From contig NZ_CCBB010000001.1 of the NCBI RefSeq assembly GCF_000613185.1, positions 620,001-684,000 of the forward strand: 64,000 bases of DNA, read 5' to 3'. Origin of the DNA: Mycolicibacterium cosmeticum (lineage in GTDB: Bacteria > Actinomycetota > Actinomycetes > Mycobacteriales > Mycobacteriaceae). Position numbers and translations under genes: made by a program. Under the pieces are notes generated by a model, which had not been told where the DNA came from, searched no databases, and saw nothing but the letters and a program-made list of their open reading frames with translations. Every line of letters begins with the position of its first letter. Position 1 is the first letter of the stretch. Positions 1 through 64,000 of the stretch are shown one piece after another.

Positions 1-1935
1 CACCTGCGCACCGGGGCCGCTCTCCCCGAACCGATCGATTCCCACCACATCGTCGCGGTCCTCGGCCAGCGCCAGCCATCCCGTCGGCACCCCGGCCTCG
101 ATCCACACCACGGGCACATCGGGCCGCACCGACCGGTCGGCGGCCATCGCGTCGGCGAATCGTTCACGCCACAGCACCGATATCACCGCGGCCGCGATCC
201 CCCGCGTGCCGAGCAATTCCGCCGCGTCCAGCGCCAGGACCACCTCTGACCCACTGGCGGCCAGGACGACGTCCGGTCGGTCGGCCGAGCGCACGGTGCG
301 CGCCCCGATGCTGCGCGTCTCGTCCAGATCGCCGCCCAGCTGCGGGAGATTCTGCCGGGTCAGGATCAAGGCGGTCGGTCCCGACAGGTTCCGGGCGGCG
401 ATATCCCAGGCGACCACCGTCTCGGCGGCATCCGCCGGGCGCAACACCGTCAGTCCGGGGATCAACCGCAGCGATTCGACCTGCTCGACCGGCTGATGGG
501 TGGGCCCGTCCTCACCGACGTACACCGAGTCATGGGTGAAGATGTAGATCACCGGCTGGCGCATCAGTGCCGACAGCCGCAGCGCGGGCCGCAGGTAGTC
601 GGCGAACACCAGGAAGGTACTGCCGAACGGTCGCAGCCCGCCGTGCAAGGAGATGCCGTTCATGGCCGCCGCCATGGCATGCTCCCGGATGCCGAAATGC
701 ACTGTCCGGCCGGCATAATCGAGGCTGCTGACCGAACCGCCCGGGATCGCGGTGTTGGTCGAGGCGGCCAGGTCTGCCGATCCACCGACCAGTGCGGGGT
801 ATCGGGCCGCCAGGTCGACCAGGGCGGCACCCGATGCCTGCCGGGTGGCGACGGGCTGGTCCGGCAGCGTGCGCATGTCGAGCGCACCCGGCGGAGGCGC
901 CGGTATGGTGCCCAGCCGATGGTCCTGCGCCAGCTGCGGATGCGCGCCGGCCCAGGCGTCGTGATCGCGAACCCACTCGTCGCGCACGGCGGCAGCGGCC
1001 CCCGCGAGATCCGTGACCAGGTCGGCCACCTCGTCGGGAACATGGAATGCGGTTGCCGGCCATTCCCAGCGCGAGCGCATGGCGGCGATCGTCTCCACGC
1101 CGAGGGGGCTGCCGTGCGCCTTCGACGTTCCCTCGACGCCGGGGGCCCCGAACCCGATCGTGGTGCGCACCCGGATGAAGGTGGGTGCGGATTCCTCGTC
1201 GCGCGCCGCCGTGAGCGCCCGGTCGATCGCCGCGATGTCGTTACCGTCGTCGACCGCGAGCGTGTGCCAGCCGTAGGCGGCGAAACGCGCCATGGCGTCG
1301 TCGGCGCAGCTGAGGTCGGCAGCGCCGTCGATGGTCACGTTGTTGTCGTCGAAGAGGACGGTCAGCCGGCCGAGCCCCAACCGCCCGGCAAGGGATGCGG
1401 CCTCGTGGCTGATGCCCTCCATCAGGTCACCGTCACCGGCGAGCACCCAGGTGCGGTGGTCGACCACCCGGTGCCCGTCGATATTGCAGCGCGCCGCCAG
1501 CATCCGCTCGGCGAGCGCCATGCCGACCGCGTTGGCCATGCCCTGCCCCAGCGGGCCGGTCGTGGTCTCCACCCCCGGTGTCTGGCCGTGTTCGGGATGG
1601 CCGGGGGTGCGAGAGTCGAGTTGGCGGAACTGCGCGAGATCGGTGGCCGTGACCCCGTAACCGAAGACGTGCAGCAGCGCGTACAGCAGCGCCGAACCGT
1701 GTCCGGCCGACAGGACGAACCGGTCACGGTCGGGCCACGCCGGGTCGGCGGGATCGTGGCGCAGGTGGCGGGACCACAGTGTCCAGGCCAGTGGGGCGGT
1801 GCCCAGCGGCAGCCCGGGGTGTCCGCTGTTGGCGGCCTGCACCGCGTCGGCCGCCAGAAACCGGAGCGTGGTGACGGCCATCTGGTCGATCTCGGTGATG
1901 GCGGTCGTGTCGCGAGTGGTGGCGGCGCCGGTCAT
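1..1935 (-). CDS. tkt: Transketolase, 3' end cut by window edge
   Basis: Thiamine-diphosphate transketolase that moves two-carbon units between sugar phosphates; in the Calvin cycle it regenerates pentose phosphates. Reading the minus strand from the ATG at 1935 gives an open frame to base 1 with no stop, about 645 residues, so only the last few tens of residues of a usual 670-700 are missing. Visible motifs are the N-terminal IDQMAV...AANSGHPG region, the ThDP/Mg motif GDGDLMEG...DDNN, and the central GIREHAM and EDGPTHQPVE motifs of the pyrimidine-binding domain. The ATG overlaps the stop of the upstream epimerase gene (ATGA at 1932-1935), so the two are translationally coupled. Housekeeping transketolase in mycobacteria normally sits with tal and zwf; pairing with rpe and proximity to cbbX suggest this is a dedicated Calvin-cycle copy (cbbT), which is an inference. 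Confidence 0.95.
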   Translation of the reverse strand, partial: MTGAATTRDTTAITEIDQMAVTTLRFLAADAVQAANSGHPGLPLGTAPLAWTLWSRHLRHDPADPAWPDRDRFVLSAGHGSALLYALLHVFGYGVTATDLAQFRQLDSRTPGHPEHGQTPGVETTTGPLGQGMANAVGMALAERMLAARCNIDGHRVVDHRTWVLAGDGDLMEGISHEAASLAGRLGLGRLTVLFDDNNVTIDGAADLSCADDAMARFAAYGWHTLAVDDGNDIAAIDRALTAARDEESAPTFIRVRTTIGFGAPGVEGTSKAHGSPLGVETIAAMRSRWEWPATAFHVPDEVADLVTDLAGAAAAVRDEWVRDHDAWAGAHPQLAQDHRLGTIPAPPPGALDMRTLPDQPVATRQASGAALVDLAARYPALVGGSADLAASTNTAIPGGSVSSLDYAGRTVHFGIREHAMAAAMNGISLHGGLRPFGSTFLVFADYLRPALRLSALMRQPVIYIFTHDSVYVGEDGPTHQPVEQVESLRLIPGLTVLRPADAAETVVAWDIAARNLSGPTALILTRQNLPQLGGDLDETRSIGARTVRSADRPDVVLAASGSEVVLALDAAELLGTRGIAAAVISVLWRERFADAMAADRSVRPDVPVVWIEAGVPTGWLALAEDRDDVVGIDRFGESGPGAQV

Positions 1936-2618
1936 CGGTTCTGCTCCTGGCCCAGGGCGGCGTCACGCAGGGCGGTGACCCGATCGGCCATCGTGTCCGG
2001 CCCGGTGAACAACGCGGAGCCGGCACAGAACACGTCGGCCCCAGCCGCCGCGGCCCGGCCGATGGTCGATACGCCGATCCCGCCGTCCACCTCCAGTTCG
2101 ATATCGCGCCCGCTGCGGTCGATCAGTTCGCGGGCCGCGGCGATCTTGGTCTCCATCGAGGCGATGTACCGCTGACCGCCGAAACCGGGGCTCACCGTCA
2201 TGACCAACAGCAGATCCATCAGGTCCACGACATTGGTCACCGCTTCCAGCGGCGTGGAAGGATTCAGTGCCACGCCGGCCCGTGCCCCGGCGTCCGCGAT
2301 GGCGCACAACGTTCGGTGCAGATGGCGGGTCGCTTCGGCGTGCACGATGACGATCTCGCACCCGGCCTGCACCCAGCGGTTCAACATCGGGTCGGGATCG
2401 TCGACCATGAGGTGCGCCTCGAAACCCATGGCGACATGGGGCCGGTTGGCGGCGATCACGTCGGGGCCGAAGGTCAGATTCGGCACGAACCGGCCGTCCA
2501 TCACGTCCCACTGGACGCGGTCGACACCGGCCTTCTCCACGTTGCGGAGCTCCTCGCCGAGATCTGAGAAATCCGCGGGCAGAACCGAAGCGACGACGGT
2601 GGGCGATCGCCTGTCCAT
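1932..2618 (-). CDS. rpe: Ribulose-phosphate 3-epimerase
   Basis: 228-residue TIM-barrel enzyme interconverting ribulose 5-phosphate and xylulose 5-phosphate. It shows the family signatures: an SVLPADF start, QWDVMDGRFVPNLTFGP (metal/substrate residues), a VHAE motif, MTVSPGFGGQ phosphate-binding loop and EVDGGIG near the C terminus. The start is the ATG at 2618, preceded by a strong AAGGAGG at 2623-2629; the open frame extends far upstream but through the intergenic region and the divergent regulator, so that extension is not real. The gene leads a rpe-tkt operon and is divergent from the response-regulator gene at 2760. Its role is probably supply of ribulose 5-phosphate for phosphoribulokinase encoded about 26 kb away. 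Confidence 0.95.
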   Translation of the reverse strand: MDRRSPTVVASVLPADFSDLGEELRNVEKAGVDRVQWDVMDGRFVPNLTFGPDVIAANRPHVAMGFEAHLMVDDPDPMLNRWVQAGCEIVIVHAEATRHLHRTLCAIADAGARAGVALNPSTPLEAVTNVVDLMDLLLVMTVSPGFGGQRYIASMETKIAAARELIDRSGRDIELEVDGGIGVSTIGRAAAAGADVFCAGSALFTGPDTMADRVTALRDAALGQEQNR

Positions 2619-2708
2619 CCAACCTCCTTGAGTCGAGGCAACCATAGGAATCGGCGCTTGACCTGCGTGTCCCCGAGTCGGGGGGTTCGGCGGGTTAGAT
2701 TTCCCGGT

Positions 2709-2718
2709 TTTGCGCAAA
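2709..2718. promoter_or_regulatory. Palindrome in rpe / response-regulator divergent promoter
   Basis: TTTGCGCAAA is a perfect 10-bp palindrome, set in GGTTTTGCGCAAACC, in the 141-bp region between the divergent rpe-tkt and response-regulator genes. It is a candidate operator for either the NarL-type regulator or the LysR protein; nothing in the sequence decides which. Confidence 0.35.
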
Positions 2719-2759
2719 CCTGACAGACGGATCGCTCTGGCGGTCCCTATCGTGTTCGC

Positions 2760-3437
2760 ATGACGACGGCGATTGTTGCGGGCGCGGGACCGGTCCGCGT
2801 GGTTCTGGTCGACGATCACCAGATGGTGATCGAAGGCCTCAAGGCCATGCTCACCTCGTTCCAGGGCAAGGTACGTGTGGTCGGTCAGGCGGTCGGTGTC
2901 GACCAAGCCGTTCAGGTCGTCGAAAGCCTGGATCCCGATGTGGTGCTCTGTGATGTCCGGATGCAGGGCTCGAGCGGACTGGACCTTTGCCTTGCGCTGC
3001 GCCAACGTAATCCCGCACGCAAGATCGTGATGCTGTCGGTGTACGACGACGAGCAGTACCTCTTCCAAGCCATGCGCGTCGGGGCGTCCGGCTATCTGTT
3101 GAAGAGCATCAGCAGCGACGAGTTGGTGCACCAACTGGAGTTGGTGCGAAACGGTGAGACGGCCATCGACCCCGGGCTGGCCGCCCGCGCCGTCGACACG
3201 GCCGCGCGCCTGCAGCGTGACGAGTTCTGGCCCGGCGCAGGCCACGGCCTGACGCAACGGGAGAGCGAGATTCTGTCCTTCATGGTCAGCGGGCTGTCCA
3301 ATCGGGCCATCGCCACCAAACTCGTCATCGGCGATGAAACGGTGAAGAGTCATCTGCGTTCGATGTACCGCAAGCTCGGCGTGGGCGATCGAACCAGTGC
3401 CGTGGCGGCCGCGTTGCGCGAGGGCATCTTCCGTTGA
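2760..3437 (+). CDS. NarL/FixJ-family response regulator
   Basis: 225-residue DNA-binding response regulator. The receiver domain (about 12-130) has the acidic pair D18/D19, phosphoacceptor D65 in VVLCDVRM, and the conserved lysine K115 in GYLLKS. The C-terminal LuxR-type helix-turn-helix (about 160-225) is typical: LTQRESEILSFMVSGLSNRAIA...ETVKSHLRSMYRKLG. The next gene is its probable cognate kinase; the stop codon overlaps that gene's TTG start. The pair lies between rpe-tkt and cbbX-LysR, so control of the neighbouring carbon-fixation genes is plausible but is only an inference from position. Confidence 0.93.
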   Translation: MTTAIVAGAGPVRVVLVDDHQMVIEGLKAMLTSFQGKVRVVGQAVGVDQAVQVVESLDPDVVLCDVRMQGSSGLDLCLALRQRNPARKIVMLSVYDDEQYLFQAMRVGASGYLLKSISSDELVHQLELVRNGETAIDPGLAARAVDTAARLQRDEFWPGAGHGLTQRESEILSFMVSGLSNRAIATKLVIGDETVKSHLRSMYRKLGVGDRTSAVAAALREGIFR

Positions 3438-4654
3438 GCACGTTGTCCGCCGGGCATGCCGCGACCGGCTCGACAGCGGTTCGAGAGTTCGTCGACGCCG
3501 ACCGCGAGTTGGCGCTGCTGCGTGAACTGATCGAGGCCACCGCGCAGGGCCCCGGCGTGGAGCCCCTCGCGGCGGCCGCCGCCCGGATCATCGTCGATGC
3601 CACCGGCACCGATGCGTGCCTGGTGCATGTGCTCGACGACGGTGACCGGTCGCTTTCGCTTGCCGGTGCCACACCCCCGTACGACAGCGAGGTCGGAAGG
3701 GTCCGGCTACCACTGGGATTCGGCATTTCGGGTTGGGTGGCCAGCCATCGGCAACCCGTGGTGATCACCGAGGACAAGGAGTCGGACCCCCGTTACCTGG
3801 CGACCACCGTGCTGCACGACGCGCCGTTCACGTCGATGATCTCGGTGCCGATGGAGACCGCGCCCGGTGGGCTGGTGGGTGAGTTGTCGGTGCACACGTT
3901 CCAGCGCCGCGAATTCACCCCCCGGGACGTCGAACTGCTGCGGGTGATCGGCAGGCTGATCGGCGGCGCGCTGCATCAGGCCCGTCTGCACCGGCAGTTG
4001 GTCGCGCGCGAGCGCGCCCACGAGAACTTCGTCGAACAGGTCATCGAGGCGCAGGAGACCGAACGCCGGCGCCTGGCCGGTGATATTCACGACGGAATCT
4101 CCCAGCGCCTCGTCACGCTGTCCTATCGCCTGGATGCGGCCGCCCGGGTGATGCACGGCGACGTCGCCGAGGCGTCCCAACAGTTGGAGGCGGCAAGGGA
4201 ACTCGTCGGACTGACGTTGGAGGAGGCGCGCGCCGCGATCGGTGGTCTGCGGCCGCCCGTCCTCGACGACCTCGGGCTGGCCGGTGGACTGTCGAGCCTG
4301 GCGCGCTCGATCCCGCAGCTGGACATCGAAGTGCAGGTGTGCGACCGGCGTCTTCCCGAGCACATCGAGGTCGCCCTCTACCGGATCGCGCAGGAGGGCC
4401 TGCAGAACGTCGTCAAACATGCCAAGGCGGCGATCGCCCGGCTCAGCTTCCTGGTCGACGGCGGCCTTGCCACACTCGAAATATCGGATGACGGACGGGG
4501 TTTCGAGGTTGCCGAGCACCAGCTCGGTCATTGCGAGGCGAGCGGTTACGGGCTGCTGTCCATGCGCGAACGAGCCGAGCTGGTCGGCGGCCGGCTGAGC
4601 ATCCGATCGCGCTCCGGTTCCGGCACCACCGTCACGGCGACCATACCGCTATGA
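3434..4654 (+). CDS. GAF-domain sensor histidine kinase (HisKA_3)
   Basis: 406-residue cytoplasmic-type sensor kinase. A GAF domain occupies about 30-185 (LPLGFGISGWVASHRQPVVI is typical). It is followed by a HisKA_3 dimerisation domain with the phosphoacceptor H219 in GDIHDGISQRL and a HATPase_c domain (about 305-406) with an N-box near EVALYRIAQEGLQNVVKHA and G-boxes SDDGRGF and GYGLLSMRERAELVGG. No transmembrane segment is visible, so the signal is probably sensed inside the cell through the GAF domain (redox, gas or small ligand). The TTG start at 3434 overlaps the response-regulator TGA by 3 bases (TTGA), the reason for choosing it. Cognate partner is the upstream regulator. Confidence 0.92.
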   Translation: MSTLSAGHAATGSTAVREFVDADRELALLRELIEATAQGPGVEPLAAAAARIIVDATGTDACLVHVLDDGDRSLSLAGATPPYDSEVGRVRLPLGFGISGWVASHRQPVVITEDKESDPRYLATTVLHDAPFTSMISVPMETAPGGLVGELSVHTFQRREFTPRDVELLRVIGRLIGGALHQARLHRQLVARERAHENFVEQVIEAQETERRRLAGDIHDGISQRLVTLSYRLDAAARVMHGDVAEASQQLEAARELVGLTLEEARAAIGGLRPPVLDDLGLAGGLSSLARSIPQLDIEVQVCDRRLPEHIEVALYRIAQEGLQNVVKHAKAAIARLSFLVDGGLATLEISDDGRGFEVAEHQLGHCEASGYGLLSMRERAELVGGRLSIRSRSGSGTTVTATIPL

Positions 4655-4711
4655 CGATCAACGCATCGGTCAACTATCACAGGGTATTTCGCAATAGACA
4701 CGTTCAGGATG

Positions 4712-4735
4712 GCCATGACACTATCCCGTCATGGC
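4712..4735. promoter_or_regulatory. Inverted repeat upstream of cbbX
   Basis: A perfect 8-bp inverted repeat, GCCATGAC-N8-GTCATGGC, lies 27 bases before the preferred cbbX ATG. The spacer reads ACTATCCC. The length and symmetry suit a dimeric regulator; the LysR gene that follows cbbX and the upstream NarL-type regulator are candidates. Its location over the upstream in-frame ATGs (4709, 4715) argues that those are not the real start. Confidence 0.45.
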
Positions 4736-4762
4736 ACACCAACACGACGAGCACGGCCGTAC

Positions 4763-5770
4763 ATGACTGAGTCGACCACCGAAAAGCCGCGTCGTGGCTT
4801 CGCATTCACCGACCGGCCGGCCTCCCGACAGGAGGCCGACCCGCAGAGCGGTGAACCCGAAACCGCGCTCTTGCGCGACGATGCCGTCATCGACGTCGCC
4901 GCGGCACGTCGTGACGCCGGCGTCGACGAGGTACTCGAGCGCCTGGACACCGAACTCGTCGGTCTGGCACCGGTCAAGACGCGCATCGCCGAGATCGCCG
5001 CCCTGCTGCTGGTCGACCGCATGCGGGCGCGGTTCGGACTTGCGGCACCCCAGCCGACACTGCACATGTGCTTCACCGGGAACCCGGGGACCGGCAAGAC
5101 GACGGTGGCCCTGCGGATGGCCGATCTGCTGCACAAACTCGGATACCTGCGCAAAGGGCACCTGGTCTGCGTGACACGCGACGACCTGGTCGGTGAGTAC
5201 ATCGGCCACACCGCGCCGAAAACCAAGGAAGTGATCAAGCGTGCCATGGGCGGGGTGTTGTTCATCGACGAGGCGTACTACCTGTACAAGGCCGAGAACG
5301 AACGGGATTACGGTGCGGAGTCGATCGAAATCCTGCTACAGGTGATGGAGAACCACCGCGAGGATCTCGTGGTGATCCTGGCCGGCTACGCCGACAAGAT
5401 GGCGCAGTTCTTCTCCGCCAATCCCGGGATGCAGAGCCGGGTGGCACATCACATCGAGTTCCCGGACTACACCCCCGCAGAACTCGAACAGATCGCCCAC
5501 CTGATGACGGAGCAACTCGGCTACCGATTCTCGCCCGGTGGCCGAGAAGCGCTGCAGAGGTACGTGAGCTTGCGTATCGACCAACCATGGTTCGCCAACG
5601 CGCGCAGCATCCGCAACGCGATGGAACGCGCGCGACTGCGCCACGCCAGACGGCTGCTCGGCGGTGCCTACGAGCAGGTGGACCTCGCGGCGCTGACCAC
5701 GATCGAAGCGCCGGACCTGTTGGCCAGCAGGGTGTTCGACGCCGCCGGGAACCCGTCGGAGCCGACGTGA
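4763..5770 (+). CDS. cbbX: CbbX, red-type RuBisCO activase (AAA+)
   Basis: 335-residue AAA+ ATPase of the CbbX family, which remodels inhibited red-type RuBisCO by pulling on the C-terminus of CbbL. Motifs: the family start [19 protein letters not shown], Walker [10 protein letters not shown], Walker [13 protein letters not shown], a pore-loop region around [11 protein letters not shown] and the sensor/arginine region near [17 protein letters not shown]. The ATG at 4763 begins MTESTTEK; in-frame ATGs at 4709 and 4715 would add 16-18 residues with no family resemblance and overlap an inverted repeat. No convincing ribosome-binding site is seen at either start. The gene is about 19 kb from cbbLS instead of immediately downstream, which is unusual. 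Its last codon overlaps the LysR start. Confidence 0.93.
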
Positions 5771-6648
5771 CGACCAACGCCCGGCTGCGGGCTTTCGTGG
5801 AGCTGGCCAACACCGGCTCCGTGCGCGGCGCCGCACTACGGCTGGTCGTCACCGAATCCGCGATCTCCTCCGCGGTCGGCAGCCTGAGCACCGAAGTCGG
5901 TGTCCCCCTTCTCGATCGACATGGCCGCGGGGTACGGCTGACCCCGGCCGGGAAACGCTATGCCGACTACGCACGCACCATCCTCGGGCTCCACGACGAG
6001 GCCGTGCGCGCGGCTCATGGGGAGGCAGACCCAGAACACGGGTCGATCAGGATCGCCGCGGTGACCACGGCCGGCGAGCTGCTGATTCCCGCCCTGCTGG
6101 CCTCTTTCACCGGCCGGTACCCCGACGTCGAATGCAAACTGCACGTCGCATCACGGACGGGATTGTGGCCCATGCTGGCCCGCCACGAGGTCGATATGGT
6201 GGTCGCCGGCCGCCCTCCGGCGGACCTGCGCCAGGTCAGGATCCGGGCCGTCAGCCCCAACACCCTGATCGTCGTCGGAAACCCGCGTGTGCAACACCGA
6301 TTCGCAGCGGCGACGACCACATGGCTACTGCGCGAATCCGGTTCGGGAACCAGAGCCACCACCGTGGCACTCTTCGAGGAACTCGACATCGCGCCGCCTC
6401 AGATGGTGCTCGGGTCGCAAGGTGCCGTCGTCGCGGCGGCCATCGCCGGTCTCGGCGTCACACTGGTGTCCCGGCAAGCGGTGCAGCGCGACCTCGACGC
6501 CGGCACGTTGGTCGAACTCCGCCTGCCCGGTGCACCGCTGGAACGCCCGTGGCACATCGTCACCCAGTCCCCTTCGACGGGATCGACCGAGTTGCTGATC
6601 GCGCATCTGCTCGCGCACCGTGGACTGGGGTGGGTGCCGGCCGGCTAA
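5767..6648 (+). CDS. cbbR: LysR-family transcriptional regulator, probable CbbR
   Basis: 293-residue LysR-type regulator. The N-terminal winged helix-turn-helix spans about 1-60 ([40 protein letters not shown], then [15 protein letters not shown]), followed by the two-lobed effector domain from about 90 ([20 protein letters not shown]). The GTG at 5767 overlaps the cbbX stop (GTGA), so the genes are coupled. Regulators of this family next to Calvin-cycle genes are usually CbbR, the activator of RuBisCO operons in response to intermediates such as RuBP; identification here rests on context, since CbbR cannot be told from other LysR proteins by eye. Likely targets include the palindromic cbbL/fda intergenic region and the cbbX upstream repeat. 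Confidence 0.72.
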
Positions 6649-6732
6649 CCCGCATCCTCACCGATGAGGGGGATGCCCCACGTTTCCCGACGGACTAGCT
6701 CTGACTGAGGAGCCAGAACAAGGGAGGCAATC

Positions 6733-7050
6733 ATGGCGAGTTACAAGGATCCCACTGACCATTTCCGCACCACTCTGCCGCACACCGGCGAGCATTTCAT
6801 CGACGTCTACAGTTGGCCCGGTTACTGTTCCATCCTGTTGGGAGTGATGTCCCTGGTCGCCGGGGTCGCCGCAGCCGCCTACCAGCGGACCCAGTGGATT
6901 GCCACGGCCGGCATCGTCGGCGTGCTGGCCATCGCGGGCGGTGCGGCCTGGCTCGTGATCGAGCACCGCAGGATCCTGCGCATCGAGTCACTCTGGCACC
7001 GGGAACATGCCACCTCTTTCCCGCATGCCAGGTCCTTCCCGAACACCTGA
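6733..7050 (+). CDS. Small two-helix membrane protein, unknown
   Basis: 105-residue protein of unknown function. After a polar N-terminus (about 30 residues) there are two hydrophobic helices, roughly 32-50 (CSILLGVMSLVAGVAAAAY) and 56-76 (WIATAGIVGVLAIAGGAAWLVI), then a basic and histidine-containing tail (EHRRILRIESLWHRE). A clear GGGAGG precedes the ATG by six bases, supporting a real gene. It stands alone between the LysR gene and the convergent receiver gene. I do not recognise a family; the layout suggests an inner-membrane protein with a cytoplasmic tail. Confidence 0.7.
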   Translation: MASYKDPTDHFRTTLPHTGEHFIDVYSWPGYCSILLGVMSLVAGVAAAAYQRTQWIATAGIVGVLAIAGGAAWLVIEHRRILRIESLWHREHATSFPHARSFPNT

Positions 7051-7065
7051 CCCCGCCTCGGCCGT

Positions 7066-7488
7066 TCAGTTGCGCAGCGTGCGGCGCAGCAACGGGAGAA
7101 CGACGTCGGTCAGTTGCAGTGGGTCGATCGGCCTGCGCACCACCGCGTCCGCACCCGACCACCGGGCCAGCCACCGGTCATCGGGTCGCGCGATGGCGAG
7201 CACGATGGGCGGGCATTGCAACAGTTCGTCCTTGAGTTGCTTGGCGATTCCGATCCCACCTTCTGGAGCGGATTCCGCGTCGAGGACCACCAGATCGACC
7301 GCGGTCGTGCGTAGTTCGTCGAGCACGGCGGCACCGGTGGCGAACTCCCGGATCGCCGTGCGGCCGAGTCGATCGTCGGGCAACCTGCCGAGGGCACGTC
7401 TCACCTGCCCCCGAGTGTCCAGGTGCGAGCTGAACACCGCGATCTGTATCGGCGTGTAGTAGTCGAGCCTGGCCGCGTGGTCCGTCAT
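7066..7488 (-). CDS. Atypical receiver-domain protein (Rv3143-like)
   Basis: 140-residue stand-alone receiver-like protein without output domain. The beta-1 strand reads IQIAVFSSHLD where a canonical receiver has two acidic residues; the presumed phosphoacceptor strand is VDLVVLDAES; and the conserved lysine-proline near the end is replaced by VVRRPID. So at least the acid pocket and the lysine are altered. Start may be ATG 7488 (MTDH) or ATG 7497 (MRRM). In Mycobacterium tuberculosis a single-domain response regulator, Rv3143, lies just upstream of nuoA; here the gene is also adjacent to nuoA but divergent. A link with complex I is therefore conserved by context, but its function is unknown. 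Confidence 0.75.
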   Translation of the reverse strand: MTDHAARLDYYTPIQIAVFSSHLDTRGQVRRALGRLPDDRLGRTAIREFATGAAVLDELRTTAVDLVVLDAESAPEGGIGIAKQLKDELLQCPPIVLAIARPDDRWLARWSGADAVVRRPIDPLQLTDVVLPLLRRTLRN

Positions 7489-7613
7489 CCTGCGCATGGT
7501 AGCGGTCCACCGATGCTGCGTGAATCCCCTTGTCCCTCCCCCAGTTCGGGGTGATTGTCCATCCCCACCCTGCACCACCATCGACACAACACATCCGAGG
7601 GGAAGCGAGGACG

Positions 7614-7979
7614 ATGAACCTCTACACACCGGTGGCGGTGCTGGCCGCGGTCGCCGCGGCGTTCGCGCTGGGATCGCTGGCCGTCTCGAGATTCGTCGGG
7701 CCACAACGCTACAACCGCGCCAAGAATGCCGCCTATGAGTGCGGTATCGAGTCGGTGCATCCGGTCGGCACCGGTTCGTCGGGACGATTCCCGATCAGGT
7801 ACTACCTCACGGCGATGTTGTTCATCGTGTTCGACATCGAGATCGTGTTCCTGTACCCGTGGGCCGTGGCGTTCCACGATCTTGGCGGGTTCGCGTTCGC
7901 CGAGATCGCGCTGTTCACCGTGACCGTGGCCGCGGCGTACGCCTACGTGTGGCGGCGGGGAGGCCTGAATTGGGACTAG
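7614..7979 (+). CDS. nuoA: NADH-quinone oxidoreductase subunit A
   Basis: 121-residue membrane subunit of complex I. Three hydrophobic helices are visible, with the family motif [11 protein letters not shown] in the loop after helix 1 and [27 protein letters not shown] in the second. The ATG at 7614 is preceded by GGAAGCGAGG; the frame is open upstream but without family similarity. First gene of a 14-gene operon transcribed rightwards; it overlaps nuoB by ten bases. Confidence 0.97.
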
Positions 7980-8521
7980 AAGAGAAGCTGCCCGGCGGCA
8001 TCCTGCTGTCCACCGTCGAGAAGGTCGCCGGCTATGTCCGCAAAGGGTCGCTGTGGCCGGCGACGTTCGGGTTGGCCTGCTGCGCCATCGAGATGATGGC
8101 CACGGCATCGCCACGGGTGGACATCTCGCGGTTCGGCATGGAGCGGTTCTCGGCCACGCCCCGGCAGGCCGATCTGATGATCGTGGCCGGCCGGGTCAGC
8201 CAGAAGATGGCCCCGGTGCTGCGCCAGGTGTACGACCAGATGGCCGAGCCGAAATGGGTGCTCGCCATGGGCGTGTGCGCGTCATCGGGCGGCATGTTCA
8301 ACAACTACGCCATCGTCCAGGGTGTCGACCACGTGGTGCCCGTTGACATCTACCTGCCGGGCTGCCCCCCGCGTCCCGAGATGCTGCTGCACGCCATCCT
8401 CAAGCTGCACGAGAAGATCGCGCAGATGCCCCTCGGGGTGAACCGCGCCGAGGCGGTGCACGCCGCCGAAGTGGCGGCGCTGGCGGGAACCGGCTCGCTG
8501 CGCCAGGAGGTGTCGCGATGA
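7970..8521 (+). CDS. nuoB: NADH-quinone oxidoreductase subunit B
   Basis: 183-residue subunit carrying the N2 4Fe-4S cluster that reduces quinone. The cluster cysteines are visible in [11 protein letters not shown], in [10 protein letters not shown] and in LPGCPPRPE. The start is the TTG at 7970 ([10 protein letters not shown]), which gives the length and N-terminus usual in mycobacteria and overlaps the nuoA stop by ten bases; an in-frame ATG further upstream lies inside nuoA in another frame and is rejected. The stop overlaps the nuoC ATG (ATGA). Confidence 0.97.
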
Positions 8522-9087
8522 ACCGGGGCAAGGCCGAGCGCCCGTACGGGGGTTACTTCGACGACGTGGTCACCGATCTCACCCATGCCGTCGGCTCAGC
8601 CGAGTTCGCCCGGGCCGTCGAATCCGTCAGCACGGACCACGCGCAGCTGACCCTGCGGGTGGCGCGCCGGCACCTCATAGCCGTGGCCACGGCGATGCGC
8701 GATGATCCGGCCCTACGTTTCGAGTTCTGCGCCGGGGTCACCGGAGTGCATTACCCGCAGCTGCCGGGACAGGAGTTGCGTGCCCTGTATCAACTGATGT
8801 CGATCCACCACAATCGCCGGGTCTGCATCGAAGTGACTGCCCCAGAGAGCGATCCGCATATCCCCTCGCTGTGCGAGGTCTACCCGACCTGTGACTGGCA
8901 TGAACGCGAAGCCTATGACTTCTTCGGCATCGTGTTCGACGGACATCCCGCGCTCACCCGTATCGAGATGCCCGACGATTGGGTCGGCCATCCCCAGCGC
9001 AAGGATTATCCGCTGGGCGGCATCGCCGTGGAGTACCACGGTGCCCGGATCGCCCCACCCGACCAACGCGGGGCGTGCTGCCCATGA
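8518..9087 (+). CDS. nuoC: NADH-quinone oxidoreductase subunit C, short N-terminus
   Basis: 189-residue peripheral-arm subunit. The family core is intact: [23 protein letters not shown] and [21 protein letters not shown]. Compared with my recollection of the mycobacterial protein (about 236 residues) the N-terminal 40-50 residues are absent; the ATG overlaps the nuoB stop and leaves no room for an extension. Ends with CCP after [15 protein letters not shown]. Fourth-base overlap with nuoD (ATGA) keeps the operon coupled. Confidence 0.95.
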
Positions 9088-10424
9088 GTCTGCGCTCCGC
9101 AGCACCCGGCCGGCGGGCCGACGACAGATCCCGTCCGCCCACCGTGGTCACCGTTTCCGGACAGGACTGGGACGAAGTGCTGGCCGCGGCCGATGACGCG
9201 GCCGCCGGTGAACAGATCGTCGTCAACATGGGCCCGCAGCATCCGTCCACCCACGGGGTCCTGCGACTCATCCTCACCCTCGACGGTGAGATGGTGACCG
9301 AAGCCCGATGCGGTATCGGCTATCTGCACACCGGGATCGAGAAGAACCTGGAGTACCGCACGTGGGTGCAGGGCGTCACCTACGTCACCCGGATGGATTA
9401 TCTCTCACCGTTTTTCAACGAGACCGTCTACTGTCTGGGCGTCGAACGGCTGCTCGGGATCACCGACGACATCCCGGACCGGGCCACCGTCATCCGGGTG
9501 CTGCTGATGGAGCTGAACCGGATCTCGTCGCACCTGGTGGCGCTGGCCACCGGCGGCATGGAACTCGGTGCCATGGCGCCGATGTTCTTCGGATTCCGCG
9601 AACGCGAGCGCATCTTGGCGGTGTTCGAGACCATCACCGGTCTACGGATGAATCACGGTTACGTCCGGCCCGGCGGTGTCGCGATGGACCTGCCCGATGA
9701 CGCTGTCCCCCAGATTCGGGACCTGCTGCCCACCCTGGCACGGGGATTCCGGGATCTGGAGGGCCTGCTCACCGAGAGCTATATCTGGAAGGCCAGAACC
9801 CGCGATATCGGCTACCTGGACATGGCCGGCTGCCTGGCCCTCGGGGTGACCGGTCCGGTCCTGCGCTCCACCGGCCTGCCCCATGACCTCCGCCGGGCAC
9901 AGCCGTACTGCGGGTACGACACCTACGAGTTCGACGTCTGCACCCGCGACGCCTGCGACTCCTACGCCCGGTATCTGATCCGGGTCGACGAGATGTACCA
10001 GTCGCTCAAGATCGTCGAGCAGTGCCTGGACCGGCTCCGGCCCGGACCGGTGATGATCGCGGACAAGAAACTGGCCTGGCCGGCGGATCTCACACTGGGC
10101 GGGGACGGACTGGGCACCTCGCCGACGCATGTCGCCGACATCATGGGCGGATCCATGGAGGGCCTCATCCACCACTTCAAACTGGTCACCGAGGGAATCC
10201 GGGTGCCGGCCGGTCAGGTGTACACCGCCATCGAGTCACCCCGCGGGGAACTCGGCGCACACGTCATCAGCGACGGCGGCACCCGCCCCTACCGGGTTCA
10301 CTTCCGCGACCCATCGTTCACCAACCTGCAGGCCGTCGCGGCGATGTGTGAAGGCGGCATGATCGCCGACGTCATCGCGGCCGTCGCCGGCCTCGATCCC
10401 GTCATGGGCGGTGTCGACAGATGA
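9084..10424 (+). CDS. nuoD: NADH-quinone oxidoreductase subunit D
   Basis: 446-residue 49-kDa-type subunit forming the quinone pocket with NuoB. Motifs: [43 protein letters not shown] and the C-terminal [19 protein letters not shown]. It is evolutionarily related to NiFe hydrogenase large subunits but has no metal-binding cysteines. The ATG at 9084 overlaps the nuoC stop. A longer open frame begins inside nuoC and is not used. Confidence 0.97.
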
Positions 10425-11125
10425 GCACCTTCATCCAACTCGGTTCCGCCACCGACGAACCCCTGCCGGGCAGGCACGCCTACCCGCCGGAGGTGTTGGC
10501 ACAGCTGGAATCCGACGCGGCGACGATCATCGCGAAGTATCCGCACCCACGGTCGGCGCTGTTGCCGTTGCTACACCTGGTCCAGGCCGAGGATTCCTGC
10601 CTGACCCCCGCCGGTATCGGCTTCTGCGCCGAGCAGCTCGGGCTGACCCGGGCCGACGTCACCGCCGTCGCCACCTTCTACTCGATGTATCGGCGCTCTC
10701 CCACCGGCGACTACCTCGTCGGTGTGTGCACCAATACCCTGTGCGCCGTTCTCGGCGGCGACGCCATCCTCGAAGCGCTGCAACAGCACCTGGGCGTGAC
10801 CGCCGGAACGACCACGCCCGACGAGCGGGTCACGCTCGAGCGTGTCGAGTGCAACGCGGCCTGCGATTACGCGCCGGTGGTGATGGTCAACTGGGAGTTC
10901 TTCGACAACCAATCCGCAGACTCTGCAGTGGCTCTCGTCGATGCGCTGCGCGAGGGCCGTCAGGTCACGCCGACCAGGGGCGCGCCGCTGTGCACGTTCC
11001 GCCAAACCTCACGCACCCTGGCCGGAATCGGCCGGCACAGCGGCGATGTCCATCCGGCCGGGGAGCCGACACTGGCCGGCCTGCGGGCGGCCCGCCCCGG
11101 CCCCGACCCGAACATTCCGCGATGA
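10421..11125 (+). CDS. nuoE: NADH-quinone oxidoreductase subunit E
   Basis: 234-residue thioredoxin-fold 2Fe-2S subunit (cluster N1a) of the NADH-dehydrogenase module. Ligand cysteines lie in CTNTLC and in [15 protein letters not shown]-terminal stretch of about 50 residues rich in Gly/Pro/Arg extends beyond the 2Fe-2S domain, as in other actinobacteria. Start ATG overlaps the nuoD stop. Confidence 0.96.
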
Positions 11126-12432
11126 CCGCGCTCACCCCGGTGTTGAGCCGGTATTGGGGCCATCCCTTGTCGTGGACCATGCCCACCCACCTGGAACACG
11201 ACGGTTACCGGGCGCTGGAGCAAGCATTGCGGATGGGGCCGGAAGCGGTCACCGAAACGGTGAAACGTTCCGGGCTGCGTGGCCGCGGCGGTGCGGGATT
11301 CCCCACCGGTGTCAAATGGTCATTCATCAAACACGATTCGGCCGTCCCGAATTACCTGGTGGTCAACGCCGATGAGTCCGAACCGGGAACGTGCAAGGAC
11401 GTCCCCCTCATGATGGCCACCCCTCATCTGCTGATCGAAGGTGCCATCATCGCCGCCTACGCGATCCGCGCCCGGCATGCGTTCATCTACGTTCGCGGGG
11501 AGGTGGTTGCGGCCATCCGGCGGCTGCAGCGCGCCGTCGCGGAAGCCTACGAATCCGGCCATCTCGGATCCGACATCCACGGCAGCGGGTTCGACCTGGA
11601 ATTGACGGTGCATGCCGGTGCGGGCGCCTACATCTGCGGGGAGGAAACCGCGCTGTTGGATTCGCTCGAGGGCCGGCGCGGCCAACCGCGCCTGCGGCCA
11701 CCGTTTCCCGCCGAGGCCGGCCTCTACGGCTGCCCCACGGTAGTGAACAACGTCGAATCCATCGCGTCGGTTCCGTCCATCATCCTCAATGGGGCTGAGT
11801 GGTTCCGCTCGATGGGCACCGAGAAGTCGCCGGGTTTCACCCTGTACTCGTTGTCGGGACACGTCACCAGACCGGGGCAGTACGAGGCCCCCCTTGGCAT
11901 CACGCTGCGCGAGCTGCTCCGCCATGCCGGCGGTATGCGCACCGGGCACACCCTCAAGTTCTGGACGCCGGGCGGGTCGTCGACCCCGCTGTTGACCGCC
12001 GAGCATCTCGACGTGCCACTCGACTACGAGAGCGTCGTCTCGGCCGGATCGATGTTGGGTACCAAAGCAATTCAGCTCTTCGACGACACCACCTGCGTGG
12101 TGCGGGCGGTGCGCCGCTGGACACAGTTCTACGCGCACGAGTCCTGTGGCAAGTGCACCCCGTGCCGGGAGGGCACCTACTGGCTCACGAAGACCTACGA
12201 GCGACTCGAAACCGGAACGGCCACATCCGCGGACCTCGGCACGCTCGAAGACATCGCCAATGGCATCAACGGTCGGTCCTTCTGCGCCCTCGGTGACGGG
12301 GCCACCAGCCCGATCCTGTCATCGCTGCGCCATTTTGCCGAAGAGTATCGGCTGCACGTCATCTTGGGCGCATGCCCGTTCGATCCCGCGGCGTCGATGG
12401 CGATGGCGGCTCATCCACAGGAGGTCAGGTGA
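11122..12432 (+). CDS. nuoF: NADH-quinone oxidoreductase subunit F
   Basis: 436-residue NADH-binding subunit with FMN and the N3 4Fe-4S cluster. Visible are the NADH/FMN glycine-rich loop [16 protein letters not shown], the ADESEPGT motif, [19 protein letters not shown] and the cluster motif [12 protein letters not shown] with a fourth cysteine in [12 protein letters not shown] 11122 overlaps the nuoE stop. Its stop overlaps the nuoG GTG. Confidence 0.97.
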
Positions 12433-14777
12433 CGGTCACCGAGCCCACCCGCGCGGCAGATGCGCACACCGGCGATATGGTGCGACTGACCGTCGACGGA
12501 TCAGAGATCGCCGTCACGCCAGGCACGTTGGTGATCAGGGCCGCCGAAATGGCCGGCCGCCGCGTCCCGCGGTTCTGCGACCATCCGCTGCTGGCCCCCG
12601 CCGGTGCCTGCCGGCAGTGCCTCGTCGAGGTGGAAGGCCAACGCAAGCTGGTCACGTCGTGCACCACCCCCGTCGCCGCCGGCATGGTGGTGCGCACCCA
12701 GTTCACCTCGGAACAGGCCGCCCAGGCGCAACGCTCCGTCATGGAGCTGCTGCTGATCAATCATCCGCTGGATTGCCCGGTGTGCGACAAGGGCGGTGAG
12801 TGCCCGCTGCAGAACCAGGCCATGTCCACCGGCCGTACCGAGTCGCGATTCACCGAGACCAAACGCACCTTCCCGAAACCGGTTGCGCTGTCCAGCCAGA
12901 TCCTGCTCGACCGCGAACGCTGCGTGCAATGCGCTCGGTGCACCCGGTTCGCCGACCAGATCGCCGGTGACCAGTTCATCGACCTGATGGAACGAGGAGC
13001 GTCGCAGCAGGTCGGTGTCGCCGACGGAGAGTCTTTCGATTCGTACTTCTCCGGCAACACGGTGCAGGTCTGCCCGGTCGGCGCGCTGACTGCGGCCTCG
13101 TACCGATTCCGTGCCCGACCGTTCGATCTGCAGTCGGCGCCGAGTGTCTGCGAGCACTGCGCGGCCGGCTGCGCGCAACGCACCGACCACCGCAGGGGAA
13201 CGGTGCTGCGCCGGGTGGCGATGAACGATCCCGCGGTGAACGACGAATGGAACTGTGACAAGGGGCGGTGGGCGTTCACCTACGCCGATAGCCCGGACCG
13301 GATCACGGAGCCGATGATCCGAGACTCCGGCGGCGAGCTGGCCACCACGTCGTGGACGCAGGCACTGGCCACCGCCGCCGCCGGCCTACTCGGGGCGCGT
13401 GGCCGGACCGGCCTGCTGGTGGGTGGCCGGCTGACGCTCGAAGATGCCTACGCCTATGCGAAGTTCGCCCGAACGGTGCTGCGCACCAATGACATCGACT
13501 TCCGGGCTCGGGCCCACTCGGCCGAGGAGACGTGGTTTTTGACCCATCACGTCGCCGGGCGGCCGATGGCGGTGTCCTACGCGGACCTGTCCACCGCGCC
13601 CGTGGTGCTGCTGGTCGGTCTCGAACCCGAGGACGAGTCGCCGATTCTGCAGCTGCGGTTGCGTAAGGCGTTGCGCTCCAACGGGATACCCGTATACTCC
13701 ATCGCACCGTTCACCTCTCCGGGCCTGGCGAAGGTTTCCGGACGGCTTCTGCCTGCCGTTCCGGGAGCAGAGGCCACGGTCCTCGACGGCCTGCACCACG
13801 GACCGGTCGGCGACCTGCTGCGTCAACCGGGAGCGGTCATCATGGTGGGCGAACGCGCGGGCATCAGCCCCGGCGCCCTCACCGCCGCCGTGCGCCTGGC
13901 CGAGGGCACCGGCGCGCGACTGGCTTGGGTGCCCCGGCGGGCGGGTGAACGCGGCGCCCTGGAAGCCGGAGCGTTCCCCACGTTGTTGCCCGGTGGCCGG
14001 CCGGCCGACGTTCCGGGGCGCGATACGGCGGCGATCCTGGACGGCGCGGCGAAGGGTGATCTCGGCGCACTCGTCGTGGCCGGGGTGGAGATCGCCGATC
14101 TGCCCGATCCCGAGGCGGCGAGCCGGGCTCTGCGGGCAGTGCCGTTCGTCGTCAGCCTGGAGCTGCGCAGCAGCGCCGTCACCGAGCGAGCCGACGTGGT
14201 GCTGCCGGTGGCGGCGGTGCAGGAGAAGTCGGGTACGTTCGTCAACTGGGAGGGTCGTCGCCGCAGTTTCCCCGCCGCGATGACCGCTTCCGGGGCGATG
14301 TCCGATGTTCGCGTCCTGGATGCGCTCGCCACCGAAATGGGTTCTGCACTCAACCTTCCCGACGATGGTGCCGCCCGTTTCGAACTGGACCTGCTGGGCA
14401 GCTCACCGTCGGATCGATCGGTCCGTGCGCCGTCTCCCCCGGCAAATGCGCAGCCGCCGGCAGCAGGGCAGGCGACGCTGTCCACCTGGCGGCTGCTGCT
14501 GGATGCCGGGCGGCTCCAGGACGGCGAACCGCATCTGGCGGGTACCGCCAGGACGGCCATCGCCAGGCTTTCATCGACCACCGCCCGCGAAATCGGTGTC
14601 GGTGAGGGAGAACACGTGTCGATCAGTACGGTCAAAGGCGCGATCACCGCGCCGGTGCACATCACCGAGATGACCGATCGGGTGGTGTGGCTGCCGACCA
14701 ACTCCCGCGGCTGCGCGGTGCACACCCAGCTCGGCGTCACCAGCGGCGCCACCGTGACGATCGGGCGGGCCGACTGA
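12429..14777 (+). CDS. nuoG: NADH-quinone oxidoreductase subunit G
   Basis: 782-residue large iron-sulfur subunit. The N-terminal 2Fe-2S ferredoxin domain has [18 protein letters not shown], followed by [17 protein letters not shown] (His/Cys cluster N5 region), [13 protein letters not shown] and the molybdopterin-oxidoreductase-like domain starting with CEHCAAGC, whose cysteines would bind the extra N7 cluster. The C-terminal part is the degenerate molybdopterin domain. Start is GTG 12429 (overlap GTGA with nuoF). The C-terminal 350 residues are less conserved, as usual for this subunit. Confidence 0.96.
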
Positions 14778-15994
14778 TGCGGGGTGACTTGTCGGCCTTC
14801 GGTCATGACCCGTGGTGGCTCATCGCGGCGAAAGCCGTCGCGGTCTTCGCCTTCCTGTTGTTGACCGTCTTGGCGGCCATCCTGGCCGAGCGCAAGGTCC
14901 TGGCGCGGATGCAGATGCGTATCGGCCCGAACCGGGTGGGTCCCCGCGGGCTGCTGCAGTCGCTCTCGGACGGCATCAAATTGGCGCTCAAAGAGGGCAT
15001 CGTGCCGGCCGGCGCGGACAAGCCGGTCTACCTGATCGCCCCGGTGATCGCTGTCGTCCCGGCGATCTTGGCCTTCGCCGTCATCCCGATGGGCCCGACG
15101 GTGTCGATTCTCGGGCACGCCACGCCCCTTCAGCTCACCGACATACCGGTGGCGGTGCTCTACGTGCTGGCCACCACCTCGGTGGGCGTGTACGGCATCG
15201 TCCTGGGCGGCTGGGCATCGGGCTCGACCTATCCGCTGCTGGGCGGATTGCGATCGTCCGCCCAAGTGGTCTCCTACGAGATCGCCATGGCGCTGTCCTT
15301 CGCGGCGGTGTTCGTGACGGCCGGCACGATGTCGACGTCGGGCATTGTCGCCGCCCAGCACAAGGTGTGGTTCGCCGTGTTGCTGGCACCGTCCTTCCTC
15401 GTCTACGTCACGGCGATGGTCGGTGAAACCAACCGGGCCCCTTTCGATCTCCCGGAGGCCGAAGGTGAATTGGTCGGCGGGTTCCACACCGAGTACTCGT
15501 CGCTGAAGTTCGCCATGTTCATGCTCGCCGAATACGTGAACATGACCACCGTGTCGGCATTGGCGACCACCCTTTTCCTGGGCGGCTGGCAGGCCCCGTG
15601 GCCGATGTCCATGCTCGACGGCGCCAACAGCGGCTGGCTCCCGCTGGTGTGGTTCAGCGCGAAGGTCTGGGGATTCCTGTTCCTGTTCATCTGGTTGCGG
15701 GCAGCCCTTCCCCGGCTGCGCTACGACCAGTTCATGGCGTTGGGCTGGAAGCTACTCATCCCGGCGTCGCTGCTCTGGATGCTGGTGGTCGCCACGCTCG
15801 CCACCTTCGGCGGGCCGGATCAATCCCCCGCACCGGCCGCCGCGGCAGGCGTAGCGGTCCTGGCCCTGGTCACCGGAATCATCACCTGGCGTAGCCGCAG
15901 GGCGCGTCGCCGGGCCGGCAGCGTCCAGCCGCCGGCCGAACACCCACGGGTGGAACGCAACATCACCGCCGCCGAGGACTACGCCGATGTCTAG
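14777..15994 (+). CDS. nuoH: NADH-quinone oxidoreductase subunit H
   Basis: 405-residue membrane subunit at the junction of the two arms; it helps form the quinone channel. About eight hydrophobic helices; family motifs are [36 protein letters not shown], and [26 protein letters not shown]. Its ATG shares one base with the nuoG TGA. The tail after the last helix (about 40 residues) is basic and overlaps the nuoI start. Confidence 0.97.
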
Positions 15995-16517
15995 ATTCGA
16001 TCCCGTCGCCGGATTCGCGATCACCTTCGGTGCGATGTTCAAGAAACCGGTGACCGAGCAGTACCCGGAGGAAAGACCCCCGACCGCTGCACGCTATCAC
16101 GGTCGCCATCAGCTCAACCGGTATCCCGACGGGCTGGAGAAATGCGTCGGCTGCGAGTTGTGTGCGTGGGCCTGCCCCGCCGATGCCATCTATGTGGAAG
16201 GTGCCGACAACACCGAGGACCAACGGTTCTCACCGGGTGAGCGTTACGGCCGCGTCTACCAGATCAACTACCTGCGCTGCATCGGTTGCGGCCTGTGCAT
16301 CGAGGCGTGCCCCACCCGGGCCCTCACCATGACCGGTGAGTTCGAACTGGCCGATGACAACCGCGCCGACCTGGTCTACGACAAGGACAGCCTGCTGGCA
16401 CCGTTGCAACCCGGAATGACGGCGCCACCACACCCCATGACACCCGAAACCACCGCTCGGGATTACTACCTGTCCGAGTCCGACGGCGCTGCGGCAGCTC
16501 GAACGGAGCCACGATGA
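15987..16517 (+). CDS. nuoI: NADH-quinone oxidoreductase subunit I
   Basis: 176-residue subunit with two 4Fe-4S clusters (N6a/N6b). The motifs [12 protein letters not shown] and [12 protein letters not shown] are both complete. The C-terminal part ([13 protein letters not shown]) fits actinobacterial NuoI. Start ATG lies eight bases inside the end of nuoH. Confidence 0.97.
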
Positions 16518-17404
16518 CCCTGCTTGCAGCCCCGGCGCTCGCCGCAACCTCCACCGGTGAGACAGCGATGTTCTGGATTCTGGCACCGGTCGCGGTCATC
16601 GGCGCGGTGGGTACCGTAATGGCCACTCGCGCCGTGTATTCGGCAATGCTGCTCGGCATGACGATGCTCGTCCTCGCGGTGCTGTATGTGGCGTTGGACG
16701 CGGCGTTCCTCGGGGTGGTTCAGGTGGTCGTGTACACCGGCGCCGTCATGATGTTGTTCCTGTTCGTCCTCATGCTGGTCGGCGTCGACCGTCACGAATC
16801 TCTCCGCGAGACCATCCGCAGACACCGACCACTGTCGCTGCTGGCGGCCACCGGCTTCACGCTGCTCCTCGTCGTGAGCATCGGCCATGCACAGCCGACC
16901 GCGCCAACGGAATCCGACCGATCCGCCTCCGACGGAAACCTGCACGGCTTGGCCACGATGATCTTCACCCGCTACTTCTGGGTTTTCGAGTTGACCGGCG
17001 CGTTGATGATCACGGCGGCGCTGGCCGCGATGGTGCTGGTGCACCGCGAACGATTCGAGACACGAAAAACGCAGCGGGAGATGGCCATCGAGCGGTTCAG
17101 GACTGGCGGCCGTCCAACGCCACTGCCCAGTCCCGGCGTCTACGCGCAGCACAATGCCGTCGACATGCCCGCCCGGCTGCCCGACGGGTCGGCGGCCGCG
17201 GGCTCCGTCGCCGGCGCCACGCCTCCACGCAACATCCCGCCGCACGAAGCCGATACACCCGCCCCGAAACCACCGCTGCGCCTGGTGACCTCGATGTCCC
17301 AGCGGGACACCGCCTGGGTCGATCGATGGGCAGCCACCGGCGGCGTCCCCCGCAACGGTCGAGTACCCAACGGTGGTGGCCCCCTGGACGGTGATGGTCG
17401 ATGA
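16514..17404 (+). CDS. nuoJ: NADH-quinone oxidoreductase subunit J
   Basis: 296-residue membrane subunit. Five hydrophobic helices occupy the first 185 residues, including [21 protein letters not shown]. The remaining 110 residues (from about [14 protein letters not shown]) form a long hydrophilic Pro/Ala/Arg-rich cytoplasmic tail, much longer than in E. coli (184 residues total) and an actinobacterial trait; its role is unknown. Overlaps nuoI and nuoK by four bases each. Confidence 0.95.
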
Positions 17405-17700
17405 ATCCGCTGTACTACGTCTACCTGTCCGCGGCGCTGTTCACCATCGGCGCTCTCGGTGTTCTGGTGCGCCGCAACGTCGTCGTGGTGTTCATGTGTG
17501 TGGAGTTGATGCTCAACGCCACAAACCTGTGCCTCGTCTCGTTCTCCCGGATCCACCACAATCTGGACGGTCAGCTGCTGGCCTTCTTCACCATGGTGGT
17601 GGCCGCCTGTGAAGTGGTGGTCGGGCTGGCCATCATCATGTCGATCTTCCGCACCCGCAGGTCGACCGATGTCGACGACGCCAGTCTGTTCAGGGGCTGA
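17401..17700 (+). CDS. nuoK: NADH-quinone oxidoreductase subunit K
   Basis: 99-residue membrane subunit with three helices and the expected buried glutamates in [10 protein letters not shown] and [11 protein letters not shown]. Start ATG overlaps the nuoJ stop; nuoL begins one base after its stop. Confidence 0.97.
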
Positions 17701-17701
17701 G

Positions 17702-19585
17702 ATGACGGCCGATCCCATCTGGTTGATGATCGCCCTGCCCGCCGCCGGTGCGGCAGTCCTGCTGTTGACGGGCAGGCACGCGGACCGCTGGGGCCACCTC
17801 ATGGGCTGCGCCACCGCGATCACCGCATTCGGTGCGGCAGGCTGGCAGTTCCTCGCCATGACGGGACGGCCCGCCGACCACCGCGCTGTGCACCACGTGC
17901 TCTACACGTGGCTACCGGTCGACGGTTTGCACGTCGATGCGGGGTTGCGGCTGGATCAGTTGTCGATGTGCTTCGCGCTGCTGATCACCGGGGTCGGCGC
18001 GCTGATCCACGTCTATTCGGTGGGTTATATGGCCGGCGATCCGGGGCGGCGACGCTTCTTCGGCTACCTCAATCTGTTCGTCGCGGCGATGCTGCTGCTG
18101 GTGCTCGCCGACAACTACCTGGTCTTGTATGCCGGCTGGGAAGGGGTCGGGCTGGCGTCGTACCTGCTGATCGGTTTCTGGGATGACCGTCCCGCCGCCG
18201 CCACCGCCGCCAGGAAGGCCTTCGTGGTGAATCGGGTGGGTGACGTCGGGCTGGCGCTGGCGATGCTGGTCATGTTCGGCGAACTCGGCACGGTCGCCTT
18301 CGACGGCGTGTTCGCCGGCGCCGACGGGCTCGGCGGCAACACCGTGACCGTCGTCGCCGTGCTGCTGCTGTTCGCGGCCTGCGGTAAGTCGGCCCAGGTA
18401 CCGTTGCAGTCCTGGCTGGGTGACGCCATGGAAGGACCCACCCCCGTCTCGGCGCTCATCCACGCCGCCACCATGGTCACCGCGGGGGTGTACCTGATCA
18501 TCCGGTCCGGGCCCGTGTTCGAACTGGCGCCCGTCGCCCAGACAGCCGTCACCTGTGTCGGCGCCATCACCCTGTTGCTGGGGGCGGTCATCGGATGCGC
18601 GAAGGACGACATCAAGAAGGCGCTGGCCGCATCCACCATGAGCCAGATCGGGTACATGGTCCTTGCCGCGGGTCTCGGGCCGGCCGGCTACCCGGTGGCG
18701 ATCCTGCACCTGATCACCCACGGCTTCTTCAAGGCCGGGCTGTTCCTGGGCGCCGGGTCGGTGATGCACGCCATGGACGACGAGGTTGACATGCGCCGGT
18801 TCGGCGGCCTGCGCCGGGCTCTGCCCATCACCTTCGTCACCTTCGGGCTGGGTTACCTTGCCATCATCGGCATTCCGCCGCTGGCCGGGTTCTTCTCCAA
18901 GGACGCGATCATCGAGGCGGCCTTCGCTGCCGGTGGCGCGCGGGGCATGATCCTCGGCGGCGCCACCCTACTCGGCGCCGGCCTGACCGCGTTCTACATG
19001 ACGCGGGTGATGCTGATGACCTTCTTCGGCGAAAGACGTTGGACGCCGGGTACTTCCCCGCACGAGGCGCCCGCGATGATGTGGTGGCCGATGGTGCTGC
19101 TGGCCGTCGGCTCGGTCGCCTCGGGCGCGCTGTTGGTGGTGGGCGGCGCCCTGCAGCGGTGGCTGGCACCGGTCTTGGGGCCCCAGGCCCACGAACCCGG
19201 AACCCACGACGGGGCACTGACCGCGGTGACCCTGGCGGTCGTAGCCGCTGGGATCCTGGTCGCATATCGCCGCTACGGGAACCGCCCGATAGCCGATACC
19301 GCGCGCACCGGCGGTGTTCTGGCCACGGCCGCGCGCCGTGACCTCTATGCCGACGCGCTCAACGAAGCCGTGTTCATGCGGCCCGGGCAGCGCCTGGTGG
19401 CCATGCTCGCCGACGGCGTCGAGACGGGGACCGCGGCGGCGACCGTTCGAATCGGCGGGCTGATCCACGTGTGTGCCGAGCGTCTGCGGTTGTCGCAGAA
19501 CGGCTTCGCGCGGTCCTATGCGCTGGTTTTGTTCAGCGGTGCGGCACTGGCATTGGCCACCATCCTGGGAGTACGGCTGTGGTGA
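17702..19585 (+). CDS. nuoL: NADH-quinone oxidoreductase subunit L
   Basis: 627-residue antiporter-like proton-pumping subunit. Landmarks are [18 protein letters not shown] (glutamate of the pump module), [39 protein letters not shown] and [14 protein letters not shown]. Many hydrophobic helices plus the long C-terminal horizontal helix region. Start ATG at 17702; the in-frame upstream extension overlaps nuoK and is rejected. Confidence 0.97.
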
Positions 19586-21105
19586 CTGGCATTCCGTGGT
19601 TGACCGTACTGTGGCTGGTACCCGTGGCCGGCGCCGTCGCCGTGCTGGCGGTGCCCTCGGATCGCCAGACGCCGGCCCGCTGGGTGGGCTTGGGTGCGTC
19701 CCTGCTCACCCTGATCGTCAGCATGGTGCTCGTCGCCGCCTTCGATGCCGGCGGCGGACATTACCAGTTCGTCGAGGGCGAGCCCTGGATGGCGACCTTC
19801 GGCGCCGGGTACACCGTCGGCCTGGACGGTATCGGCTTGTGCATGGTGGTGCTCACGACAGGTCTCATCCCGATCCTGCTGATCGCGGGGTGGCACGACG
19901 GTGATGGCCAGGGGCGGTCGGTGCACGGTCATGTCGCACTCGTTCTCCTGGTGGAGGCGATGGTGGTGCTCACCTTCATCGCGCTGGACGTCCTGCTCTT
20001 CTACGTGTTCTTCGAAGCGATGTTGATCCCCATGTACTTCCTCGTCGGCCGGTTCGGGGGAACCGGCGGGCCCGCCGCGGCGATCAGATTCCTGGTCTAC
20101 AACCTCGCCGGCGGCTTGGCCATGCTGGTCGCCGTGATCTGGCTGTACGCGGCCGGTACCAAAAACGGCCACGGCACTTTCGATCTGCGCGAGCTGGTGG
20201 CCGCCGGCGCGGGTGACCATGGCGTCGAGCGAATACTGTTCTGTGGATTCATGCTCGCCTTCGCGATCAAGGCACCGATGTGGCCGCTGCACACGTGGTT
20301 GCCCGACGTGGCGACATCCGCCAAACCCGCCACCGCGGTGCTCATGATGGCCATCGTGGACAAGGTCGGAACGTTCGGGATGTTGCGGTACTGCCTGCAG
20401 CTCTTCCCCGACGCCGCAGCATATTTCCGGCCGGTCCTCGTCGCACTCTCGGTCGTCGCGATCGTGTACGGCGCAGTGGTGGCCATCGGCCAGACCGACA
20501 TCATGCGGATGATCGCCTATGCGTCCCTGTCGCATTTCGGCTTCATCACCCTGGGCATCTTCGTGATGACCAGCCAGGGCCAGACCGGCGCCACGCTGTA
20601 CATGGTCAACCATGGCATCAGCACCGCCGCGCTGGTACTCACGGCGGGGTTCCTGGTGTCGCGCACCGGGACGAAACTCATCGCCGCCCACGGTGGAGTG
20701 CGGCGCGTCGCCCCGGTGCTGGCAGTGTGCTTCCTGCTCGCCGGTCTGGCCAGCTTGGCGTTGCCCGGGCTGGCACCCTTCGTCAGCGAATTCCTGGTCC
20801 TCATCGGGTCGTACGACCGATACCCGGTGTCGGCGATCTTCGCCGCGTCCGCTCTGGTGTTGTCCGCGATCTACATCCTGTGGGCCTATCAACGGATGAT
20901 GACCGGACCGGTGAGTGCCGATGCCGCACGAGCCCGCGATCTGCGTCCTCGCGAGATCGCGGTGATTGCGCCGCTGTTGGCGTCGCTTCTGGTGCTCGGC
21001 TGCTACCCGAAACCCGTTCTGAGGGTGATCGATCCGGTGGTGGTGCACACGCTGGACCCGACCGGGATCCGCGGTTCTGCGGCGGCTGAAGGAGCGCATC
21101 GGTGA
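19582..21105 (+). CDS. nuoM: NADH-quinone oxidoreductase subunit M
   Basis: 507-residue antiporter-like subunit. Motifs include [53 protein letters not shown] and [18 protein letters not shown] 19582 (overlapping the nuoL stop as GTGA) gives an N-terminus [11 protein letters not shown] that resembles the mycobacterial protein; the adjacent GTG at 19579 would add one residue. Confidence 0.96.
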
Positions 21106-22622
21106 TCGTGGTGTCCCCCAGCGTCGAATACGGCGCGTTGTCGCCGATGCTCATCGTCCTCGGGGCCGCGGTGGCGGGCGTCTTCGTCGAAGCGCTGCTG
21201 CCGCGCCACCTCCGCTACGTCGCCCAGCGCACGCTCGCCACCGCCGGCCTCGCCGCCGCTCTGATCGCGGTGCTCGCCCTCTCCGGACATCGCGCCGGTG
21301 CCGCCATGGGGTCGGTCGCCGTCGACGGTCCCACCCTGTTCCTGCAAGCCGCCGTCCTGATCACCGGCCTCCTGGCGCTGGCCCCCATCGCCCGGCATCG
21401 ATTGGATGCCTTCGCCCCTGCGGCCGCTCTCACGCCCGCTTCGGCCGCGGAACGTTCCGCCACCTCGCTCGGCATACAGCAGACGGAGGTCTTTCCGCTG
21501 GTGATGTTCACCGTCAGTGGGATGCTCCTGCTTCCGGCGGCCGCGGACCTGCTGACCATGTTCGTATCGTTGGAGGTGCTGTCCCTACCGCTGTACGTGC
21601 TGTGTGGGCTGACTCGCCGGCGCCGGGTGCTGGCTCAGGAGTCGTCGCTGAAATACTTTCTGTTGGGCGCCTTCTCGTCGGCATTCTTCCTGTACGGCAC
21701 CGCCCTGCTGTACGGCTGTTCCGGCACCTTCGACCTCACCGGTATCGCCGCGGCCATCAGCGCCGGCCACGCCGATCCCGCGCTTGCCTCGGCGGGCACC
21801 GCCCTTGTCGCCGTGGGGGTGTTGTTCAAGGTCGGCGCCGTGCCATTCCACGCATGGGTACCCGATGTCTACCAGGGTGCCCCGACTCCGATCACCGGGC
21901 TGATGGCCGCCGGTACGAAACTCGCGGGCTTCGGGGCGCTGCTGCGGCTGTTCTATGTCGCCCTGCCGGGGTTGATGGACCAGTGGCGCCCGCTGCTGGG
22001 TGCGGTGGCGGTGCTGACCATGGTGTTCGGCAGCGTGGTGATGGTGTCCCAGACGGATGTCAAACGCATGCTGGCCTATTCGTCGATCTCCACCGTCGGG
22101 TTCGTGCTGCTCGGTGTGACCGCGCCGAACACCGGAGTGGCACCCACCATGTTCTACGTTCTCGTCTACGGCGTCAGTACGGTGGGTGCGTTCACCGTGA
22201 TAGGACTCATTCGCGGTGGTGATGGGCTGGAAGACAACGATATCGAGCACTGGGCCGGCTTCGGCCGGCGTTCACCGCTTCCGGCCGCCGCGCTGGCACT
22301 GTTTCTCCTGGCAGCGGCGGGAGTACCACTGACGAGTGGATTCGTCGCCAAGTTCGGTGTCTTCTCCGCTTCGCTTGCGGCGGGCAACGGGGTCCTGGTA
22401 CTGGTGGCCGTCGCCTGCAGCGCCATCGCCGCGTACGCCTATGCCCGGGTGATATTGACGATCTTCTTCGCTCCGGCCGGAGGGCAGACGCCGGAGCTTG
22501 CCCGAGCCACCCCGGCCACCGTCGTGGGCGTGTGGGTGGCCGCGGCGGCGACGGTGCTGATAGGTGTCGCACCACAGCCGCTGCTGTCACTGGCGAGCAA
22601 CGCCGCAGATTTCCTGCATTGA
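21102..22622 (+). CDS. nuoN: NADH-quinone oxidoreductase subunit N
   Basis: 506-residue antiporter-like subunit, last of the nuo operon. Landmarks are FVSLEVLSLPLYVLCGL, GVLFKVGAVPFHAWVPDVYQGAPTPITGLMAAGTK and VKRMLAYSSISTVGF. Start GTG at 21102 overlaps the nuoM TGA. With this gene the complex I set A-N is complete and in canonical order. Confidence 0.97.
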   Translation: MIVVSPSVEYGALSPMLIVLGAAVAGVFVEALLPRHLRYVAQRTLATAGLAAALIAVLALSGHRAGAAMGSVAVDGPTLFLQAAVLITGLLALAPIARHRLDAFAPAAALTPASAAERSATSLGIQQTEVFPLVMFTVSGMLLLPAAADLLTMFVSLEVLSLPLYVLCGLTRRRRVLAQESSLKYFLLGAFSSAFFLYGTALLYGCSGTFDLTGIAAAISAGHADPALASAGTALVAVGVLFKVGAVPFHAWVPDVYQGAPTPITGLMAAGTKLAGFGALLRLFYVALPGLMDQWRPLLGAVAVLTMVFGSVVMVSQTDVKRMLAYSSISTVGFVLLGVTAPNTGVAPTMFYVLVYGVSTVGAFTVIGLIRGGDGLEDNDIEHWAGFGRRSPLPAAALALFLLAAAGVPLTSGFVAKFGVFSASLAAGNGVLVLVAVACSAIAAYAYARVILTIFFAPAGGQTPELARATPATVVGVWVAAAATVLIGVAPQPLLSLASNAADFLH

Positions 22623-22751
22623 CGGATTGAGTCCGGGCTAGGGGCGCCGGGCGGATACCCCGCCGAATCCCCTGTGCGGGGGCGGCGCGGCCCCGCCGGA
22701 CGGACCACCATGGTTGGTAGCCCGTTCTGCACCGACGATTCGGAGAAGGCC

Positions 22752-22940
22752 ATGACTCTCGCACCTGTCAGCTGCGCTTCGTTGCTCATCGCCGGCGACC
22801 GGGTACGGGTGGCGCACGGTGTCTTCGGACGCCTGGGCCGGGTCTCGTCCACCTCGCCGGGTCACGTCTTCATCCGATACGACGACGGGGCGCGCGAGAT
22901 GATCGATCCCACCCGACGGCCATTGTGGGTGCTGCGATGA
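22752..22940 (+). CDS. Small beta-rich protein after nuoN, unknown
   Basis: 62-residue protein: the segment GDRVRVAHGVFGRLGRVSSTSPGHVFIRYDDG looks like a small KOW/SH3-type barrel. A GGAGAAGG lies six bases before the ATG at 22752, supporting translation. Its stop overlaps the ATG of the next small ORF (ATGA), so the two are coupled. 130 bases separate it from nuoN. No family recognised; a complex I or respiratory accessory role is only suggested by position. Confidence 0.6.
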   Translation: MTLAPVSCASLLIAGDRVRVAHGVFGRLGRVSSTSPGHVFIRYDDGAREMIDPTRRPLWVLR

Positions 22941-23095
22941 CGTCCGAGATCACCCACGGCACGACATCTTCCACACTGCGCAGGACGCAGAACACCACGC
23001 AGTGGGCGCTGCTGTGGATTCTGATGCGGGGGCTCGACATCGCACTCGTCACGGGATTCGTCGGGTTGGTGGTGTGGGGTCTGCGCCAGCTGTGA
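22937..23095 (+). CDS. 52-residue single-helix membrane peptide
   Basis: A small ORF with ATG overlapping the preceding stop (ATGA). It encodes a polar N-terminus (MTSEITHGTTSSTLRRTQN) and one hydrophobic helix of about 25 residues interrupted by RGLD (QWALLWILM...IALVTGFVGLVVWGL), ending RQL. Translational coupling and an immediately following hairpin support it as the last gene of the transcript. Function unknown; small one-helix proteins of this sort are often accessory subunits of respiratory complexes. Confidence 0.55.
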   Translation: MTSEITHGTTSSTLRRTQNTTQWALLWILMRGLDIALVTGFVGLVVWGLRQL

Positions 23096-23110
23096 GCGGG
23101 CTGCGCCCGC
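23096..23110 (+). terminator. Short hairpin after the small membrane ORF
   Basis: GCGGGC-TGC-GCCCGC starts at the base after the stop codon of the 52-residue ORF; a GC-rich hairpin without a T-tract, the usual form in mycobacteria. Confidence 0.45.
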
Positions 23111-23133
23111 CCCCGATATCGACGGCACGACGA

Positions 23134-23170
23134 AGCGCGGGCGGTGATCGAGATGATCACCGCCCGCGCT
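23134..23170. terminator. Perfect 16-bp stem-loop, bidirectional terminator
   Basis: Arms AGCGCGGGCGGTGATC (23134-23149) and its exact complement (23155-23170) enclose a GAGAT loop. It sits between the rightward nuo transcript and the end of the leftward aldolase gene, nine bases after the latter's stop, so it can end both transcripts. Confidence 0.8.
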
Positions 23171-23179
23171 GACACAGCG

Positions 23180-24178
23180 TCAATTCACCTGCACCGCAAC
23201 CCGCATCCGCACCGCTGCACCGTTTGCCCGGACGTGCCGCAACAGCGCCTCCTGGCCCGCACCGATCAGGTCCGGATCCCCGTGCCATGCCGACAACGCC
23301 GGCGACACCAACGCCCGGCCGAACGAGAACGTCAACGGCCACGGTGTCTGGTGCGCCTGCATCGCTTCCAGATTTGCCGTCGCCCGCTCGGGTTCCTGAC
23401 CGCCGGACAGGAATGCCACGCCGGCCAAGTGGTCGGGCCACGTCCGCAGCACCGCCACGGTCAGTTCGGCGACCTCCTCCGGTGTGGACGGCCGGATATA
23501 GCGGTCACCCTCGACGACCATGTTCGGTTTGAGCACGATGCCCGCCAGATCGACATTCAACAGGGCCAACTCGGCACGCACCGCGGCGTGGATCTCGTTC
23601 GTCACGTCTCGACAGACACCGCGATTGTGGGCGCCGTCCATCAACACCTCCGGCTCGACGATTGGCACGATGCCGGCCTGTTGACAGGCTGCGGCGTAAC
23701 GGGCCAGCGCGTTCGCGTTGGCCCGGATCGCGCCCCGGCTCGGGGTGTGTTCCCCGATGACGAACACGGCGCGCCATTTCGCGAATGCAGCACCCATGGC
23801 CGCGTATTCGGCCAGCCGCTGGGGCAGTCCGTCCAGCCCTTCGGTGATGGTCTCACCGTCCAGACCAGGGCAGGGTTTGGCGCCGGTGTCCACCTTGATA
23901 CCCGGCAGGATTCCGAGCGCCGATACGGCCAGGGGGAAAGGTGTTCCGTCACCGAATGTTTGGCGCAGCGTCTCGTCGCAGAAGATGATGCCGGACACGC
24001 TGTCCGACAGTCCGGGAGCGGAAGCCAATAACTCGCGGTAGATTCGCCGATTCTCGGCGGTCGGCTCGACGCCGTTCTCCTGTAGCCGTTTCGACATGGT
24101 GGCCACACTCTCGTCCGCGGCCAGAATCCCTTTTCCTGGCGCCATCATCGTCGCCGCGATCTCTGGGCAGCTGGTCAT
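23180..24178 (-). CDS. fda: Fructose-bisphosphate aldolase class I
   Basis: 332-residue class I (Schiff-base) aldolase. It resembles the FbaB-independent, animal-like class I family: APGKGILAADES at the N-terminus, RELLASAPGLSDSVSGIIFCDETL, GIKVDTG, VEPEVLMDGAH, the Schiff-base strand GIVLKPNMV and GVAFLSGGQ, ending in a variable tail. In the Calvin cycle it condenses triose phosphates to fructose bisphosphate (and erythrose-4-P with DHAP to sedoheptulose bisphosphate). ATG 24178 is preceded by AGGACA; a longer frame begins 33 bases upstream but has no family similarity. Divergent from cbbL across a 171-bp region with palindromes, suggesting shared regulation. Mycobacterial housekeeping aldolase is class II, so this is a specialised copy. 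Confidence 0.93.
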   Translation of the reverse strand: MTSCPEIAATMMAPGKGILAADESVATMSKRLQENGVEPTAENRRIYRELLASAPGLSDSVSGIIFCDETLRQTFGDGTPFPLAVSALGILPGIKVDTGAKPCPGLDGETITEGLDGLPQRLAEYAAMGAAFAKWRAVFVIGEHTPSRGAIRANANALARYAAACQQAGIVPIVEPEVLMDGAHNRGVCRDVTNEIHAAVRAELALLNVDLAGIVLKPNMVVEGDRYIRPSTPEEVAELTVAVLRTWPDHLAGVAFLSGGQEPERATANLEAMQAHQTPWPLTFSFGRALVSPALSAWHGDPDLIGAGQEALLRHVRANGAAVRMRVAVQVN

Positions 24179-24210
24179 TTGGCGTGTCCTTCTGTGAGTT
24201 GGTCGAAGCA

Positions 24211-25780
<1,570 letters not shown>

Positions 25781-25798
25781 ACCAGAGCGGAGCGCACC

Positions 25799-26224
25799 AT
25801 GCGGATCACCCAGGGCACCTTCTCGTACCTGCCCGACTTCACCGACGAAGAGATCACCGCCCAGATCGACTATGCGCTGGAGAACAACTGGCCGCTGTCG
25901 GTCGAATTCACCGACGACCCGCATCCGCGGAACGTCTACTGGGAGATGTGGGGCCTACCGATGTTCGACCTCAAGGACGCCGCCGGCGTGCTGCTCGAGG
26001 TCAACAGTTGCCGCAGTGCACACCCGAACCACTACGTCCGGCTGAATGCCTACGATGCCCGCCTCGGCCGGCAGACGACGGCGTTCTCGTTCATCGTGCA
26101 GCGGCCCGCCGAGGAGCCCGGTTTCCGGTTGGACCGGGCCGAAGGATCCGACCGCAGAATCGGGTACAGCACCGTCGCGTACGCCGCCCAAAAACCGCAC
26201 GGTCGACGATACGTCTCGCCGTGA
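25799..26224 (+). CDS. cbbS: RuBisCO small subunit, red-type
   Basis: 141-residue small subunit. [58 protein letters not shown] is typical of red-type subunits, as is the long C-terminal extension beyond [25 protein letters not shown] (a beta-hairpin in red-type enzymes). A GGAG ribosome-binding site precedes the ATG. Stop overlaps the GTG of the following gene, so a three-gene cbbLS-orf operon is likely. Confidence 0.97.
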
Positions 26225-26811
26225 CCGACGCAGTGGTCGAACCGGGGTCCGTCGATCGGTTGTACACGATCGACGGACTCCCGGTTCAGGTGAGCCTTCT
26301 CGGACCAAGGGATGGCAGGTCGGTCGTCCTGTTGAGCCAGTTGCCCTGGGATATCGGCTCATACCAGGATATTCAGGAGCGGCTGCGGGTGGCGCGCATC
26401 CAGTCCGTCCAGATTTCGGCGAACCGGCCACTCTCGGCCAAGGCGGTCATCGGGCTGTTCGACGCGTTCGACGTGCGCTCTGCGGTGGTCGTGGGTGATC
26501 GCGCCGGCGCCGACATGGCCTGGCAGACCGCGGCCCACCACCCGCAGCGCGTGACCGGCCTCGTCGTCATCGACCGTGGGCACCCCCGCGCCGCCGACAT
26601 CACCGGAACCGTGCGCGACAGAAGCTGCCCACTGGTGCTGGCGAACACCACCACCCTCGTGAGTACCGCGAGCCACCATTCCGTCGCCCGGGCCAGCCGC
26701 CGGCACGTGCGTGGCGACTTCCGCATCACCGAACTGGCGGGTTGCCGGGGCTCGCGGCACTTCACCTCCCAACTGAGCACCGAGATCGTGTTGCGCAGCC
26801 TCACCAGCTGA
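26221..26811 (+). CDS. Degenerate alpha/beta-hydrolase-like protein
   Basis: 196-residue protein coupled to cbbS (GTGA overlap). The fold outline of an alpha/beta-hydrolase is visible ([27 protein letters not shown], then [34 protein letters not shown]), but the nucleophile elbow reads G-D-R-A-G: arginine replaces the catalytic serine. The usual oxyanion HG motif is also missing (SQLPWDIG). It is short for the family, with most of the cap and C-terminal part lost. Presumably non-catalytic; it may be a RuBisCO-associated accessory or simply a decaying gene. Codon use and GC match the neighbours, so an active constraint is plausible. Confidence 0.65.
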
Positions 26812-26827
26812 TCTGACGGGCCGGTGG

Positions 26828-27967
26828 TCAACTCTCCAGACTCTGCGGCCAGCGTTGTTCGATCCTGCCCAATCGCCACACCATCAGGGCGAGCAGCCAG
26901 GTCACGATGAAGACACCGACGATGACATAACCGATGTGGTCCAGGTTGATGCCCGCGATCGCCGCGAGCGGCCCGGAATCGATGCGCAGCCGATCGGCGA
27001 GCACACCGACCAATTCGATCGTTCCGATGATCAACGCGACGGCAACCGACATCGAGGTGACGGTGAAGTTGTAGAAGATCTTGCGCACCGGCTTGGCGAA
27101 CGCCCAGCCGTAGGCATAGTTCATGAACACGCCATCAGTGGTGTCCATCAGACACATGCCGGCAGCGAACAGGATCGGCAGCACCAGGACGGCCGAGACC
27201 GGCAGACTGAACGCGGCCGCACCGCCGGCGAGCACGAGAAGCCCGACCTCGGTGGCAGTGTCGAAGCCGAGGCCGAACAGCGCCCCGATCGGATAGATAT
27301 GCCAGGGTTTGGTCACCGACTTGGTCAGGCCGCCGAGAAAACGATTCATGAAGCCCCGCGAGTCGAGGCGGCGTTCGAGTGCGGCCTCGTCGTAACGGCC
27401 CTGCCGGAGTTCCCGGAAGACCTTGACGATGCCCAGCAGCGAGAACAAGTTCACGATCCCGATCACCCAGAGGAAGATGCCGGACACCGAAGGACCGATC
27501 AGCGCCGTGAGGGTGTGCAGGGTCGAGTCGTCGTCTCGGATGGGGCCGACCACTGCCCGCACACCCAGCGCGAGGAAGAGCGACAGGGTGAAGACGATGC
27601 TCGAGTGCCCGAGCGAGAACCAGAATCCGACCGACAGCGGCCTGCGATCGGCGCCCCGTTCGATATTGTCGGCCATCAGTTTTCGGGTGGTGTTGTCGAC
27701 GGCCGCGATGTGGTCGGCATCGAAGGCGTGCCGCAACCCGAGCGTGTAGGCAAGGATGCCGACGCCGGCGGTGAACACCGGGTGGTCACCGCCGAGTCGG
27801 TAGTTGTTCGGCACGACCAGTACCAGCAACACCGCGAATCCGACCAGATGCAGCAGCGCGATGAACGTGTACATGCCGGCCAGGGCTGCCTTGTCACCCG
27901 GTGACGTGTTGCCGCGGAACCGAGCGGTCCTGCCGGCGGCCACCGGGTGGTCTGCGGAGTTCACCAT
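26828..27967 (-). CDS. hoxN: HoxN/NicT-family nickel/cobalt permease
   Basis: Secondary transporter of the NiCoT family, 379 residues from the preferred ATG at 27967. The family signature RHAFDADHIAAVDN lies in the second transmembrane region; further motifs are LGHSSIVF and LFGLGFDTATEVGLL, with about eight membrane helices. It would import nickel for the NiFe hydrogenase encoded next door, or cobalt for the nitrile hydratase further right; nickel fits the position better. An in-frame ATG at 28021 would add 18 residues but lies on a palindrome (27997-28015), so the ATG at 27967 is chosen. Convergent with the cbbLS operon and downstream of cbbP on the same strand. Confidence 0.9.
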   Translation of the reverse strand: MVNSADHPVAAGRTARFRGNTSPGDKAALAGMYTFIALLHLVGFAVLLVLVVPNNYRLGGDHPVFTAGVGILAYTLGLRHAFDADHIAAVDNTTRKLMADNIERGADRRPLSVGFWFSLGHSSIVFTLSLFLALGVRAVVGPIRDDDSTLHTLTALIGPSVSGIFLWVIGIVNLFSLLGIVKVFRELRQGRYDEAALERRLDSRGFMNRFLGGLTKSVTKPWHIYPIGALFGLGFDTATEVGLLVLAGGAAAFSLPVSAVLVLPILFAAGMCLMDTTDGVFMNYAYGWAFAKPVRKIFYNFTVTSMSVAVALIIGTIELVGVLADRLRIDSGPLAAIAGINLDHIGYVIVGVFIVTWLLALMVWRLGRIEQRWPQSLES

Positions 27968-27996
27968 TGCGGCCCGTCCGATCACTTTGGCATGGT

Positions 27997-28015
27997 CAAC
28001 CCGCGTAACGGGTTG
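27997..28015. promoter_or_regulatory. Palindrome upstream of the Ni/Co permease
   Basis: CAACCCG-CGTAA-CGGGTTG, a perfect 7-bp inverted repeat, 30 bases upstream of the chosen ATG. Candidate metal-responsive operator. Confidence 0.5.
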
Positions 28016-28062
28016 GGGCATCGGGTTGGATCCGTGGCGACCACTTTCTTGCCACGCCTGGT

Positions 28063-28075
28063 GAGCGTAACGCTC
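28063..28075. promoter_or_regulatory. Second GCGTAACG palindrome upstream of permease
   Basis: GAGCG-TAA-CGCTC; it shares the core GCGTAACG with the palindrome at 27997-28015, about 63 bp centre to centre (six helical turns). Both may bind the same regulator. Confidence 0.4.
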
Positions 28076-28144
28076 CCCTGATCATGTGTACAGATGGACA
28101 GATGCACTTTTTAGCTTGAGCGCCTGGGCATTTCACCCACTGGT

Positions 28145-28167
28145 CACCGTCGGACGCCGGGACGGTG
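28145..28167 (-). terminator. Hairpin after cbbP
   Basis: CACCGTC-N9-GACGGTG just beyond the cbbP stop (28175). A GC-rich stem-loop likely to end or attenuate the hyp-cbb transcript before the permease gene. Confidence 0.5.
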
Positions 28168-28174
28168 CCCCGGG

Positions 28175-29059
28175 CTAGCGCGCGACCAGTTCCGCTTTGC
28201 GGCGCTCGACGATCCGCAGGATCATCGGCGTGAAGATCAGCTGCATGGCCAGGTCCATCTTGCCGCCGGGGCAGACGATGGTGTTGGGCCGCGACATGAA
28301 CGAATCATGCAACATGTCGAGCAGGTACGGGAAGTCGATACCGTGCGGGTCGCGGAACCTGATGATCAACATCGATTCATCGGCGGTGGGAATGCTCCTG
28401 GCGATGAACGGGTTCGAGGTGTCCACCACCGGTACCCGTTGGAAGTTGACGTCGGTATGGGAGAACTGTGGGCAGATGTAGTTCACATAATCGGGCATCC
28501 GACGCAGAATGGTGTCGGTGACGGCCTCGGAGGTGTATCCCCGTACCACCCTGTCGCGGTGCAGCTTCTGGATCCACTCCAGATTGATCACCGGCACCAC
28601 GCCGATGCGCAGGTCGGCATATCGTGCGACGTTGACGGTGTCGGTGACGACCGCACCGTGCAGGCCCTCGTAGAACAGCACGTCGGTACCCTCCGGGATT
28701 TCCTCCCATGCGGTGAACGTGCCCGGCTCCTGACCGTAGGGCGCCGCCTCCCCGTCATCGTGAAGGTATCTGCGGAACTTCCCCGTCCCGGTTTCGCCAT
28801 AGGTGCGGAACAACTCCTCGAGTTCCTCGAAGAGGTTGGACTGGGGACCGAAATGACTGAACGTGTGATCGCCACGCGCGTGCGCATCGGCGATCTCGGC
28901 CTTCATCTGCACACGGTCGAAGCGGTGGAAGCTGTCCCCCTCCACGTAGGCGACATCGACCTGTTCACGCCGGAATATCTGCTGGAAGGTTCGCATCACC
29001 GAGGTGGTGCCGGCCCCCGAGGAGCCGGTGACGGAGACGATGGGGTGGATTCGCGACAT
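28175..29059 (-). CDS. cbbP: Phosphoribulokinase
   Basis: 294-residue bacterial-type phosphoribulokinase, phosphorylating ribulose 5-phosphate to RuBP, the second unique Calvin-cycle enzyme. Nucleotide-binding loop GSSGAGTTSV at residues 12-21, substrate region VEGDSFHRFDRVQMK, LFYEGLHG (catalytic acidic strand) and RDRVVRGYTSEAVTDTILRRMPDY. Length fits the class I family. ATG 29059 follows the cbbF stop after five bases. No obvious regulatory cysteines of the plant type. Function is essentially certain when combined with RuBisCO in the same region. Confidence 0.97.
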   Translation of the reverse strand: MSRIHPIVSVTGSSGAGTTSVMRTFQQIFRREQVDVAYVEGDSFHRFDRVQMKAEIADAHARGDHTFSHFGPQSNLFEELEELFRTYGETGTGKFRRYLHDDGEAAPYGQEPGTFTAWEEIPEGTDVLFYEGLHGAVVTDTVNVARYADLRIGVVPVINLEWIQKLHRDRVVRGYTSEAVTDTILRRMPDYVNYICPQFSHTDVNFQRVPVVDTSNPFIARSIPTADESMLIIRFRDPHGIDFPYLLDMLHDSFMSRPNTIVCPGGKMDLAMQLIFTPMILRIVERRKAELVAR

Positions 29060-29064
29060 GGTGG

Positions 29065-30174
29065 TCAGCCGATCGCTTCCCGGAACAGGCCCCGCGTGCC
29101 GTAGAGCGGAAGCGTGGTCGGCGGGTCATAGGGCTGACAGTGATACTCGGCGATGCGCTCGACCTCGTCGCGGGCGCCGAAGATCAGCGAGATCCGTTGG
29201 TGGATATCGCTGGGCACCACATCCAGAATCCGCTCCCGACCAGTCGTCGCAACGCCACCGGCCTGTTCGATGAGAAACGCCATCGGGTTGGCCTCGTAGA
29301 GCAGCCGGAGTCGACCCGCCTTGGCCGGCTGTTTGGAGTCGCGCGGATAGAGGAAGACGCCGCCCCGACTCAGGATTCGGTGTGTCTCGGCGACCAGGGA
29401 CGCCACCCAGCGCATGTTGAAGTCCCGGCCTCGTGGTCCGGACCGGCCGGCCAGGCACTCGGACACGTACCGTTGCACGGCGGGTTCCCAGAAACGCTGG
29501 TTCGATGCGTTGATCGCGAATTCCTTGGCCGTCGAGGGAATCTTGATCGATTCCCTGGTGAGGAAGAACTCCCCCACGCTCGGGTCGAGCGTGAATGCGT
29601 GCACCCCGGTGCCGACGGTGAGCACGATCATGGTCGAGGGTCCGTAGATGGCGTAGCCGGCACACACCTGCCGACTGCCCTGCTGCAGGAAGTCCTCCGC
29701 GGTCGGGTCGACGCCGGGGTTGGGTGCCCGCAGGATCGAGAAGATGCTGCCCACCGACACGTTGACGTCGATATTCGACGACCCGTCCAGCGGATCGAAC
29801 ACCAACAGGTATTTCCCGCGCGGATGGCACTCCGGTAGCCGGTAGGGCTGCTCGAGTTCCTCGGACACCATGCCGGCAACGTAGCCACTCCACTCGGTGG
29901 CCCGCAGGAAGTAATCGTTGGCCAGGACATCCAGCTTCTGCTGCGTCTCGCCCTGGACGTTCACGTTGTCCACCGAACCGAGCACTCCACCCAGCGCACC
30001 GACGGCAACGCGATTGGCGATGGCCTTGCACGCCAGGGCAACGTCGAGCACCAGCCGGTTGAGTTCGCCGGACGCACCGGGGTGCCGTCGGCGCTCTTCG
30101 ATCAGAAACTGCACCAGCGTGGTGCGTTCGGTCAGCATGTCGTTGAGGATGTCCCCCCGAGCCCGTTCGGCCAT
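29065..30174 (-). CDS. cbbF: Fructose-1,6-bisphosphatase class I
   Basis: 369-residue class I FBPase removing the C1 phosphate of fructose bisphosphate (in such operons often also sedoheptulose bisphosphate). Metal/phosphate motifs: SEELEQP, FDPLDGSSNIDVNVSVGSIFSI and YEANPMAFLIEQAGG. Start ATG 30174; a TTG two codons upstream is also possible. Mycobacterial gluconeogenic FBPase is the unrelated GlpX class II type, so a class I enzyme here marks a dedicated Calvin-cycle gene. It sits between hypB and cbbP on one strand, tying carbon fixation and hydrogenase maturation into one transcript. Confidence 0.96.
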   Translation of the reverse strand: MAERARGDILNDMLTERTTLVQFLIEERRRHPGASGELNRLVLDVALACKAIANRVAVGALGGVLGSVDNVNVQGETQQKLDVLANDYFLRATEWSGYVAGMVSEELEQPYRLPECHPRGKYLLVFDPLDGSSNIDVNVSVGSIFSILRAPNPGVDPTAEDFLQQGSRQVCAGYAIYGPSTMIVLTVGTGVHAFTLDPSVGEFFLTRESIKIPSTAKEFAINASNQRFWEPAVQRYVSECLAGRSGPRGRDFNMRWVASLVAETHRILSRGGVFLYPRDSKQPAKAGRLRLLYEANPMAFLIEQAGGVATTGRERILDVVPSDIHQRISLIFGARDEVERIAEYHCQPYDPPTTLPLYGTRGLFREAIG

Positions 30175-30228
30175 CCCCAATCTGGGTGGTGCGCGGGGTG
30201 GCCGAGCCGTCGCGCCGCTGTCCCGGCC

Positions 30229-31050
30229 TCAGTATCCCGGCGGTGTTGCGCTGCACGCCCGCTGGTGCAGGGCGAGCAGCCAATCACACCAGGCCTCGAT
30301 ACCGGCGCCGGTCCGCGCGCTGGTCTCCAGGACCGCGACACCGGGGTTCACCGCATTGAGATTGGCGTAGAAAGCGGCGAGGTCGTAGTCGAGATGTGGT
30401 AGCAGGTCGGTCTTGTTCACGATGACCAGTTCCACCGACCGGAACATCACCGGATACTTCAGCGGCTTCTCCTCGCCTTCGGTGACGGAGTAGACCATCA
30501 CCCCGGCATGGCAGCCCACGTCGAATTCGGCAGGGCAAACCAGGTTTCCGACATTCTCGATGACGACAAGGTCGAGCTCGGCAAGCGGCAGCCTGGGCAT
30601 GGCCGACCGCACCATGGGTGCGTCGAGATGACATTCACCGCCGAATCCGTCGGCGGTGTTGATCAGCGCGATCGAAGCACCGAAACCGGTGAGGCGATCG
30701 GCATCGATACTCGTCTCGATGTCGCCCTCGATCACGCCGATACGCAACCGGCCCCGCAACCGGCGCAACGTCTCGGCCAGCAGGGTGGTCTTGCCCGCCC
30801 CCGGCGAGGACATCACGTTCACCGCGGTGAGCCCTGCCGCCGTGAAATCGCGCCGGTTGTCGGCCGCGGCGCGGTCATTCTCGGCAAAGACGTTCTCCAG
30901 CACCATGACCCGCTCCGCACCGGTCGCGTACCCCGAATGGTCACCGTGCGGGCTCAGCGCCGAACCGCGGTCATCGTGATGGTGATGGTGGTGATCGCCG
31001 TGCGCGTGCTCGTGCTCGGTACCGTCGTCGTGTCGATGGAATCGCCCCAT
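30229..31050 (-). CDS. hypB: Hydrogenase nickel-insertion GTPase HypB
   Basis: 273-residue SIMIBI GTPase that delivers nickel with HypA. N-terminal histidine-rich stretch (residues 10-28, many His) probably stores nickel; the high-affinity CxxCGC motif of E. coli HypB is absent. P-loop SSPGAGKTTLL at about 80-90, switch motif EGDIETSIDADRL, metal-site GGECHLDA, ENVGNLVCPAEFDVG and NKTDLL. Stop is 54 bases before cbbF; start four bases after the hypA stop. Confidence 0.96.
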   Translation of the reverse strand: MGRFHRHDDGTEHEHAHGDHHHHHHDDRGSALSPHGDHSGYATGAERVMVLENVFAENDRAAADNRRDFTAAGLTAVNVMSSPGAGKTTLLAETLRRLRGRLRIGVIEGDIETSIDADRLTGFGASIALINTADGFGGECHLDAPMVRSAMPRLPLAELDLVVIENVGNLVCPAEFDVGCHAGVMVYSVTEGEEKPLKYPVMFRSVELVIVNKTDLLPHLDYDLAAFYANLNAVNPGVAVLETSARTGAGIEAWCDWLLALHQRACSATPPGY

Positions 31051-31054
31051 GACC

Positions 31055-31393
31055 TCACACCTCCGCCAGATCGAGTGAAGTGATCAAGAATTCGTCGCCC
31101 TGCACCAGATCGAGCGTGGCATCCGGACAGGTCTCACAACGCAGCACGGGCTCGTTGAGGGTTTGTTCCCGGCCGCAGCCCGCACACCGGATCTTCGCCG
31201 GCACCCGCTCCACCAGCAGTTCGACGCCGGCCAGCTCGGACGCCTCGGTCACCAGAGACCAACAGTAGACCAGGGTTTCGGGAACGATCTGGCGCATCGC
31301 GCCGATCCGGACACGCACGGTGCGGACGCTGCGCCCCTCGGCGTACCTGCGCACGATCCCGACCATCGAGTTGCAGATCGAGAGTTCATGCAT
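31055..31393 (-). CDS. hypA: Hydrogenase nickel metallochaperone HypA
   Basis: 112-residue HypA. The nickel-binding N-terminus MHELSI and the zinc site with two CxxC pairs (CAGC, CETC) are present. A GAGGAGG precedes the ATG closely. First hyp gene of the minus-strand group, 42 bases after the araC stop, so it may be transcribed from the araC promoter or from its own in this short gap. Confidence 0.96.
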   Translation of the reverse strand: MHELSICNSMVGIVRRYAEGRSVRTVRVRIGAMRQIVPETLVYCWSLVTEASELAGVELLVERVPAKIRCAGCGREQTLNEPVLRCETCPDATLDLVQGDEFLITSLDLAEV

Positions 31394-31435
31394 CGGGCCT
31401 CCTCGGGCTCAGCAGACCATACACCGCGGCACGCC

Positions 31436-32491
31436 TCAGGCGCGCAACGTTTCCGATGGGGACACCCCCCACCGTTTGCGGTACTCGACGGCGAAACTGC
31501 CCAGGTGGTTGAATCCCCACCGCGTTGCCACACCGGTCACCGTGACCCCGTCACCGGGCAGGGCGTCGGCGAGTTCATGATGAACGCGCTCGAGACGGCG
31601 CTCCCGCACATACGTCATCGGCGAGACACCGAGCTCCTCACGGAAACCCTGCTGTATCGACCGGACGCTCATGTGCACGCTGCGTGCGATCGATTCCATC
31701 GTGATCGATTCGGCCAGGTGCGCGTCGATATAGCTCATCGCGTCGGCGACCACCGGCCGCACGGCATGCTTTGCCGGGCGGACGAATTCGTCATGGTAGG
31801 TGGACGGCTGGATATGGAGCAGGCTGTTCATCAGGAGCTCCTCGATACCGCTGATGCCATGGCCGTGCTGCACAAGCGAGCCCTCGTGGTACACCTCGGT
31901 GTGCAACAACTGCACGGCGGCGTGCCACCGCACCGCCACTTCGCTGGTCAGATCGAACGCCGGCTCGAACGACAATTGGTGGGACAGTCGTCGGCCGCGC
32001 AACCGGGTGAGGTATTCCCGCATGGCGGGCTCTTCGATCCTGAACAGCAATTGCGGGGAGTCGTCGTCGAGTTCCATCGTCAGCGGTGCGCCGGGATTGG
32101 TCACCAGCGCACGAATCGTGTTCGCCTCGAACCGATGACCGTTGTGCGTGCAGACGGCGCGACCGTTCATCGGCATGTGCACGCCGTAGTACGCCCCCAG
32201 CACCGGGATCTCCACGGTGGCGCGAACGTGCAGGTCCACATACAGCATGCTGATGTTGCGCAGCCGCACCCCGTGCATGCTCGCGGCAAACCCCGACACT
32301 CCGGGTTCCACGGTGATCCGGCCCGGCGCCAGTGCCTGCCCGAGAAGTGCCGCCGCCTGCCGGACGTTCTCGGTGTAGAAGATCTCAGAGTTTGCCAGAG
32401 CGGGCGGCACACCGCGCGAGCGAACCTTCCGCCGAACCGGATCGCCGGTCCGGCGCGAATCGATGTAGCCCAGCCTGGCAAGCCTCGACAT
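31436..32491 (-). CDS. AraC-family transcriptional regulator
   Basis: 351-residue regulator with an N-terminal AraC-binding-like (cupin-type) domain (about 30-210) and a C-terminal double helix-turn-helix (about 245-350: SITMESIARSVHMSVRSIQQGFREELGVSPMTYVRERRLERVH...VATRWGFNHLGSFAVEYRKRWGVSPSETLRA). It lies upstream of hypA-hypB-cbbF-cbbP on one strand and divergent from the Huc operon. The 204-bp intergenic region holds a far-spaced inverted repeat. It is the best candidate for local control of the hydrogenase genes; the ligand is unknown. Confidence 0.88.
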   Translation of the reverse strand: MSRLARLGYIDSRRTGDPVRRKVRSRGVPPALANSEIFYTENVRQAAALLGQALAPGRITVEPGVSGFAASMHGVRLRNISMLYVDLHVRATVEIPVLGAYYGVHMPMNGRAVCTHNGHRFEANTIRALVTNPGAPLTMELDDDSPQLLFRIEEPAMREYLTRLRGRRLSHQLSFEPAFDLTSEVAVRWHAAVQLLHTEVYHEGSLVQHGHGISGIEELLMNSLLHIQPSTYHDEFVRPAKHAVRPVVADAMSYIDAHLAESITMESIARSVHMSVRSIQQGFREELGVSPMTYVRERRLERVHHELADALPGDGVTVTGVATRWGFNHLGSFAVEYRKRWGVSPSETLRA

Positions 32492-32510
32492 CAGCGCAAC
32501 CTAACAAAAC

Positions 32511-32520
32511 CACGGTAGAC
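32511..32520 (+). promoter_or_regulatory. Left arm of 10-bp inverted repeat flanking the huc promoter region
   Basis: CACGGTAGAC, 20 bases upstream of araC. Its exact reverse complement occurs at 32653-32662 at the other end of the intergenic region (next entry). Confidence 0.5.
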
Positions 32521-32652
32521 AAAAACACAGATCTGTGAAGAGTCTGCGGTGATCATTCAAGCTTCCGCGAGCTATTGAGCGCATCACCGCACACATGTCT
32601 GCGCAATTCTGATAGTTGCTGCGTGAAAGCGATAGGCCGCAACCCCACGGAG

Positions 32653-32662
32653 GTCTACCGTG
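32653..32662 (-). promoter_or_regulatory. Right arm of the 10-bp inverted repeat before the Huc operon
   Basis: GTCTACCGTG, reverse complement of 32511-32520, about 142 bp away and 33 bases before the first Huc-operon gene. It is followed by TGTGATCACTGACACA (32661-32676), which weakly resembles a CRP-type TGTGA-N6-TCACA site. Confidence 0.5.
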
Positions 32663-32695
32663 TGATCACTGACACACCGGCATCAGGAGGAACGA

Positions 32696-33301
32696 GTGGC
32701 CGTGCATGCAGCCCCGGCGATCGGTATCGATGACGTGGAGTTCCTCGGCGAATCGGCCGGAGACAAATTGGTCCAGCGCCTCGACGACCCCCAGGTCGCG
32801 ACGTCGCTGTCGCTGATCCTCGATCATGCGGATTTGCTGGCAATGGCCGTGGTGGCCATCGACGGGCTCCTCCGGCGGGCCGATGTGATCGGCGATTCGG
32901 TGGCCTCCAGCTTCGCCGAGGTCCGTCAGGTGGCGGCGGCCAACACCCAGAACCGGCCACTCCCGAAGATCGACGTCGCCGCTCTCAGCGACACCGTCAC
33001 CCGGTTGACCTCGGCCGCGGTGGACGCGACGCCGGCACTGGATCGACTGCTGCACTCCGCACTGATCGATCCGCAGACGGCAGACTTCCTGGCCCTCGCC
33101 GGTGACGCGCTCCTGGAGGGCAAGCAGGCCGCGGAATCGGATCCGCGGGGCCCGAAAGGCGTGTTCGCGCTGATGCGGGTGGCCAAGGATCCCGACGTCT
33201 CCCGCGGACTGGGCTTCATGATCCAGGTGGCCCGAGCCTTCGGCAAACGGCTCGACCCCAAGGCCCAAGAACCCACCGTCGCGCGCCATTCCACGGCTTG
33301 A
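32696..33301 (+). CDS. DUF1641 protein, first gene of the Huc operon (HucM position)
   Basis: 201-residue mostly helical protein. The C-terminal segment RGPKGVFALMRVAKDPDVSRGLGFMIQVARAFGKRL matches the DUF1641 consensus. GTG 32696 has an AGGAGG five bases upstream. In Mycobacterium smegmatis the gene directly upstream of hucS encodes HucM, a membrane-associating scaffold that tethers hydrogenase octamers and guides menaquinone; this ORF holds the same position, so a HucM-like role is proposed. I cannot confirm sequence homology to HucM by eye. No transmembrane helix is obvious, though the N-terminal half has amphipathic, moderately hydrophobic stretches (LLAMAVVAIDGLL). Confidence 0.75.
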   Translation: MAVHAAPAIGIDDVEFLGESAGDKLVQRLDDPQVATSLSLILDHADLLAMAVVAIDGLLRRADVIGDSVASSFAEVRQVAAANTQNRPLPKIDVAALSDTVTRLTSAAVDATPALDRLLHSALIDPQTADFLALAGDALLEGKQAAESDPRGPKGVFALMRVAKDPDVSRGLGFMIQVARAFGKRLDPKAQEPTVARHSTA

Positions 33302-33363
33302 TCTCACGGCCTGATCTCGAGGGCCTGATCTTGATGGCCTGATCTTGACGGCCTGATCCCGAC
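33295..33363 (+). repeat. 14-bp tandem repeat, four copies plus a degenerate one
   Basis: Copies of GGCCTGATCTtGAc start at 33308, 33322, 33336 and 33350 (exact period 14). A degenerate 13-base copy (GGCTTGATCTCAC) at 33295-33307 contains the stop codon of the DUF1641 gene. The array fills half of the gap before hucS. Period 14 is not a multiple of three, so it does not look coding. Confidence 0.9.
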
Positions 33364-33426
33364 ATCCCGAACCGATACCCAGCCCTCAATCTCCGTCAAC
33401 TACAGGCTTTTTCGAGAGGAGTCCCC

Positions 33427-34398
33427 ATGGCGTCCGTGCTCTGGTTCCAGGGAGGCGCGTGCAGTGGCAACACCATGTCGTTCCTCAATGCCGAGGAACC
33501 GAATGTCGTCGATCTGATCGTCGACTTCGGCCTCGACCTCCTCTGGCATCCGTCGCTGGGTCTCGAGCTCGGCGCCAACGCACAGAAAGTGTTCTGGGAC
33601 TGCGCCCGCGGTGAGCGACCCCTGGACATCTTCGTGTTCGAGGGCACCGTCATCGAGGCACCCAACGGCACCGGGCGCATGGACATGTTCGCCGACCGCC
33701 CGATGAAGGACTGGGTCACCGACCTGTGCAACGCCGCTCAGATCGTCGTGGCCATCGGTGATTGTGCTTGCTGGGGCGGCATTCCGGCGATGGAGCCCAA
33801 CCCTTCGGCATCCACCGGCCTGCAGTTCCACAAGCGCCAGAAGGGCGGCTTCCTGGGGCCGGACTTCACCTCCAAGATGGGTTTGCCGGTCATCAACGTG
33901 CCCGGCTGCCCCGCGCACCCGGATTGGATCACCCAGATCATCGTCGCGCTGGCCACCGGGAGGGCCGGTGACATCAGCCTCGACGAGCTGCACCGCCCCG
34001 AGACGTTCTTCAAGACCTTCACCCAAACCGGTTGCACCCGCGTGCAATTCTTCGAGTACAAGCAATCCACGCTGTCCTTCGGCGAGGGAACGCGCACGGG
34101 CTGCCTGTTCTATGAGTTCGGCTGCCGCGGCCCCATGACGCACTCACCCTGCAACCGCATCCTGTGGAACCGGCAGTCGTCGAAAACCCGCGCCGGCATG
34201 CCGTGCCTGGGTTGCACCGAACCAGAGTTCCCGCATTTCGACCTCGCACCGGGCACCGTTTTCAAGACCCAGAAGGTCAGCGGCATGATCCCCAAGGAAG
34301 TGCCCGAGGGCAGTGATCACCTGACCTACATGGCGCACGCCGCAGCGGCGCGCATCGCCGCACCGCAATGGTCGAAAGAAGACATGTTCGTCGTCTGA
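33427..34398 (+). CDS. hucS: Huc-type [NiFe] hydrogenase small subunit (group 2a)
   Basis: 323-residue iron-sulfur subunit. It starts MASVLWFQGGACSGNTMSFLN (proximal cluster cysteine), with GDCACWGGIPAMEPNP and NVPGCPAHPDW (proximal cluster) and the later cysteines in GCLFYEFGCRGPMTHSPCNRILW and GMPCLGCTEPEFPHF (medial/distal clusters). No Tat signal peptide, so the enzyme is cytoplasmic-facing, as for group 2a. The sequence closely follows the M. smegmatis Huc small subunit as I remember it; Huc is a high-affinity, oxygen-insensitive enzyme able to oxidise atmospheric H2. GAGAGGAG precedes the ATG. Confidence 0.95.
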   Translation: MASVLWFQGGACSGNTMSFLNAEEPNVVDLIVDFGLDLLWHPSLGLELGANAQKVFWDCARGERPLDIFVFEGTVIEAPNGTGRMDMFADRPMKDWVTDLCNAAQIVVAIGDCACWGGIPAMEPNPSASTGLQFHKRQKGGFLGPDFTSKMGLPVINVPGCPAHPDWITQIIVALATGRAGDISLDELHRPETFFKTFTQTGCTRVQFFEYKQSTLSFGEGTRTGCLFYEFGCRGPMTHSPCNRILWNRQSSKTRAGMPCLGCTEPEFPHFDLAPGTVFKTQKVSGMIPKEVPEGSDHLTYMAHAAAARIAAPQWSKEDMFVV

Positions 34399-34435
34399 CA
34401 GCCCCAACCCCGAACCGAAGTCTCGAAAGGACGCC

Positions 34436-36043
34436 ATGACTGCGCTCGATTTGTTCGTCAGCCCCCTCGGGCGTGTCGAGGGTGACCTCGATGTGCGCGT
34501 GACCATAGAGGACGGGGTGGTGACATCGGCATGGACCGAAGCCGCGATGTTCCGTGGCTTCGAGATCATCCTGCGCGGCAAGGACCCGCAGGCCGGTCTC
34601 GTCGTTTGCCCGCGCATCTGCGGAATATGCGGAGGCAGCCACCTCTACAAGTCCGCGTACGCCCTGGACACCGCATGGCATACCCATATGCCGCCGAACG
34701 CGACGCTGGTGCGCAACATCTGCCAGGCGGCCGAGACGCTGCAGTCCATCCCGCGTTACTTCTACGCGCTGTTCGCCATCGACCTCACCAACAAGAATTA
34801 CGCGAAGTCGAAGTTGTACGCCGAGTCGGTGCGCCGGTTCGCCCCGTACGTCGGGACCAGCTATCAGCCCGGCGTGGTGCTCTCCGCCAAACCCGTTGAG
34901 GTGTACGCCATTTTCGGTGGACAGTGGCCGCACTCCAGCTTCATGGTGCCGGGCGGTGTGATGTGCGCGCCGACCTTGTCCGACGTCACCAGGTCGATCG
35001 CCATCCTGGAGCACTGGAAGGACAACTGGCTGGAGAAGCAATGGCTGGGATGTTCGGTCGATCGTTGGCTGGAGAACAAGACCTGGGAAGACATCCTGGA
35101 GTGGGTCGACGAGAACGAGGAGCAGCACAACAGCGACTGCGGGTTCTTCATCCGGTTCTGTCTGGATGTCGGCCTGGACAAGTACGGCCGGGGTGTCGGC
35201 AACTACATCGCCACCGGCACCTACTTCGATCCCGCCCTGTATGAGAATCCCACCATCGAAGGGCGCAATGCCGCGTTGATCGGCAGGTCGGGGATCTTCG
35301 CCGGCGGTCAGTGGAGTGAATTCGACCAAGCCCGTGTGCGCGAGGACGTCACACACTCGTTCTACCAAGGCGATCGGCCACTGCACCCGTTCGACGGTGA
35401 GACCATCCCACTGGATCCGGAGGACGCCCGCAAGCAGGGCAAGTACAGCTGGGCGAAGTCCCCTCGTTATGACGTCGCGGGCCTGGGGACGATCCCGCTG
35501 GAGGCCGGCCCGCTGGCCCGGAGGCTCGCCGCGGGCGGGCCCAACGCCGCGGCCCATCAGGACAATGACCCCCTGTTCGTCGACCTGTACAACAAGATGG
35601 GCCCGAGTGTGTTCGTGCGGCAGTTGGCCCGCATGCACGAGGCGCCGAAGTACTACAAGTGGACCAGGGAATGGCTCAACCAGCTCGACCTCAAGGAGAG
35701 CTTCTACAGCAAACCCACCGAGCACGCGTCGGGCAAGGGTTTCGGTTCCACCGAGGCCGCCCGCGGCTCCCTGTCGGACTGGATCGTGATCGAGGACAAC
35801 AAGATCAAGAACTATCAGGTGGTCACCCCGACGGCGTGGAACATCGGACCGCGCGACGGCGCGTCGGTGCTCGGACCGATCGAGCAGGCGCTCGTCGGAT
35901 CGCCGATCGTCGACGTGGACGATCCGGTGGAACTGGGCCACGTCGCGCGCAGCTTCGACTCCTGCCTGGTGTGCACCGTGCACGCCTACGACGGAAAGAC
36001 CGGTCGCGAACTGTCCAAGTTCGTGATCAACGGAATGGTGTGA
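34436..36043 (+). CDS. hucL: Huc-type [NiFe] hydrogenase large subunit (group 2a)
   Basis: 535-residue catalytic subunit. Nickel ligands are in the L1 motif RICGICGGSH (C62, C65) and the L2 motif DSCLVCTVH (C510, C513, H516). A 19-residue tail after H516 would be removed by the maturation protease encoded next. The enzyme splits H2 and passes electrons through HucS to quinone. A GAAAGGA ribosome-binding site precedes the ATG. The stop overlaps the protease GTG. Confidence 0.96.
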   Translation: MTALDLFVSPLGRVEGDLDVRVTIEDGVVTSAWTEAAMFRGFEIILRGKDPQAGLVVCPRICGICGGSHLYKSAYALDTAWHTHMPPNATLVRNICQAAETLQSIPRYFYALFAIDLTNKNYAKSKLYAESVRRFAPYVGTSYQPGVVLSAKPVEVYAIFGGQWPHSSFMVPGGVMCAPTLSDVTRSIAILEHWKDNWLEKQWLGCSVDRWLENKTWEDILEWVDENEEQHNSDCGFFIRFCLDVGLDKYGRGVGNYIATGTYFDPALYENPTIEGRNAALIGRSGIFAGGQWSEFDQARVREDVTHSFYQGDRPLHPFDGETIPLDPEDARKQGKYSWAKSPRYDVAGLGTIPLEAGPLARRLAAGGPNAAAHQDNDPLFVDLYNKMGPSVFVRQLARMHEAPKYYKWTREWLNQLDLKESFYSKPTEHASGKGFGSTEAARGSLSDWIVIEDNKIKNYQVVTPTAWNIGPRDGASVLGPIEQALVGSPIVDVDDPVELGHVARSFDSCLVCTVHAYDGKTGRELSKFVINGMV

Positions 36044-36894
36044 GTCCGACGTCGGCCACCCCTGATCACGCCGCACAACCCGGCACGTCGGACCCCCACC
36101 TCGACCCGCCGGGTTGTGCGGTGCTCGTCGTGGGCTGCGGCAACCTGCTCCGCGGCGACGACGGCGTGGGTCCCATCCTCATCCGGCATCTGTGGGAACA
36201 GGGCATGCCCGACGGCGTGCGGCTGGTCGACGGCGGAACCGCGGGGATGGACGTCGCCTTCCAGATGCGTGGCGCACAACGGGTCGTCATCGTGGACGCC
36301 TCGGCCACCGGCTCTGCGCCGGGAACCGTCTTCCGGGTTCCCGGCGCAGAATTGGAGGAACTCCCACCTCTGCAAGGGCTGCACACCCACTCGTTCCGCT
36401 GGGATCACGCCATCGCCTTCGCCCGTTGGGCGCTGGGTGACGCGTGCCCGGCCGACATCACCGTGTTCCTCATCGAGGCCGCCAATGTCGCGATGGGCGT
36501 CGACCTCTCACCCCCGGTCGAAGAATCCATGCGGCAGGTGCTGGGGCTCATCGAGACCGACTTCATCGCACCGCTGCGACCCGCCGGATCCGACGGCGAG
36601 GTCACGGTGGAATTCACCGCCGACGGCTACCTGCGGATCTCCGCGGACCTGGCCGCCTCACGGTTTCCGGCCCACGTCGCGGCGGGTACCGTGCGCGACG
36701 GCCAGCTGTGGTTGCTACCGCTGCGTGGGCCGCGCAGCGGCGGCCTGCTGCTCAAGCAACGGACCGCGGCCGGCGACCGTGCCGTCCTCGTCCGCGAACT
36801 GCTGCACGACGAGATTCCGCAGGGAATCCGCACCGCGGTGTGGGATGCTTCCCATGGCGCACTGCGCATCTCACTGGAGCAGCGAAAGTGCTGA
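36040..36894 (+). CDS. Hydrogenase maturation protease with C-terminal extra domain
   Basis: 284-residue protein. Residues about 27-180 form a HyaD/HybD-type endopeptidase: VLVVGCGNLLRGDDGVG (first nickel-binding acid), VDGGTAGMD and a later LHTHSFRWDHAIAFA with the histidine region. It would cleave the HucL tail after nickel insertion. The remaining about 95 residues (from GSDGEVTVEFTADGYLRISADLA) are an extra beta-rich domain not present in the usual 150-165-residue proteases. GTG 36040 overlaps the hucL stop. Confidence 0.85.
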   Translation: MSPTSATPDHAAQPGTSDPHLDPPGCAVLVVGCGNLLRGDDGVGPILIRHLWEQGMPDGVRLVDGGTAGMDVAFQMRGAQRVVIVDASATGSAPGTVFRVPGAELEELPPLQGLHTHSFRWDHAIAFARWALGDACPADITVFLIEAANVAMGVDLSPPVEESMRQVLGLIETDFIAPLRPAGSDGEVTVEFTADGYLRISADLAASRFPAHVAAGTVRDGQLWLLPLRGPRSGGLLLKQRTAAGDRAVLVRELLHDEIPQGIRTAVWDASHGALRISLEQRKC

Positions 36895-36896
36895 GC

Positions 36897-37166
36897 ATGG
36901 TCGACGAACCCGACACCGGCGAGGAAATTCCGGAGGAGCGACGCACCAGGCCGCGCGAGACCAGTTCGGCCGAAGAGGCACTGGCGGTCGAGACCGTGGT
37001 GGTGCGGGACAAGGGCAGATGGGCGGTCGACATCATCGTGGTCTTCGCCGACGGCATCGTCAGGAAAAGAATCGACACCCACCCCACCAAGGTCCGCGCC
37101 GAGCTGTCCGCCCGGCTGATCAAACGGGCCGCCGAACGCGACATACGAGGACCACTCAATGGTTGA
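36897..37166 (+). CDS. Small Huc-operon protein, unknown
   Basis: 89-residue acidic-then-basic protein (MVDEPDTGEEIPEERRTRPRE..., then a compact segment AVETVVVRDKGRWAVDIIVVFADGIVRKRIDTHPTKVRAELSARLIKRAAERDI) predicted as beta-strands plus a helix. ATG 36897 follows the protease stop by two bases; a GTG at 36888 is an alternative. Same-strand operon context suggests a hydrogenase maturation or assembly role. I recognise no family. Confidence 0.65.
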   Translation: MVDEPDTGEEIPEERRTRPRETSSAEEALAVETVVVRDKGRWAVDIIVVFADGIVRKRIDTHPTKVRAELSARLIKRAAERDIRGPLNG

Positions 37167-38490
37167 TGCCACTGCTGCAGCACATCTCGACCCCGTCGAG
37201 GCCGCACATCTCGACCCCGTCGAGGCCGCACATCTCGACCCCGTCGAGGCGAGTCCGATCGCGATCCGTCCCCAACCGCTCGGCGCCTTCCCACTTCCGC
37301 TGGGTTACCTGTTGATACCTGCCGGACCCGACACCGAGGACGCCCGCACGGCGCTGCTCGCCGGCCGGCTACCCGCCGACTGGCCACCGGCGTTGCGTGC
37401 GCACCAACTCGTCGCGGCCGGACAACGGGACGCGGCCATCGAGGCGCTGACGGTGTCCCCGGCGGACTCACCCGACCCGGTGGCGTTGTACAACCGTTTC
37501 GTCCTGGCGCCCGACACCGTCGACGCCGACGAATTGCGGGGCCTTCTCGGCGAATTCGCCGCGCTGGTCGACGTCATCCAATTCGTCATCGGGCGTACCG
37601 ACACGCCTCCGCCGACCGACGGGGCCGACGGCGAACTGGCGGTGGCCGTGCTGTCGACGCAGGCCGGTCACGCACTGGCCCGCAACGAACCCGAGCGGGC
37701 GATCACCCTGCTCAACCAGGCCATCAGTCTGGCCGGTTCGGTGTCGCCGGCGCTGACCGGACTGCTCCGCGGTGCCGTCGCAGCCGTCTACCGCGATCAG
37801 GGCGACGACAGCTGCGTCGCACATCTCACCGAGGCACTGGCCGATCTCGACGCTGCCGACGGGCTGCGCGTGGAACGCGCCGAACTGCACCTCTACCTGG
37901 CCGGCGCGCTACACGAACAGGCCGATGACCGGCCGGAACTGCTGACCGCCGCGGTGCCGCACTATCACTCGGCGCTCCAGCTCATCAAACGTGAAGACGC
38001 ACCGACCATCTGGGCAGCCGCCCATTCGGGGCTTGCCACCGCCTACCTGACCATGCCGATGACCGAGGCGTCCGGCCAGCTGCGGTTGGGAGTCGCCGCC
38101 CAATCCCTGCGCGCCGCGTTGACCGTCTACACCCGAGACACCCATCTGCGGGAGTGGGCCAGCGTGCAGCTCAATCTCGCCAACTCGCTGGTGTACACGC
38201 CGTCCAAACACCAGCGGGACAACCTCGTCGAGGCGGTCGAAATCTACGAATCCGTTCTACAAACCCGGGATCGGGCCACCGACCCGCTCGGCAGGGCCCG
38301 GGTTCTGGCCAACCAGGGCAACGTGCTGGCCCACCTCGGCATGTTCGACGACGCCAAGGCCAAACTCTATGAAGCCAGGTTCCTGTTCGAAGAACTCGGC
38401 GACAACGACTCGGTGCGCACGGTACGCGGCATTCTCGACGAAATCGCCCGCCAAGGCGTCCTTTCCAGCACCGAGACCGGGAGCTCATGA
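37159..38490 (+). CDS. TPR-like helical protein of the Huc operon
   Basis: 443-residue protein with an odd N-terminus of three tandem AAHLDPVE units (residues 8-31), then a helical-hairpin body with several TPR-like repeats (e.g. [38 protein letters not shown]...[45 protein letters not shown]). Likely a protein-protein scaffold for hydrogenase assembly or complex formation. The ATG lies eight bases inside the previous gene; stop overlaps the next ATG (ATGA). Confidence 0.8.
37180..37251 (+). repeat. 24-bp tandem triplication inside the TPR-like gene
   Basis: Three head-to-tail copies of GCACATCTCGACCCCGTCGA+GGCC (37180-37203, 37204-37227, 37228-37251), identical at every base except the last one of the third copy. 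In frame, each encodes AHLDPVEA. Confidence 0.95.
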
Positions 38491-39404
38491 TGACCGTCAG
38501 CGACACCGCGGCTCACACCCGTCACCCCGAACCGCAGCTGGAATCCGGCTACGAGGCACTCGCCGCGCGGGTCGACGAGGCGGTCAAGGGACTGGCGCAA
38601 CTGGATGCACCCGCCCGCGCCGTCGCCGAGGAACTCAAGGCGGCCATCGAAGAGATCCACCGTGCGGCGCTGGTGACGATCGTCCGGCGGCTGCGCGCCG
38701 ACGAGGCCACCCGGGCCGCGCTGTACGAGCTCGTGGACGACCCCGTCGTCCACCTGTTGTTGTCCCTGCACCACATCGTCCGTCCGGACCCGATGACGCA
38801 GGCCGCCAAGGCGTTACAGGAAGTGCGGCCGCAGCTCCAGGGTCATGGCGGCGACGTCACGCTGGTGCGGATCGACGACGGCACCGCGTACGTACGGCTC
38901 TCCGGGGCGTGCAACGGATGCTCGATGTCCTCGGTCACCCTGCGCAATCTGGTGGAGAAGGCACTGCTGGAAGGCACGACGTCGATCACCGCGGTGGAGG
39001 TCCTGCCGAACGAACCCCAGACCACGGTCATCGCTGCCGAAGCACTGTTCGACTCCCCGCGGTTGCGCGAGGATGGTTGGGCCCGCGCCGGCTCCGCCGC
39101 CGCGATCACCGCTGACGGGTTGACGACCATGCGGCTCACCGCACCGGATTCCGGACGCGAGATCCCGGTGCTCATCGTGAGCCACGACGGTCGTCTGTCG
39201 GGCTATGTCAACGAATGCGCGCACGAGGCACTGCCTTTGGACAATGCGGTGCTCGACTCCGAGAACGGGACGTTGATGTGCCCGTGGCACGGCTTCTGTT
39301 ATGACGCGCTCTCCGGCGAGTGCCTGACCGCGCCGGAAGCTCAGCTCGAGCAGCTGCCGTTACGGGTGAGCAACGGGACGGTGTGGATCCGGGTCGGGAC
39401 ATGA
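38487..39404 (+). CDS. hucE: NifU/Rieske fusion iron-sulfur protein (HucE-like)
   Basis: 305-residue protein. Residues about 1-95 are helical; about 100-175 are a NifU C-terminal-type domain ([19 protein letters not shown], with CNGCSMSS carrying a CxxC); about 210-305 form a Rieske domain with the 2Fe-2S motifs CAHEALPL (a C-x-H box) and CPWHGFCYD. In M. smegmatis the Rieske-type protein of the Huc operon (HucE) is proposed to relay electrons from hydrogenase to the respiratory chain; the same operon position supports that role. Start ATG 38487 overlaps the previous stop. Confidence 0.88.
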
Positions 39405-40597
39405 CGACCAAACTGACGGTGCGGACCAGCCTGTCGCCACCCGCACCGCGCGCCGACGCCCCGCTCGACGGGAAACTGACCGGCGGGTGGTTCCCGGAGG
39501 TATGGCTGGGCGCACCCGCGACCGGTGGGCTGGCGCTGCCGGCCGCCAACCCCACCCGGGCCTGGATGTACTCCCCGCGGTGTGTGTTCTTCGACGACGA
39601 CCACCTGGTCGCGGCCGATTCGGGTAATCACCGGGTGTTGATCTGGCACGGCAAACCGGACAGCGACGAACAACCGGCCGATGTGGTGCTCGGCCAGCCG
39701 GACGCGGAGACGGAGGGCCGTGCCGCCGGCGGCCGTGGACCGGAGAACGGCATGAACCTGCCCACCGGCGTACTGATCCATCGAGGCCGGTTGGTGGTCG
39801 CGGATGCCTGGCACCACCGCATCCTGGTATGGAACAGCGTTCCCGAAATCGATGGCACGCCACCTGATGTCATCCTAGGCCAGCCCGACGCCGCAGCGGT
39901 GGACCCGAATGCCGGCGGTGGCTGTACGGCGTCGTCGCTGTACTGGCCGTTCGGGGTCGCCGTCATCGGATCGGTGTTCTGGGTCGCCGACACCGGAAAC
40001 CGGCGGGTGCTGGGCTGGTCGTCCGGGATACCGGAACCCGGCGTGCCCGCCGATACCATCCTGGGCCAGCCCGACGGCTGCCAACGGGAGGAGAACCGCG
40101 GGACCACCGTCGACCGTGACGGATTCCGCTGGCCGCACAGTATGACCGGCACGGACGACCTGTTGTTGGTCGCCGATGCCGGCGACCATCGGGTGCTGGG
40201 CTGGACGCCGCTGCCCGACGGTGACCTGCCGGCCGATCTGGTCTTGGGTCAGCCCGATTTCACCACGGCACAGGAATGGCCGTATGGACCGCAACGCGGT
40301 GACCGGCTGCGCTTCCCCTACGCGGCATGCCTGGACAGCAGCGCCATCCCGGGCGGCCGGTTGGCGGTCGCCGACACCGCGAACAACCGGATCCTCTTGT
40401 GGGACGGCATGCCCGGCGACGGCCGGCCGGCCGACCACGTCCTGGCTCAGCCCAGCTTCGCCGCCAATGGCGAGAACCGTTGGAGTGCCGTCACACATGA
40501 CACCCTGTGCTGGCCGTACGGGGTATGGCTGAGCGGTGACCGGCTTGCCGTCGCCGACTCCGGCAACAATCGGGTCGTCATCTGGCGGCGACGATGA
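39401..40597 (+). CDS. NHL-repeat six-bladed propeller protein
   Basis: 398-residue protein with six NHL-type repeats, each with a VADxGNxRVLxW motif ([84 protein letters not shown]) and a linker PADxVLGQPD seen five times. No signal peptide. Probably a cytoplasmic beta-propeller acting as a binding platform in hydrogenase assembly. ATG 39401 overlaps the previous stop; its own stop overlaps the hypF ATG. Confidence 0.87.
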
Positions 40598-42975
40598 CAC
40601 GCGCTGCCATTCCCTCGGTCACCCGGGTTCGGGTGACCGTGACCGGTGTCGTGCAGGGCGTCGGGTTCCGGCCCTTCGTGCATCGCCTCGCCACCGAACT
40701 CGGGTTGGCGGGATTCGTCGGAAACGATTCCGCCGCAGTGTTCATCGAGGTGCAAGGCGCCGCCGAGGTGATCGCCGAGTTCGAACGCCGGCTGCGCAGC
40801 GAGGCGCCGCCGCTGGCCGTCATCGACGCCGCGTCCAGTACGGAAATACCCGTCGGATCCGACCGCGCCGGGGAGTTCCGGATCATCGCCAGCCGGCGGG
40901 CCGCGTCGGCCGCCACCGCGATTCCCCCCGATGTCGCGTTGTGCACGGCATGTGAGGCCGAACTGTTCGATCGGTCCGACCGGCGGTACCGCCACCCGTT
41001 CATCACGTGCACCGATTGCGGCCCCCGATTCACCATCATCCGGGGTCTCCCCTACGACCGGCCGGCCACCACCATGGCCGACTTCCCGATGTGCGCCCAG
41101 TGCGCGCGGGAATATCACGATCCCACCGCCCGGCGGTTCCACGCTCAGCCCATCGCCTGCCCGGACTGCGGCCCGTCGCTGTGGTTCACCGGTCCACACG
41201 GCCGGGTCGACGGCACCGATGCCGCCCTCGCCGCAGCGCAGCGTGCCCTGGCGGCCGGCGCCGTGGTGGCGATCAAGGGAATCGGCGGATATCACCTGGC
41301 CTGCGTGCCGGACAACGATGCCGCCGTGACGACATTGCGCGAGCGAAAAGCCCGCAGCGGAAAACCTTTCGCCCTTCTGGTGCGCGACCTCGACACCGCC
41401 CGGCGCTACGCACACATCACCGCCGCCGAGGCGGACGTGATGGCCACCCCGGCGCGCCCCATCGTCTTGCTGCGGCGCGCCGACGATGCGCCGGCCGCCA
41501 CCGCGGTCGCGCCCGGCAGTCCGTTGCTGGGACTCCTGTTGCCCTATGCACCGATCCATCACCTGCTGCTGCGCGCGGTGCCCGGGGCGGGCACCGACCC
41601 AGTCGATGCCCTCGTGTTCACCAGCGCCAATCGATCCGGGGAACCGATCTGCCACACCGCCGAGGACGCGGTCACCCGGCTGAGCGCCCTCGCCGACGCC
41701 GTACTCGATCACGATCGGCCCATCCACGTGCCGTGCGACGACTCGGTGGTGCGGGTCGTCGACGGGCATGAACTGCCGATCCGGCGATCCCGCGGCTACG
41801 CGCCGTTGCCGGTCGATCTCGGTCGCGACGGACCGGCGGTGCTCGCCGTCGGTGGTGAACTGAAGAACACCTTCTGCCTCACCGACGGGCGCCGTGCGTT
41901 CTGCTCGGCGCATATCGGCGATATGGGTAGTGTGGCGACCCTCAAGGCATTCACCCGCTCGGTCCGTCAACTCGGCGAGATACGACAACAGCCCGGCCGG
42001 CTGGCCGCCGACCTGCATCCGCGCTACACCACCCGAAACTGGGCCGAGCACAACGCCGGTGACCGGCCACTCGACTTGGTCCAGCACCACCATGCGCACG
42101 TGGTGTCGTTGCTCGCCGAACACGGCGCGTTGGGTGAACCCATCATCGGTGTCGCGTTCGACGGGACCGGCTACGGGCTCGACGGCACCGTCTGGGGTGG
42201 CGAGATCTTGCGGCTGGGCCGCGATTCGCATCGGTTCGCCCGGGCCGGGCATCTGGCGGCGGTCCCCATGGCCGGTGGTGACGCGGCGGTGCGCAACCCG
42301 TGGCGGATGGCATTGGCGCACCTGTGGCATGCCCGTCTGGGCTGGGATCCGGATCTGGAGCCGGTTCGGGCCGCCTCGACCGCGGAACTACGTTTGCTAC
42401 GTACCCAGTTCGCCACCGGGCGCGGCTGCGTGCCCACCACCAGTATGGGCCGGTTGTTCGACGCCGTCGCGGCACTGTTGGGGGTGCGCCAACAGATCGG
42501 CTACGAGGGCCAGGCCGCCATCGAGCTGGAGGTGCTGGCCGATGCCGGGCGAGGCGGGATCGCGTCACCCGGAGACGTACCGTTACGGTTCGCCGTCGGG
42601 TCCGATGGCGTCCTGGACCCGGCGCCGGTGATCACCGCGCTCGTCGCGGCGCTGCGGGCCGGCTCTGAGCCGCACGCGTTGGCGTCGGGCTTCCATCGCG
42701 CCGTCGCCATGGCCGTCGTCGACACCGTCGACGTGGTCGCCGGCCCGATCCGCACGGTCGGATTGACCGGCGGGGTGTTCCAGAACGTTCTGCTGCTGCG
42801 GACCTGTCGGCAGCTGCTGGAGCAAGCCGGTTACACGGTGCTGACCCACCGCATCGTGCCGCCCAACGACGGCGGCCTTGCGCTCGGTCAAGCGGCGGTC
42901 TCGATTCTCGCCGCGTCCGACGAAACATGCTGCGAGACAGCCGAAAATAGTGAGAGGATACCGCGATGTGTTTAG
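40594..42975 (+). CDS. hypF: Carbamoyltransferase HypF
   Basis: 793-residue enzyme that makes the cyanide ligands of the NiFe site from carbamoyl phosphate, with HypE. Domains in order: acylphosphatase-like (VTGVVQGVGFRPFVHRLA, about 5-95), two zinc-finger modules (CTACEAELF...CTDCGPRF and CAQCAREYH...CPDCGPSL), a YrdC/Sua5-like domain (about 200-390, KGIGGYHLACVP...RKARSGKPFALLVR) and the Kae1-like carbamoyltransferase (GGELKNTFCLT, LHPRYTTRNWAE, VQHHHAHVVSLLAEH, FDGTGYGLDGTVWGGE, GLTGGVFQN). Ends overlapping hypC. Confidence 0.97.
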   Translation: MTRAAIPSVTRVRVTVTGVVQGVGFRPFVHRLATELGLAGFVGNDSAAVFIEVQGAAEVIAEFERRLRSEAPPLAVIDAASSTEIPVGSDRAGEFRIIASRRAASAATAIPPDVALCTACEAELFDRSDRRYRHPFITCTDCGPRFTIIRGLPYDRPATTMADFPMCAQCAREYHDPTARRFHAQPIACPDCGPSLWFTGPHGRVDGTDAALAAAQRALAAGAVVAIKGIGGYHLACVPDNDAAVTTLRERKARSGKPFALLVRDLDTARRYAHITAAEADVMATPARPIVLLRRADDAPAATAVAPGSPLLGLLLPYAPIHHLLLRAVPGAGTDPVDALVFTSANRSGEPICHTAEDAVTRLSALADAVLDHDRPIHVPCDDSVVRVVDGHELPIRRSRGYAPLPVDLGRDGPAVLAVGGELKNTFCLTDGRRAFCSAHIGDMGSVATLKAFTRSVRQLGEIRQQPGRLAADLHPRYTTRNWAEHNAGDRPLDLVQHHHAHVVSLLAEHGALGEPIIGVAFDGTGYGLDGTVWGGEILRLGRDSHRFARAGHLAAVPMAGGDAAVRNPWRMALAHLWHARLGWDPDLEPVRAASTAELRLLRTQFATGRGCVPTTSMGRLFDAVAALLGVRQQIGYEGQAAIELEVLADAGRGGIASPGDVPLRFAVGSDGVLDPAPVITALVAALRAGSEPHALASGFHRAVAMAVVDTVDVVAGPIRTVGLTGGVFQNVLLLRTCRQLLEQAGYTVLTHRIVPPNDGGLALGQAAVSILAASDETCCETAENSERIPRCV

Positions 42976-43214
42976 GGATCCCTGGCAAGATCACCGAAAT
43001 CTGGGATGCCCCGGAAGGCGGCCGGTTCGCTCACGTCCAGTTCCATGACGCGGTCAAAACCGCATCGTTGGCGTACCTTCCCGATCTGCAGGTCGGCGAC
43101 TACACCATCCTGCACGCCGGCTTCGCCCTGACCCGCATCGACGAGGAGTCGGCTCAGCTCACCCTGGCGACCATGCGCGAATACGGTGTGTTCGACGAGC
43201 GGGAGGTGTCATGA
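42966..43214 (+). CDS. hypC: Hydrogenase assembly chaperone HypC (copy 1)
   Basis: 82-residue chaperone. N-terminal MCLGIPGKI (the cysteine after Met is essential for Fe transfer) and GDYTILHAGFALTRIDEESA near the end. It carries the Fe(CN)2CO moiety with HypD to the large subunit. ATG lies ten bases inside hypF. Confidence 0.95.
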   Translation: MCLGIPGKITEIWDAPEGGRFAHVQFHDAVKTASLAYLPDLQVGDYTILHAGFALTRIDEESAQLTLATMREYGVFDEREVS

Positions 43215-43927
43215 CCGCCCCCGCCGCCCCGGCCCTGTCGGCCGAGGTGGCCGCCGATCTGTCCCGAGCCGCACTGACTCTGGCGCAGCGGTTCTCGGCA
43301 GGAGCCACCGCCTGGTGCATCGCCCCGGCATTTCCCCCGCACGCGCATCACATCGCCGTGGAGTTCGTGCATCCCGTCATCGTGGGCAAGCGGGCACTTC
43401 CCGCCGTCGCCCTGACCGGAACCGACCTGCTCGCTCAGGTACGGGTGTCGGTACGCCCCGGCGATGTGGTGATCGCCGTCGCCTCCGCATCCGATCCCGT
43501 GGTGGCGTCGGTGATGCGCCGCTGCGAAGCGTGGGGCGCCACCTCGATCTGGATCGGCAACGGTGACCGTCCGGCGCACGGCGCCGCCGATCACGTGTTG
43601 TGGCTCGGCGATCCTGATCCACGACTGCCCGTCACCGGTGAATTCGTCCTGATGTACCACCTCTTGTGGGAGCTCACGCATGTGTGCTTCGAGCACCCGG
43701 GGCTGCTGGCCGATCCCCGCCAGGAGTGCACCGAGGATGTCTGCATCACCTGCAGCGATGAAGGACGCCTCGCCGAGGTGATCACCGTCGCCGGTGACGG
43801 CACGGCCACCGTGCGCACCGCACGCGGCACCGAAACCGTGGCGGCGCTGCTGGCCGGACCGCTGTCGGCGGGCGATCTGGTGGTGTTGCACGCCGGAACG
43901 GCGATCAGCAAGGTAGCCGAGGAGTAG
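43211..43927 (+). CDS. SIS-like domain fused to a HypC-like domain
   Basis: 238-residue protein. Residues 1-160 resemble a SIS (sugar isomerase) domain: HIAVEFVHPVIVGKRALPAVALTG, then RPGDVVIAVASASDPVVASVMRRCEAWGATSIWIGN. The last 70 residues look like HypC: EDVCITCSDEGRLAEVI...LSAGDLVVLHAGTAISKVAEE. This is an unusual architecture; the HypC-like part has CITC in place of the MCL start. Coupled to hypC by an ATGA overlap and followed by another SIS protein. Probably a hydrogenase maturation factor; the SIS ligand is unknown. Confidence 0.8.
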   Translation: MTAPAAPALSAEVAADLSRAALTLAQRFSAGATAWCIAPAFPPHAHHIAVEFVHPVIVGKRALPAVALTGTDLLAQVRVSVRPGDVVIAVASASDPVVASVMRRCEAWGATSIWIGNGDRPAHGAADHVLWLGDPDPRLPVTGEFVLMYHLLWELTHVCFEHPGLLADPRQECTEDVCITCSDEGRLAEVITVAGDGTATVRTARGTETVAALLAGPLSAGDLVVLHAGTAISKVAEE

Positions 43928-43931
43928 ACCG

Positions 43932-44606
43932 ATGAACCCTTCACCGTTCGACGTCAACCCACTGGACGAGGCGACCAACTTCCTGTACCCGTTCATCGAC
44001 GCGCACGAATCCGATGCCGAGGCGCTGATGGTCGACCTGACCAAGTCGGCTCTGGCCAAGGCCGCCGACAGTGCCGCGTTACGGCAGTCGACCGTGCGGG
44101 CCGGCGCCACGCTGATCGCCGAAGCCGCCCGCGAGATCTCCCGCCGGTTCGCCGCCGGTGGACGGATGTTCACGTTCGGCAACGGCGGTAGTTCGACCGA
44201 TGCCGCCACCATGGCCGCCTTGTACTCGTTGCCGCCGTCGGGCCGCCCGTTGCCGGCGTGGTCGCTGGCCACCGACGAGGCGGTACTCACCGCCCTGGGC
44301 AACGACGTCGGCTTCGACTTGGTGTTCGCTCGCCAGTTGATCGCCCGAGCGTCCGAAGGCGATATCGCGGTGGCCATGTCCACCAGCGGCAACTCCGCGG
44401 ATCTGTTGCTCGCCCTTCGGGAGGCGCACGGCCGGGGCTTGTACACCGTGGGGTTCGCCGGATATGACGGCGGAGCGTTCGCCGACAATCCCGATGTGGA
44501 CGTGTGCTTCGTCGTCGAATCGCAGAGTGTGCACCGAATCCAGGAAGCGCAGGCCTATCTCGGATTTCAGCTGTGGGCCGCCGTTCAAGAGGGGATTCAA
44601 CGATGA
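43932..44606 (+). CDS. GmhA-like SIS-domain protein in the hyp operon
   Basis: 224-residue SIS protein. FTFGNGGSSTDAATMAALY and VAMSTSGNSADLLLALREAHGRGLYTVGFAGYDGG match phosphoheptose isomerase (GmhA) loops. By eye, the GmhA catalytic glutamate region is ATMAALY (no Glu) and the catalytic histidine of RIQEIHI reads RIQEAQA here, so isomerase activity is doubtful. A ligand-binding role in hydrogenase maturation seems more likely given hypC before and hypE after. Stop overlaps hypE (ATGA). Confidence 0.85.
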   Translation: MNPSPFDVNPLDEATNFLYPFIDAHESDAEALMVDLTKSALAKAADSAALRQSTVRAGATLIAEAAREISRRFAAGGRMFTFGNGGSSTDAATMAALYSLPPSGRPLPAWSLATDEAVLTALGNDVGFDLVFARQLIARASEGDIAVAMSTSGNSADLLLALREAHGRGLYTVGFAGYDGGAFADNPDVDVCFVVESQSVHRIQEAQAYLGFQLWAAVQEGIQR

Positions 44607-45715
44607 GTGACCATGTGGCCGAATACCTGTCCTCGGGACCGTCATTCGGTGAAGGTGAGGTCATCGAACGCATCGAGACGTTCCGTAAGCGGCGGCCGCG
44701 CCTGCGCGACACCGTCGTCACCCTTGCCCACGGTGCGGGCGGCAAGGCGTCGGCGGCGCTGATCGACGCCGTGTTCGTCGAGGCGTTCCGTAACCCCCTG
44801 TTGGACAATCTCGGCGACGGCGCGGTGATCGATCTGCCTGGCGGCCAACGGATGGCCTTCTGTACCGACTCGTTCGTGGTCCAGCCGCTGCGCTTTCCGG
44901 GTGGATCGATAGGGCAACTGGCCGTGCACGGCACCCTCAACGACCTGGCGATGGTCGGCGCGGTGCCGTCCTGGCTCAGTGCTGCCTTCGTCATCGAAGA
45001 GGGCTTTCCCATCGCCGAGTTGCGCGGCATCGTCGCGGATATGGCCGCTGCCGCAGCCGATGCGTACGTCCAGATCATCACCGGGGACACCAAGGTGGTG
45101 CCCAAGGGAGCAGCCGACGGCCTGTACATCACCACCGCGGGAGTCGGACTGGTACCCGCCGGCCGCGATCTGACCCCGCACAAGGTGCGCCCCGGTGACC
45201 GGGTTCTGATCTCCGGCACCATCGGGGACCACGGCATGGCGGTCATGCTGGCCCGCGGCGACCTGGCCATCGAGGCCGATATCAACTCCGACACCGCCGC
45301 CGTGTCGGGCTTGGTGGAGCGGCTGTTGGAGGCCGCTCCGTCGACGCGGTGGCTGCGCGACCCCACCCGCGGTGGGGTGGGCACCGTCTGCAACGAGTTG
45401 GCCCAGGCGACCGACCTGGCGGTCGTGTTGGAGGAAGAGCAGCTGCCGGTCCGTCCAGAGGTCAACGGCGCCTGTGAGATGCTCGGCATCGATCCGCTCT
45501 ACGTCGCCAACGAGGGCAAGTTCCTGGCCGTCGTCGCCCCCGACGAGGTCGACGCCGCGCTGGCGGCTCTACGCCGCGAACCGAACGGCGGCGACGCGGT
45601 GGAAATCGGCCGCATCGCCGACGAACCGGCCGGCACCGTCGTGGTGCGCACGGGGTTCGGTGGCACCCGCATCGTCGACATGCTCGTCGGTGACCCCCTA
45701 CCCCGAATCTGCTGA
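44603..45715 (+). CDS. hypE: Hydrogenase maturation protein HypE
   Basis: 370-residue PurM-like ATPase that dehydrates the thiocarbamate on its C-terminal cysteine to thiocyanate, yielding CN- for the Fe. Motifs: LAHGAGGKASAALID, FCTDSFVVQPLRFPGG, GTLNDLAMVGA, ITGDTKVVPKG, RDPTRGGVGTVCNELA and the C-terminal PRIC with the essential terminal cysteine. ATG 44603 overlaps the SIS gene stop. Confidence 0.97.
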   Translation: MSDHVAEYLSSGPSFGEGEVIERIETFRKRRPRLRDTVVTLAHGAGGKASAALIDAVFVEAFRNPLLDNLGDGAVIDLPGGQRMAFCTDSFVVQPLRFPGGSIGQLAVHGTLNDLAMVGAVPSWLSAAFVIEEGFPIAELRGIVADMAAAAADAYVQIITGDTKVVPKGAADGLYITTAGVGLVPAGRDLTPHKVRPGDRVLISGTIGDHGMAVMLARGDLAIEADINSDTAAVSGLVERLLEAAPSTRWLRDPTRGGVGTVCNELAQATDLAVVLEEEQLPVRPEVNGACEMLGIDPLYVANEGKFLAVVAPDEVDAALAALRREPNGGDAVEIGRIADEPAGTVVVRTGFGGTRIVDMLVGDPLPRIC

Positions 45716-45728
45716 GGAAGGACCCACC

Positions 45729-46001
45729 ATGTGCCTCGGGATACCCGGGAGAATCATCGAGATCACCGATGTGGCCAACTGTCTGGCGAAAGTCGAAGTC
45801 AGCGGTGTCCGTCGGGTGATCAGCGTGCGGCTGCTGGAAGCCGACCTGCCCGAGCCCGACGACTGGGTGCTGGTGCACGTCGGATTCGCCATGGCCAAGA
45901 TCGACGAAACCGAGGCGCTGCTCACCCTGGCGGCCGTCAAGAAACTCGGCGATGCCTATTCCGACGAAGTGCAAGCCTTCGACACTTCCGCGATCATCTG
46001 A
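45729..46001 (+). CDS. hypC: Hydrogenase assembly chaperone HypC (copy 2)
   Basis: 90-residue second HypC: MCLGIPGRIIEI at the start and DDWVLVHVGFAMAKIDETEALL near the end. Two HypC copies in one operon, plus the HypC-like domain of the SIS fusion, may serve different stages or partners. Start has GGAAGGA upstream. Confidence 0.95.
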   Translation: MCLGIPGRIIEITDVANCLAKVEVSGVRRVISVRLLEADLPEPDDWVLVHVGFAMAKIDETEALLTLAAVKKLGDAYSDEVQAFDTSAII

Positions 46002-46013
46002 GCTGGAGAGACC

Positions 46014-47159
46014 ATGCGATTCGTTGACGAATTCCGCGACCCCGCGGCGGCCCGCCGGCTGCTCACCGCCATCGCGGCCCTGGCCCAAAGTGCCGACCCC
46101 GACGAACATTTCAAGTTCATGGAGGTGTGCGGCGGGCACACCCACACCATCTACCGGCACGGTATCGAGCATTTGCTGCCGGACAACGTGGAGCTGGTGC
46201 ACGGGCCCGGCTGCCCGGTGTGTGTCATTCCGATGGGCCGGGTGGACGATGCGATCTGGCTGGCCAAGCGGCCCGGGGTGATCTTCACCTGCTTCGGAGA
46301 CATGATGCGTGTTCCCGGTTCGGATGGCAGTCTGTTGGACGCCAAGGCCAACGGCGCCGACGTCCGGTTCGTGTACTCACCGTTGGACGCGCTCAAGATC
46401 GCCGTCGACAACCCCGACAAAGAAGTCGTGTTCTTCGCCATCGGCTTCGAGACCACCGCACCGTCGACCGCGGTGACGGCGGTGCGTGCGCGCGAGCTCG
46501 GAGTGCCCAACTTCAGCATCTTCTGCAACCACGTGACGATCGTGCCGCCCATCAAGGCCATCCTGGAATCACCGGATTTACGCCTGTCCGGCTTCCTCGG
46601 CCCCGGGCACGTCTCCACCGTCGTCGGTAACCGGCCATACCGGTTCGTGCCCGCCGTGTACCAAAAGCCCCTGGTGGTGGCGGGGTTCGAGCCGCTGGAC
46701 ATCCTCGCTTCGATTGCGATGTTGCTGCGGCAGATCCGCGAGGGTCGTTGCGAGGTGGAGAACCAGTATTCGCGGGTGGTCAACGAGGAGGGCAATCCGG
46801 CCGCCTTGGCACTGATGGCCGACGTTTTCGCACTGCGGCCGCATTTCGAATGGCGCGGACTGGGTTTCATCTCGCAGAGTGCATTGCGCCTGAGCGACGG
46901 TTACGCCGACTTCGATGCCGAGCAGCGGTTCGCGCTGCCGGGGATCCGCGTCGCCGACCCGAAGTCGTGCCAGTGCGGTGAGGTCCTCAAGGGGGTGCTC
47001 AAGCCCTGGGAGTGCAAGGTGTTCGGCACCGCGTGCACGCCCGAGACACCGATCGGCACCTGCATGGTCTCCCCGGAGGGCGCGTGCGCGGCCTACTACA
47101 ACTTCGGCCGACTGCACCGGGACGCCGCAACGCTGATCGGGCAGGGCGCGCCGACGTGA
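46014..47159 (+). CDS. hypD: Hydrogenase maturation protein HypD
   Basis: 381-residue iron-sulfur scaffold on which Fe(CN)2CO is built with HypC. Motifs: FMEVCGGHTHTIYRHG, GPGCPVCVIP, GFETTAPSTA, SNFCNHV-type FCNHVTIVPP, GFLGPGHVSTV, and the C-terminal cluster region CQCGEVLKGVLKPWECKVFGTACTP...GTCMVSPEGACAAYY. Length is usual. Confidence 0.97.
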   Translation: MRFVDEFRDPAAARRLLTAIAALAQSADPDEHFKFMEVCGGHTHTIYRHGIEHLLPDNVELVHGPGCPVCVIPMGRVDDAIWLAKRPGVIFTCFGDMMRVPGSDGSLLDAKANGADVRFVYSPLDALKIAVDNPDKEVVFFAIGFETTAPSTAVTAVRARELGVPNFSIFCNHVTIVPPIKAILESPDLRLSGFLGPGHVSTVVGNRPYRFVPAVYQKPLVVAGFEPLDILASIAMLLRQIREGRCEVENQYSRVVNEEGNPAALALMADVFALRPHFEWRGLGFISQSALRLSDGYADFDAEQRFALPGIRVADPKSCQCGEVLKGVLKPWECKVFGTACTPETPIGTCMVSPEGACAAYYNFGRLHRDAATLIGQGAPT

Positions 47160-47908
47160 TCACCGACGGTGCCACGGTCACCGACGGCGCGCAGATGTTC
47201 GCGCGGTATGCCTTCGCACCCAACCGGCTCGGTTACTGCGGCCCGCCCGGAACGGTGCCGCCGGCGACTGCGGGACGGGCTGAGATCGAAAGAGCGGCAC
47301 GGCAGTTCACCGGTGCGTGGCCCTACCTCGTGGTGCTGTCCACGATGGCCGGCATCACCGATCCGTTGGATCACCGGGTGGTGGAAAGCTACTGGTTGGG
47401 TGGCGGGATCGGCGCCGCGGTGGAGCCGCACACGTTCTGCGGTGCGCTGCTGGAGGTGATCGGTCCACAGGCCGGCCATTACTGGTCCCACCTCGACATG
47501 GAGCTGGCCGCAGAGGCCGCACCGGACCACGGGTTCCACGTGTTCGGCGTCTACCCGTGGACGCGGCTGCTCGGTACGGGGATGGACGAGCATCCGCTCA
47601 TGGTGCTCGACAACTGCCGGATCAGTTGGGGCACGGTGCTGTCGGCACACGAGACCACCGCGATCGTCGCGTCGCGCGCCCTACAGTGGGACGGAACGGC
47701 CCTGTCGCTGGGGGCAGAATCGACCGGCCGGGTGGAGATCGGTGAGGAGGCTCCGGCCGACCGACCGGTCACCGCCGGCGACCTGGTGGCGGTGCACTGG
47801 GGACGGGTGTGTGACCGGCTGACCCCCGGCCAGGCACGCGAACTCGAAACCGCCACGCTGCGGCAGCTGAGGTGCACCAACCGTCGACTGGCCGGTGCAC
47901 CGCGATGA
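47156..47908 (+). CDS. Huc-operon protein of unknown function (250 aa)
   Basis: 250-residue protein with no motif I can name with certainty; it resembles proteins found after hypD in actinobacterial hydrogenase operons (possibly DUF6390). Features: RYAFAPNRLGYCGPP near the start, VESYWLGGGIGAAVEPHTFC in the middle, and DNCRISWGTVLSAHE. The GTG start overlaps the hypD stop. Operon position suggests hydrogenase maturation or regulation. Confidence 0.75.
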   Translation: MITDGATVTDGAQMFARYAFAPNRLGYCGPPGTVPPATAGRAEIERAARQFTGAWPYLVVLSTMAGITDPLDHRVVESYWLGGGIGAAVEPHTFCGALLEVIGPQAGHYWSHLDMELAAEAAPDHGFHVFGVYPWTRLLGTGMDEHPLMVLDNCRISWGTVLSAHETTAIVASRALQWDGTALSLGAESTGRVEIGEEAPADRPVTAGDLVAVHWGRVCDRLTPGQARELETATLRQLRCTNRRLAGAPR

Positions 47909-48747
47909 GACCGCGGATCGTGCAATCCGAAGGGCAGATCGGTTTCTACTGGGCCGGTCCGACCGACGCGGCCCCGATCGCACTGGTCGACCTGGTGGTC
48001 GATGACGACGAACCCGAACGTCTCATCGCCACCCATCTGGAGGCCCTCGACGATGCGCTGATCATCGCCGCGGCCCGATTCGGCGAGTTGCTCGGCGGTG
48101 GCAAGCGGCCCGAGCACCAGGATCGATTCGATCTGACCTTCCTGTACCAATGCCTGGACCGCCTGGTCCTGGACTATGCGCAGGCCGCCGCTGCGGCCGG
48201 TGTCATGCCGGATCTGCGCGCCGGCAAGATCATCGGAACCGCCGCACTGTTCTCGATTCGTGCGCGCTTCCCCCTGGACCTGCTGGGTCCCGCGCCACTC
48301 GACGGTGAGCTCGACGAGGCGCCGATCGGGGTGATCTCCGGATACGGCCACCTGGAGCAGGTCGACCCCGAGCGCCCCTGGGCGGGCGGCAGGTGGGTGC
48401 TCAAAGCCGAGACGGGACAACGGTATCCGTTGACATTGTCGACGATGTTGTTCGACAGCTCGGGCGTGAACAAGGAAGCCGCTCGGCGGGAGCATCGGGA
48501 GATTGTCGAAAGATGCGTCGCCGCCTCGGCATCCGCGGATGCCGACCCGTTCACCGTTGCGTGCGCGCTGGACTGGTTGCTGTACGACTGGTTGATGGCG
48601 CACCGCGAGGATCCCGACAGCGCGGAGATCACCTTCCCCAGGGGACACGAGTCCGACGCCGCGCTTGTCGTGTCGGCCGCAGCCGCATCAGTTCGGGCCA
48701 GGACCGTGTTCGATCCGCAGCTGCGCGGGGCGTTCGTCGAGCCCTGA
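47905..48747 (+). CDS. Huc-operon protein of unknown function (280 aa), last gene
   Basis: 280-residue soluble protein, unknown family. Begins MRPRIVQSEGQIGFYWAG; middle has LTFLYQCLDRLVLDYAQAAAAAGVMPDLRAGKIIGTAALFSIRARFPLDLLG; mostly alpha/beta. ATG overlaps the stop of the preceding gene, so it is the last of the coupled Huc/hyp series. Its 3' end overlaps the convergent SulP gene by 60 bases. Confidence 0.75.
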   Translation: MRPRIVQSEGQIGFYWAGPTDAAPIALVDLVVDDDEPERLIATHLEALDDALIIAAARFGELLGGGKRPEHQDRFDLTFLYQCLDRLVLDYAQAAAAAGVMPDLRAGKIIGTAALFSIRARFPLDLLGPAPLDGELDEAPIGVISGYGHLEQVDPERPWAGGRWVLKAETGQRYPLTLSTMLFDSSGVNKEAARREHREIVERCVAASASADADPFTVACALDWLLYDWLMAHREDPDSAEITFPRGHESDAALVVSAAAASVRARTVFDPQLRGAFVEP

Positions 48748-50400
48748 CGCCGGCCCCGGCGTCTCGGCCGCCACATGCCTGCGGGCATGGGCGATCGCCT
48801 CGTCAAGCGTGTCGACCAGATGGTTGTCGTGGCGCAGACCGTCGAAGACGCCGACGTTTCGCAACAGCGACTCATGTTCGGGTTGGACACCTTTGATGAT
48901 CACGGTGATGCCCTGGGCTTCCAGGTCCCTGGTGATCTGGGCCAGGGTGTGTGCGCCGGTGGCGTCGAGCAACCCGAGTTGGGACAGCCGGATGATGACC
49001 ACGCTGACCTCGGGATGACGCGCGTCGCTGATCGCGGCCGAAATACGCTCGGCCGCACCGAAGAACATGGCGCCGTCGAGCCGGAGCAACGCGATCCGCT
49101 CGTCCCCCGGCTCGGCGGGCCCGGGGAGCTCTTCGCGCGCGACGCTGCTGCGACGAGCCAGGGCTCGCAGGGCGAACACCGCGGTGACCGCGATGCCGAT
49201 CTCGACCGCCTGGATGAGGTCGAAGCACACCGTGACGACAGCGGTCAGCGCGAAGGTGACCGCGCTCGATCGACTGGCCCGCACGATCCGGACGACGCTG
49301 CGATACGGGACCATCCGCAAGGCGGTCACCATCAGCACCGCGGCCAGTGCCGCCAGGGGGATTTCGCCCACCGGGCCGCTGGCGAGGTACACCACGGCCA
49401 GCAGCAGCACCGAATGTGTGATGGCGGCGACCCGGGTTCGAGCACCCGAGCGGACGTTCACCGCGGTGCGCGCGATCGCACCGGTTGCCGGCATCCCGCC
49501 GAACACGCCGGAGGCGACCGAGGCCAAGCCCTGACCCACGAGCTCGCGATCGGGGTCATAGGGTCCGGTCGCGGACATCGCCGCGGCCACCCGCGCCGAG
49601 AGCAGTGACTCGATGGCCGCCAGGGCGGCGATGGCCAGCGCCGCACCGGCGAGTGTCTTCAGCGCGGCAAGGTCCGTGTGCGGCCAGTGTGGAGTCGGCA
49701 GCTGGTCTGGTAAAACGCCGATGCGCGTGACCGTCAGGCTCAAGCCCGCCGCCAGCACGGTCGCGGCGATCACCGCCAGCAGTGAGGCCGGAAGCGCCGC
49801 GTGCAGCCGGGGTAGCCCGACCATGAGCGCGGCCGTCACGAGCACCACCACCAGTGCGGGGCCGGCAGTGTCGGGATCGACCGCCGCTACCACCTGTGCC
49901 GCGGCCGCCAGTGGTGGCCTGCCCTGCGGGACCGGTTGGCCGAGGGCGGCCGGCACCTGCTGCAGGAAGATGATCACCGCGATGCCGAGGGTGAATCCCT
50001 CCATCACCGGCCACGGGATGAAGGTCACGGCGCGCCCCAGCCCGGTCATGCCGGCGACGACGACGATCACGCCGGCCAGCACGGTGACCAGTGCGACACT
50101 GCCCACCCCGTAGTGCGCGACGATCGGCGCCAACACCACCGCCATTGCCCCCGTCGGACCCGACACCTGGACGTGTGACCCGCCGAACACCGCGGCCACC
50201 ACGCCGGCGACAACCGCCGTCACCAGGCCGGCCGCCGCGCCGACACCCGAACTGATCCCGAACGCCAACGCCAGCGGCAGTGCCACCACCCCGACGGTCA
50301 ACCCGGCGATGAGGTCGCGCGTCCAGGTGGTGCGCAGGCCCGCGTAGTCGGCGGTACGCGGCAGCATCCGGACGGCGCGCCGAACGTGCTGGCCCATCAT
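48688..50400 (-). CDS. SulP-family anion transporter with STAS domain
   Basis: 570-residue membrane transporter with about 10-12 hydrophobic helices (GLTVGVVALPLALAFGISSGVG is the family N-terminal motif; SGPTGAMAVVLAPIV near helix 3) and a C-terminal STAS domain from about 440 (ALLRLDGAMFFGAAERI...VVIIRLSQLGLLDATGAHTLAQI). SulP proteins move sulfate, bicarbonate or other anions. Next to a carbon-fixation island, bicarbonate uptake (BicA-like) is possible but unproven. Its ATG overlaps the arsR stop (ATGA) so they are co-transcribed. The 3' end overlaps the last Huc-operon gene by 60 bases. Confidence 0.88.
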   Translation of the reverse strand: MMGQHVRRAVRMLPRTADYAGLRTTWTRDLIAGLTVGVVALPLALAFGISSGVGAAAGLVTAVVAGVVAAVFGGSHVQVSGPTGAMAVVLAPIVAHYGVGSVALVTVLAGVIVVVAGMTGLGRAVTFIPWPVMEGFTLGIAVIIFLQQVPAALGQPVPQGRPPLAAAAQVVAAVDPDTAGPALVVVLVTAALMVGLPRLHAALPASLLAVIAATVLAAGLSLTVTRIGVLPDQLPTPHWPHTDLAALKTLAGAALAIAALAAIESLLSARVAAAMSATGPYDPDRELVGQGLASVASGVFGGMPATGAIARTAVNVRSGARTRVAAITHSVLLLAVVYLASGPVGEIPLAALAAVLMVTALRMVPYRSVVRIVRASRSSAVTFALTAVVTVCFDLIQAVEIGIAVTAVFALRALARRSSVAREELPGPAEPGDERIALLRLDGAMFFGAAERISAAISDARHPEVSVVIIRLSQLGLLDATGAHTLAQITRDLEAQGITVIIKGVQPEHESLLRNVGVFDGLRHDNHLVDTLDEAIAHARRHVAAETPGPASGLDERPAQLRIEHGPGPN

Positions 50401-50774
50401 GTCGACGAGCCGATGGGCGGCAAGGACCCCACCGCGTCCAGCCGATCGCGCTGTGCGGCAAGGGTGTCCACCAGAAAGGTGCGGGCGATCACCAACAGCT
50501 CGGCGACTTTCGGATGGGCGAGCTGGTAGTAGACGGCATTGCCGACGCGTTGCCCGCTGACCACGTGGTGGCGTTTGAGCACGGCCAGGTGTTGTGAGAG
50601 CAGGGTCGGTTCGAGGTCGCTCTCGGCCAGGATCGTGCTGACCGGCGTCGGGGCGCTGTTCGTGGACAGGATCTCCAGCACGCGGATGCGCGCCGGATGC
50701 GCCAGCGCCTTGAACAGGTTGGCCTTGATCTCGTACAACGGTCGCTCAGGCCCGCCCAGGAAGCTGTCCGCCAC
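50397..50774 (-). CDS. ArsR-family regulator of the SulP gene
   Basis: 125-residue winged helix-turn-helix repressor: FKALAHPARIRVLEIL, TLLSQHLAVLKRHHVVSGQRVGNAVYYQL. No conserved ELCVCDL metal site in helix 3 (reads ILAESDLEPTLL), so it is not a classical arsenite/metal sensor; perhaps senses redox or an anion-related signal. Coupled with SulP. An inverted repeat (50796-50819) sits 22 bases upstream of its ATG. Confidence 0.9.
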   Translation of the reverse strand: MADSFLGGPERPLYEIKANLFKALAHPARIRVLEILSTNSAPTPVSTILAESDLEPTLLSQHLAVLKRHHVVSGQRVGNAVYYQLAHPKVAELLVIARTFLVDTLAAQRDRLDAVGSLPPIGSST

Positions 50775-50795
50775 GTCGCTCGGCCCTTCAGATAG

Positions 50796-50819
50796 TGGAT
50801 TGAGATAATTCGCAATCCA
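50796..50819. promoter_or_regulatory. ArsR operator candidate
   Basis: TGGATTG-N10-CAATCCA, a perfect 7-bp dyad in the 70-bp region between arsR-sulP (minus) and the DUF5313 gene (plus). AT-rich spacer AGATAATTCG. Typical place for autoregulation by an ArsR protein. Confidence 0.6.
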
Positions 50820-50844
50820 TCATACCGCCAGTTATGATCCGACC

Positions 50845-51264
50845 ATGTCGAGCGAACACGTGCCCCCATCGAGGCCAGGGGCGCTGCAGTACATCGCGTA
50901 CTGCTACGGCAAGCGACTGCCGGATTCCATGCGTCAGTGGGTCGCTCAGGACCTTGCGGGACCGGGCGCGACCGTCCGCATGATGGCCAGGGTGGCCGTG
51001 CCGGCCGTCCTGGTCCTGGCACCCATCTGGTTCATCCCGATGTCGCTCTACCTGCACGTGAGCATGACGCTGCCCATCTTCATCCCGTTCGTGTTCTTCT
51101 CACACGCGCTCAACAAGGTGTGGCGGCGCCATATGCTGGCCAAACACGGCTTGAACCCCGCCCTCGTCGACAAGCTCTCGCGCGAGCGCAACGCACACAT
51201 CCACCGGGCCTACGAGCAGCGGTACGGTCCGAGATCCGGCGGGCCCAGCAGTCACGACATCTGA
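50845..51264 (+). CDS. DUF5313-like membrane protein
   Basis: 139-residue protein with two membrane helices (about 50-66, MARVAVPAVLVLAPIWFIP; 72-90, HVSMTLPIFIPFVFFSHAL) after an N-terminal RPGALQYIAYCYGKRLPDSMRQWVAQDLAGPGATVRMM motif typical of mycobacterial DUF5313 proteins. Function unknown. Divergent from arsR-sulP and may share its operator. Confidence 0.75.
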   Translation: MSSEHVPPSRPGALQYIAYCYGKRLPDSMRQWVAQDLAGPGATVRMMARVAVPAVLVLAPIWFIPMSLYLHVSMTLPIFIPFVFFSHALNKVWRRHMLAKHGLNPALVDKLSRERNAHIHRAYEQRYGPRSGGPSSHDI

Positions 51265-51300
51265 GGTGGCTCAGGATTCGACGCCGAGAACCGATCCGCC

Positions 51301-52626
51301 TCAACGATTCTGCAGCGTAGCGAGTGGGATCGGCCGGCCCAGGATGCGTTCGGCGGCGCGATGCCCCGACAGCAACGCCCCGTTCACCGTCGCGGGATCG
51401 GTGCTCCACGTTGCCTCACCGGCCAGATGCACCGCCCCAGCCACCGGGGTGGCCAGCGCATCGTGGTCGTCGTGCGAGGCACCCACCGCCACATAGGAAT
51501 ACGAACCGCGGGACAGCGGATCGCTACCCCACCCGGTCACCCACGAACCGACCGGCTCGTCAACGCTGTCACCGTAGATGTGCCGCAGGGAACTCACCAC
51601 CGAAGCGACGACCTGTTCATCGCTCATCGCCTCCACCTCCCTGCCGCGTGGTCCACCGGCGAAGGTCAACAACATGGGCTGCCCGCTGACCGCGGACACG
51701 TCATACCAGGAATGCCAGGTATCACCGGCAGCGCCCTGTTGACGGATCGCATACACACCGTCGGGCCAGAATCGGCGGGGGAACTGAACGAACACCTTGA
51801 CGAAGACGCCCATGCCCAACCGCTCGATCGGGCCGGCAACCACATCCGGCAGGGCAGGCACGAACTCGATCGCACCGGCCTTGAGCACCCCGAGCGGGAC
51901 GGTGATGACCGCGGTGCGCGCCTCGAAGGTGGCCGAATCGGTCTCGACTCGCACGCCGGCCTCCGACCAGGTGACCGCCCGAACCAGGTGTTCGAGCCGA
52001 ATGTCCAGTCCGCGAGCGAGATTCATCGCCAGCTGGTCATAACCACCCGGGAAGATCACCTCATCCCCGACGATCGCATCCTCGTCCAGGCCGTGCGCCG
52101 CGACGTCGCTGATGTGCGCGCCGCACTGTTCTTCGGTGCGGTGACGGTAGAACTCCCAGACGCGTTGGCCGCGTTCGGTATCCCAACCCTGCGCCGCGAG
52201 CGCCTGCGCAGCCACGTCGGCATAACTCTGTTCGGCACTCGACACCGCAACAATCCGCTCGAGTTCGGCGTCCGCGGCGTGCACGTCGTCAGCCCAGCGC
52301 CGTGCCGCCGCAGGATCCAGCAGCCGGAAAGCCGGGTCGTAGTTGGCGATCGGCCGGCTGTCGGGTTGAAACGCGCCCACCGTGAACTCGACGGCATCCA
52401 TGCCGAACGCCTCGGCCAGATCGGTCAACGGGTTGCCCTCGATACCGTGAATCCACGACGCACCCAGATCCACGCAGAATCCCGCGGAGCGATCGGTCCA
52501 CAACCGTCCGCCGACCCGATCCCGCGCCTCGAGCACCACCACCCGCTGGCCGGCCAGGCTGAGCAACCTGGCCGCGGTGAGGCCCGCCACGCCGGCGCCC
52601 ACCACGACGGTATCGAATGCGTCCAT
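51301..52626 (-). CDS. Flavin-containing monoamine oxidase family protein
   Basis: 441 residues from ATG 52626, chosen because of AAAAGGA nine bases upstream; an in-frame ATG at 52653 overlapping the previous stop would add nine residues. FAD-binding [36 protein letters not shown] at the N-terminus and the C-terminal [29 protein letters not shown] are those of amine oxidases (MAO/polyamine oxidase family). It would oxidise a primary or secondary amine to an aldehyde/imine with H2O2 release. Same strand and directly downstream of the kinase-aminotransferase gene. Confidence 0.9.
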
Positions 52627-52649
52627 CGACGTCCTTTTCGGTTCTGTGA

Positions 52650-55589
52650 TCATCGGTCGCGGAGTTCGGTCAGCACCCGATCCAGAGCATCCACGAAAGC
52701 GTCCGCCTCGTCGAGGGTGAGCGTGAGCGGTGGTTTGATCTTGAGCACGTTCTGGCGTTCGGACGTGGCCTGCAAGATGATGCCGTAGGCCAGGATCCGC
52801 TCACACAGCCACTCGGTTTCATCCGTTGCGGGGGTGCGTGATTCGCGGTCGGTGACCAGTTCCACACCGAGGTACAGGCCCGCCCCGTGCACCGTCCCGA
52901 TGAGCGGGTGCCGATCGGCGAGCCGGCAGAGCCGCCGCCGCAGGTGCTCCCCGACCAGATCCGCGTTGGCCTGCAATCCTTCATCGCGGATCACGTCGAG
53001 CACCGTCGAGCCTGCCACCGCGCTGGCGGGCGCCCCGGCGGCGGACGAGAAGAACATGCCCTCCGCGCGCAGTGCGTCCGCGATCTCTCGCCGGGTGATG
53101 ACCGCACCGATCGGGTAGGCGTTGCCCGCGGCTTTGGCGACGGCGATGATGTCGGGGATGACGCCCTGGAATTGGGAGCCCCAGAACGCCTTTCCGAGCC
53201 GCCCGTACCCGACCTGCACCTCGTCGGCGATGGCCAGACCACCGTGTCGACGCACCGCGGCATACGCCCCGGCCAGATAGCCCTCGGGCGGGATCACGCC
53301 ACCGGCGTTACCGAGCACGGGTTCACAGATGAAGGCCGCCGGGGCGCGGTTCTGGGCGACGAGTTCGGACGCGACGTCGGAAACCTGGGCCGCGTAGCGC
53401 GTTCCCGCATCCTGTCCGCGGAAGGGCCCGCGGTACTCGTTGGGCGCGTCGACAAGGTGCACCCAGTCGGGTCGTGAGGACAGGGCACTGGGGTTGTCGA
53501 AGGCGGATGTGCTCACCGAGTCGGACGCCATCGTCCAGCCGTGGTAACCCTCGCGCACCGCGATGACGTCACGTCGTCCGGTGGCGACCTGGGCGAGCCG
53601 CAGGGCGAGGTCGACCGCTTCGGAGCCGCTGTTCACCGGAATCACGGTGTCCAGCGCCGGATCCGGCGATTGGGCGGCCAGCCGCTCCGAGAAGTCGGCG
53701 TAGGCTTGATACAGGAACCGCGAGTTGGTGTTGAGCAGGTGGAGTTGCCTGCCGACGGCGTCCGCGAGCCGGGGGTGGCAGTGCCCGATGGCCGTGACGT
53801 TGTTGACCATGTCGAGGTAGGCCCGGCCTTGGGTGTCGACGAGCCTGGTGCCCCAGCCGCGTTCGATCTGAGGCGGCTCGGTGTAGTAGCGCTCGGCGGC
53901 GCCGCCCATGGCGCGGTCGCGGCGCTCCCGCGCTCCGTGCAGCTCCAGGAGCGGGTCGGGCACGGAGGCGATTCCGAGAACCGGCGAAGGGTCTGCCGCA
54001 CCGTCTGTTTCGTACTCGTCATCCGGCCCGGCGAACACCGGGTCCGCGGACGCGTCGCGCACCCGACGGGTGAGGACGATCCGGCCGAGGCCTTCCGGGT
54101 CCGGGCCTACCCGGCCGATCGGCTGGCCGGCGCGGACGTCGCCGTCGGCGGCAAGACTCGTGACACCCTCGATCCGCAGCACCACCCCGTCGTCGGTGAG
54201 CTCCAAGCCGGATTCATCCGGCCGCAGCATTCCCGAAAAGGGTGCGCTGACAATCGTTCCCGGGCGGGTCCACAGTTCCACGCAGCGGGCACGCGCCGGT
54301 GCGGATTGCCCCACATCCAAACAGACACGGCTGAGCCGGGTCTCGCCGAACCGCATCGCCGCGACGCGGCAGCCGGAGAGCGCCTCCCGAACCAGCTCGC
54401 GCTCCACGCCGGGCGCGATCCAGCGTCCCCGGTCGAGCGCTTCGCTACGGACACCCAGGTCCAGCACGGTGGCTCGACGCAGTCCAGGGATGACGTCGGC
54501 ATATTCGTGGCCGGGAACGTGGGCCCGGCCGGCCGCCAGCCGCAGTTGCGGAATCGCCTGCGCGGCATCGCATTCGACGGTCCGCTCGAACACCTGCCAT
54601 TCGTGCTCGAGACGCTCGCGGGCGTACTCGTTGTCCGGGTCGATGCGCAGCTGCGACCATCCGCTCACCGCCAAGACCGCGCCGCGCAGGATCATCATCG
54701 GCCAGATGGCGGCGAGTTCGTCATCGCTCAACGGCACCGCGCCGACGAACCCACGAACCGCCCGGCCGGCCATGGCCAGACTGTCGGTGCGCCCGAGAAC
54801 GTCGGCGGCGAGTACGGCGAGTTCGGCGACGCGCCAGGATGTGATGACATCGCCGAGATCCACCACCCAGAGCGCGCCCTGGCGGTCTCGAAGCACGTTG
54901 TCACTGGTGAGGTCGCCGTGGATGATCTGTCTCGGCAGTGCCGCTGCCAATGCATCCAGCTGCGCGGCGGCGTCCCGCGCCGCGCGCAGGCAGACGTCAC
55001 GGCGATCGGCCGGAAGGTCACCGGACAGCGTCTCGACGACGTCGAGGCTGCGGCCGAGCTCCCACTGGAGCTCTCGGTGCGAGGCGGCGTGCTCGACACT
55101 CGCGAGCGCGGCGACGATGCGCCCGGCCAGAGCGCCCAACTGCTCCGCGAGCACCCCCGTCATGGGCCCGGGTTCGGCGACCGCCTCCCCGGCGACCAGT
55201 TCGAACGCGCAGGCTCGGGCCACGGCGCCGTCGGCGGTATGGACCTCGATCGATCGCTGCCCGTGCACGGTGGACAACACCGCCGGCGTCGCGATCCCCG
55301 ACCCGCGCAGCCGGTCGGAGACCACGGCTTGCAGCTCCAATACCTCGGCCGGCACCGAGGGATGGTTGATCTTGAACAGCAACCCGTCCCCGGAGCTGGG
55401 ATCGACGCGGTAGTTCCGGTCCTGCTGGCTGCCCAGTTCGACGACGGCGCCGTGGATGCCGAAGTGCTCGGCCACCAGTTGCGCGGCTTCGTCGGCTTCG
55501 ACGCTGGGACGCGCGAGGCGCCACCGATCGCTGGTCACGCTATTCCCACCTGACTCATCAATTCGAACCATCTCGTGATCTTCAGTCAC
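52650..55589 (-). CDS. Kinase-M23-like-aminotransferase III fusion protein
   Basis: 979 residues. Domain 1 (about 30-345) is an aminoglycoside-phosphotransferase-like kinase, with [12 protein letters not shown] and VVDLGDV catalytic motifs. Domain 2 (about 400-530) resembles the M23 peptidase/biotinyl-lipoyl beta-fold ([12 protein letters not shown]...[25 protein letters not shown]). Domain 3 (about 545-975) is a class III PLP aminotransferase ([59 protein letters not shown], and [13 protein letters not shown] with the PLP lysine). Related split proteins are hydroxylysine kinase and the phospho-lyases for phosphohydroxylysine and phosphoethanolamine, so it may phosphorylate then eliminate phosphate from an amino alcohol. 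Start GTG 55589 or ATG 55571. Downstream of an Lrp gene. Confidence 0.85.
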
Positions 55590-55602
55590 TATACGTCACT
55601 GA
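55582..55602. promoter_or_regulatory. Near-palindrome overlapping start of the fusion gene
   Basis: TCAGTCAC-TATAC-GTCACTGA, one mismatch in 8+8. It overlaps a possible -10 and the GTG start of the fusion gene, in the gap after lrp. Candidate Lrp/AsnC operator; if so, the ATG at 55571 becomes the more likely start. Confidence 0.45.
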
Positions 55603-55640
55603 TTGTGGTTCTTCCATGACTTATCAACACCAGAATGGGA

Positions 55641-56114
55641 TCAGCGCACCCCCCACTCGAAGCGATGTGTCCGAATCCCGTAGTAGGTGAACGTCTCGGC
55701 GCGGGCGACCCCTGGGGTGGCCCGCACCTTCTGGTTGATCACTTCGAAGAGCCCTGCCTGGTCGGTCGCGATGACCTCGACCAGCAGGTCGTACCGGCCG
55801 GCCGCGAGCACCACGTAGATCACGTCGTCGATCTCGTTGAGCGCCGTGGCGATGGCCTCGATATCGCCGTCGGCGACGATGCCCACCATCGCCATGCTGT
55901 GATACCCGAGCCGGAGCGGATCGGTGACGCCGACGACCTTGAGAATCCCGCGTTCTTGCAGTCGCATGAATCGCTTGCGTGCGCCGCCGGCGGTCAGGCC
56001 GACCAGTTCGCCCAGTTCCGCGTAGCCGATGCGGCCGTCCTTCTGAAGCGCCGTGACCAGTACCCGGTCGATCTCATCGAGCTCGTCATGAGCGTCAGAA
56101 GAAGGCGATGTCAT
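55641..56114 (-). CDS. Lrp/AsnC-family regulator
   Basis: 157-residue regulator: N-terminal helix-turn-helix (DEIDRVLVTALQKDGRIGYAELGELVGLTAGGARKRFMRLQERGILKVVG) and a C-terminal RAM ligand-binding domain. Such proteins sense amino acids or related molecules. Located just upstream of, and on the same strand as, the kinase-aminotransferase and amine-oxidase genes, so it probably regulates them. Confidence 0.9.
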   Translation of the reverse strand: MTSPSSDAHDELDEIDRVLVTALQKDGRIGYAELGELVGLTAGGARKRFMRLQERGILKVVGVTDPLRLGYHSMAMVGIVADGDIEAIATALNEIDDVIYVVLAAGRYDLLVEVIATDQAGLFEVINQKVRATPGVARAETFTYYGIRTHRFEWGVR

Positions 56115-56207
56115 GTTCTTCTCCCCGGATGAGTGCGGCGCCTCGCTGGGTTCAGCCGAATGCGCATCGTAACCGACCGGCCGGTGCGCAAAGCCGCTGT
56201 GCGCGGT

Positions 56208-56942
56208 CTACGTCTCGATCTCGACGTGGTCGATATCGAGCGCGACGAGCATCGGGCCGGCCAGTGAGTGACCGCCGGGGCCTCGCGGGCGTACACGCCG
56301 GCGGGTCGGGAACACCAGTCCGCCGAACTCGCGGTGCCGGTCGCAGTGATGGGCCGCCCGCGCCCACTTTCCGACCGGTTCGGCGGTGTAGTCGTGGCGA
56401 CGGATCAGGCCGGCACCGTCGACGTGGAAGACCTGCCGTGCGCAGTGCGTGTGCAGGTGTGCCGGAAAGGTGACCGCGAGGCGACGGCGGTGCGCTCCTC
56501 GCTTTGGTCCGACGTCGGTGACGACGAGGTCGGGGCGAGTCAGCAGCAGTGGCAGGGTCAGGTAGTTCCACCAGGCATAGCCGGCGAAGTAGGTGGCATC
56601 CAATGCGTCCCAGCGCACGGTGCGGCGCACAGCTCCGGCTCCGCGAAAGGCGTTGCGCGCCTGCGCGCGAGCGGTGATCACCTCTCCCCCAGCGGTTTCG
56701 ACACGCACATCACCCCGGTCGAACACCGCTCGGCGGCCGTCGTCCGGGAAGCCCTCGAACACCACGTGCTGCTCGGACATGCACACTCGTGCCGTCACCT
56801 CGGTCATCCGGTTGCCGGGGAAGCGTGATTGCAGCAGGCCGCCGAAGGTCCCGTGGACGGTGAGGGCGGTGACAGAGCGCCATCGGTCCAGACCGCCGTG
56901 CGCGGCGAGCACTTCCTGCAGCAGGTCGGTCATCTCCAGCAT
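56208..56942 (-). CDS. Hypothetical protein of the hydrolase operon
   Basis: 244-residue protein, no family recognised. Starts MLEMTDLLQEVLAAHGGLDRWRSVTALTVHGTFGG, a pattern seen in some periplasmic/outer-membrane carrier-like folds (large antiparallel sheet), but without signal peptide. Ends with a basic stretch and VALDIDHVEIE. Starts three bases after the SnoaL gene and is the last gene of a three-gene leftward operon. Confidence 0.65.
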   Translation of the reverse strand: MLEMTDLLQEVLAAHGGLDRWRSVTALTVHGTFGGLLQSRFPGNRMTEVTARVCMSEQHVVFEGFPDDGRRAVFDRGDVRVETAGGEVITARAQARNAFRGAGAVRRTVRWDALDATYFAGYAWWNYLTLPLLLTRPDLVVTDVGPKRGAHRRRLAVTFPAHLHTHCARQVFHVDGAGLIRRHDYTAEPVGKWARAAHHCDRHREFGGLVFPTRRRVRPRGPGGHSLAGPMLVALDIDHVEIET

Positions 56943-56945
56943 CCG

Positions 56946-57461
56946 CTAAATGAGCTTGGGCACAAAGACATCGGCGACCCGGAACGCCAAACTCAGCGGA
57001 GTGGCCACGGTGGCCACCAGTACACCCCTGGCGCGTCCGCGCCGACGCGTGGTCACCCGCGGCGGCAGCGTCGCGAACAGTGCCGCCAGGGCGGGCAGCG
57101 GGCGGGCATAGATCGTGAACTCTACGATCTTGCCCTGTTGGTCGACCCGGACCACATTCATCGCCTCCAGCTGCAGCCCACGCACAGAGCCGGTGAACGT
57201 GAATGCCGCCGTGTCATCACGAGTCAGCGGATCCGATGTCGACAGACCTTCGATAGCCGCGAAGATGTCGCGGTGCAGCGCGGTGACTTCCTCCGTGCCC
57301 TCGAAACGGATACGCGAGGTCATCGGAGAGTGGAACACCACATCGGTGGCCAGTAGCCCGGCGACGGCGTCAGCGTCGGCGCGCTGAGCGGCCGCTCGCA
57401 GGGCGGTGACGGCCGCCAGTAGGCCCGGTGCGGCCGGCTCTTCGGCATCGGAAAAAGGCAT
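56946..57461 (-). CDS. SnoaL/NTF2-like protein
   Basis: 171 residues from ATG 57461 (AAGGAA eight bases upstream; longer open frame upstream has no similarity). NTF2-like cone fold is suggested by AVTALRAAAQRADADAVAGLLATDVVFHSPMTSRIRFEGTEEV, with later strands NVVRVDQQGKIVEFTIYARPLPALAALF. Often isomerases, cyclases or limonene-epoxide-hydrolase-like, or carrier proteins. The C-terminal 40 residues add a basic segment and a hydrophobic helix. Between the hydrolase and the unknown gene. Confidence 0.75.
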   Translation of the reverse strand: MPFSDAEEPAAPGLLAAVTALRAAAQRADADAVAGLLATDVVFHSPMTSRIRFEGTEEVTALHRDIFAAIEGLSTSDPLTRDDTAAFTFTGSVRGLQLEAMNVVRVDQQGKIVEFTIYARPLPALAALFATLPPRVTTRRRGRARGVLVATVATPLSLAFRVADVFVPKLI

Positions 57462-57477
57462 CGCGATTCCTTGGCCG

Positions 57478-58380
57478 TCAGGCGGTCCCGGTGGCCACTT
57501 GTGTCCACCAGGTCTGGATGGCATGACTGAATTCGGTTGGCGCATCCGATTGCCCGAAGTGGCCGACCCCGGCCAGCACCGTCGTGGTGTGGTTGGGGAA
57601 CGTCGCCTCCAGTCGGGTCAGATACTTGCCCGTGAAGATGGGATCGGCGTCGGCCCACACAATGAGCGTCGGAAGTTCCTGCAGCGGGCCCAGACCGTCG
57701 GCGAGCTCGGCGAAAAACGCACGCGCGCCGACGAGTTCACCGGGCAGCACCGCGCAGGCGTGCCGTCGCTGCGGCGTGGGCGTGGCGTGGCGGTACTGCG
57801 CCATCTCGGCATCGGTGAGTTTGCGCCGTTTGTGGGCGATGGGGATGAAGTAGTCGACCATGAGGTTGAACTGCTTGATCAGCGTACGTCCCACCGCCCC
57901 GCCCATGCCGCGGGAGAACACCTCGCTGCTGAGATCGCCGTTGAGCGGCCAAGCCCAGGTATTGCTCAGGATGAGCCGGTCGAACAGGTCGGGTCGTCGC
58001 AGACCGGCGTAGAGACCGAGCGGACCGCCCCAGTTGTGGCCCACCAGCGTCACGTGCGACAAGCCCAGGCGATCCACGAAAGACACCAGGAACTCGGCAT
58101 GATCGCGTGCCAGGTACCGGTATCCGGTTGCGCCGGTGGATAATCCGAACCCGGGAAAGTCCACCGCGATGCACCGGAAGCGGCCGCGTAACCGCGCGAT
58201 CACGTCGCGATACACGAAGGACCAGACCGGGTTGCCGTGCAACATCAGCAATATCGGACCCGACCCCTCGTCGACGTAATGGACGGCGCTGCCGGCCACG
58301 TCGACGAAGTGGCTCTCGAAGGGGAACAGCTCGTCGTCCACCCATGGCGGGCGTTGGCCCACCGGTTGCACGGCCGTCAT
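57478..58380 (-). CDS. Haloalkane-dehalogenase-like alpha/beta-hydrolase, Asn at nucleophile
   Basis: 300-residue alpha/beta-hydrolase. LMLHGNPVWSFVYRD is the halide-binding/oxyanion motif of haloalkane dehalogenases, DFPGFGLS follows, and the nucleophile elbow is VGHNWGGPLG: the position of the catalytic Asp is Asn (codon AAC on the minus strand, about 58042). Late residues VWADADPIF and AGVGHFGQSD give the acid and histidine. Function uncertain; either an inactive relative or an enzyme using another mechanism. Divergent from the HxlR regulator gene, which likely controls it. Confidence 0.85.
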   Translation of the reverse strand: MTAVQPVGQRPPWVDDELFPFESHFVDVAGSAVHYVDEGSGPILLMLHGNPVWSFVYRDVIARLRGRFRCIAVDFPGFGLSTGATGYRYLARDHAEFLVSFVDRLGLSHVTLVGHNWGGPLGLYAGLRRPDLFDRLILSNTWAWPLNGDLSSEVFSRGMGGAVGRTLIKQFNLMVDYFIPIAHKRRKLTDAEMAQYRHATPTPQRRHACAVLPGELVGARAFFAELADGLGPLQELPTLIVWADADPIFTGKYLTRLEATFPNHTTTVLAGVGHFGQSDAPTEFSHAIQTWWTQVATGTA

Positions 58381-58462
58381 ATCGGACTCCTCCCGAGCGG
58401 TGCTTTAGTTTTGCAAGTAACTGTGCGAAAATCAAGCGATTGCTATGACGGATCGGAGAACG

Positions 58463-59089
58463 ATGAGCACCCGCTCGTACGGCCAGTACTGCGGACTGGC
58501 CAGGGCACTGGACGTCGTCGGCAGCCGGTGGAGTCTGCTGATCGTGCGTGAGCTGCTCGTCGGACCGGCCCGCTATGGCCAGCTCCAGGCCGGCCTTCCC
58601 GGCATCGCCACCAACTTGCTGGCCGAACGCCTGCGTGAATTGGAAGAGGCCGGTGTGGTCGAACGCCGGCTCGACTCCGACAGCAACGGCGTCAAGTACG
58701 CGTTGACACCCTGGGGACGTGAACTGCGCGGTGCCGTCGCGGAGCTGGTCAACTGGAGCAAGCCGCTGATGATCTCCGGGCCCCGAGGCGACAACTTCCG
58801 GGGCCATTGGATGATCGTGGCGCTCGAATCGCTGCTGCACCGGCGGAAGGTCCGGACGCCGACCGTCGGCATCGAGGTGGACGACACCGCGTTCACCGTG
58901 CACGTCGACGGCGCCGGCCCACACGTCACACCGTTCGACCAGGATTCGCGGCCGGACACGGTGTTTCGTGCCGAGCCCATGGTGGTGCTGGGACTCGCGG
59001 CCGGACTGCTGACCATCGACCAGGCGATCGCCGCCGGTGACCTCCGCGGTCGGAAGCGGGACCTCGTGGAGGTGTTCGCACCAGCTTGA
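58463..59089 (+). CDS. HxlR-family regulator
   Basis: 208 residues from ATG 58463 (GGAG six bases upstream; ATG 58445 is an in-frame alternative without such a site). N-terminal winged helix: YCGLARALDVVGSRWSLLIVRELLVGPARYGQLQAGLPGIATNLLAERLRELEEAGVV. The C-terminal half (about 110-208) is an added domain, perhaps ligand-binding, SCP2-like. The upstream gap to the hydrolase contains AGTT-N8-AACT within TTTAGTTTTGCAAGTAACTG, a possible HxlR site. Confidence 0.88.
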   Translation: MSTRSYGQYCGLARALDVVGSRWSLLIVRELLVGPARYGQLQAGLPGIATNLLAERLRELEEAGVVERRLDSDSNGVKYALTPWGRELRGAVAELVNWSKPLMISGPRGDNFRGHWMIVALESLLHRRKVRTPTVGIEVDDTAFTVHVDGAGPHVTPFDQDSRPDTVFRAEPMVVLGLAAGLLTIDQAIAAGDLRGRKRDLVEVFAPA

Positions 59090-59157
59090 GGGTTCTGCTC
59101 ATCCCGGCAGTGCCGGTGGGTACGGTGGCATCATTCGCTATGCCAGGAGCCCCGACG

Positions 59158-59736
59158 ATGCGTTATGCCGCGATGCAGCTGTCGATCCTCACGCCACGAT
59201 TGCGTCTACACCAGCGCGAGGCGAGCGACGCCGAGTGGAATCACGAACTTCTCGGTGAGCGTGACGGCGGGACGACCGAATCCTTGGAGAGCGTCCGCCG
59301 TCGGATGGCCAAGCAACGAGAGATGGCCCGCGAAAACGGAATCGGACTCGCGACGATCCGCAGGCGCTCTGACGACGAACCTCTGGGCTACTGCGGGCTC
59401 ATCGTCGGGCGCTGCACCCTGGATGAGCCCGAGATCGCCTACGAACTGCTTCAGCGGTTTCACGGACAGGGCTATGCGACGGAAGCTGCCCGCGCGGTCA
59501 TGGCCGCGGCGTTCGCCACGGGCCGAACCCGCATTTGGTCGACAGTCGGCGCCTGGAACAAGCAGTCACTGCGTGTCTTGGACAAGATCGGTTTCCACCG
59601 CCATCACGAGACCGTCGATGAACGCGGCCGGCCGTTGATCTATCTGGTCTGCGAGACTCCAACCAACCCGCCGGAAACTCCAGAGCACCGATCGGCTCAC
59701 CACGAAACAGACGAGATAATCGACTCCAGTCCATGA
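59158..59736 (+). CDS. GNAT-family acetyltransferase
   Basis: 192 residues. RimJ/RimL-type GNAT: LSILTPRLRLHQREASDAEW at the N-terminus, LGYCGLIVGR, acetyl-CoA loop RFHGQGYATEAARAVMAAA, and NKQSLRVLDKIGFHRHHE. The start ATG 59158 is preceded by GGAG; a TTG at 59086 overlapping the hxlR stop and an ATG at 59140 are alternatives. Substrate unknown (small molecule or protein N-terminus). Confidence 0.82.
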   Translation: MRYAAMQLSILTPRLRLHQREASDAEWNHELLGERDGGTTESLESVRRRMAKQREMARENGIGLATIRRRSDDEPLGYCGLIVGRCTLDEPEIAYELLQRFHGQGYATEAARAVMAAAFATGRTRIWSTVGAWNKQSLRVLDKIGFHRHHETVDERGRPLIYLVCETPTNPPETPEHRSAHHETDEIIDSSP

Positions 59737-59737
59737 C

Positions 59738-59768
59738 TTGACCCTCACGCCACGTGAGGGACCAATCT
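59738..59768 (+). promoter_or_regulatory. MerR-type promoter of the TipA-like gene with operator
   Basis: TTGACC (59738-59743), 19-base spacer, CAATCT (59763-59768). Inside the spacer lies a perfect dyad CCCTCACG-CCA-CGTGAGGG (59742-59760). An elongated 19-bp spacer with a palindrome is the hallmark of MerR-regulated promoters. The expected start site is at or next to the ATG at 59776, implying a leaderless mRNA. Confidence 0.8.
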
Positions 59769-59775
59769 GATCGAC

Positions 59776-60555
59776 ATGACGTGGGAGACGCAGGTGGACG
59801 AGCTGACCGTGGGCGAGGTCGCGCAGCGCTTCGGCATCACGGTCCGCACGCTTCACCACTACGACGAGATCGGGTTGTTGACCCCCGGCCGGCGCACCGC
59901 CGCGGGCTACCGGGTGTACACGCCGACCGACCTGACGCGCTTGTCACAGATCATCGTGTATCGCCGACTGGAGTTTCCGCTCGACGAGATCGCGAACCTG
60001 CTGAACGAGGGCGACACGGTCAGCCACCTGATTCGCCAGCGCGAACGCGTCATGGCACGGCTCGACGAGATGAAAGACCTCGTCGAGGCAATCGATCAGG
60101 CATTGGAGAAAGCGATGACCAACACCCCCATGACCGACGACGACATGCGCGAGCTGTTCGGTGCGGGCTTCGACGACTATCAGGCCGAGGCCGAACAGAA
60201 GTGGGGCGAAACCGCGGAATGGAAGGAATCCCAGCGCCGAAAGCAGCAGTACGGCAAGGAAGACTGGATCCAGATCAAGAGCGAGGGAGAGGCCCTCGAG
60301 AAAGCGCTGGCCGACGCCTTCCGGGCCGGACTGCCCGCCGATTCGGTCGAGGCGATGGACGCCGCCGAGCGGCATCGCCTGCACGTGAATCGCTGGTTCT
60401 ACGACTGCCCGCCGGCGTTCCACCGCAAGCTGGGCGACATGTACGTCAGTGACCCCAGGTACGTCGCCAGGTACGACGAATCGTTCGGGCTACCGGGCTT
60501 TGCCGCTTACTGCCGCGCCGCGATTCATGCCAACGCCGACCGCGCGGAGCGCTGA
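59776..60555 (+). CDS. TipA-like MerR-family regulator
   Basis: 259 residues. N-terminal MerR helix-turn-helix (LTVGEVAQRFGITVRTLHHYDEIGLLTPGRRTAAGYRVYTPTDLTRL), a dimerisation coiled coil (about 80-120, QRERVMARLDEMKDLVEAIDQALEKAM) and a C-terminal TipAS domain (about 140-255, WGETAEWKESQRR...HRLHVNRWFYDCPPAFHRKLGDMYVSDPRY) that binds thiopeptides and other cyclic antibiotics in TipA. It is expected to activate its own gene from the promoter described above. Confidence 0.92.
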   Translation: MTWETQVDELTVGEVAQRFGITVRTLHHYDEIGLLTPGRRTAAGYRVYTPTDLTRLSQIIVYRRLEFPLDEIANLLNEGDTVSHLIRQRERVMARLDEMKDLVEAIDQALEKAMTNTPMTDDDMRELFGAGFDDYQAEAEQKWGETAEWKESQRRKQQYGKEDWIQIKSEGEALEKALADAFRAGLPADSVEAMDAAERHRLHVNRWFYDCPPAFHRKLGDMYVSDPRYVARYDESFGLPGFAAYCRAAIHANADRAER

Positions 60556-60562
60556 GCGCCAG

Positions 60563-60589
60563 AGTTCGCCGCCGGGCCGTCAGGCGGCG
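60563..60589. terminator. Hairpin between convergent genes
   Basis: TTCGCCGCC-N9-GGCGGCGAA, perfect 9-bp stem, spanning the stop codon of the leftward AmiC-like gene and lying just after the rightward TipA-like gene. Works in either direction; no T-tract. Confidence 0.65.
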
Positions 60590-61662
60590 AAGATACGATC
60601 GCGGATCTCGAATTCGAGGCCTATCGCTTCGGCGACGTACACATCTTGTGCCAACTGATTCCCGCGCAAGGTGACCTCGCCCCGGGGACTGATATAGGTC
60701 ATGCCCTGAGCGGCCGCCATCATGTCGGGGATGCGCAACGAGCCCGCCCTCGCCGCGAGGGCGATCAACAGGGTGATGGCCTCGAAGCAGGACTCACCGA
60801 TGCTGTTCAGAGCGGGCGCCGCGGCACCGAAGTGCGCGTAGTACCGGCTACTGAACTCGGCGCCTGCGGTGGTGTTGAGGGCCTCGAAATACCCTGCCGC
60901 GGCGAACAATCCACCGTTGCTCTCACTACCACTGGCCATCAACATGTTCTCTTCGACATGCGGGCTCAGCCGCGGCACCGAGGCGGCAAGACCGGCCGAG
61001 GCGAACTGCCGGTTGAATGCCACGCCGTCACCACCCACCAGGAGCAGCAGCACACCCGCCGCGCCGCTGCTGTCCACCTGCCGGATGGCCTCGGTGAAGT
61101 CACCGGTACCCAGCGGCAGGTAGATCTCGTCGATCAGCGGGCTGCCCTGGGCACGTGTGTGTAACCGCGCGGCGAAGCCGGTTTGTCGCGGCCAGATGTA
61201 GTCGTTGCCTATCAGAATCCATCTGTCGATGCCGTACTCGGTCTTCATCCAATCCATGGCGGGTAGCAGCTGCCGGGACGGGGTCTCACCGGTCAGGAAC
61301 AGCCCTGGCGTCCGCTCTCCCCCCTCGTAGAGCGGACCGTAGACGTAGGGCACCCGATCGGCGGTGACGCGAGCCACGGCCTGTCGAACCGGCGAGATAT
61401 GCCAGCCGGTGACCGCATCGATCGCGCCCACGCTCAGCAGCGCCGAGATGTCGGCCGCAACCTGGGCGGGCGGCCTGCTGCCGTCGACCGGGATCAGTCG
61501 GATCGGGCGACCGAGCACCCCGGAGCCGTCGTTGACATCGGCGATCGCCAGTTCGGCACACGCCATGCACGACGGGCCGTAGATGCCCGCCGAGCCATTG
61601 AACGGGATGACCAACGCGACATCGATGGTGTCCCGGCGCACCGGTGGCGGGAACTCGATCAT
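60580..61662 (-). CDS. AmiC-like type 1 periplasmic-binding-fold sensor
   Basis: 360 residues from ATG 61662, chosen for GGAGG eight bases upstream; an in-frame ATG 39 bases further upstream has none. Fold of the Leu/Ile/Val-binding/AmiC/UrtA family (DVALVIPFNGSAGIYGPSCMACAELAIADVNDGSGVLGRPIRLIPVDG, VPYVYGPLYEGGE). No signal peptide or lipobox, so cytoplasmic like AmiC, the amide sensor. Next to a MarR gene and a nitrile-hydratase cluster; resembles the NhhC/NhhD regulator pair of Rhodococcus nitrile hydratases. Confidence 0.82.
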   Translation of the reverse strand: MIEFPPPVRRDTIDVALVIPFNGSAGIYGPSCMACAELAIADVNDGSGVLGRPIRLIPVDGSRPPAQVAADISALLSVGAIDAVTGWHISPVRQAVARVTADRVPYVYGPLYEGGERTPGLFLTGETPSRQLLPAMDWMKTEYGIDRWILIGNDYIWPRQTGFAARLHTRAQGSPLIDEIYLPLGTGDFTEAIRQVDSSGAAGVLLLLVGGDGVAFNRQFASAGLAASVPRLSPHVEENMLMASGSESNGGLFAAAGYFEALNTTAGAEFSSRYYAHFGAAAPALNSIGESCFEAITLLIALAARAGSLRIPDMMAAAQGMTYISPRGEVTLRGNQLAQDVYVAEAIGLEFEIRDRIFAA

Positions 61663-61757
61663 CACCACACCTCCAACGAATGTTCGCCATTCGGGATACA
61701 TGCTCGACCGCAGATGTTACCTCGACGTTTCACAACGGTTCTGGTAAGGAAAAGTTG

Positions 61758-61769
61758 CCTTCTAGAAGG
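61758..61769. promoter_or_regulatory. Perfect 12-bp palindrome between marR and amiC-like genes
   Basis: CCTTCTAGAAGG in TTGCCTTCTAGAAGGATTC. It lies 6 bases beyond the marR stop and about 96 bases before the AmiC-like ATG. Candidate MarR operator. Confidence 0.5.
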
Positions 61770-61775
61770 ATTCGT

Positions 61776-62219
61776 CTACCGCGTGGCCGGCACGGACAGC
61801 TGCGCCAATCGGGACAGCCCCCGCACCAGCGCCACCGCGGCCTCTTCGCCGAACTCCTCGATCAAGGTGGATTTGACCCATCCCTCGTGCCGAATCAGCT
61901 TGCGTACCTTGGTCTTACCGCGCGCCGAGAGATAGACCAGAACTCGCCGGCGGTCCATCGCATCGACGCGCCGCAAGACGAATCCCCCGTCGACGAGCTT
62001 GTCGACGATCCTGGTGAGCGTGGGAGGGGCGATCGCCATCCCGGCGGACAACTCGCTCATGGTCAGTCCGTCACCGGAACGAAGCGCCCCGAGCACACGC
62101 CACCCGTCCAGATTCGTGACGTCCGCGTCGAGAAGAGCGTTCGACAGTGTGCCGTTCCACCACCGCTCGACTCCGAACATTACTTCGGAAAGGCTCTCCA
62201 AGCTCGTCGTGGAAGGCAC
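61776..62219 (-). CDS. MarR-family regulator
   Basis: 147-residue MarR protein: TNLDGWRVLGALRSGDGLTMSELSAGMAIAPPTLTRIVDKLVDGGFVLRRVDAMDRRRVLVYLSARG is the winged helix. GTG 62219 with GGAG seven bases upstream. Likely controls the nitrile hydratase genes together with the AmiC-like protein. Confidence 0.9.
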   Translation of the reverse strand: MPSTTSLESLSEVMFGVERWWNGTLSNALLDADVTNLDGWRVLGALRSGDGLTMSELSAGMAIAPPTLTRIVDKLVDGGFVLRRVDAMDRRRVLVYLSARGKTKVRKLIRHEGWVKSTLIEEFGEEAAVALVRGLSRLAQLSVPATR

Positions 62220-62300
62220 TTCGTCTCCTGCCTGAAGCTGTTGATCATCGGATACTCGTTGGGGTGCAGCATATCCCCGCCATGTGGACAGCCGTACCGA

Positions 62301-62822
62301 TCATGCAGGCGCAGCGGTCTCGCCACCGTCGGGCAATCGCATCAGCCGCGCCACCACCGCAGCGCCCCATTCGGAAGCGATCCCGAACGTCGCCCCCACC
62401 AAAGCGGTTGTCGCCGCGACAAGCGCCGGGTTGGACAACCCTGCGGAGGTGATCCCGTTGCCCGTGGCCGCGATGGTGCCGACCGTCATGGCGAACCCGA
62501 AAACCACGGCCGGCGCCGCGGAGATCCAGCGCAGACGCGATGCCTGCACCATGGCCAGACTCCCGATTCCCACAGCGATGGCGAGCACCACGGCACTGCC
62601 GGTGAACTGCACCGACAACAGCGTCAGTGTCGCGATCACAATACCCGCCCAATTGCATGCCACCGATTTCACGAACCCTGACCAACCCGATCCGACGAAG
62701 AAGAACGAGGCCCAGGCCAGGAACAGCACCCACACCGGCAGCGGCCACACCGTTGCCGTCAACCATGTCGACACCGCGCCGAAGAAACCGACGCTGATCG
62801 ACAATGCAGTCACCTTGGACAC
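62301..62822 (-). CDS. DUF1097-like membrane protein
   Basis: 173 residues, five or six hydrophobic helices (SVGFFGAVSTWLTATVWPLPVWVLFLAWASFFFVG; SAVVLAIAVGIGSLAM; AAPAVVFGFAMTVGTIAA). GTG 62822, nine bases after the stop of the nitrile hydratase accessory gene, with AGGAG upstream. Function unknown; perhaps transport of nitrile, amide or the metal in the nitrile hydratase operon. Confidence 0.75.
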   Translation of the reverse strand: MSKVTALSISVGFFGAVSTWLTATVWPLPVWVLFLAWASFFFVGSGWSGFVKSVACNWAGIVIATLTLLSVQFTGSAVVLAIAVGIGSLAMVQASRLRWISAAPAVVFGFAMTVGTIAATGNGITSAGLSNPALVAATTALVGATFGIASEWGAAVVARLMRLPDGGETAAPA

Positions 62823-62831
62823 GCCACACTC

Positions 62832-63209
62832 CTAATGATGATGGTCATGGTCGTGATCGTGGCCGTGGTCATCGTGGGTCAAGTGCTCGAGCTCGACCCG
62901 CGTCCGCTGCTCCAATGCATCGGCATCGAAGAAGTGCTTCTGCGCCGCCAGCCGGCAGAACGCTTCGCCGAACTGCCGGTAGTAGACGGCCGGGTCACAG
63001 ACATCGACGAGCCCGGACTCGTCGATCACCGCGATCAGATGGGTCTTGAACTCGTCCCATTCGAACGCGCCGGTCTTACACAAGTGCACCACCAAACCGA
63101 ACAATCGGCCTTGCCACGGGGCATCGAAGACCAATTCGCCGTTGGACCGGGGCAACGCCAGTGCGGCGCCTTCGATGTCGAATTCGGTGAAATCGAGGGT
63201 CGTCGACAT
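62832..63209 (-). CDS. Nitrile hydratase accessory protein (activator, metal chaperone)
   Basis: 125 residues. Resembles the N-terminal part of nitrile hydratase beta subunits, as NhlE/P14K-type activators do: LPRSNGELVFDAPWQGRLFGLVVHLCKTGAFEWDEFKTHLIAVID, DPAVYYRQFGEAFCRL. The C-terminus is a His/Asp tail (HDDHGHDHDHDHHH) suited to cobalt. It would insert or oxidise-activate the cobalt centre of the alpha subunit. Start directly abuts the alpha-subunit stop. Confidence 0.88.
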   Translation of the reverse strand: MSTTLDFTEFDIEGAALALPRSNGELVFDAPWQGRLFGLVVHLCKTGAFEWDEFKTHLIAVIDESGLVDVCDPAVYYRQFGEAFCRLAAQKHFFDADALEQRTRVELEHLTHDDHGHDHDHDHHH

Positions 63210-63806
63210 CTAAGCCCCCGGCCCGGCGCCGACCAGTGCGGTACCTACCATCGAGTCCCTGCTGATCAACGGAATCAGCTCTTCCACCGAAAGGCCCTCG
63301 GTGCCCGCTGGGCGCTGAGGTACCACCAGATAACGGATTTCGGCGCTGCTGTCCCAAACGTCGATGCTGACGTCGTCGGGCAGGGTCACACCGAACTCGG
63401 CGAGAACGCTGCGCGGTTCTTTGACCACTCGGGCCCGGTACTGGGGGTATTTGAACCACGCGGGCGGGATGCCCAGCAGCGTCCACGGGTAACACGAACA
63501 CAACGTGCACACGACGATGTTGTGCTTTTCCGCGGTGTTCTCCACCGCCACCATGTGTTCGGTCTGCAAACCGGTGAAGCCCATGTCCGCGATGGCGGCG
63601 GTGGCATCGCGCAGCAACCACTCCTTGTAGTCCGGATCCGTCCAGGCCCGCGCCACCACCTTGGCGCCGTTGACCGGACCCATGTCGTTCTCGAACGACG
63701 CCACCACCGCATCGACGGCCTCGGATTCAGCCAGCCCCTTCTCCACCATCAGCGACTCCAGCGCGTTGACCCGCGCTTCGACATCGGATAGCGACAACCA
63801 GTCCAT
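63210..63806 (-). CDS. nthA: Nitrile hydratase alpha subunit, cobalt type
   Basis: 198 residues from ATG 63806 (GGAG 11 bases upstream). The metal motif VCTLCSCYPWTLLG (C-T-L-C-S-C) is that of cobalt-type nitrile hydratases (Fe-type reads CSLCSC). Later PPAWFKYPQYRARVV and the VWDSSAEIRYLVVPQRPAGTEG segment also fit. Converts nitriles to amides. Follows the beta subunit gene on the same strand. Confidence 0.96.
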   Translation of the reverse strand: MDWLSLSDVEARVNALESLMVEKGLAESEAVDAVVASFENDMGPVNGAKVVARAWTDPDYKEWLLRDATAAIADMGFTGLQTEHMVAVENTAEKHNIVVCTLCSCYPWTLLGIPPAWFKYPQYRARVVKEPRSVLAEFGVTLPDDVSIDVWDSSAEIRYLVVPQRPAGTEGLSVEELIPLISRDSMVGTALVGAGPGA

Positions 63807-63840
63807 TTTCGTCAATCTCCTTGTGCTCTTCGGGGTTCGG

Positions 63841-64000
63841 TCAGTCGGTAACGGGTTCGAGGTAGTTCTCGAACAGATCGGCGTACAACTCGAACTGTTC
63901 GGGGGTGTGCTCACCCCACAGCTCGGTGGATGTGAAACGCACCATGTACAGCTGGTGCGGCTCGTCGGTCTGCCGGTGTGCGCTGGCAGCCGGATCGTGG
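63841..64000 (-). CDS. nthB: Nitrile hydratase beta subunit, C-terminal end only
   Basis: The window ends inside this gene. The last 52 residues read ...DEPHQLYMVRFTSTELWGEHTPEQFELYADLFENYLEP, ending VTD; the YxVRF...ELWG and DLxExYLEP pattern is the conserved C-terminus of nitrile hydratase beta subunits. Stop is TGA at 63843-63841, 34 bases before the alpha subunit start. Confidence 0.93.
   Translation of the reverse strand, partial: HDPAASAHRQTDEPHQLYMVRFTSTELWGEHTPEQFELYADLFENYLEPVTD

Follow-up and report, generated by a model that had tools for sequence, protein, structure and literature searches.

Among described hydrogenases, the one treated here comes closest to Huc of Mycobacterium smegmatis, which, in the part of the source available, reduces menaquinone directly and oxidises H2 at atmospheric levels (PMC10017518). 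Reverse complex I feeding CO2 fixation has precedent in the available parts of two sources (PMC6430793, PMC9040806), and variants resembling Nitrospira 2M or Complex_I_3 in chemolithoautotrophs have been proposed, in the portion of the second that is available, for reverse electron transport (PMC9040806). In addition, the accessible part of a further paper lists seven Mycobacteriales strains with form IE RubisCO and H2 oxidation (PMC12999727), and the terms "nuo", "complex I" and "NADH" do not occur in its main text. CO2 fixation by Huc-bearing mycobacteria is an open energetic question, because menaquinone is too weak a reductant for direct NADH formation.

Here we describe the window, a stretch of 64,000 nucleotides from Mycolicibacterium cosmeticum. 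It carries a block that we read, with a probability of about 0.62, as a mycobacterial chemolithoautotrophy island with its own second complex I, likely run in reverse to pass electrons from Huc-reduced menaquinone to NAD+ for CO2 fixation. The nuo operon embedded in the island, as is newly recognised here, is not the housekeeping complex I.

Gene content of the island

Gene identities were taken from NCBIfam, Pfam and PDB matches (Table 1), and these bear out the preliminary description, which had claimed an island of Calvin-cycle, nuo, nickel permease, hyp and Huc genes. Within the Calvin-Benson-Bassham set, both RubisCO subunits and phosphoribulokinase are encoded in the window; rpe corresponds to the C-terminal portion of a longer reading frame, and cbbS had no NCBIfam match at 1e-8. 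Leftward of the window the island goes on, encoding two HAD proteins that resemble phosphoglycolate phosphatase and a further PRK. PGK and GAPDH had been described as not seen, which holds for the window and not for the genome, where each is encoded once and the two are adjacent (C3:2288915-2290651). The earlier identification of Huc also stood: judged from the match of HucS, HucL and HucM to 7utd/7uus, the hydrogenase is Huc (group 2a [NiFe]), with HucS and HucL closest to solved Huc chains and hucM adjoining hucS. This HucL-containing enzyme is the sole [NiFe] hydrogenase of the genome. Because Huc feeds menaquinone and the genome has no other [NiFe] hydrogenase, NADH from H2 would need reverse flow. 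In other islands, orf47b flags the downstream site of nuo. Scanning the window for tRNAs and Rfam families yielded no lead.

Table 1. Features of the island in the window, with the match or observation on which each assignment rests.
Feature	Position	Strand	Basis or remark
tkt, transketolase (3' end beyond window, off left edge)	1..1935	-	TIGR00232, 740 bits, above cut-off
rpe, ribulose-phosphate 3-epimerase	1932..2600 (about)	-	TIGR01163, above cut-off
GAF-domain sensor histidine kinase	3434..4654	+	PF13185, PF07730, PF02518; homologues in other islands
cbbX, RubisCO activase	4709..5770	+	TIGR02880, above cut-off
cbbR-like LysR regulator	5767..6648	+	NF045990 best match, below its cut-off
usfY	6733..7050	+	NF041247, above cut-off
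Rv3143-type response regulator, divergent from nuo	7066..7464	-	NF050825, below cut-off
nuoA-nuoN, second, island-specific complex I operon, 14 genes	7614..22622	+	14/14 subunits
nuoA	7614-7979	+	read from sequence
nuoK	17401-17700	+	read from sequence
island nuoN	21102..22622	+	Thr at residue 331 vs His in housekeeping NuoN
fda, class I fructose-bisphosphate aldolase	23180..24211	-	NF033379, above cut-off
cbbL, RubisCO large subunit; sole copy in genome	24254..25780	+	
cbbS, RubisCO small subunit	25799..26224	+	81% to annotated small subunit on NZ_CP012886.2
nicT, NicT-type nickel permease	26828..28021	-	NF052500, above cut-off
prk, phosphoribulokinase	28175..29059	-	NF011997, above cut-off
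fbp/cbbF, class 1 fructose-bisphosphatase	29065..30180	-	NF006779, above cut-off
hypB and hypA	30229..31393	-	TIGR00073, above cut-off; TIGR00100, below cut-off
AraC-family regulator, divergent from huc	31436..32491	-	homologues adjoin huc in other islands
hucM, membrane-associated Huc stalk subunit	32696..33301	+	7uus_Q E=8.8e-34; PF07849
hucS, Huc small subunit	33427..34398	+	7uur_D E=2e-219
hucL, Huc large subunit	34436..36043	+	7uus_A E=0
hydrogenase maturation protease	36127..36891	+	73% to protease annotated on NZ_CP012886.2
Huc accessory genes: TPR protein, NifU-like protein, NHL-repeat protein	37159..40597	+	order shared with plasmid NZ_CP012886.2
hypF, hypC, HypC-like, SIS protein, hypE, hypD	40594..47159	+	
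DUF6390 protein and unnamed conserved protein orf47b	47156..48747	+	PF19927 (DUF6390 protein)

A second complex I beside RubisCO and Huc

The preliminary description had raised the question of a nuo duplicate elsewhere in the genome, and one was found: a second nuoA-N lies at C3:1249700-1269500, with its NuoD at C3:1263307. This copy rules out that the window nuo is the housekeeping operon with cbb genes inserted on either side later on. The window nuo is an old, divergent paralog, distinct from the housekeeping complex I. The idea of co-selection put forward earlier gained support, since among 198 genomes of the genus a second complex I occurred only beside cbb and huc; nuo in the same neighbourhood in species without cbb and huc, named there as the contrary case, was sought in this sample and not found.

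The sample comprised 29 RubisCO carriers (cbb+) and 169 genomes without RubisCO (cbb-). NuoD was examined closely in 74 of the 198, namely the 29 cbb+ genomes and 45 cbb- genomes with at least two weak matches; the remaining 124 cbb- genomes had at most one match each in the first search. Two strong NuoD matches (E <= 1e-60) were present in 14 of 29 cbb+ versus 0 of 169 cbb- genomes (Fisher p 7.6e-14, by a test that ignores relatedness between genomes), the second NuoD being incomplete in one of the 14 (G009, residues 54-404). Two NuoN copies were found in 18 of 29 cbb+ versus 1 of 169 cbb- genomes, where the match (G105) is a fragment some 150 residues long. The tie of the second nuo to cbb and huc exceeds chance. 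Three cbb+ genomes (G043, G144, G176) that seemed to lack complex I in the first NuoD search did not prove to do so, and broken assemblies are indicated: NuoN was found in all three, NuoF in G144 and G176, and G043 has, on visual inspection, a nuoA-like frame at the end of a contig. In G041, whose assembly is 89% complete, a single incomplete NuoN of island type was recovered, with neither NuoD nor NuoF matching strongly.

Each of the 27 genomes that carry a close-type cbbL also encodes Huc, and nuo-derived genes were present in all 27 cbbL and hucL islands (G033 and G041 judged across contig breaks), at two alternative positions across genomes. Nineteen islands carry nuoN, seven only nuoL and nuoM, which directly adjoin prk-fbp, and one only nuoF. 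Since 8 of the 27 islands no longer hold a complete second complex I, an island can persist without one.

At the position of E. coli H305, a proton-path histidine that is otherwise invariant, all 19 island NuoN copies have Asn, Gln or Thr, whereas housekeeping NuoN has His in all 50 copies examined. The replacement goes with the place of nuo in the island, Asn or Thr at one position (8/8) and Gln at the other (11/11). In the window NuoN the places of E. coli E133, K217, K247 and K395 are retained and that of H305 is Thr. The change may affect pumping, but it need not abolish it, because chloroplast and cyanobacterial NdhB have Gln at this place in our alignments; for the same reason the histidine is not a strict defining feature of complex I. 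An apparent change at NuoN D102 was weak, as it arose from a gappy region and was gone in a larger alignment. NuoM and NuoN are in any case among the faster-evolving subunits.

Origin, upkeep and alternative readings

In a NuoN tree rooted on Rhodococcus and others, with a weak root branch (45/93), the housekeeping copies form one clade (99/95) and 14 island copies fall outside it. Eighteen of 120 listed homologues, picked by name, were included, and 7 of the 18 group with the island copies, as known from tree placement and not from gene neighbourhood. Support of 46/94 and an AU value of 0.226 do not establish a single origin for the island copies. It is conceivable, though we lean against it, that the housekeeping operon gave rise to island nuo in several separate events, with the common position reflecting repeated selection and not one founding event. 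Several island copies do adjoin their own genome's housekeeping copy in a concatenated tree (the G013 housekeeping copy, at a contig end, was omitted), the copy on the AH16 plasmid described below is housekeeping-like and keeps the NuoN His, and the two island positions differ in their replacement residues. However, NuoN alone keeps the 14 copies apart from the housekeeping clade, and gene conversion can account for the mixture in the tree, given how unevenly identity is spread over the operon: near-identity between island and housekeeping nuo came in patches in 6 of 9 operon pairs scanned (9 of 14 pairs), and in G186 an 852-bp identical run lies next to stretches of 60-70%. This pattern suggests gene conversion and, since it recurs in several genomes, rules out recent whole-operon duplication in each species as a full account. 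Where conversion has blurred the subunits, the two nuo copies may be partly interchangeable.

A forward-running second complex I appears unlikely; in that case it would be an additional NADH dehydrogenase, induced for mixotrophic growth or the oxidation of formate and tied to the island through expression under shared conditions. Such a role would fit the presence of a candidate NAD-type formate dehydrogenase in the genome, the retention of every catalytic nuo gene, the purifying selection on island subunits seen in the tested pairs, and the main pump lysines and glutamates, which alignments show to be retained in window NuoM and NuoN. On the other hand, the copy tracks RubisCO together with Huc and not Huc alone, as each of 31 Huc+ genomes without cbbL has at most one strong NuoD, and many of the 169 genomes without the copy would gain from an extra forward dehydrogenase. 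Two genomes with distant RubisCO and no HucL (no match at 1e-80) likewise have at most one strong NuoD each. In the seven Huc+ genomes without cbbL that carry NuoD and HucL on one contig (G034, G054, G077, G098, G133, G151, G183), the two are at least about 147 kb apart.

Neutral hitchhiking, in which a nuo copy without a dedicated role was caught in a mobile island and slowly decays, is very improbable. Partial loss in 8 of 27 islands would agree with it, as would copies that look damaged (G009 nuoB/nuoD/nuoM, G056 nuoL, G186 nuoM), for which sequencing error is an alternative, the transposases in G083 and likely movement between species. In this regard, median synonymous distances in two close species pairs were 0.07-0.175 for island genes versus 0.275-0.465 for housekeeping nuo, which suggests that cbb, huc and nuo move together between species, although codon bias can also lower the island values. 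Against decay stand the pairwise dN/dS of 0.06-0.25 (five island subunits, three genome pairs) and of 0.11-0.17 for lone nuoL/nuoM pairs, the two island positions and the absence of the same NuoN His in 19 of 19 copies; island subunits are under purifying selection in the pairs tested. The reduced-pair alignments do not include G006 and G031, whose genes are split between two stretches of retrieved sequence. Lastly, a role of the antiporter-like subunits in inorganic-carbon uptake, as in photosynthetic NDH-1 or DAB, and not in NADH supply, is highly improbable: the seven islands with only NuoL and NuoM beside prk-fbp and the Gln of photosynthetic NdhB where island NuoN has Gln, Asn or Thr would suit it, but full islands encode the NADH module NuoE, NuoF and NuoG, as the window does, and no NuoL insertion above 10 residues was seen in 14 island and 5 reduced copies (G056 and G047 incomplete), which also rules out a 2M-like insertion in the aligned copies of the nuoL and nuoM islands.

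Electron route and comparison with known systems

The reading that we prefer, an island complex I run in reverse, would have Huc pass electrons from H2 to menaquinol, of which one share would go to oxygen, building a proton gradient, and the other would be driven by that gradient uphill through the island complex I to NADH for consumption by the Calvin cycle. The potential of NAD+ is about -320 mV, and with menaquinone at about -74 mV this would be the uphill gap to bridge. With a separate nuo copy, a reverse-tuned enzyme could be reserved for times when RubisCO and Huc are made, the housekeeping copy running forward during heterotrophic growth; we infer both this direction of electron flow and the co-expression of island nuo with cbb and huc. 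As counterpoints, the NAD-type formate dehydrogenase could supply NADH without reverse flow, and a full second complex I is dispensable in the islands of which seven keep only nuoL and nuoM and one only nuoF. We propose tentatively, and with considerable doubt, that the island complex I is retuned, its NuoN lacking the bridging His and fewer H+ being moved per electron pair, so that NADH from menaquinol would cost about three protons instead of four, and that, in lineages with lone nuoL/nuoM, these two chains replace their counterparts in the housekeeping complex I, giving an inducible change of gear under autotrophy.

The second complex I and its consistent proton-channel change make the energetic question open to direct genetic and biochemical tests. 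Furthermore, pairs of housekeeping and island NuoN in the same cell, together with the islands holding only NuoL and NuoM, should help in testing models of complex I stoichiometry and reversibility.

Both the window and the mycobacterial complex I of known structure (8e9g) have a full operon of 14 subunits, and window NuoM and NuoN align with theirs along their length; the window copy differs in being a second paralog with divergent NuoM and NuoN and with Thr331 for His in NuoN. HucS and HucL match Huc of M. smegmatis (7utd/7uus) very closely and HucM also matches, whereas the window huc adjoins RubisCO and a second complex I. The form IE gene sets of Actinomycetota, in the accessible part of their description (PMC12999727), likewise combine RubisCO with H2 oxidation. 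On the 437-kb plasmid NZ_CP012886.2 of M. intracellulare subsp. chimaera AH16, Calvin-cycle, huc and hyp genes lie within about 72 kb, and nuoA-N is also present. Unlike the window, this set is plasmid-borne, with its own PGK and GAPDH and a second [NiFe] hydrogenase set, at a guess Hhy, and its NuoN retains the His and groups with housekeeping copies, unlike island NuoN. The plasmid was typed as mobilizable, and an H2-and-CO2 gene set on such an element in an opportunistic mycobacterium suggests that the capacity can move between species. Finally, in the available part of PMC9040806, Nitrospira 2M, rhizobial green complex I and Complex_I_3 of 'Ca. Manganitrophaceae' are likewise variant complexes with altered pumping subunits. 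These have extra pumping subunits, whereas the window complex I has the canonical number, and where 2M and Complex_I_3 carry a subunit insertion of about 26 residues, the window has no such insertion in NuoL and has lost the NuoN His instead.

Gene content and limits of the island

The window spans C1:620001-684000. Its genome (6.46 Mb in five contigs, Mycobacterium-type) carries one copy of RubisCO and, as its sole [NiFe] hydrogenase, Huc, whose HucS, HucL and HucM match the chains of the solved enzyme. Family scans of the window upheld, gene by gene, the Calvin cycle, complex I and Huc genes listed in the preliminary description, and the nuo set is complete at 14 genes, with nuoA and nuoK located by hand. 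PGK and GAPDH, listed there as not seen, do lie outside the window but are not missing from the genome, where they are adjacent single-copy genes on contig C3. Furthermore, to the left the island also codes for a second phosphoribulokinase and two phosphoglycolate-phosphatase-like HAD proteins, whose genes lie beside tkt and place the island start outside the window, and for a sugar kinase. A few kilobases beyond the left end of the island there is a cluster of the soluble diiron monooxygenase type, with MmoY-like and MmoC-like subunits and a DhaR-type regulator. A SulP-family transporter and an ArsR regulator stand at the right edge, and the transporter, which resembles the bicarbonate transporter BicA model with a score below the cut-off, may carry anions or bicarbonate. 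The gene of the small protein UsfY recurs in Calvin-cycle islands, a plasmid island included.

Whether nuo is duplicated elsewhere in this genome can be answered affirmatively, since a second complex I operon is present on C3. Upstream of this housekeeping operon, and in the same orientation, is a gene for an Rv3143-type regulator, an arrangement shared by most single-copy operons fetched. The window operon is placed between usfY and fda-cbbLS, and there a relative of this regulator is divergent from it.

Locations of island features and genomes (G) assigned to each class; L, fetched loci
Feature	Location or genomes	Remark
Second phosphoribulokinase, two HAD proteins	L156 11200-13911	kinase of another type; adjoin tkt
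Diiron monooxygenase-type cluster	L156 (C1:606000-620100), ~3.7-9.5 kb of locus	adjoins sugar kinase
SulP-family transporter, ArsR regulator	window 48688-50774	
usfY	window 6733-7050; L081 11709-12287; L194 18585	
Upstream nuo layout	G000, G013, G039, G096, G109, G144, G186, G187	
Downstream nuo layout	G004, G009, G012, G033, G041, G043, G056, G125, G156, G170, G176	
nuoL and nuoM alone at downstream site	G006, G031, G047, G110, G120, G173, G195	
G186 insert	L174 1504-5122	
Patchy nuo pairs	G186, G009, G056, G039, G004, G156	
Formate dehydrogenase alpha subunit, adjoining NuoF-like subunit	L152 5887-10063	
Near-complete H2/CO2 gene set	NZ_CP012886.2 308588-395000 (L081, L184)	two hydrogenases, a complex I

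Association of a second complex I with RubisCO and Huc

In one sample of 198 genomes from the genus, used for all CbbL, HucL, NuoD and NuoN counts, a CbbL relative was found in 29 (27 at at least 90% identity, two at 72-73%) and HucL (1e-80) in 58, including all 27 genomes with the close type of CbbL and neither of the two with the distant type at that threshold. Two strong NuoD matches occurred in 14/29 genomes with CbbL versus 0/169 without it (Fisher p 7.6e-14, in a test that ignores relatedness of genomes), the second NuoD being incomplete in one of the 14 (G009). Similarly, a second NuoN was present in 18/29 versus 1/169, the single exception (G105) being a fragment of ~150 residues. The 31 genomes with HucL and no CbbL had at most one strong NuoD each, lying ~147 kb or more from HucL in the seven with both on one contig.

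Mapping of window genes onto fetched stretches located nuo-derived genes in 27/27 islands, with two recurring layouts. The upstream one, cbbX-cbbR-usfY/nuo/fda-cbbLS, was also read in Mycobacterium lehmannii (L033) and Mycolicibacterium sp. P9-22 (L004, likely the same genome as G187). The downstream one is cbb-huc-...-orf47b/nuo/prk-fbp, orf47b coding for a conserved unnamed protein. Contig ends interrupt five islands (G041, G043, G109, G144 and G176), with nuo genes present at the expected joints; two islands, G033 and G041, have cbbL and the nuo-prk part on different contigs, which were linked by gene order. Seven genomes have nuoL and nuoM alone at the downstream site, and in G083 only nuoF remains, near GAPDH and transposases. 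Such lone pairs between orf47b and prk, the rest of complex I being absent, can be seen at L189, L191, L193, L195 and L188. The G186 island has an insert between fda and nuo coding for a TPP enzyme, 3-hydroxyisobutyrate dehydrogenase-like and sugar-isomerase-like proteins.

History of the island operon and NuoN residue 331

Island and housekeeping copies were intermixed in a concatenated nuo tree, and gene conversion is the likely cause. Identity between the two copies of one genome ranged from 100% (NuoD of G186) down to 57-76% (NuoM and NuoN; 13 genomes with data), and since these two subunits evolve faster than most, the low values are not wholly due to lack of conversion. At the DNA level, 6/9 operon pairs switch between ~100% and 60-70% identity, the longest run identical between the copies of one genome being 852 bases; patchiness was weaker in G012, reduced to one patch around nuoB in the window's genome, and not detected by the scan in G125. 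Near-identical stretches amid 60-70% identity at L121/L122 and L129/L130, each from the two operons of one genome, look like conversion between complex I copies. When the NuoN tree was rooted on Rhodococcus, Tsukamurella and others, housekeeping copies formed one clade (99/95) with island NuoN outside; a single island clade is compatible with this tree but not shown by it (support 46/94; AU p 0.226, smaller set). In the two close species pairs tested, median synonymous distances were much smaller for island nuo (0.125, 0.135) and cbb/huc genes (0.07, 0.175) than for housekeeping nuo (0.275, 0.465), which suggests that the whole block passed between species as a unit, although codon bias could contribute. 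The dN/dS values of 0.06-0.25 in the pairs tested indicate purifying selection on island subunits and on the lone nuoL/nuoM pairs.

Among charged and Cys columns that do not vary across 21 housekeeping and two outside NuoN copies, a scan singled out residue 331, which is His in all of these and non-His in 14/14 island copies. In the enlarged set, His was kept in 50/50 housekeeping copies (21 from the first set and 43 from the second, 14 common to both) and replaced in 19/19 island copies by Asn (7), Gln (11) or, in the window, Thr (1). The replacement follows the layout, with Asn or Thr in upstream (8/8) and Gln in downstream (11/11) islands; among the 120 listed homologues of window NuoN, 55 have Asn, 55 His, 9 Gln and 1 Thr. 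This residue, His in M. smegmatis (8e9g_N), aligns with E. coli H305, which is reported to belong to the central axis, where it lies between K247 and K395 (PMC13324432, 2026). Chloroplast and cyanobacterial NdhB align with Gln at this place, so a functional complex I can accommodate the island change; window NuoN retains the aligned places of E. coli E133, K217, K247 and K395.

Possible role and comparison with known systems

The simplest reason for the tie to RubisCO and Huc would be a second complex I, separately regulated and adapted to the reverse direction, in line with the co-selection and reverse electron flow proposed in the preliminary description; the direction in which electrons flow, how the operon is regulated and what the NuoN change does are all inferred. 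As the potential of NAD+ is about -320 mV, moving two electrons to it from menaquinone (about -74 mV) would cost ~0.49 eV, an amount that could be covered by about three protons at 180 mV. Menaquinone is reported to be reduced by Huc (PMC10017518). A stronger reading, in which the second complex I is a necessity, is opposed by the islands stripped of most nuo genes, by the damaged-looking copies in G009, G056 and G186 and by a candidate formate dehydrogenase in the window's genome, likely NAD-linked.

Among the open-licence papers listed, complex I within mycobacterial RubisCO-Huc islands was not indicated by any title or abstract opening. Seven Mycobacteriales strains have been reported with form IE RubisCO and H2 oxidation (PMC12999727), in a paper whose main text says nothing about nuo or complex I. 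Extra complex I clusters with proposed reverse flow have been described in Nitrospira and 'Ca. Manganitrophaceae' (PMC9040806). Additionally, the sputum isolate M. intracellulare subsp. chimaera AH16 has a 437-kb plasmid (NZ_CP012886.2), typed as mobilizable, on which Calvin-cycle genes, among them PGK and GAPDH, are accompanied by Huc, a second hydrogenase set and nuoA-N. Unlike island NuoN, the plasmid NuoN keeps His and clusters with housekeeping copies, so that on this plasmid a second complex I likely joined cbb and huc by a different route.
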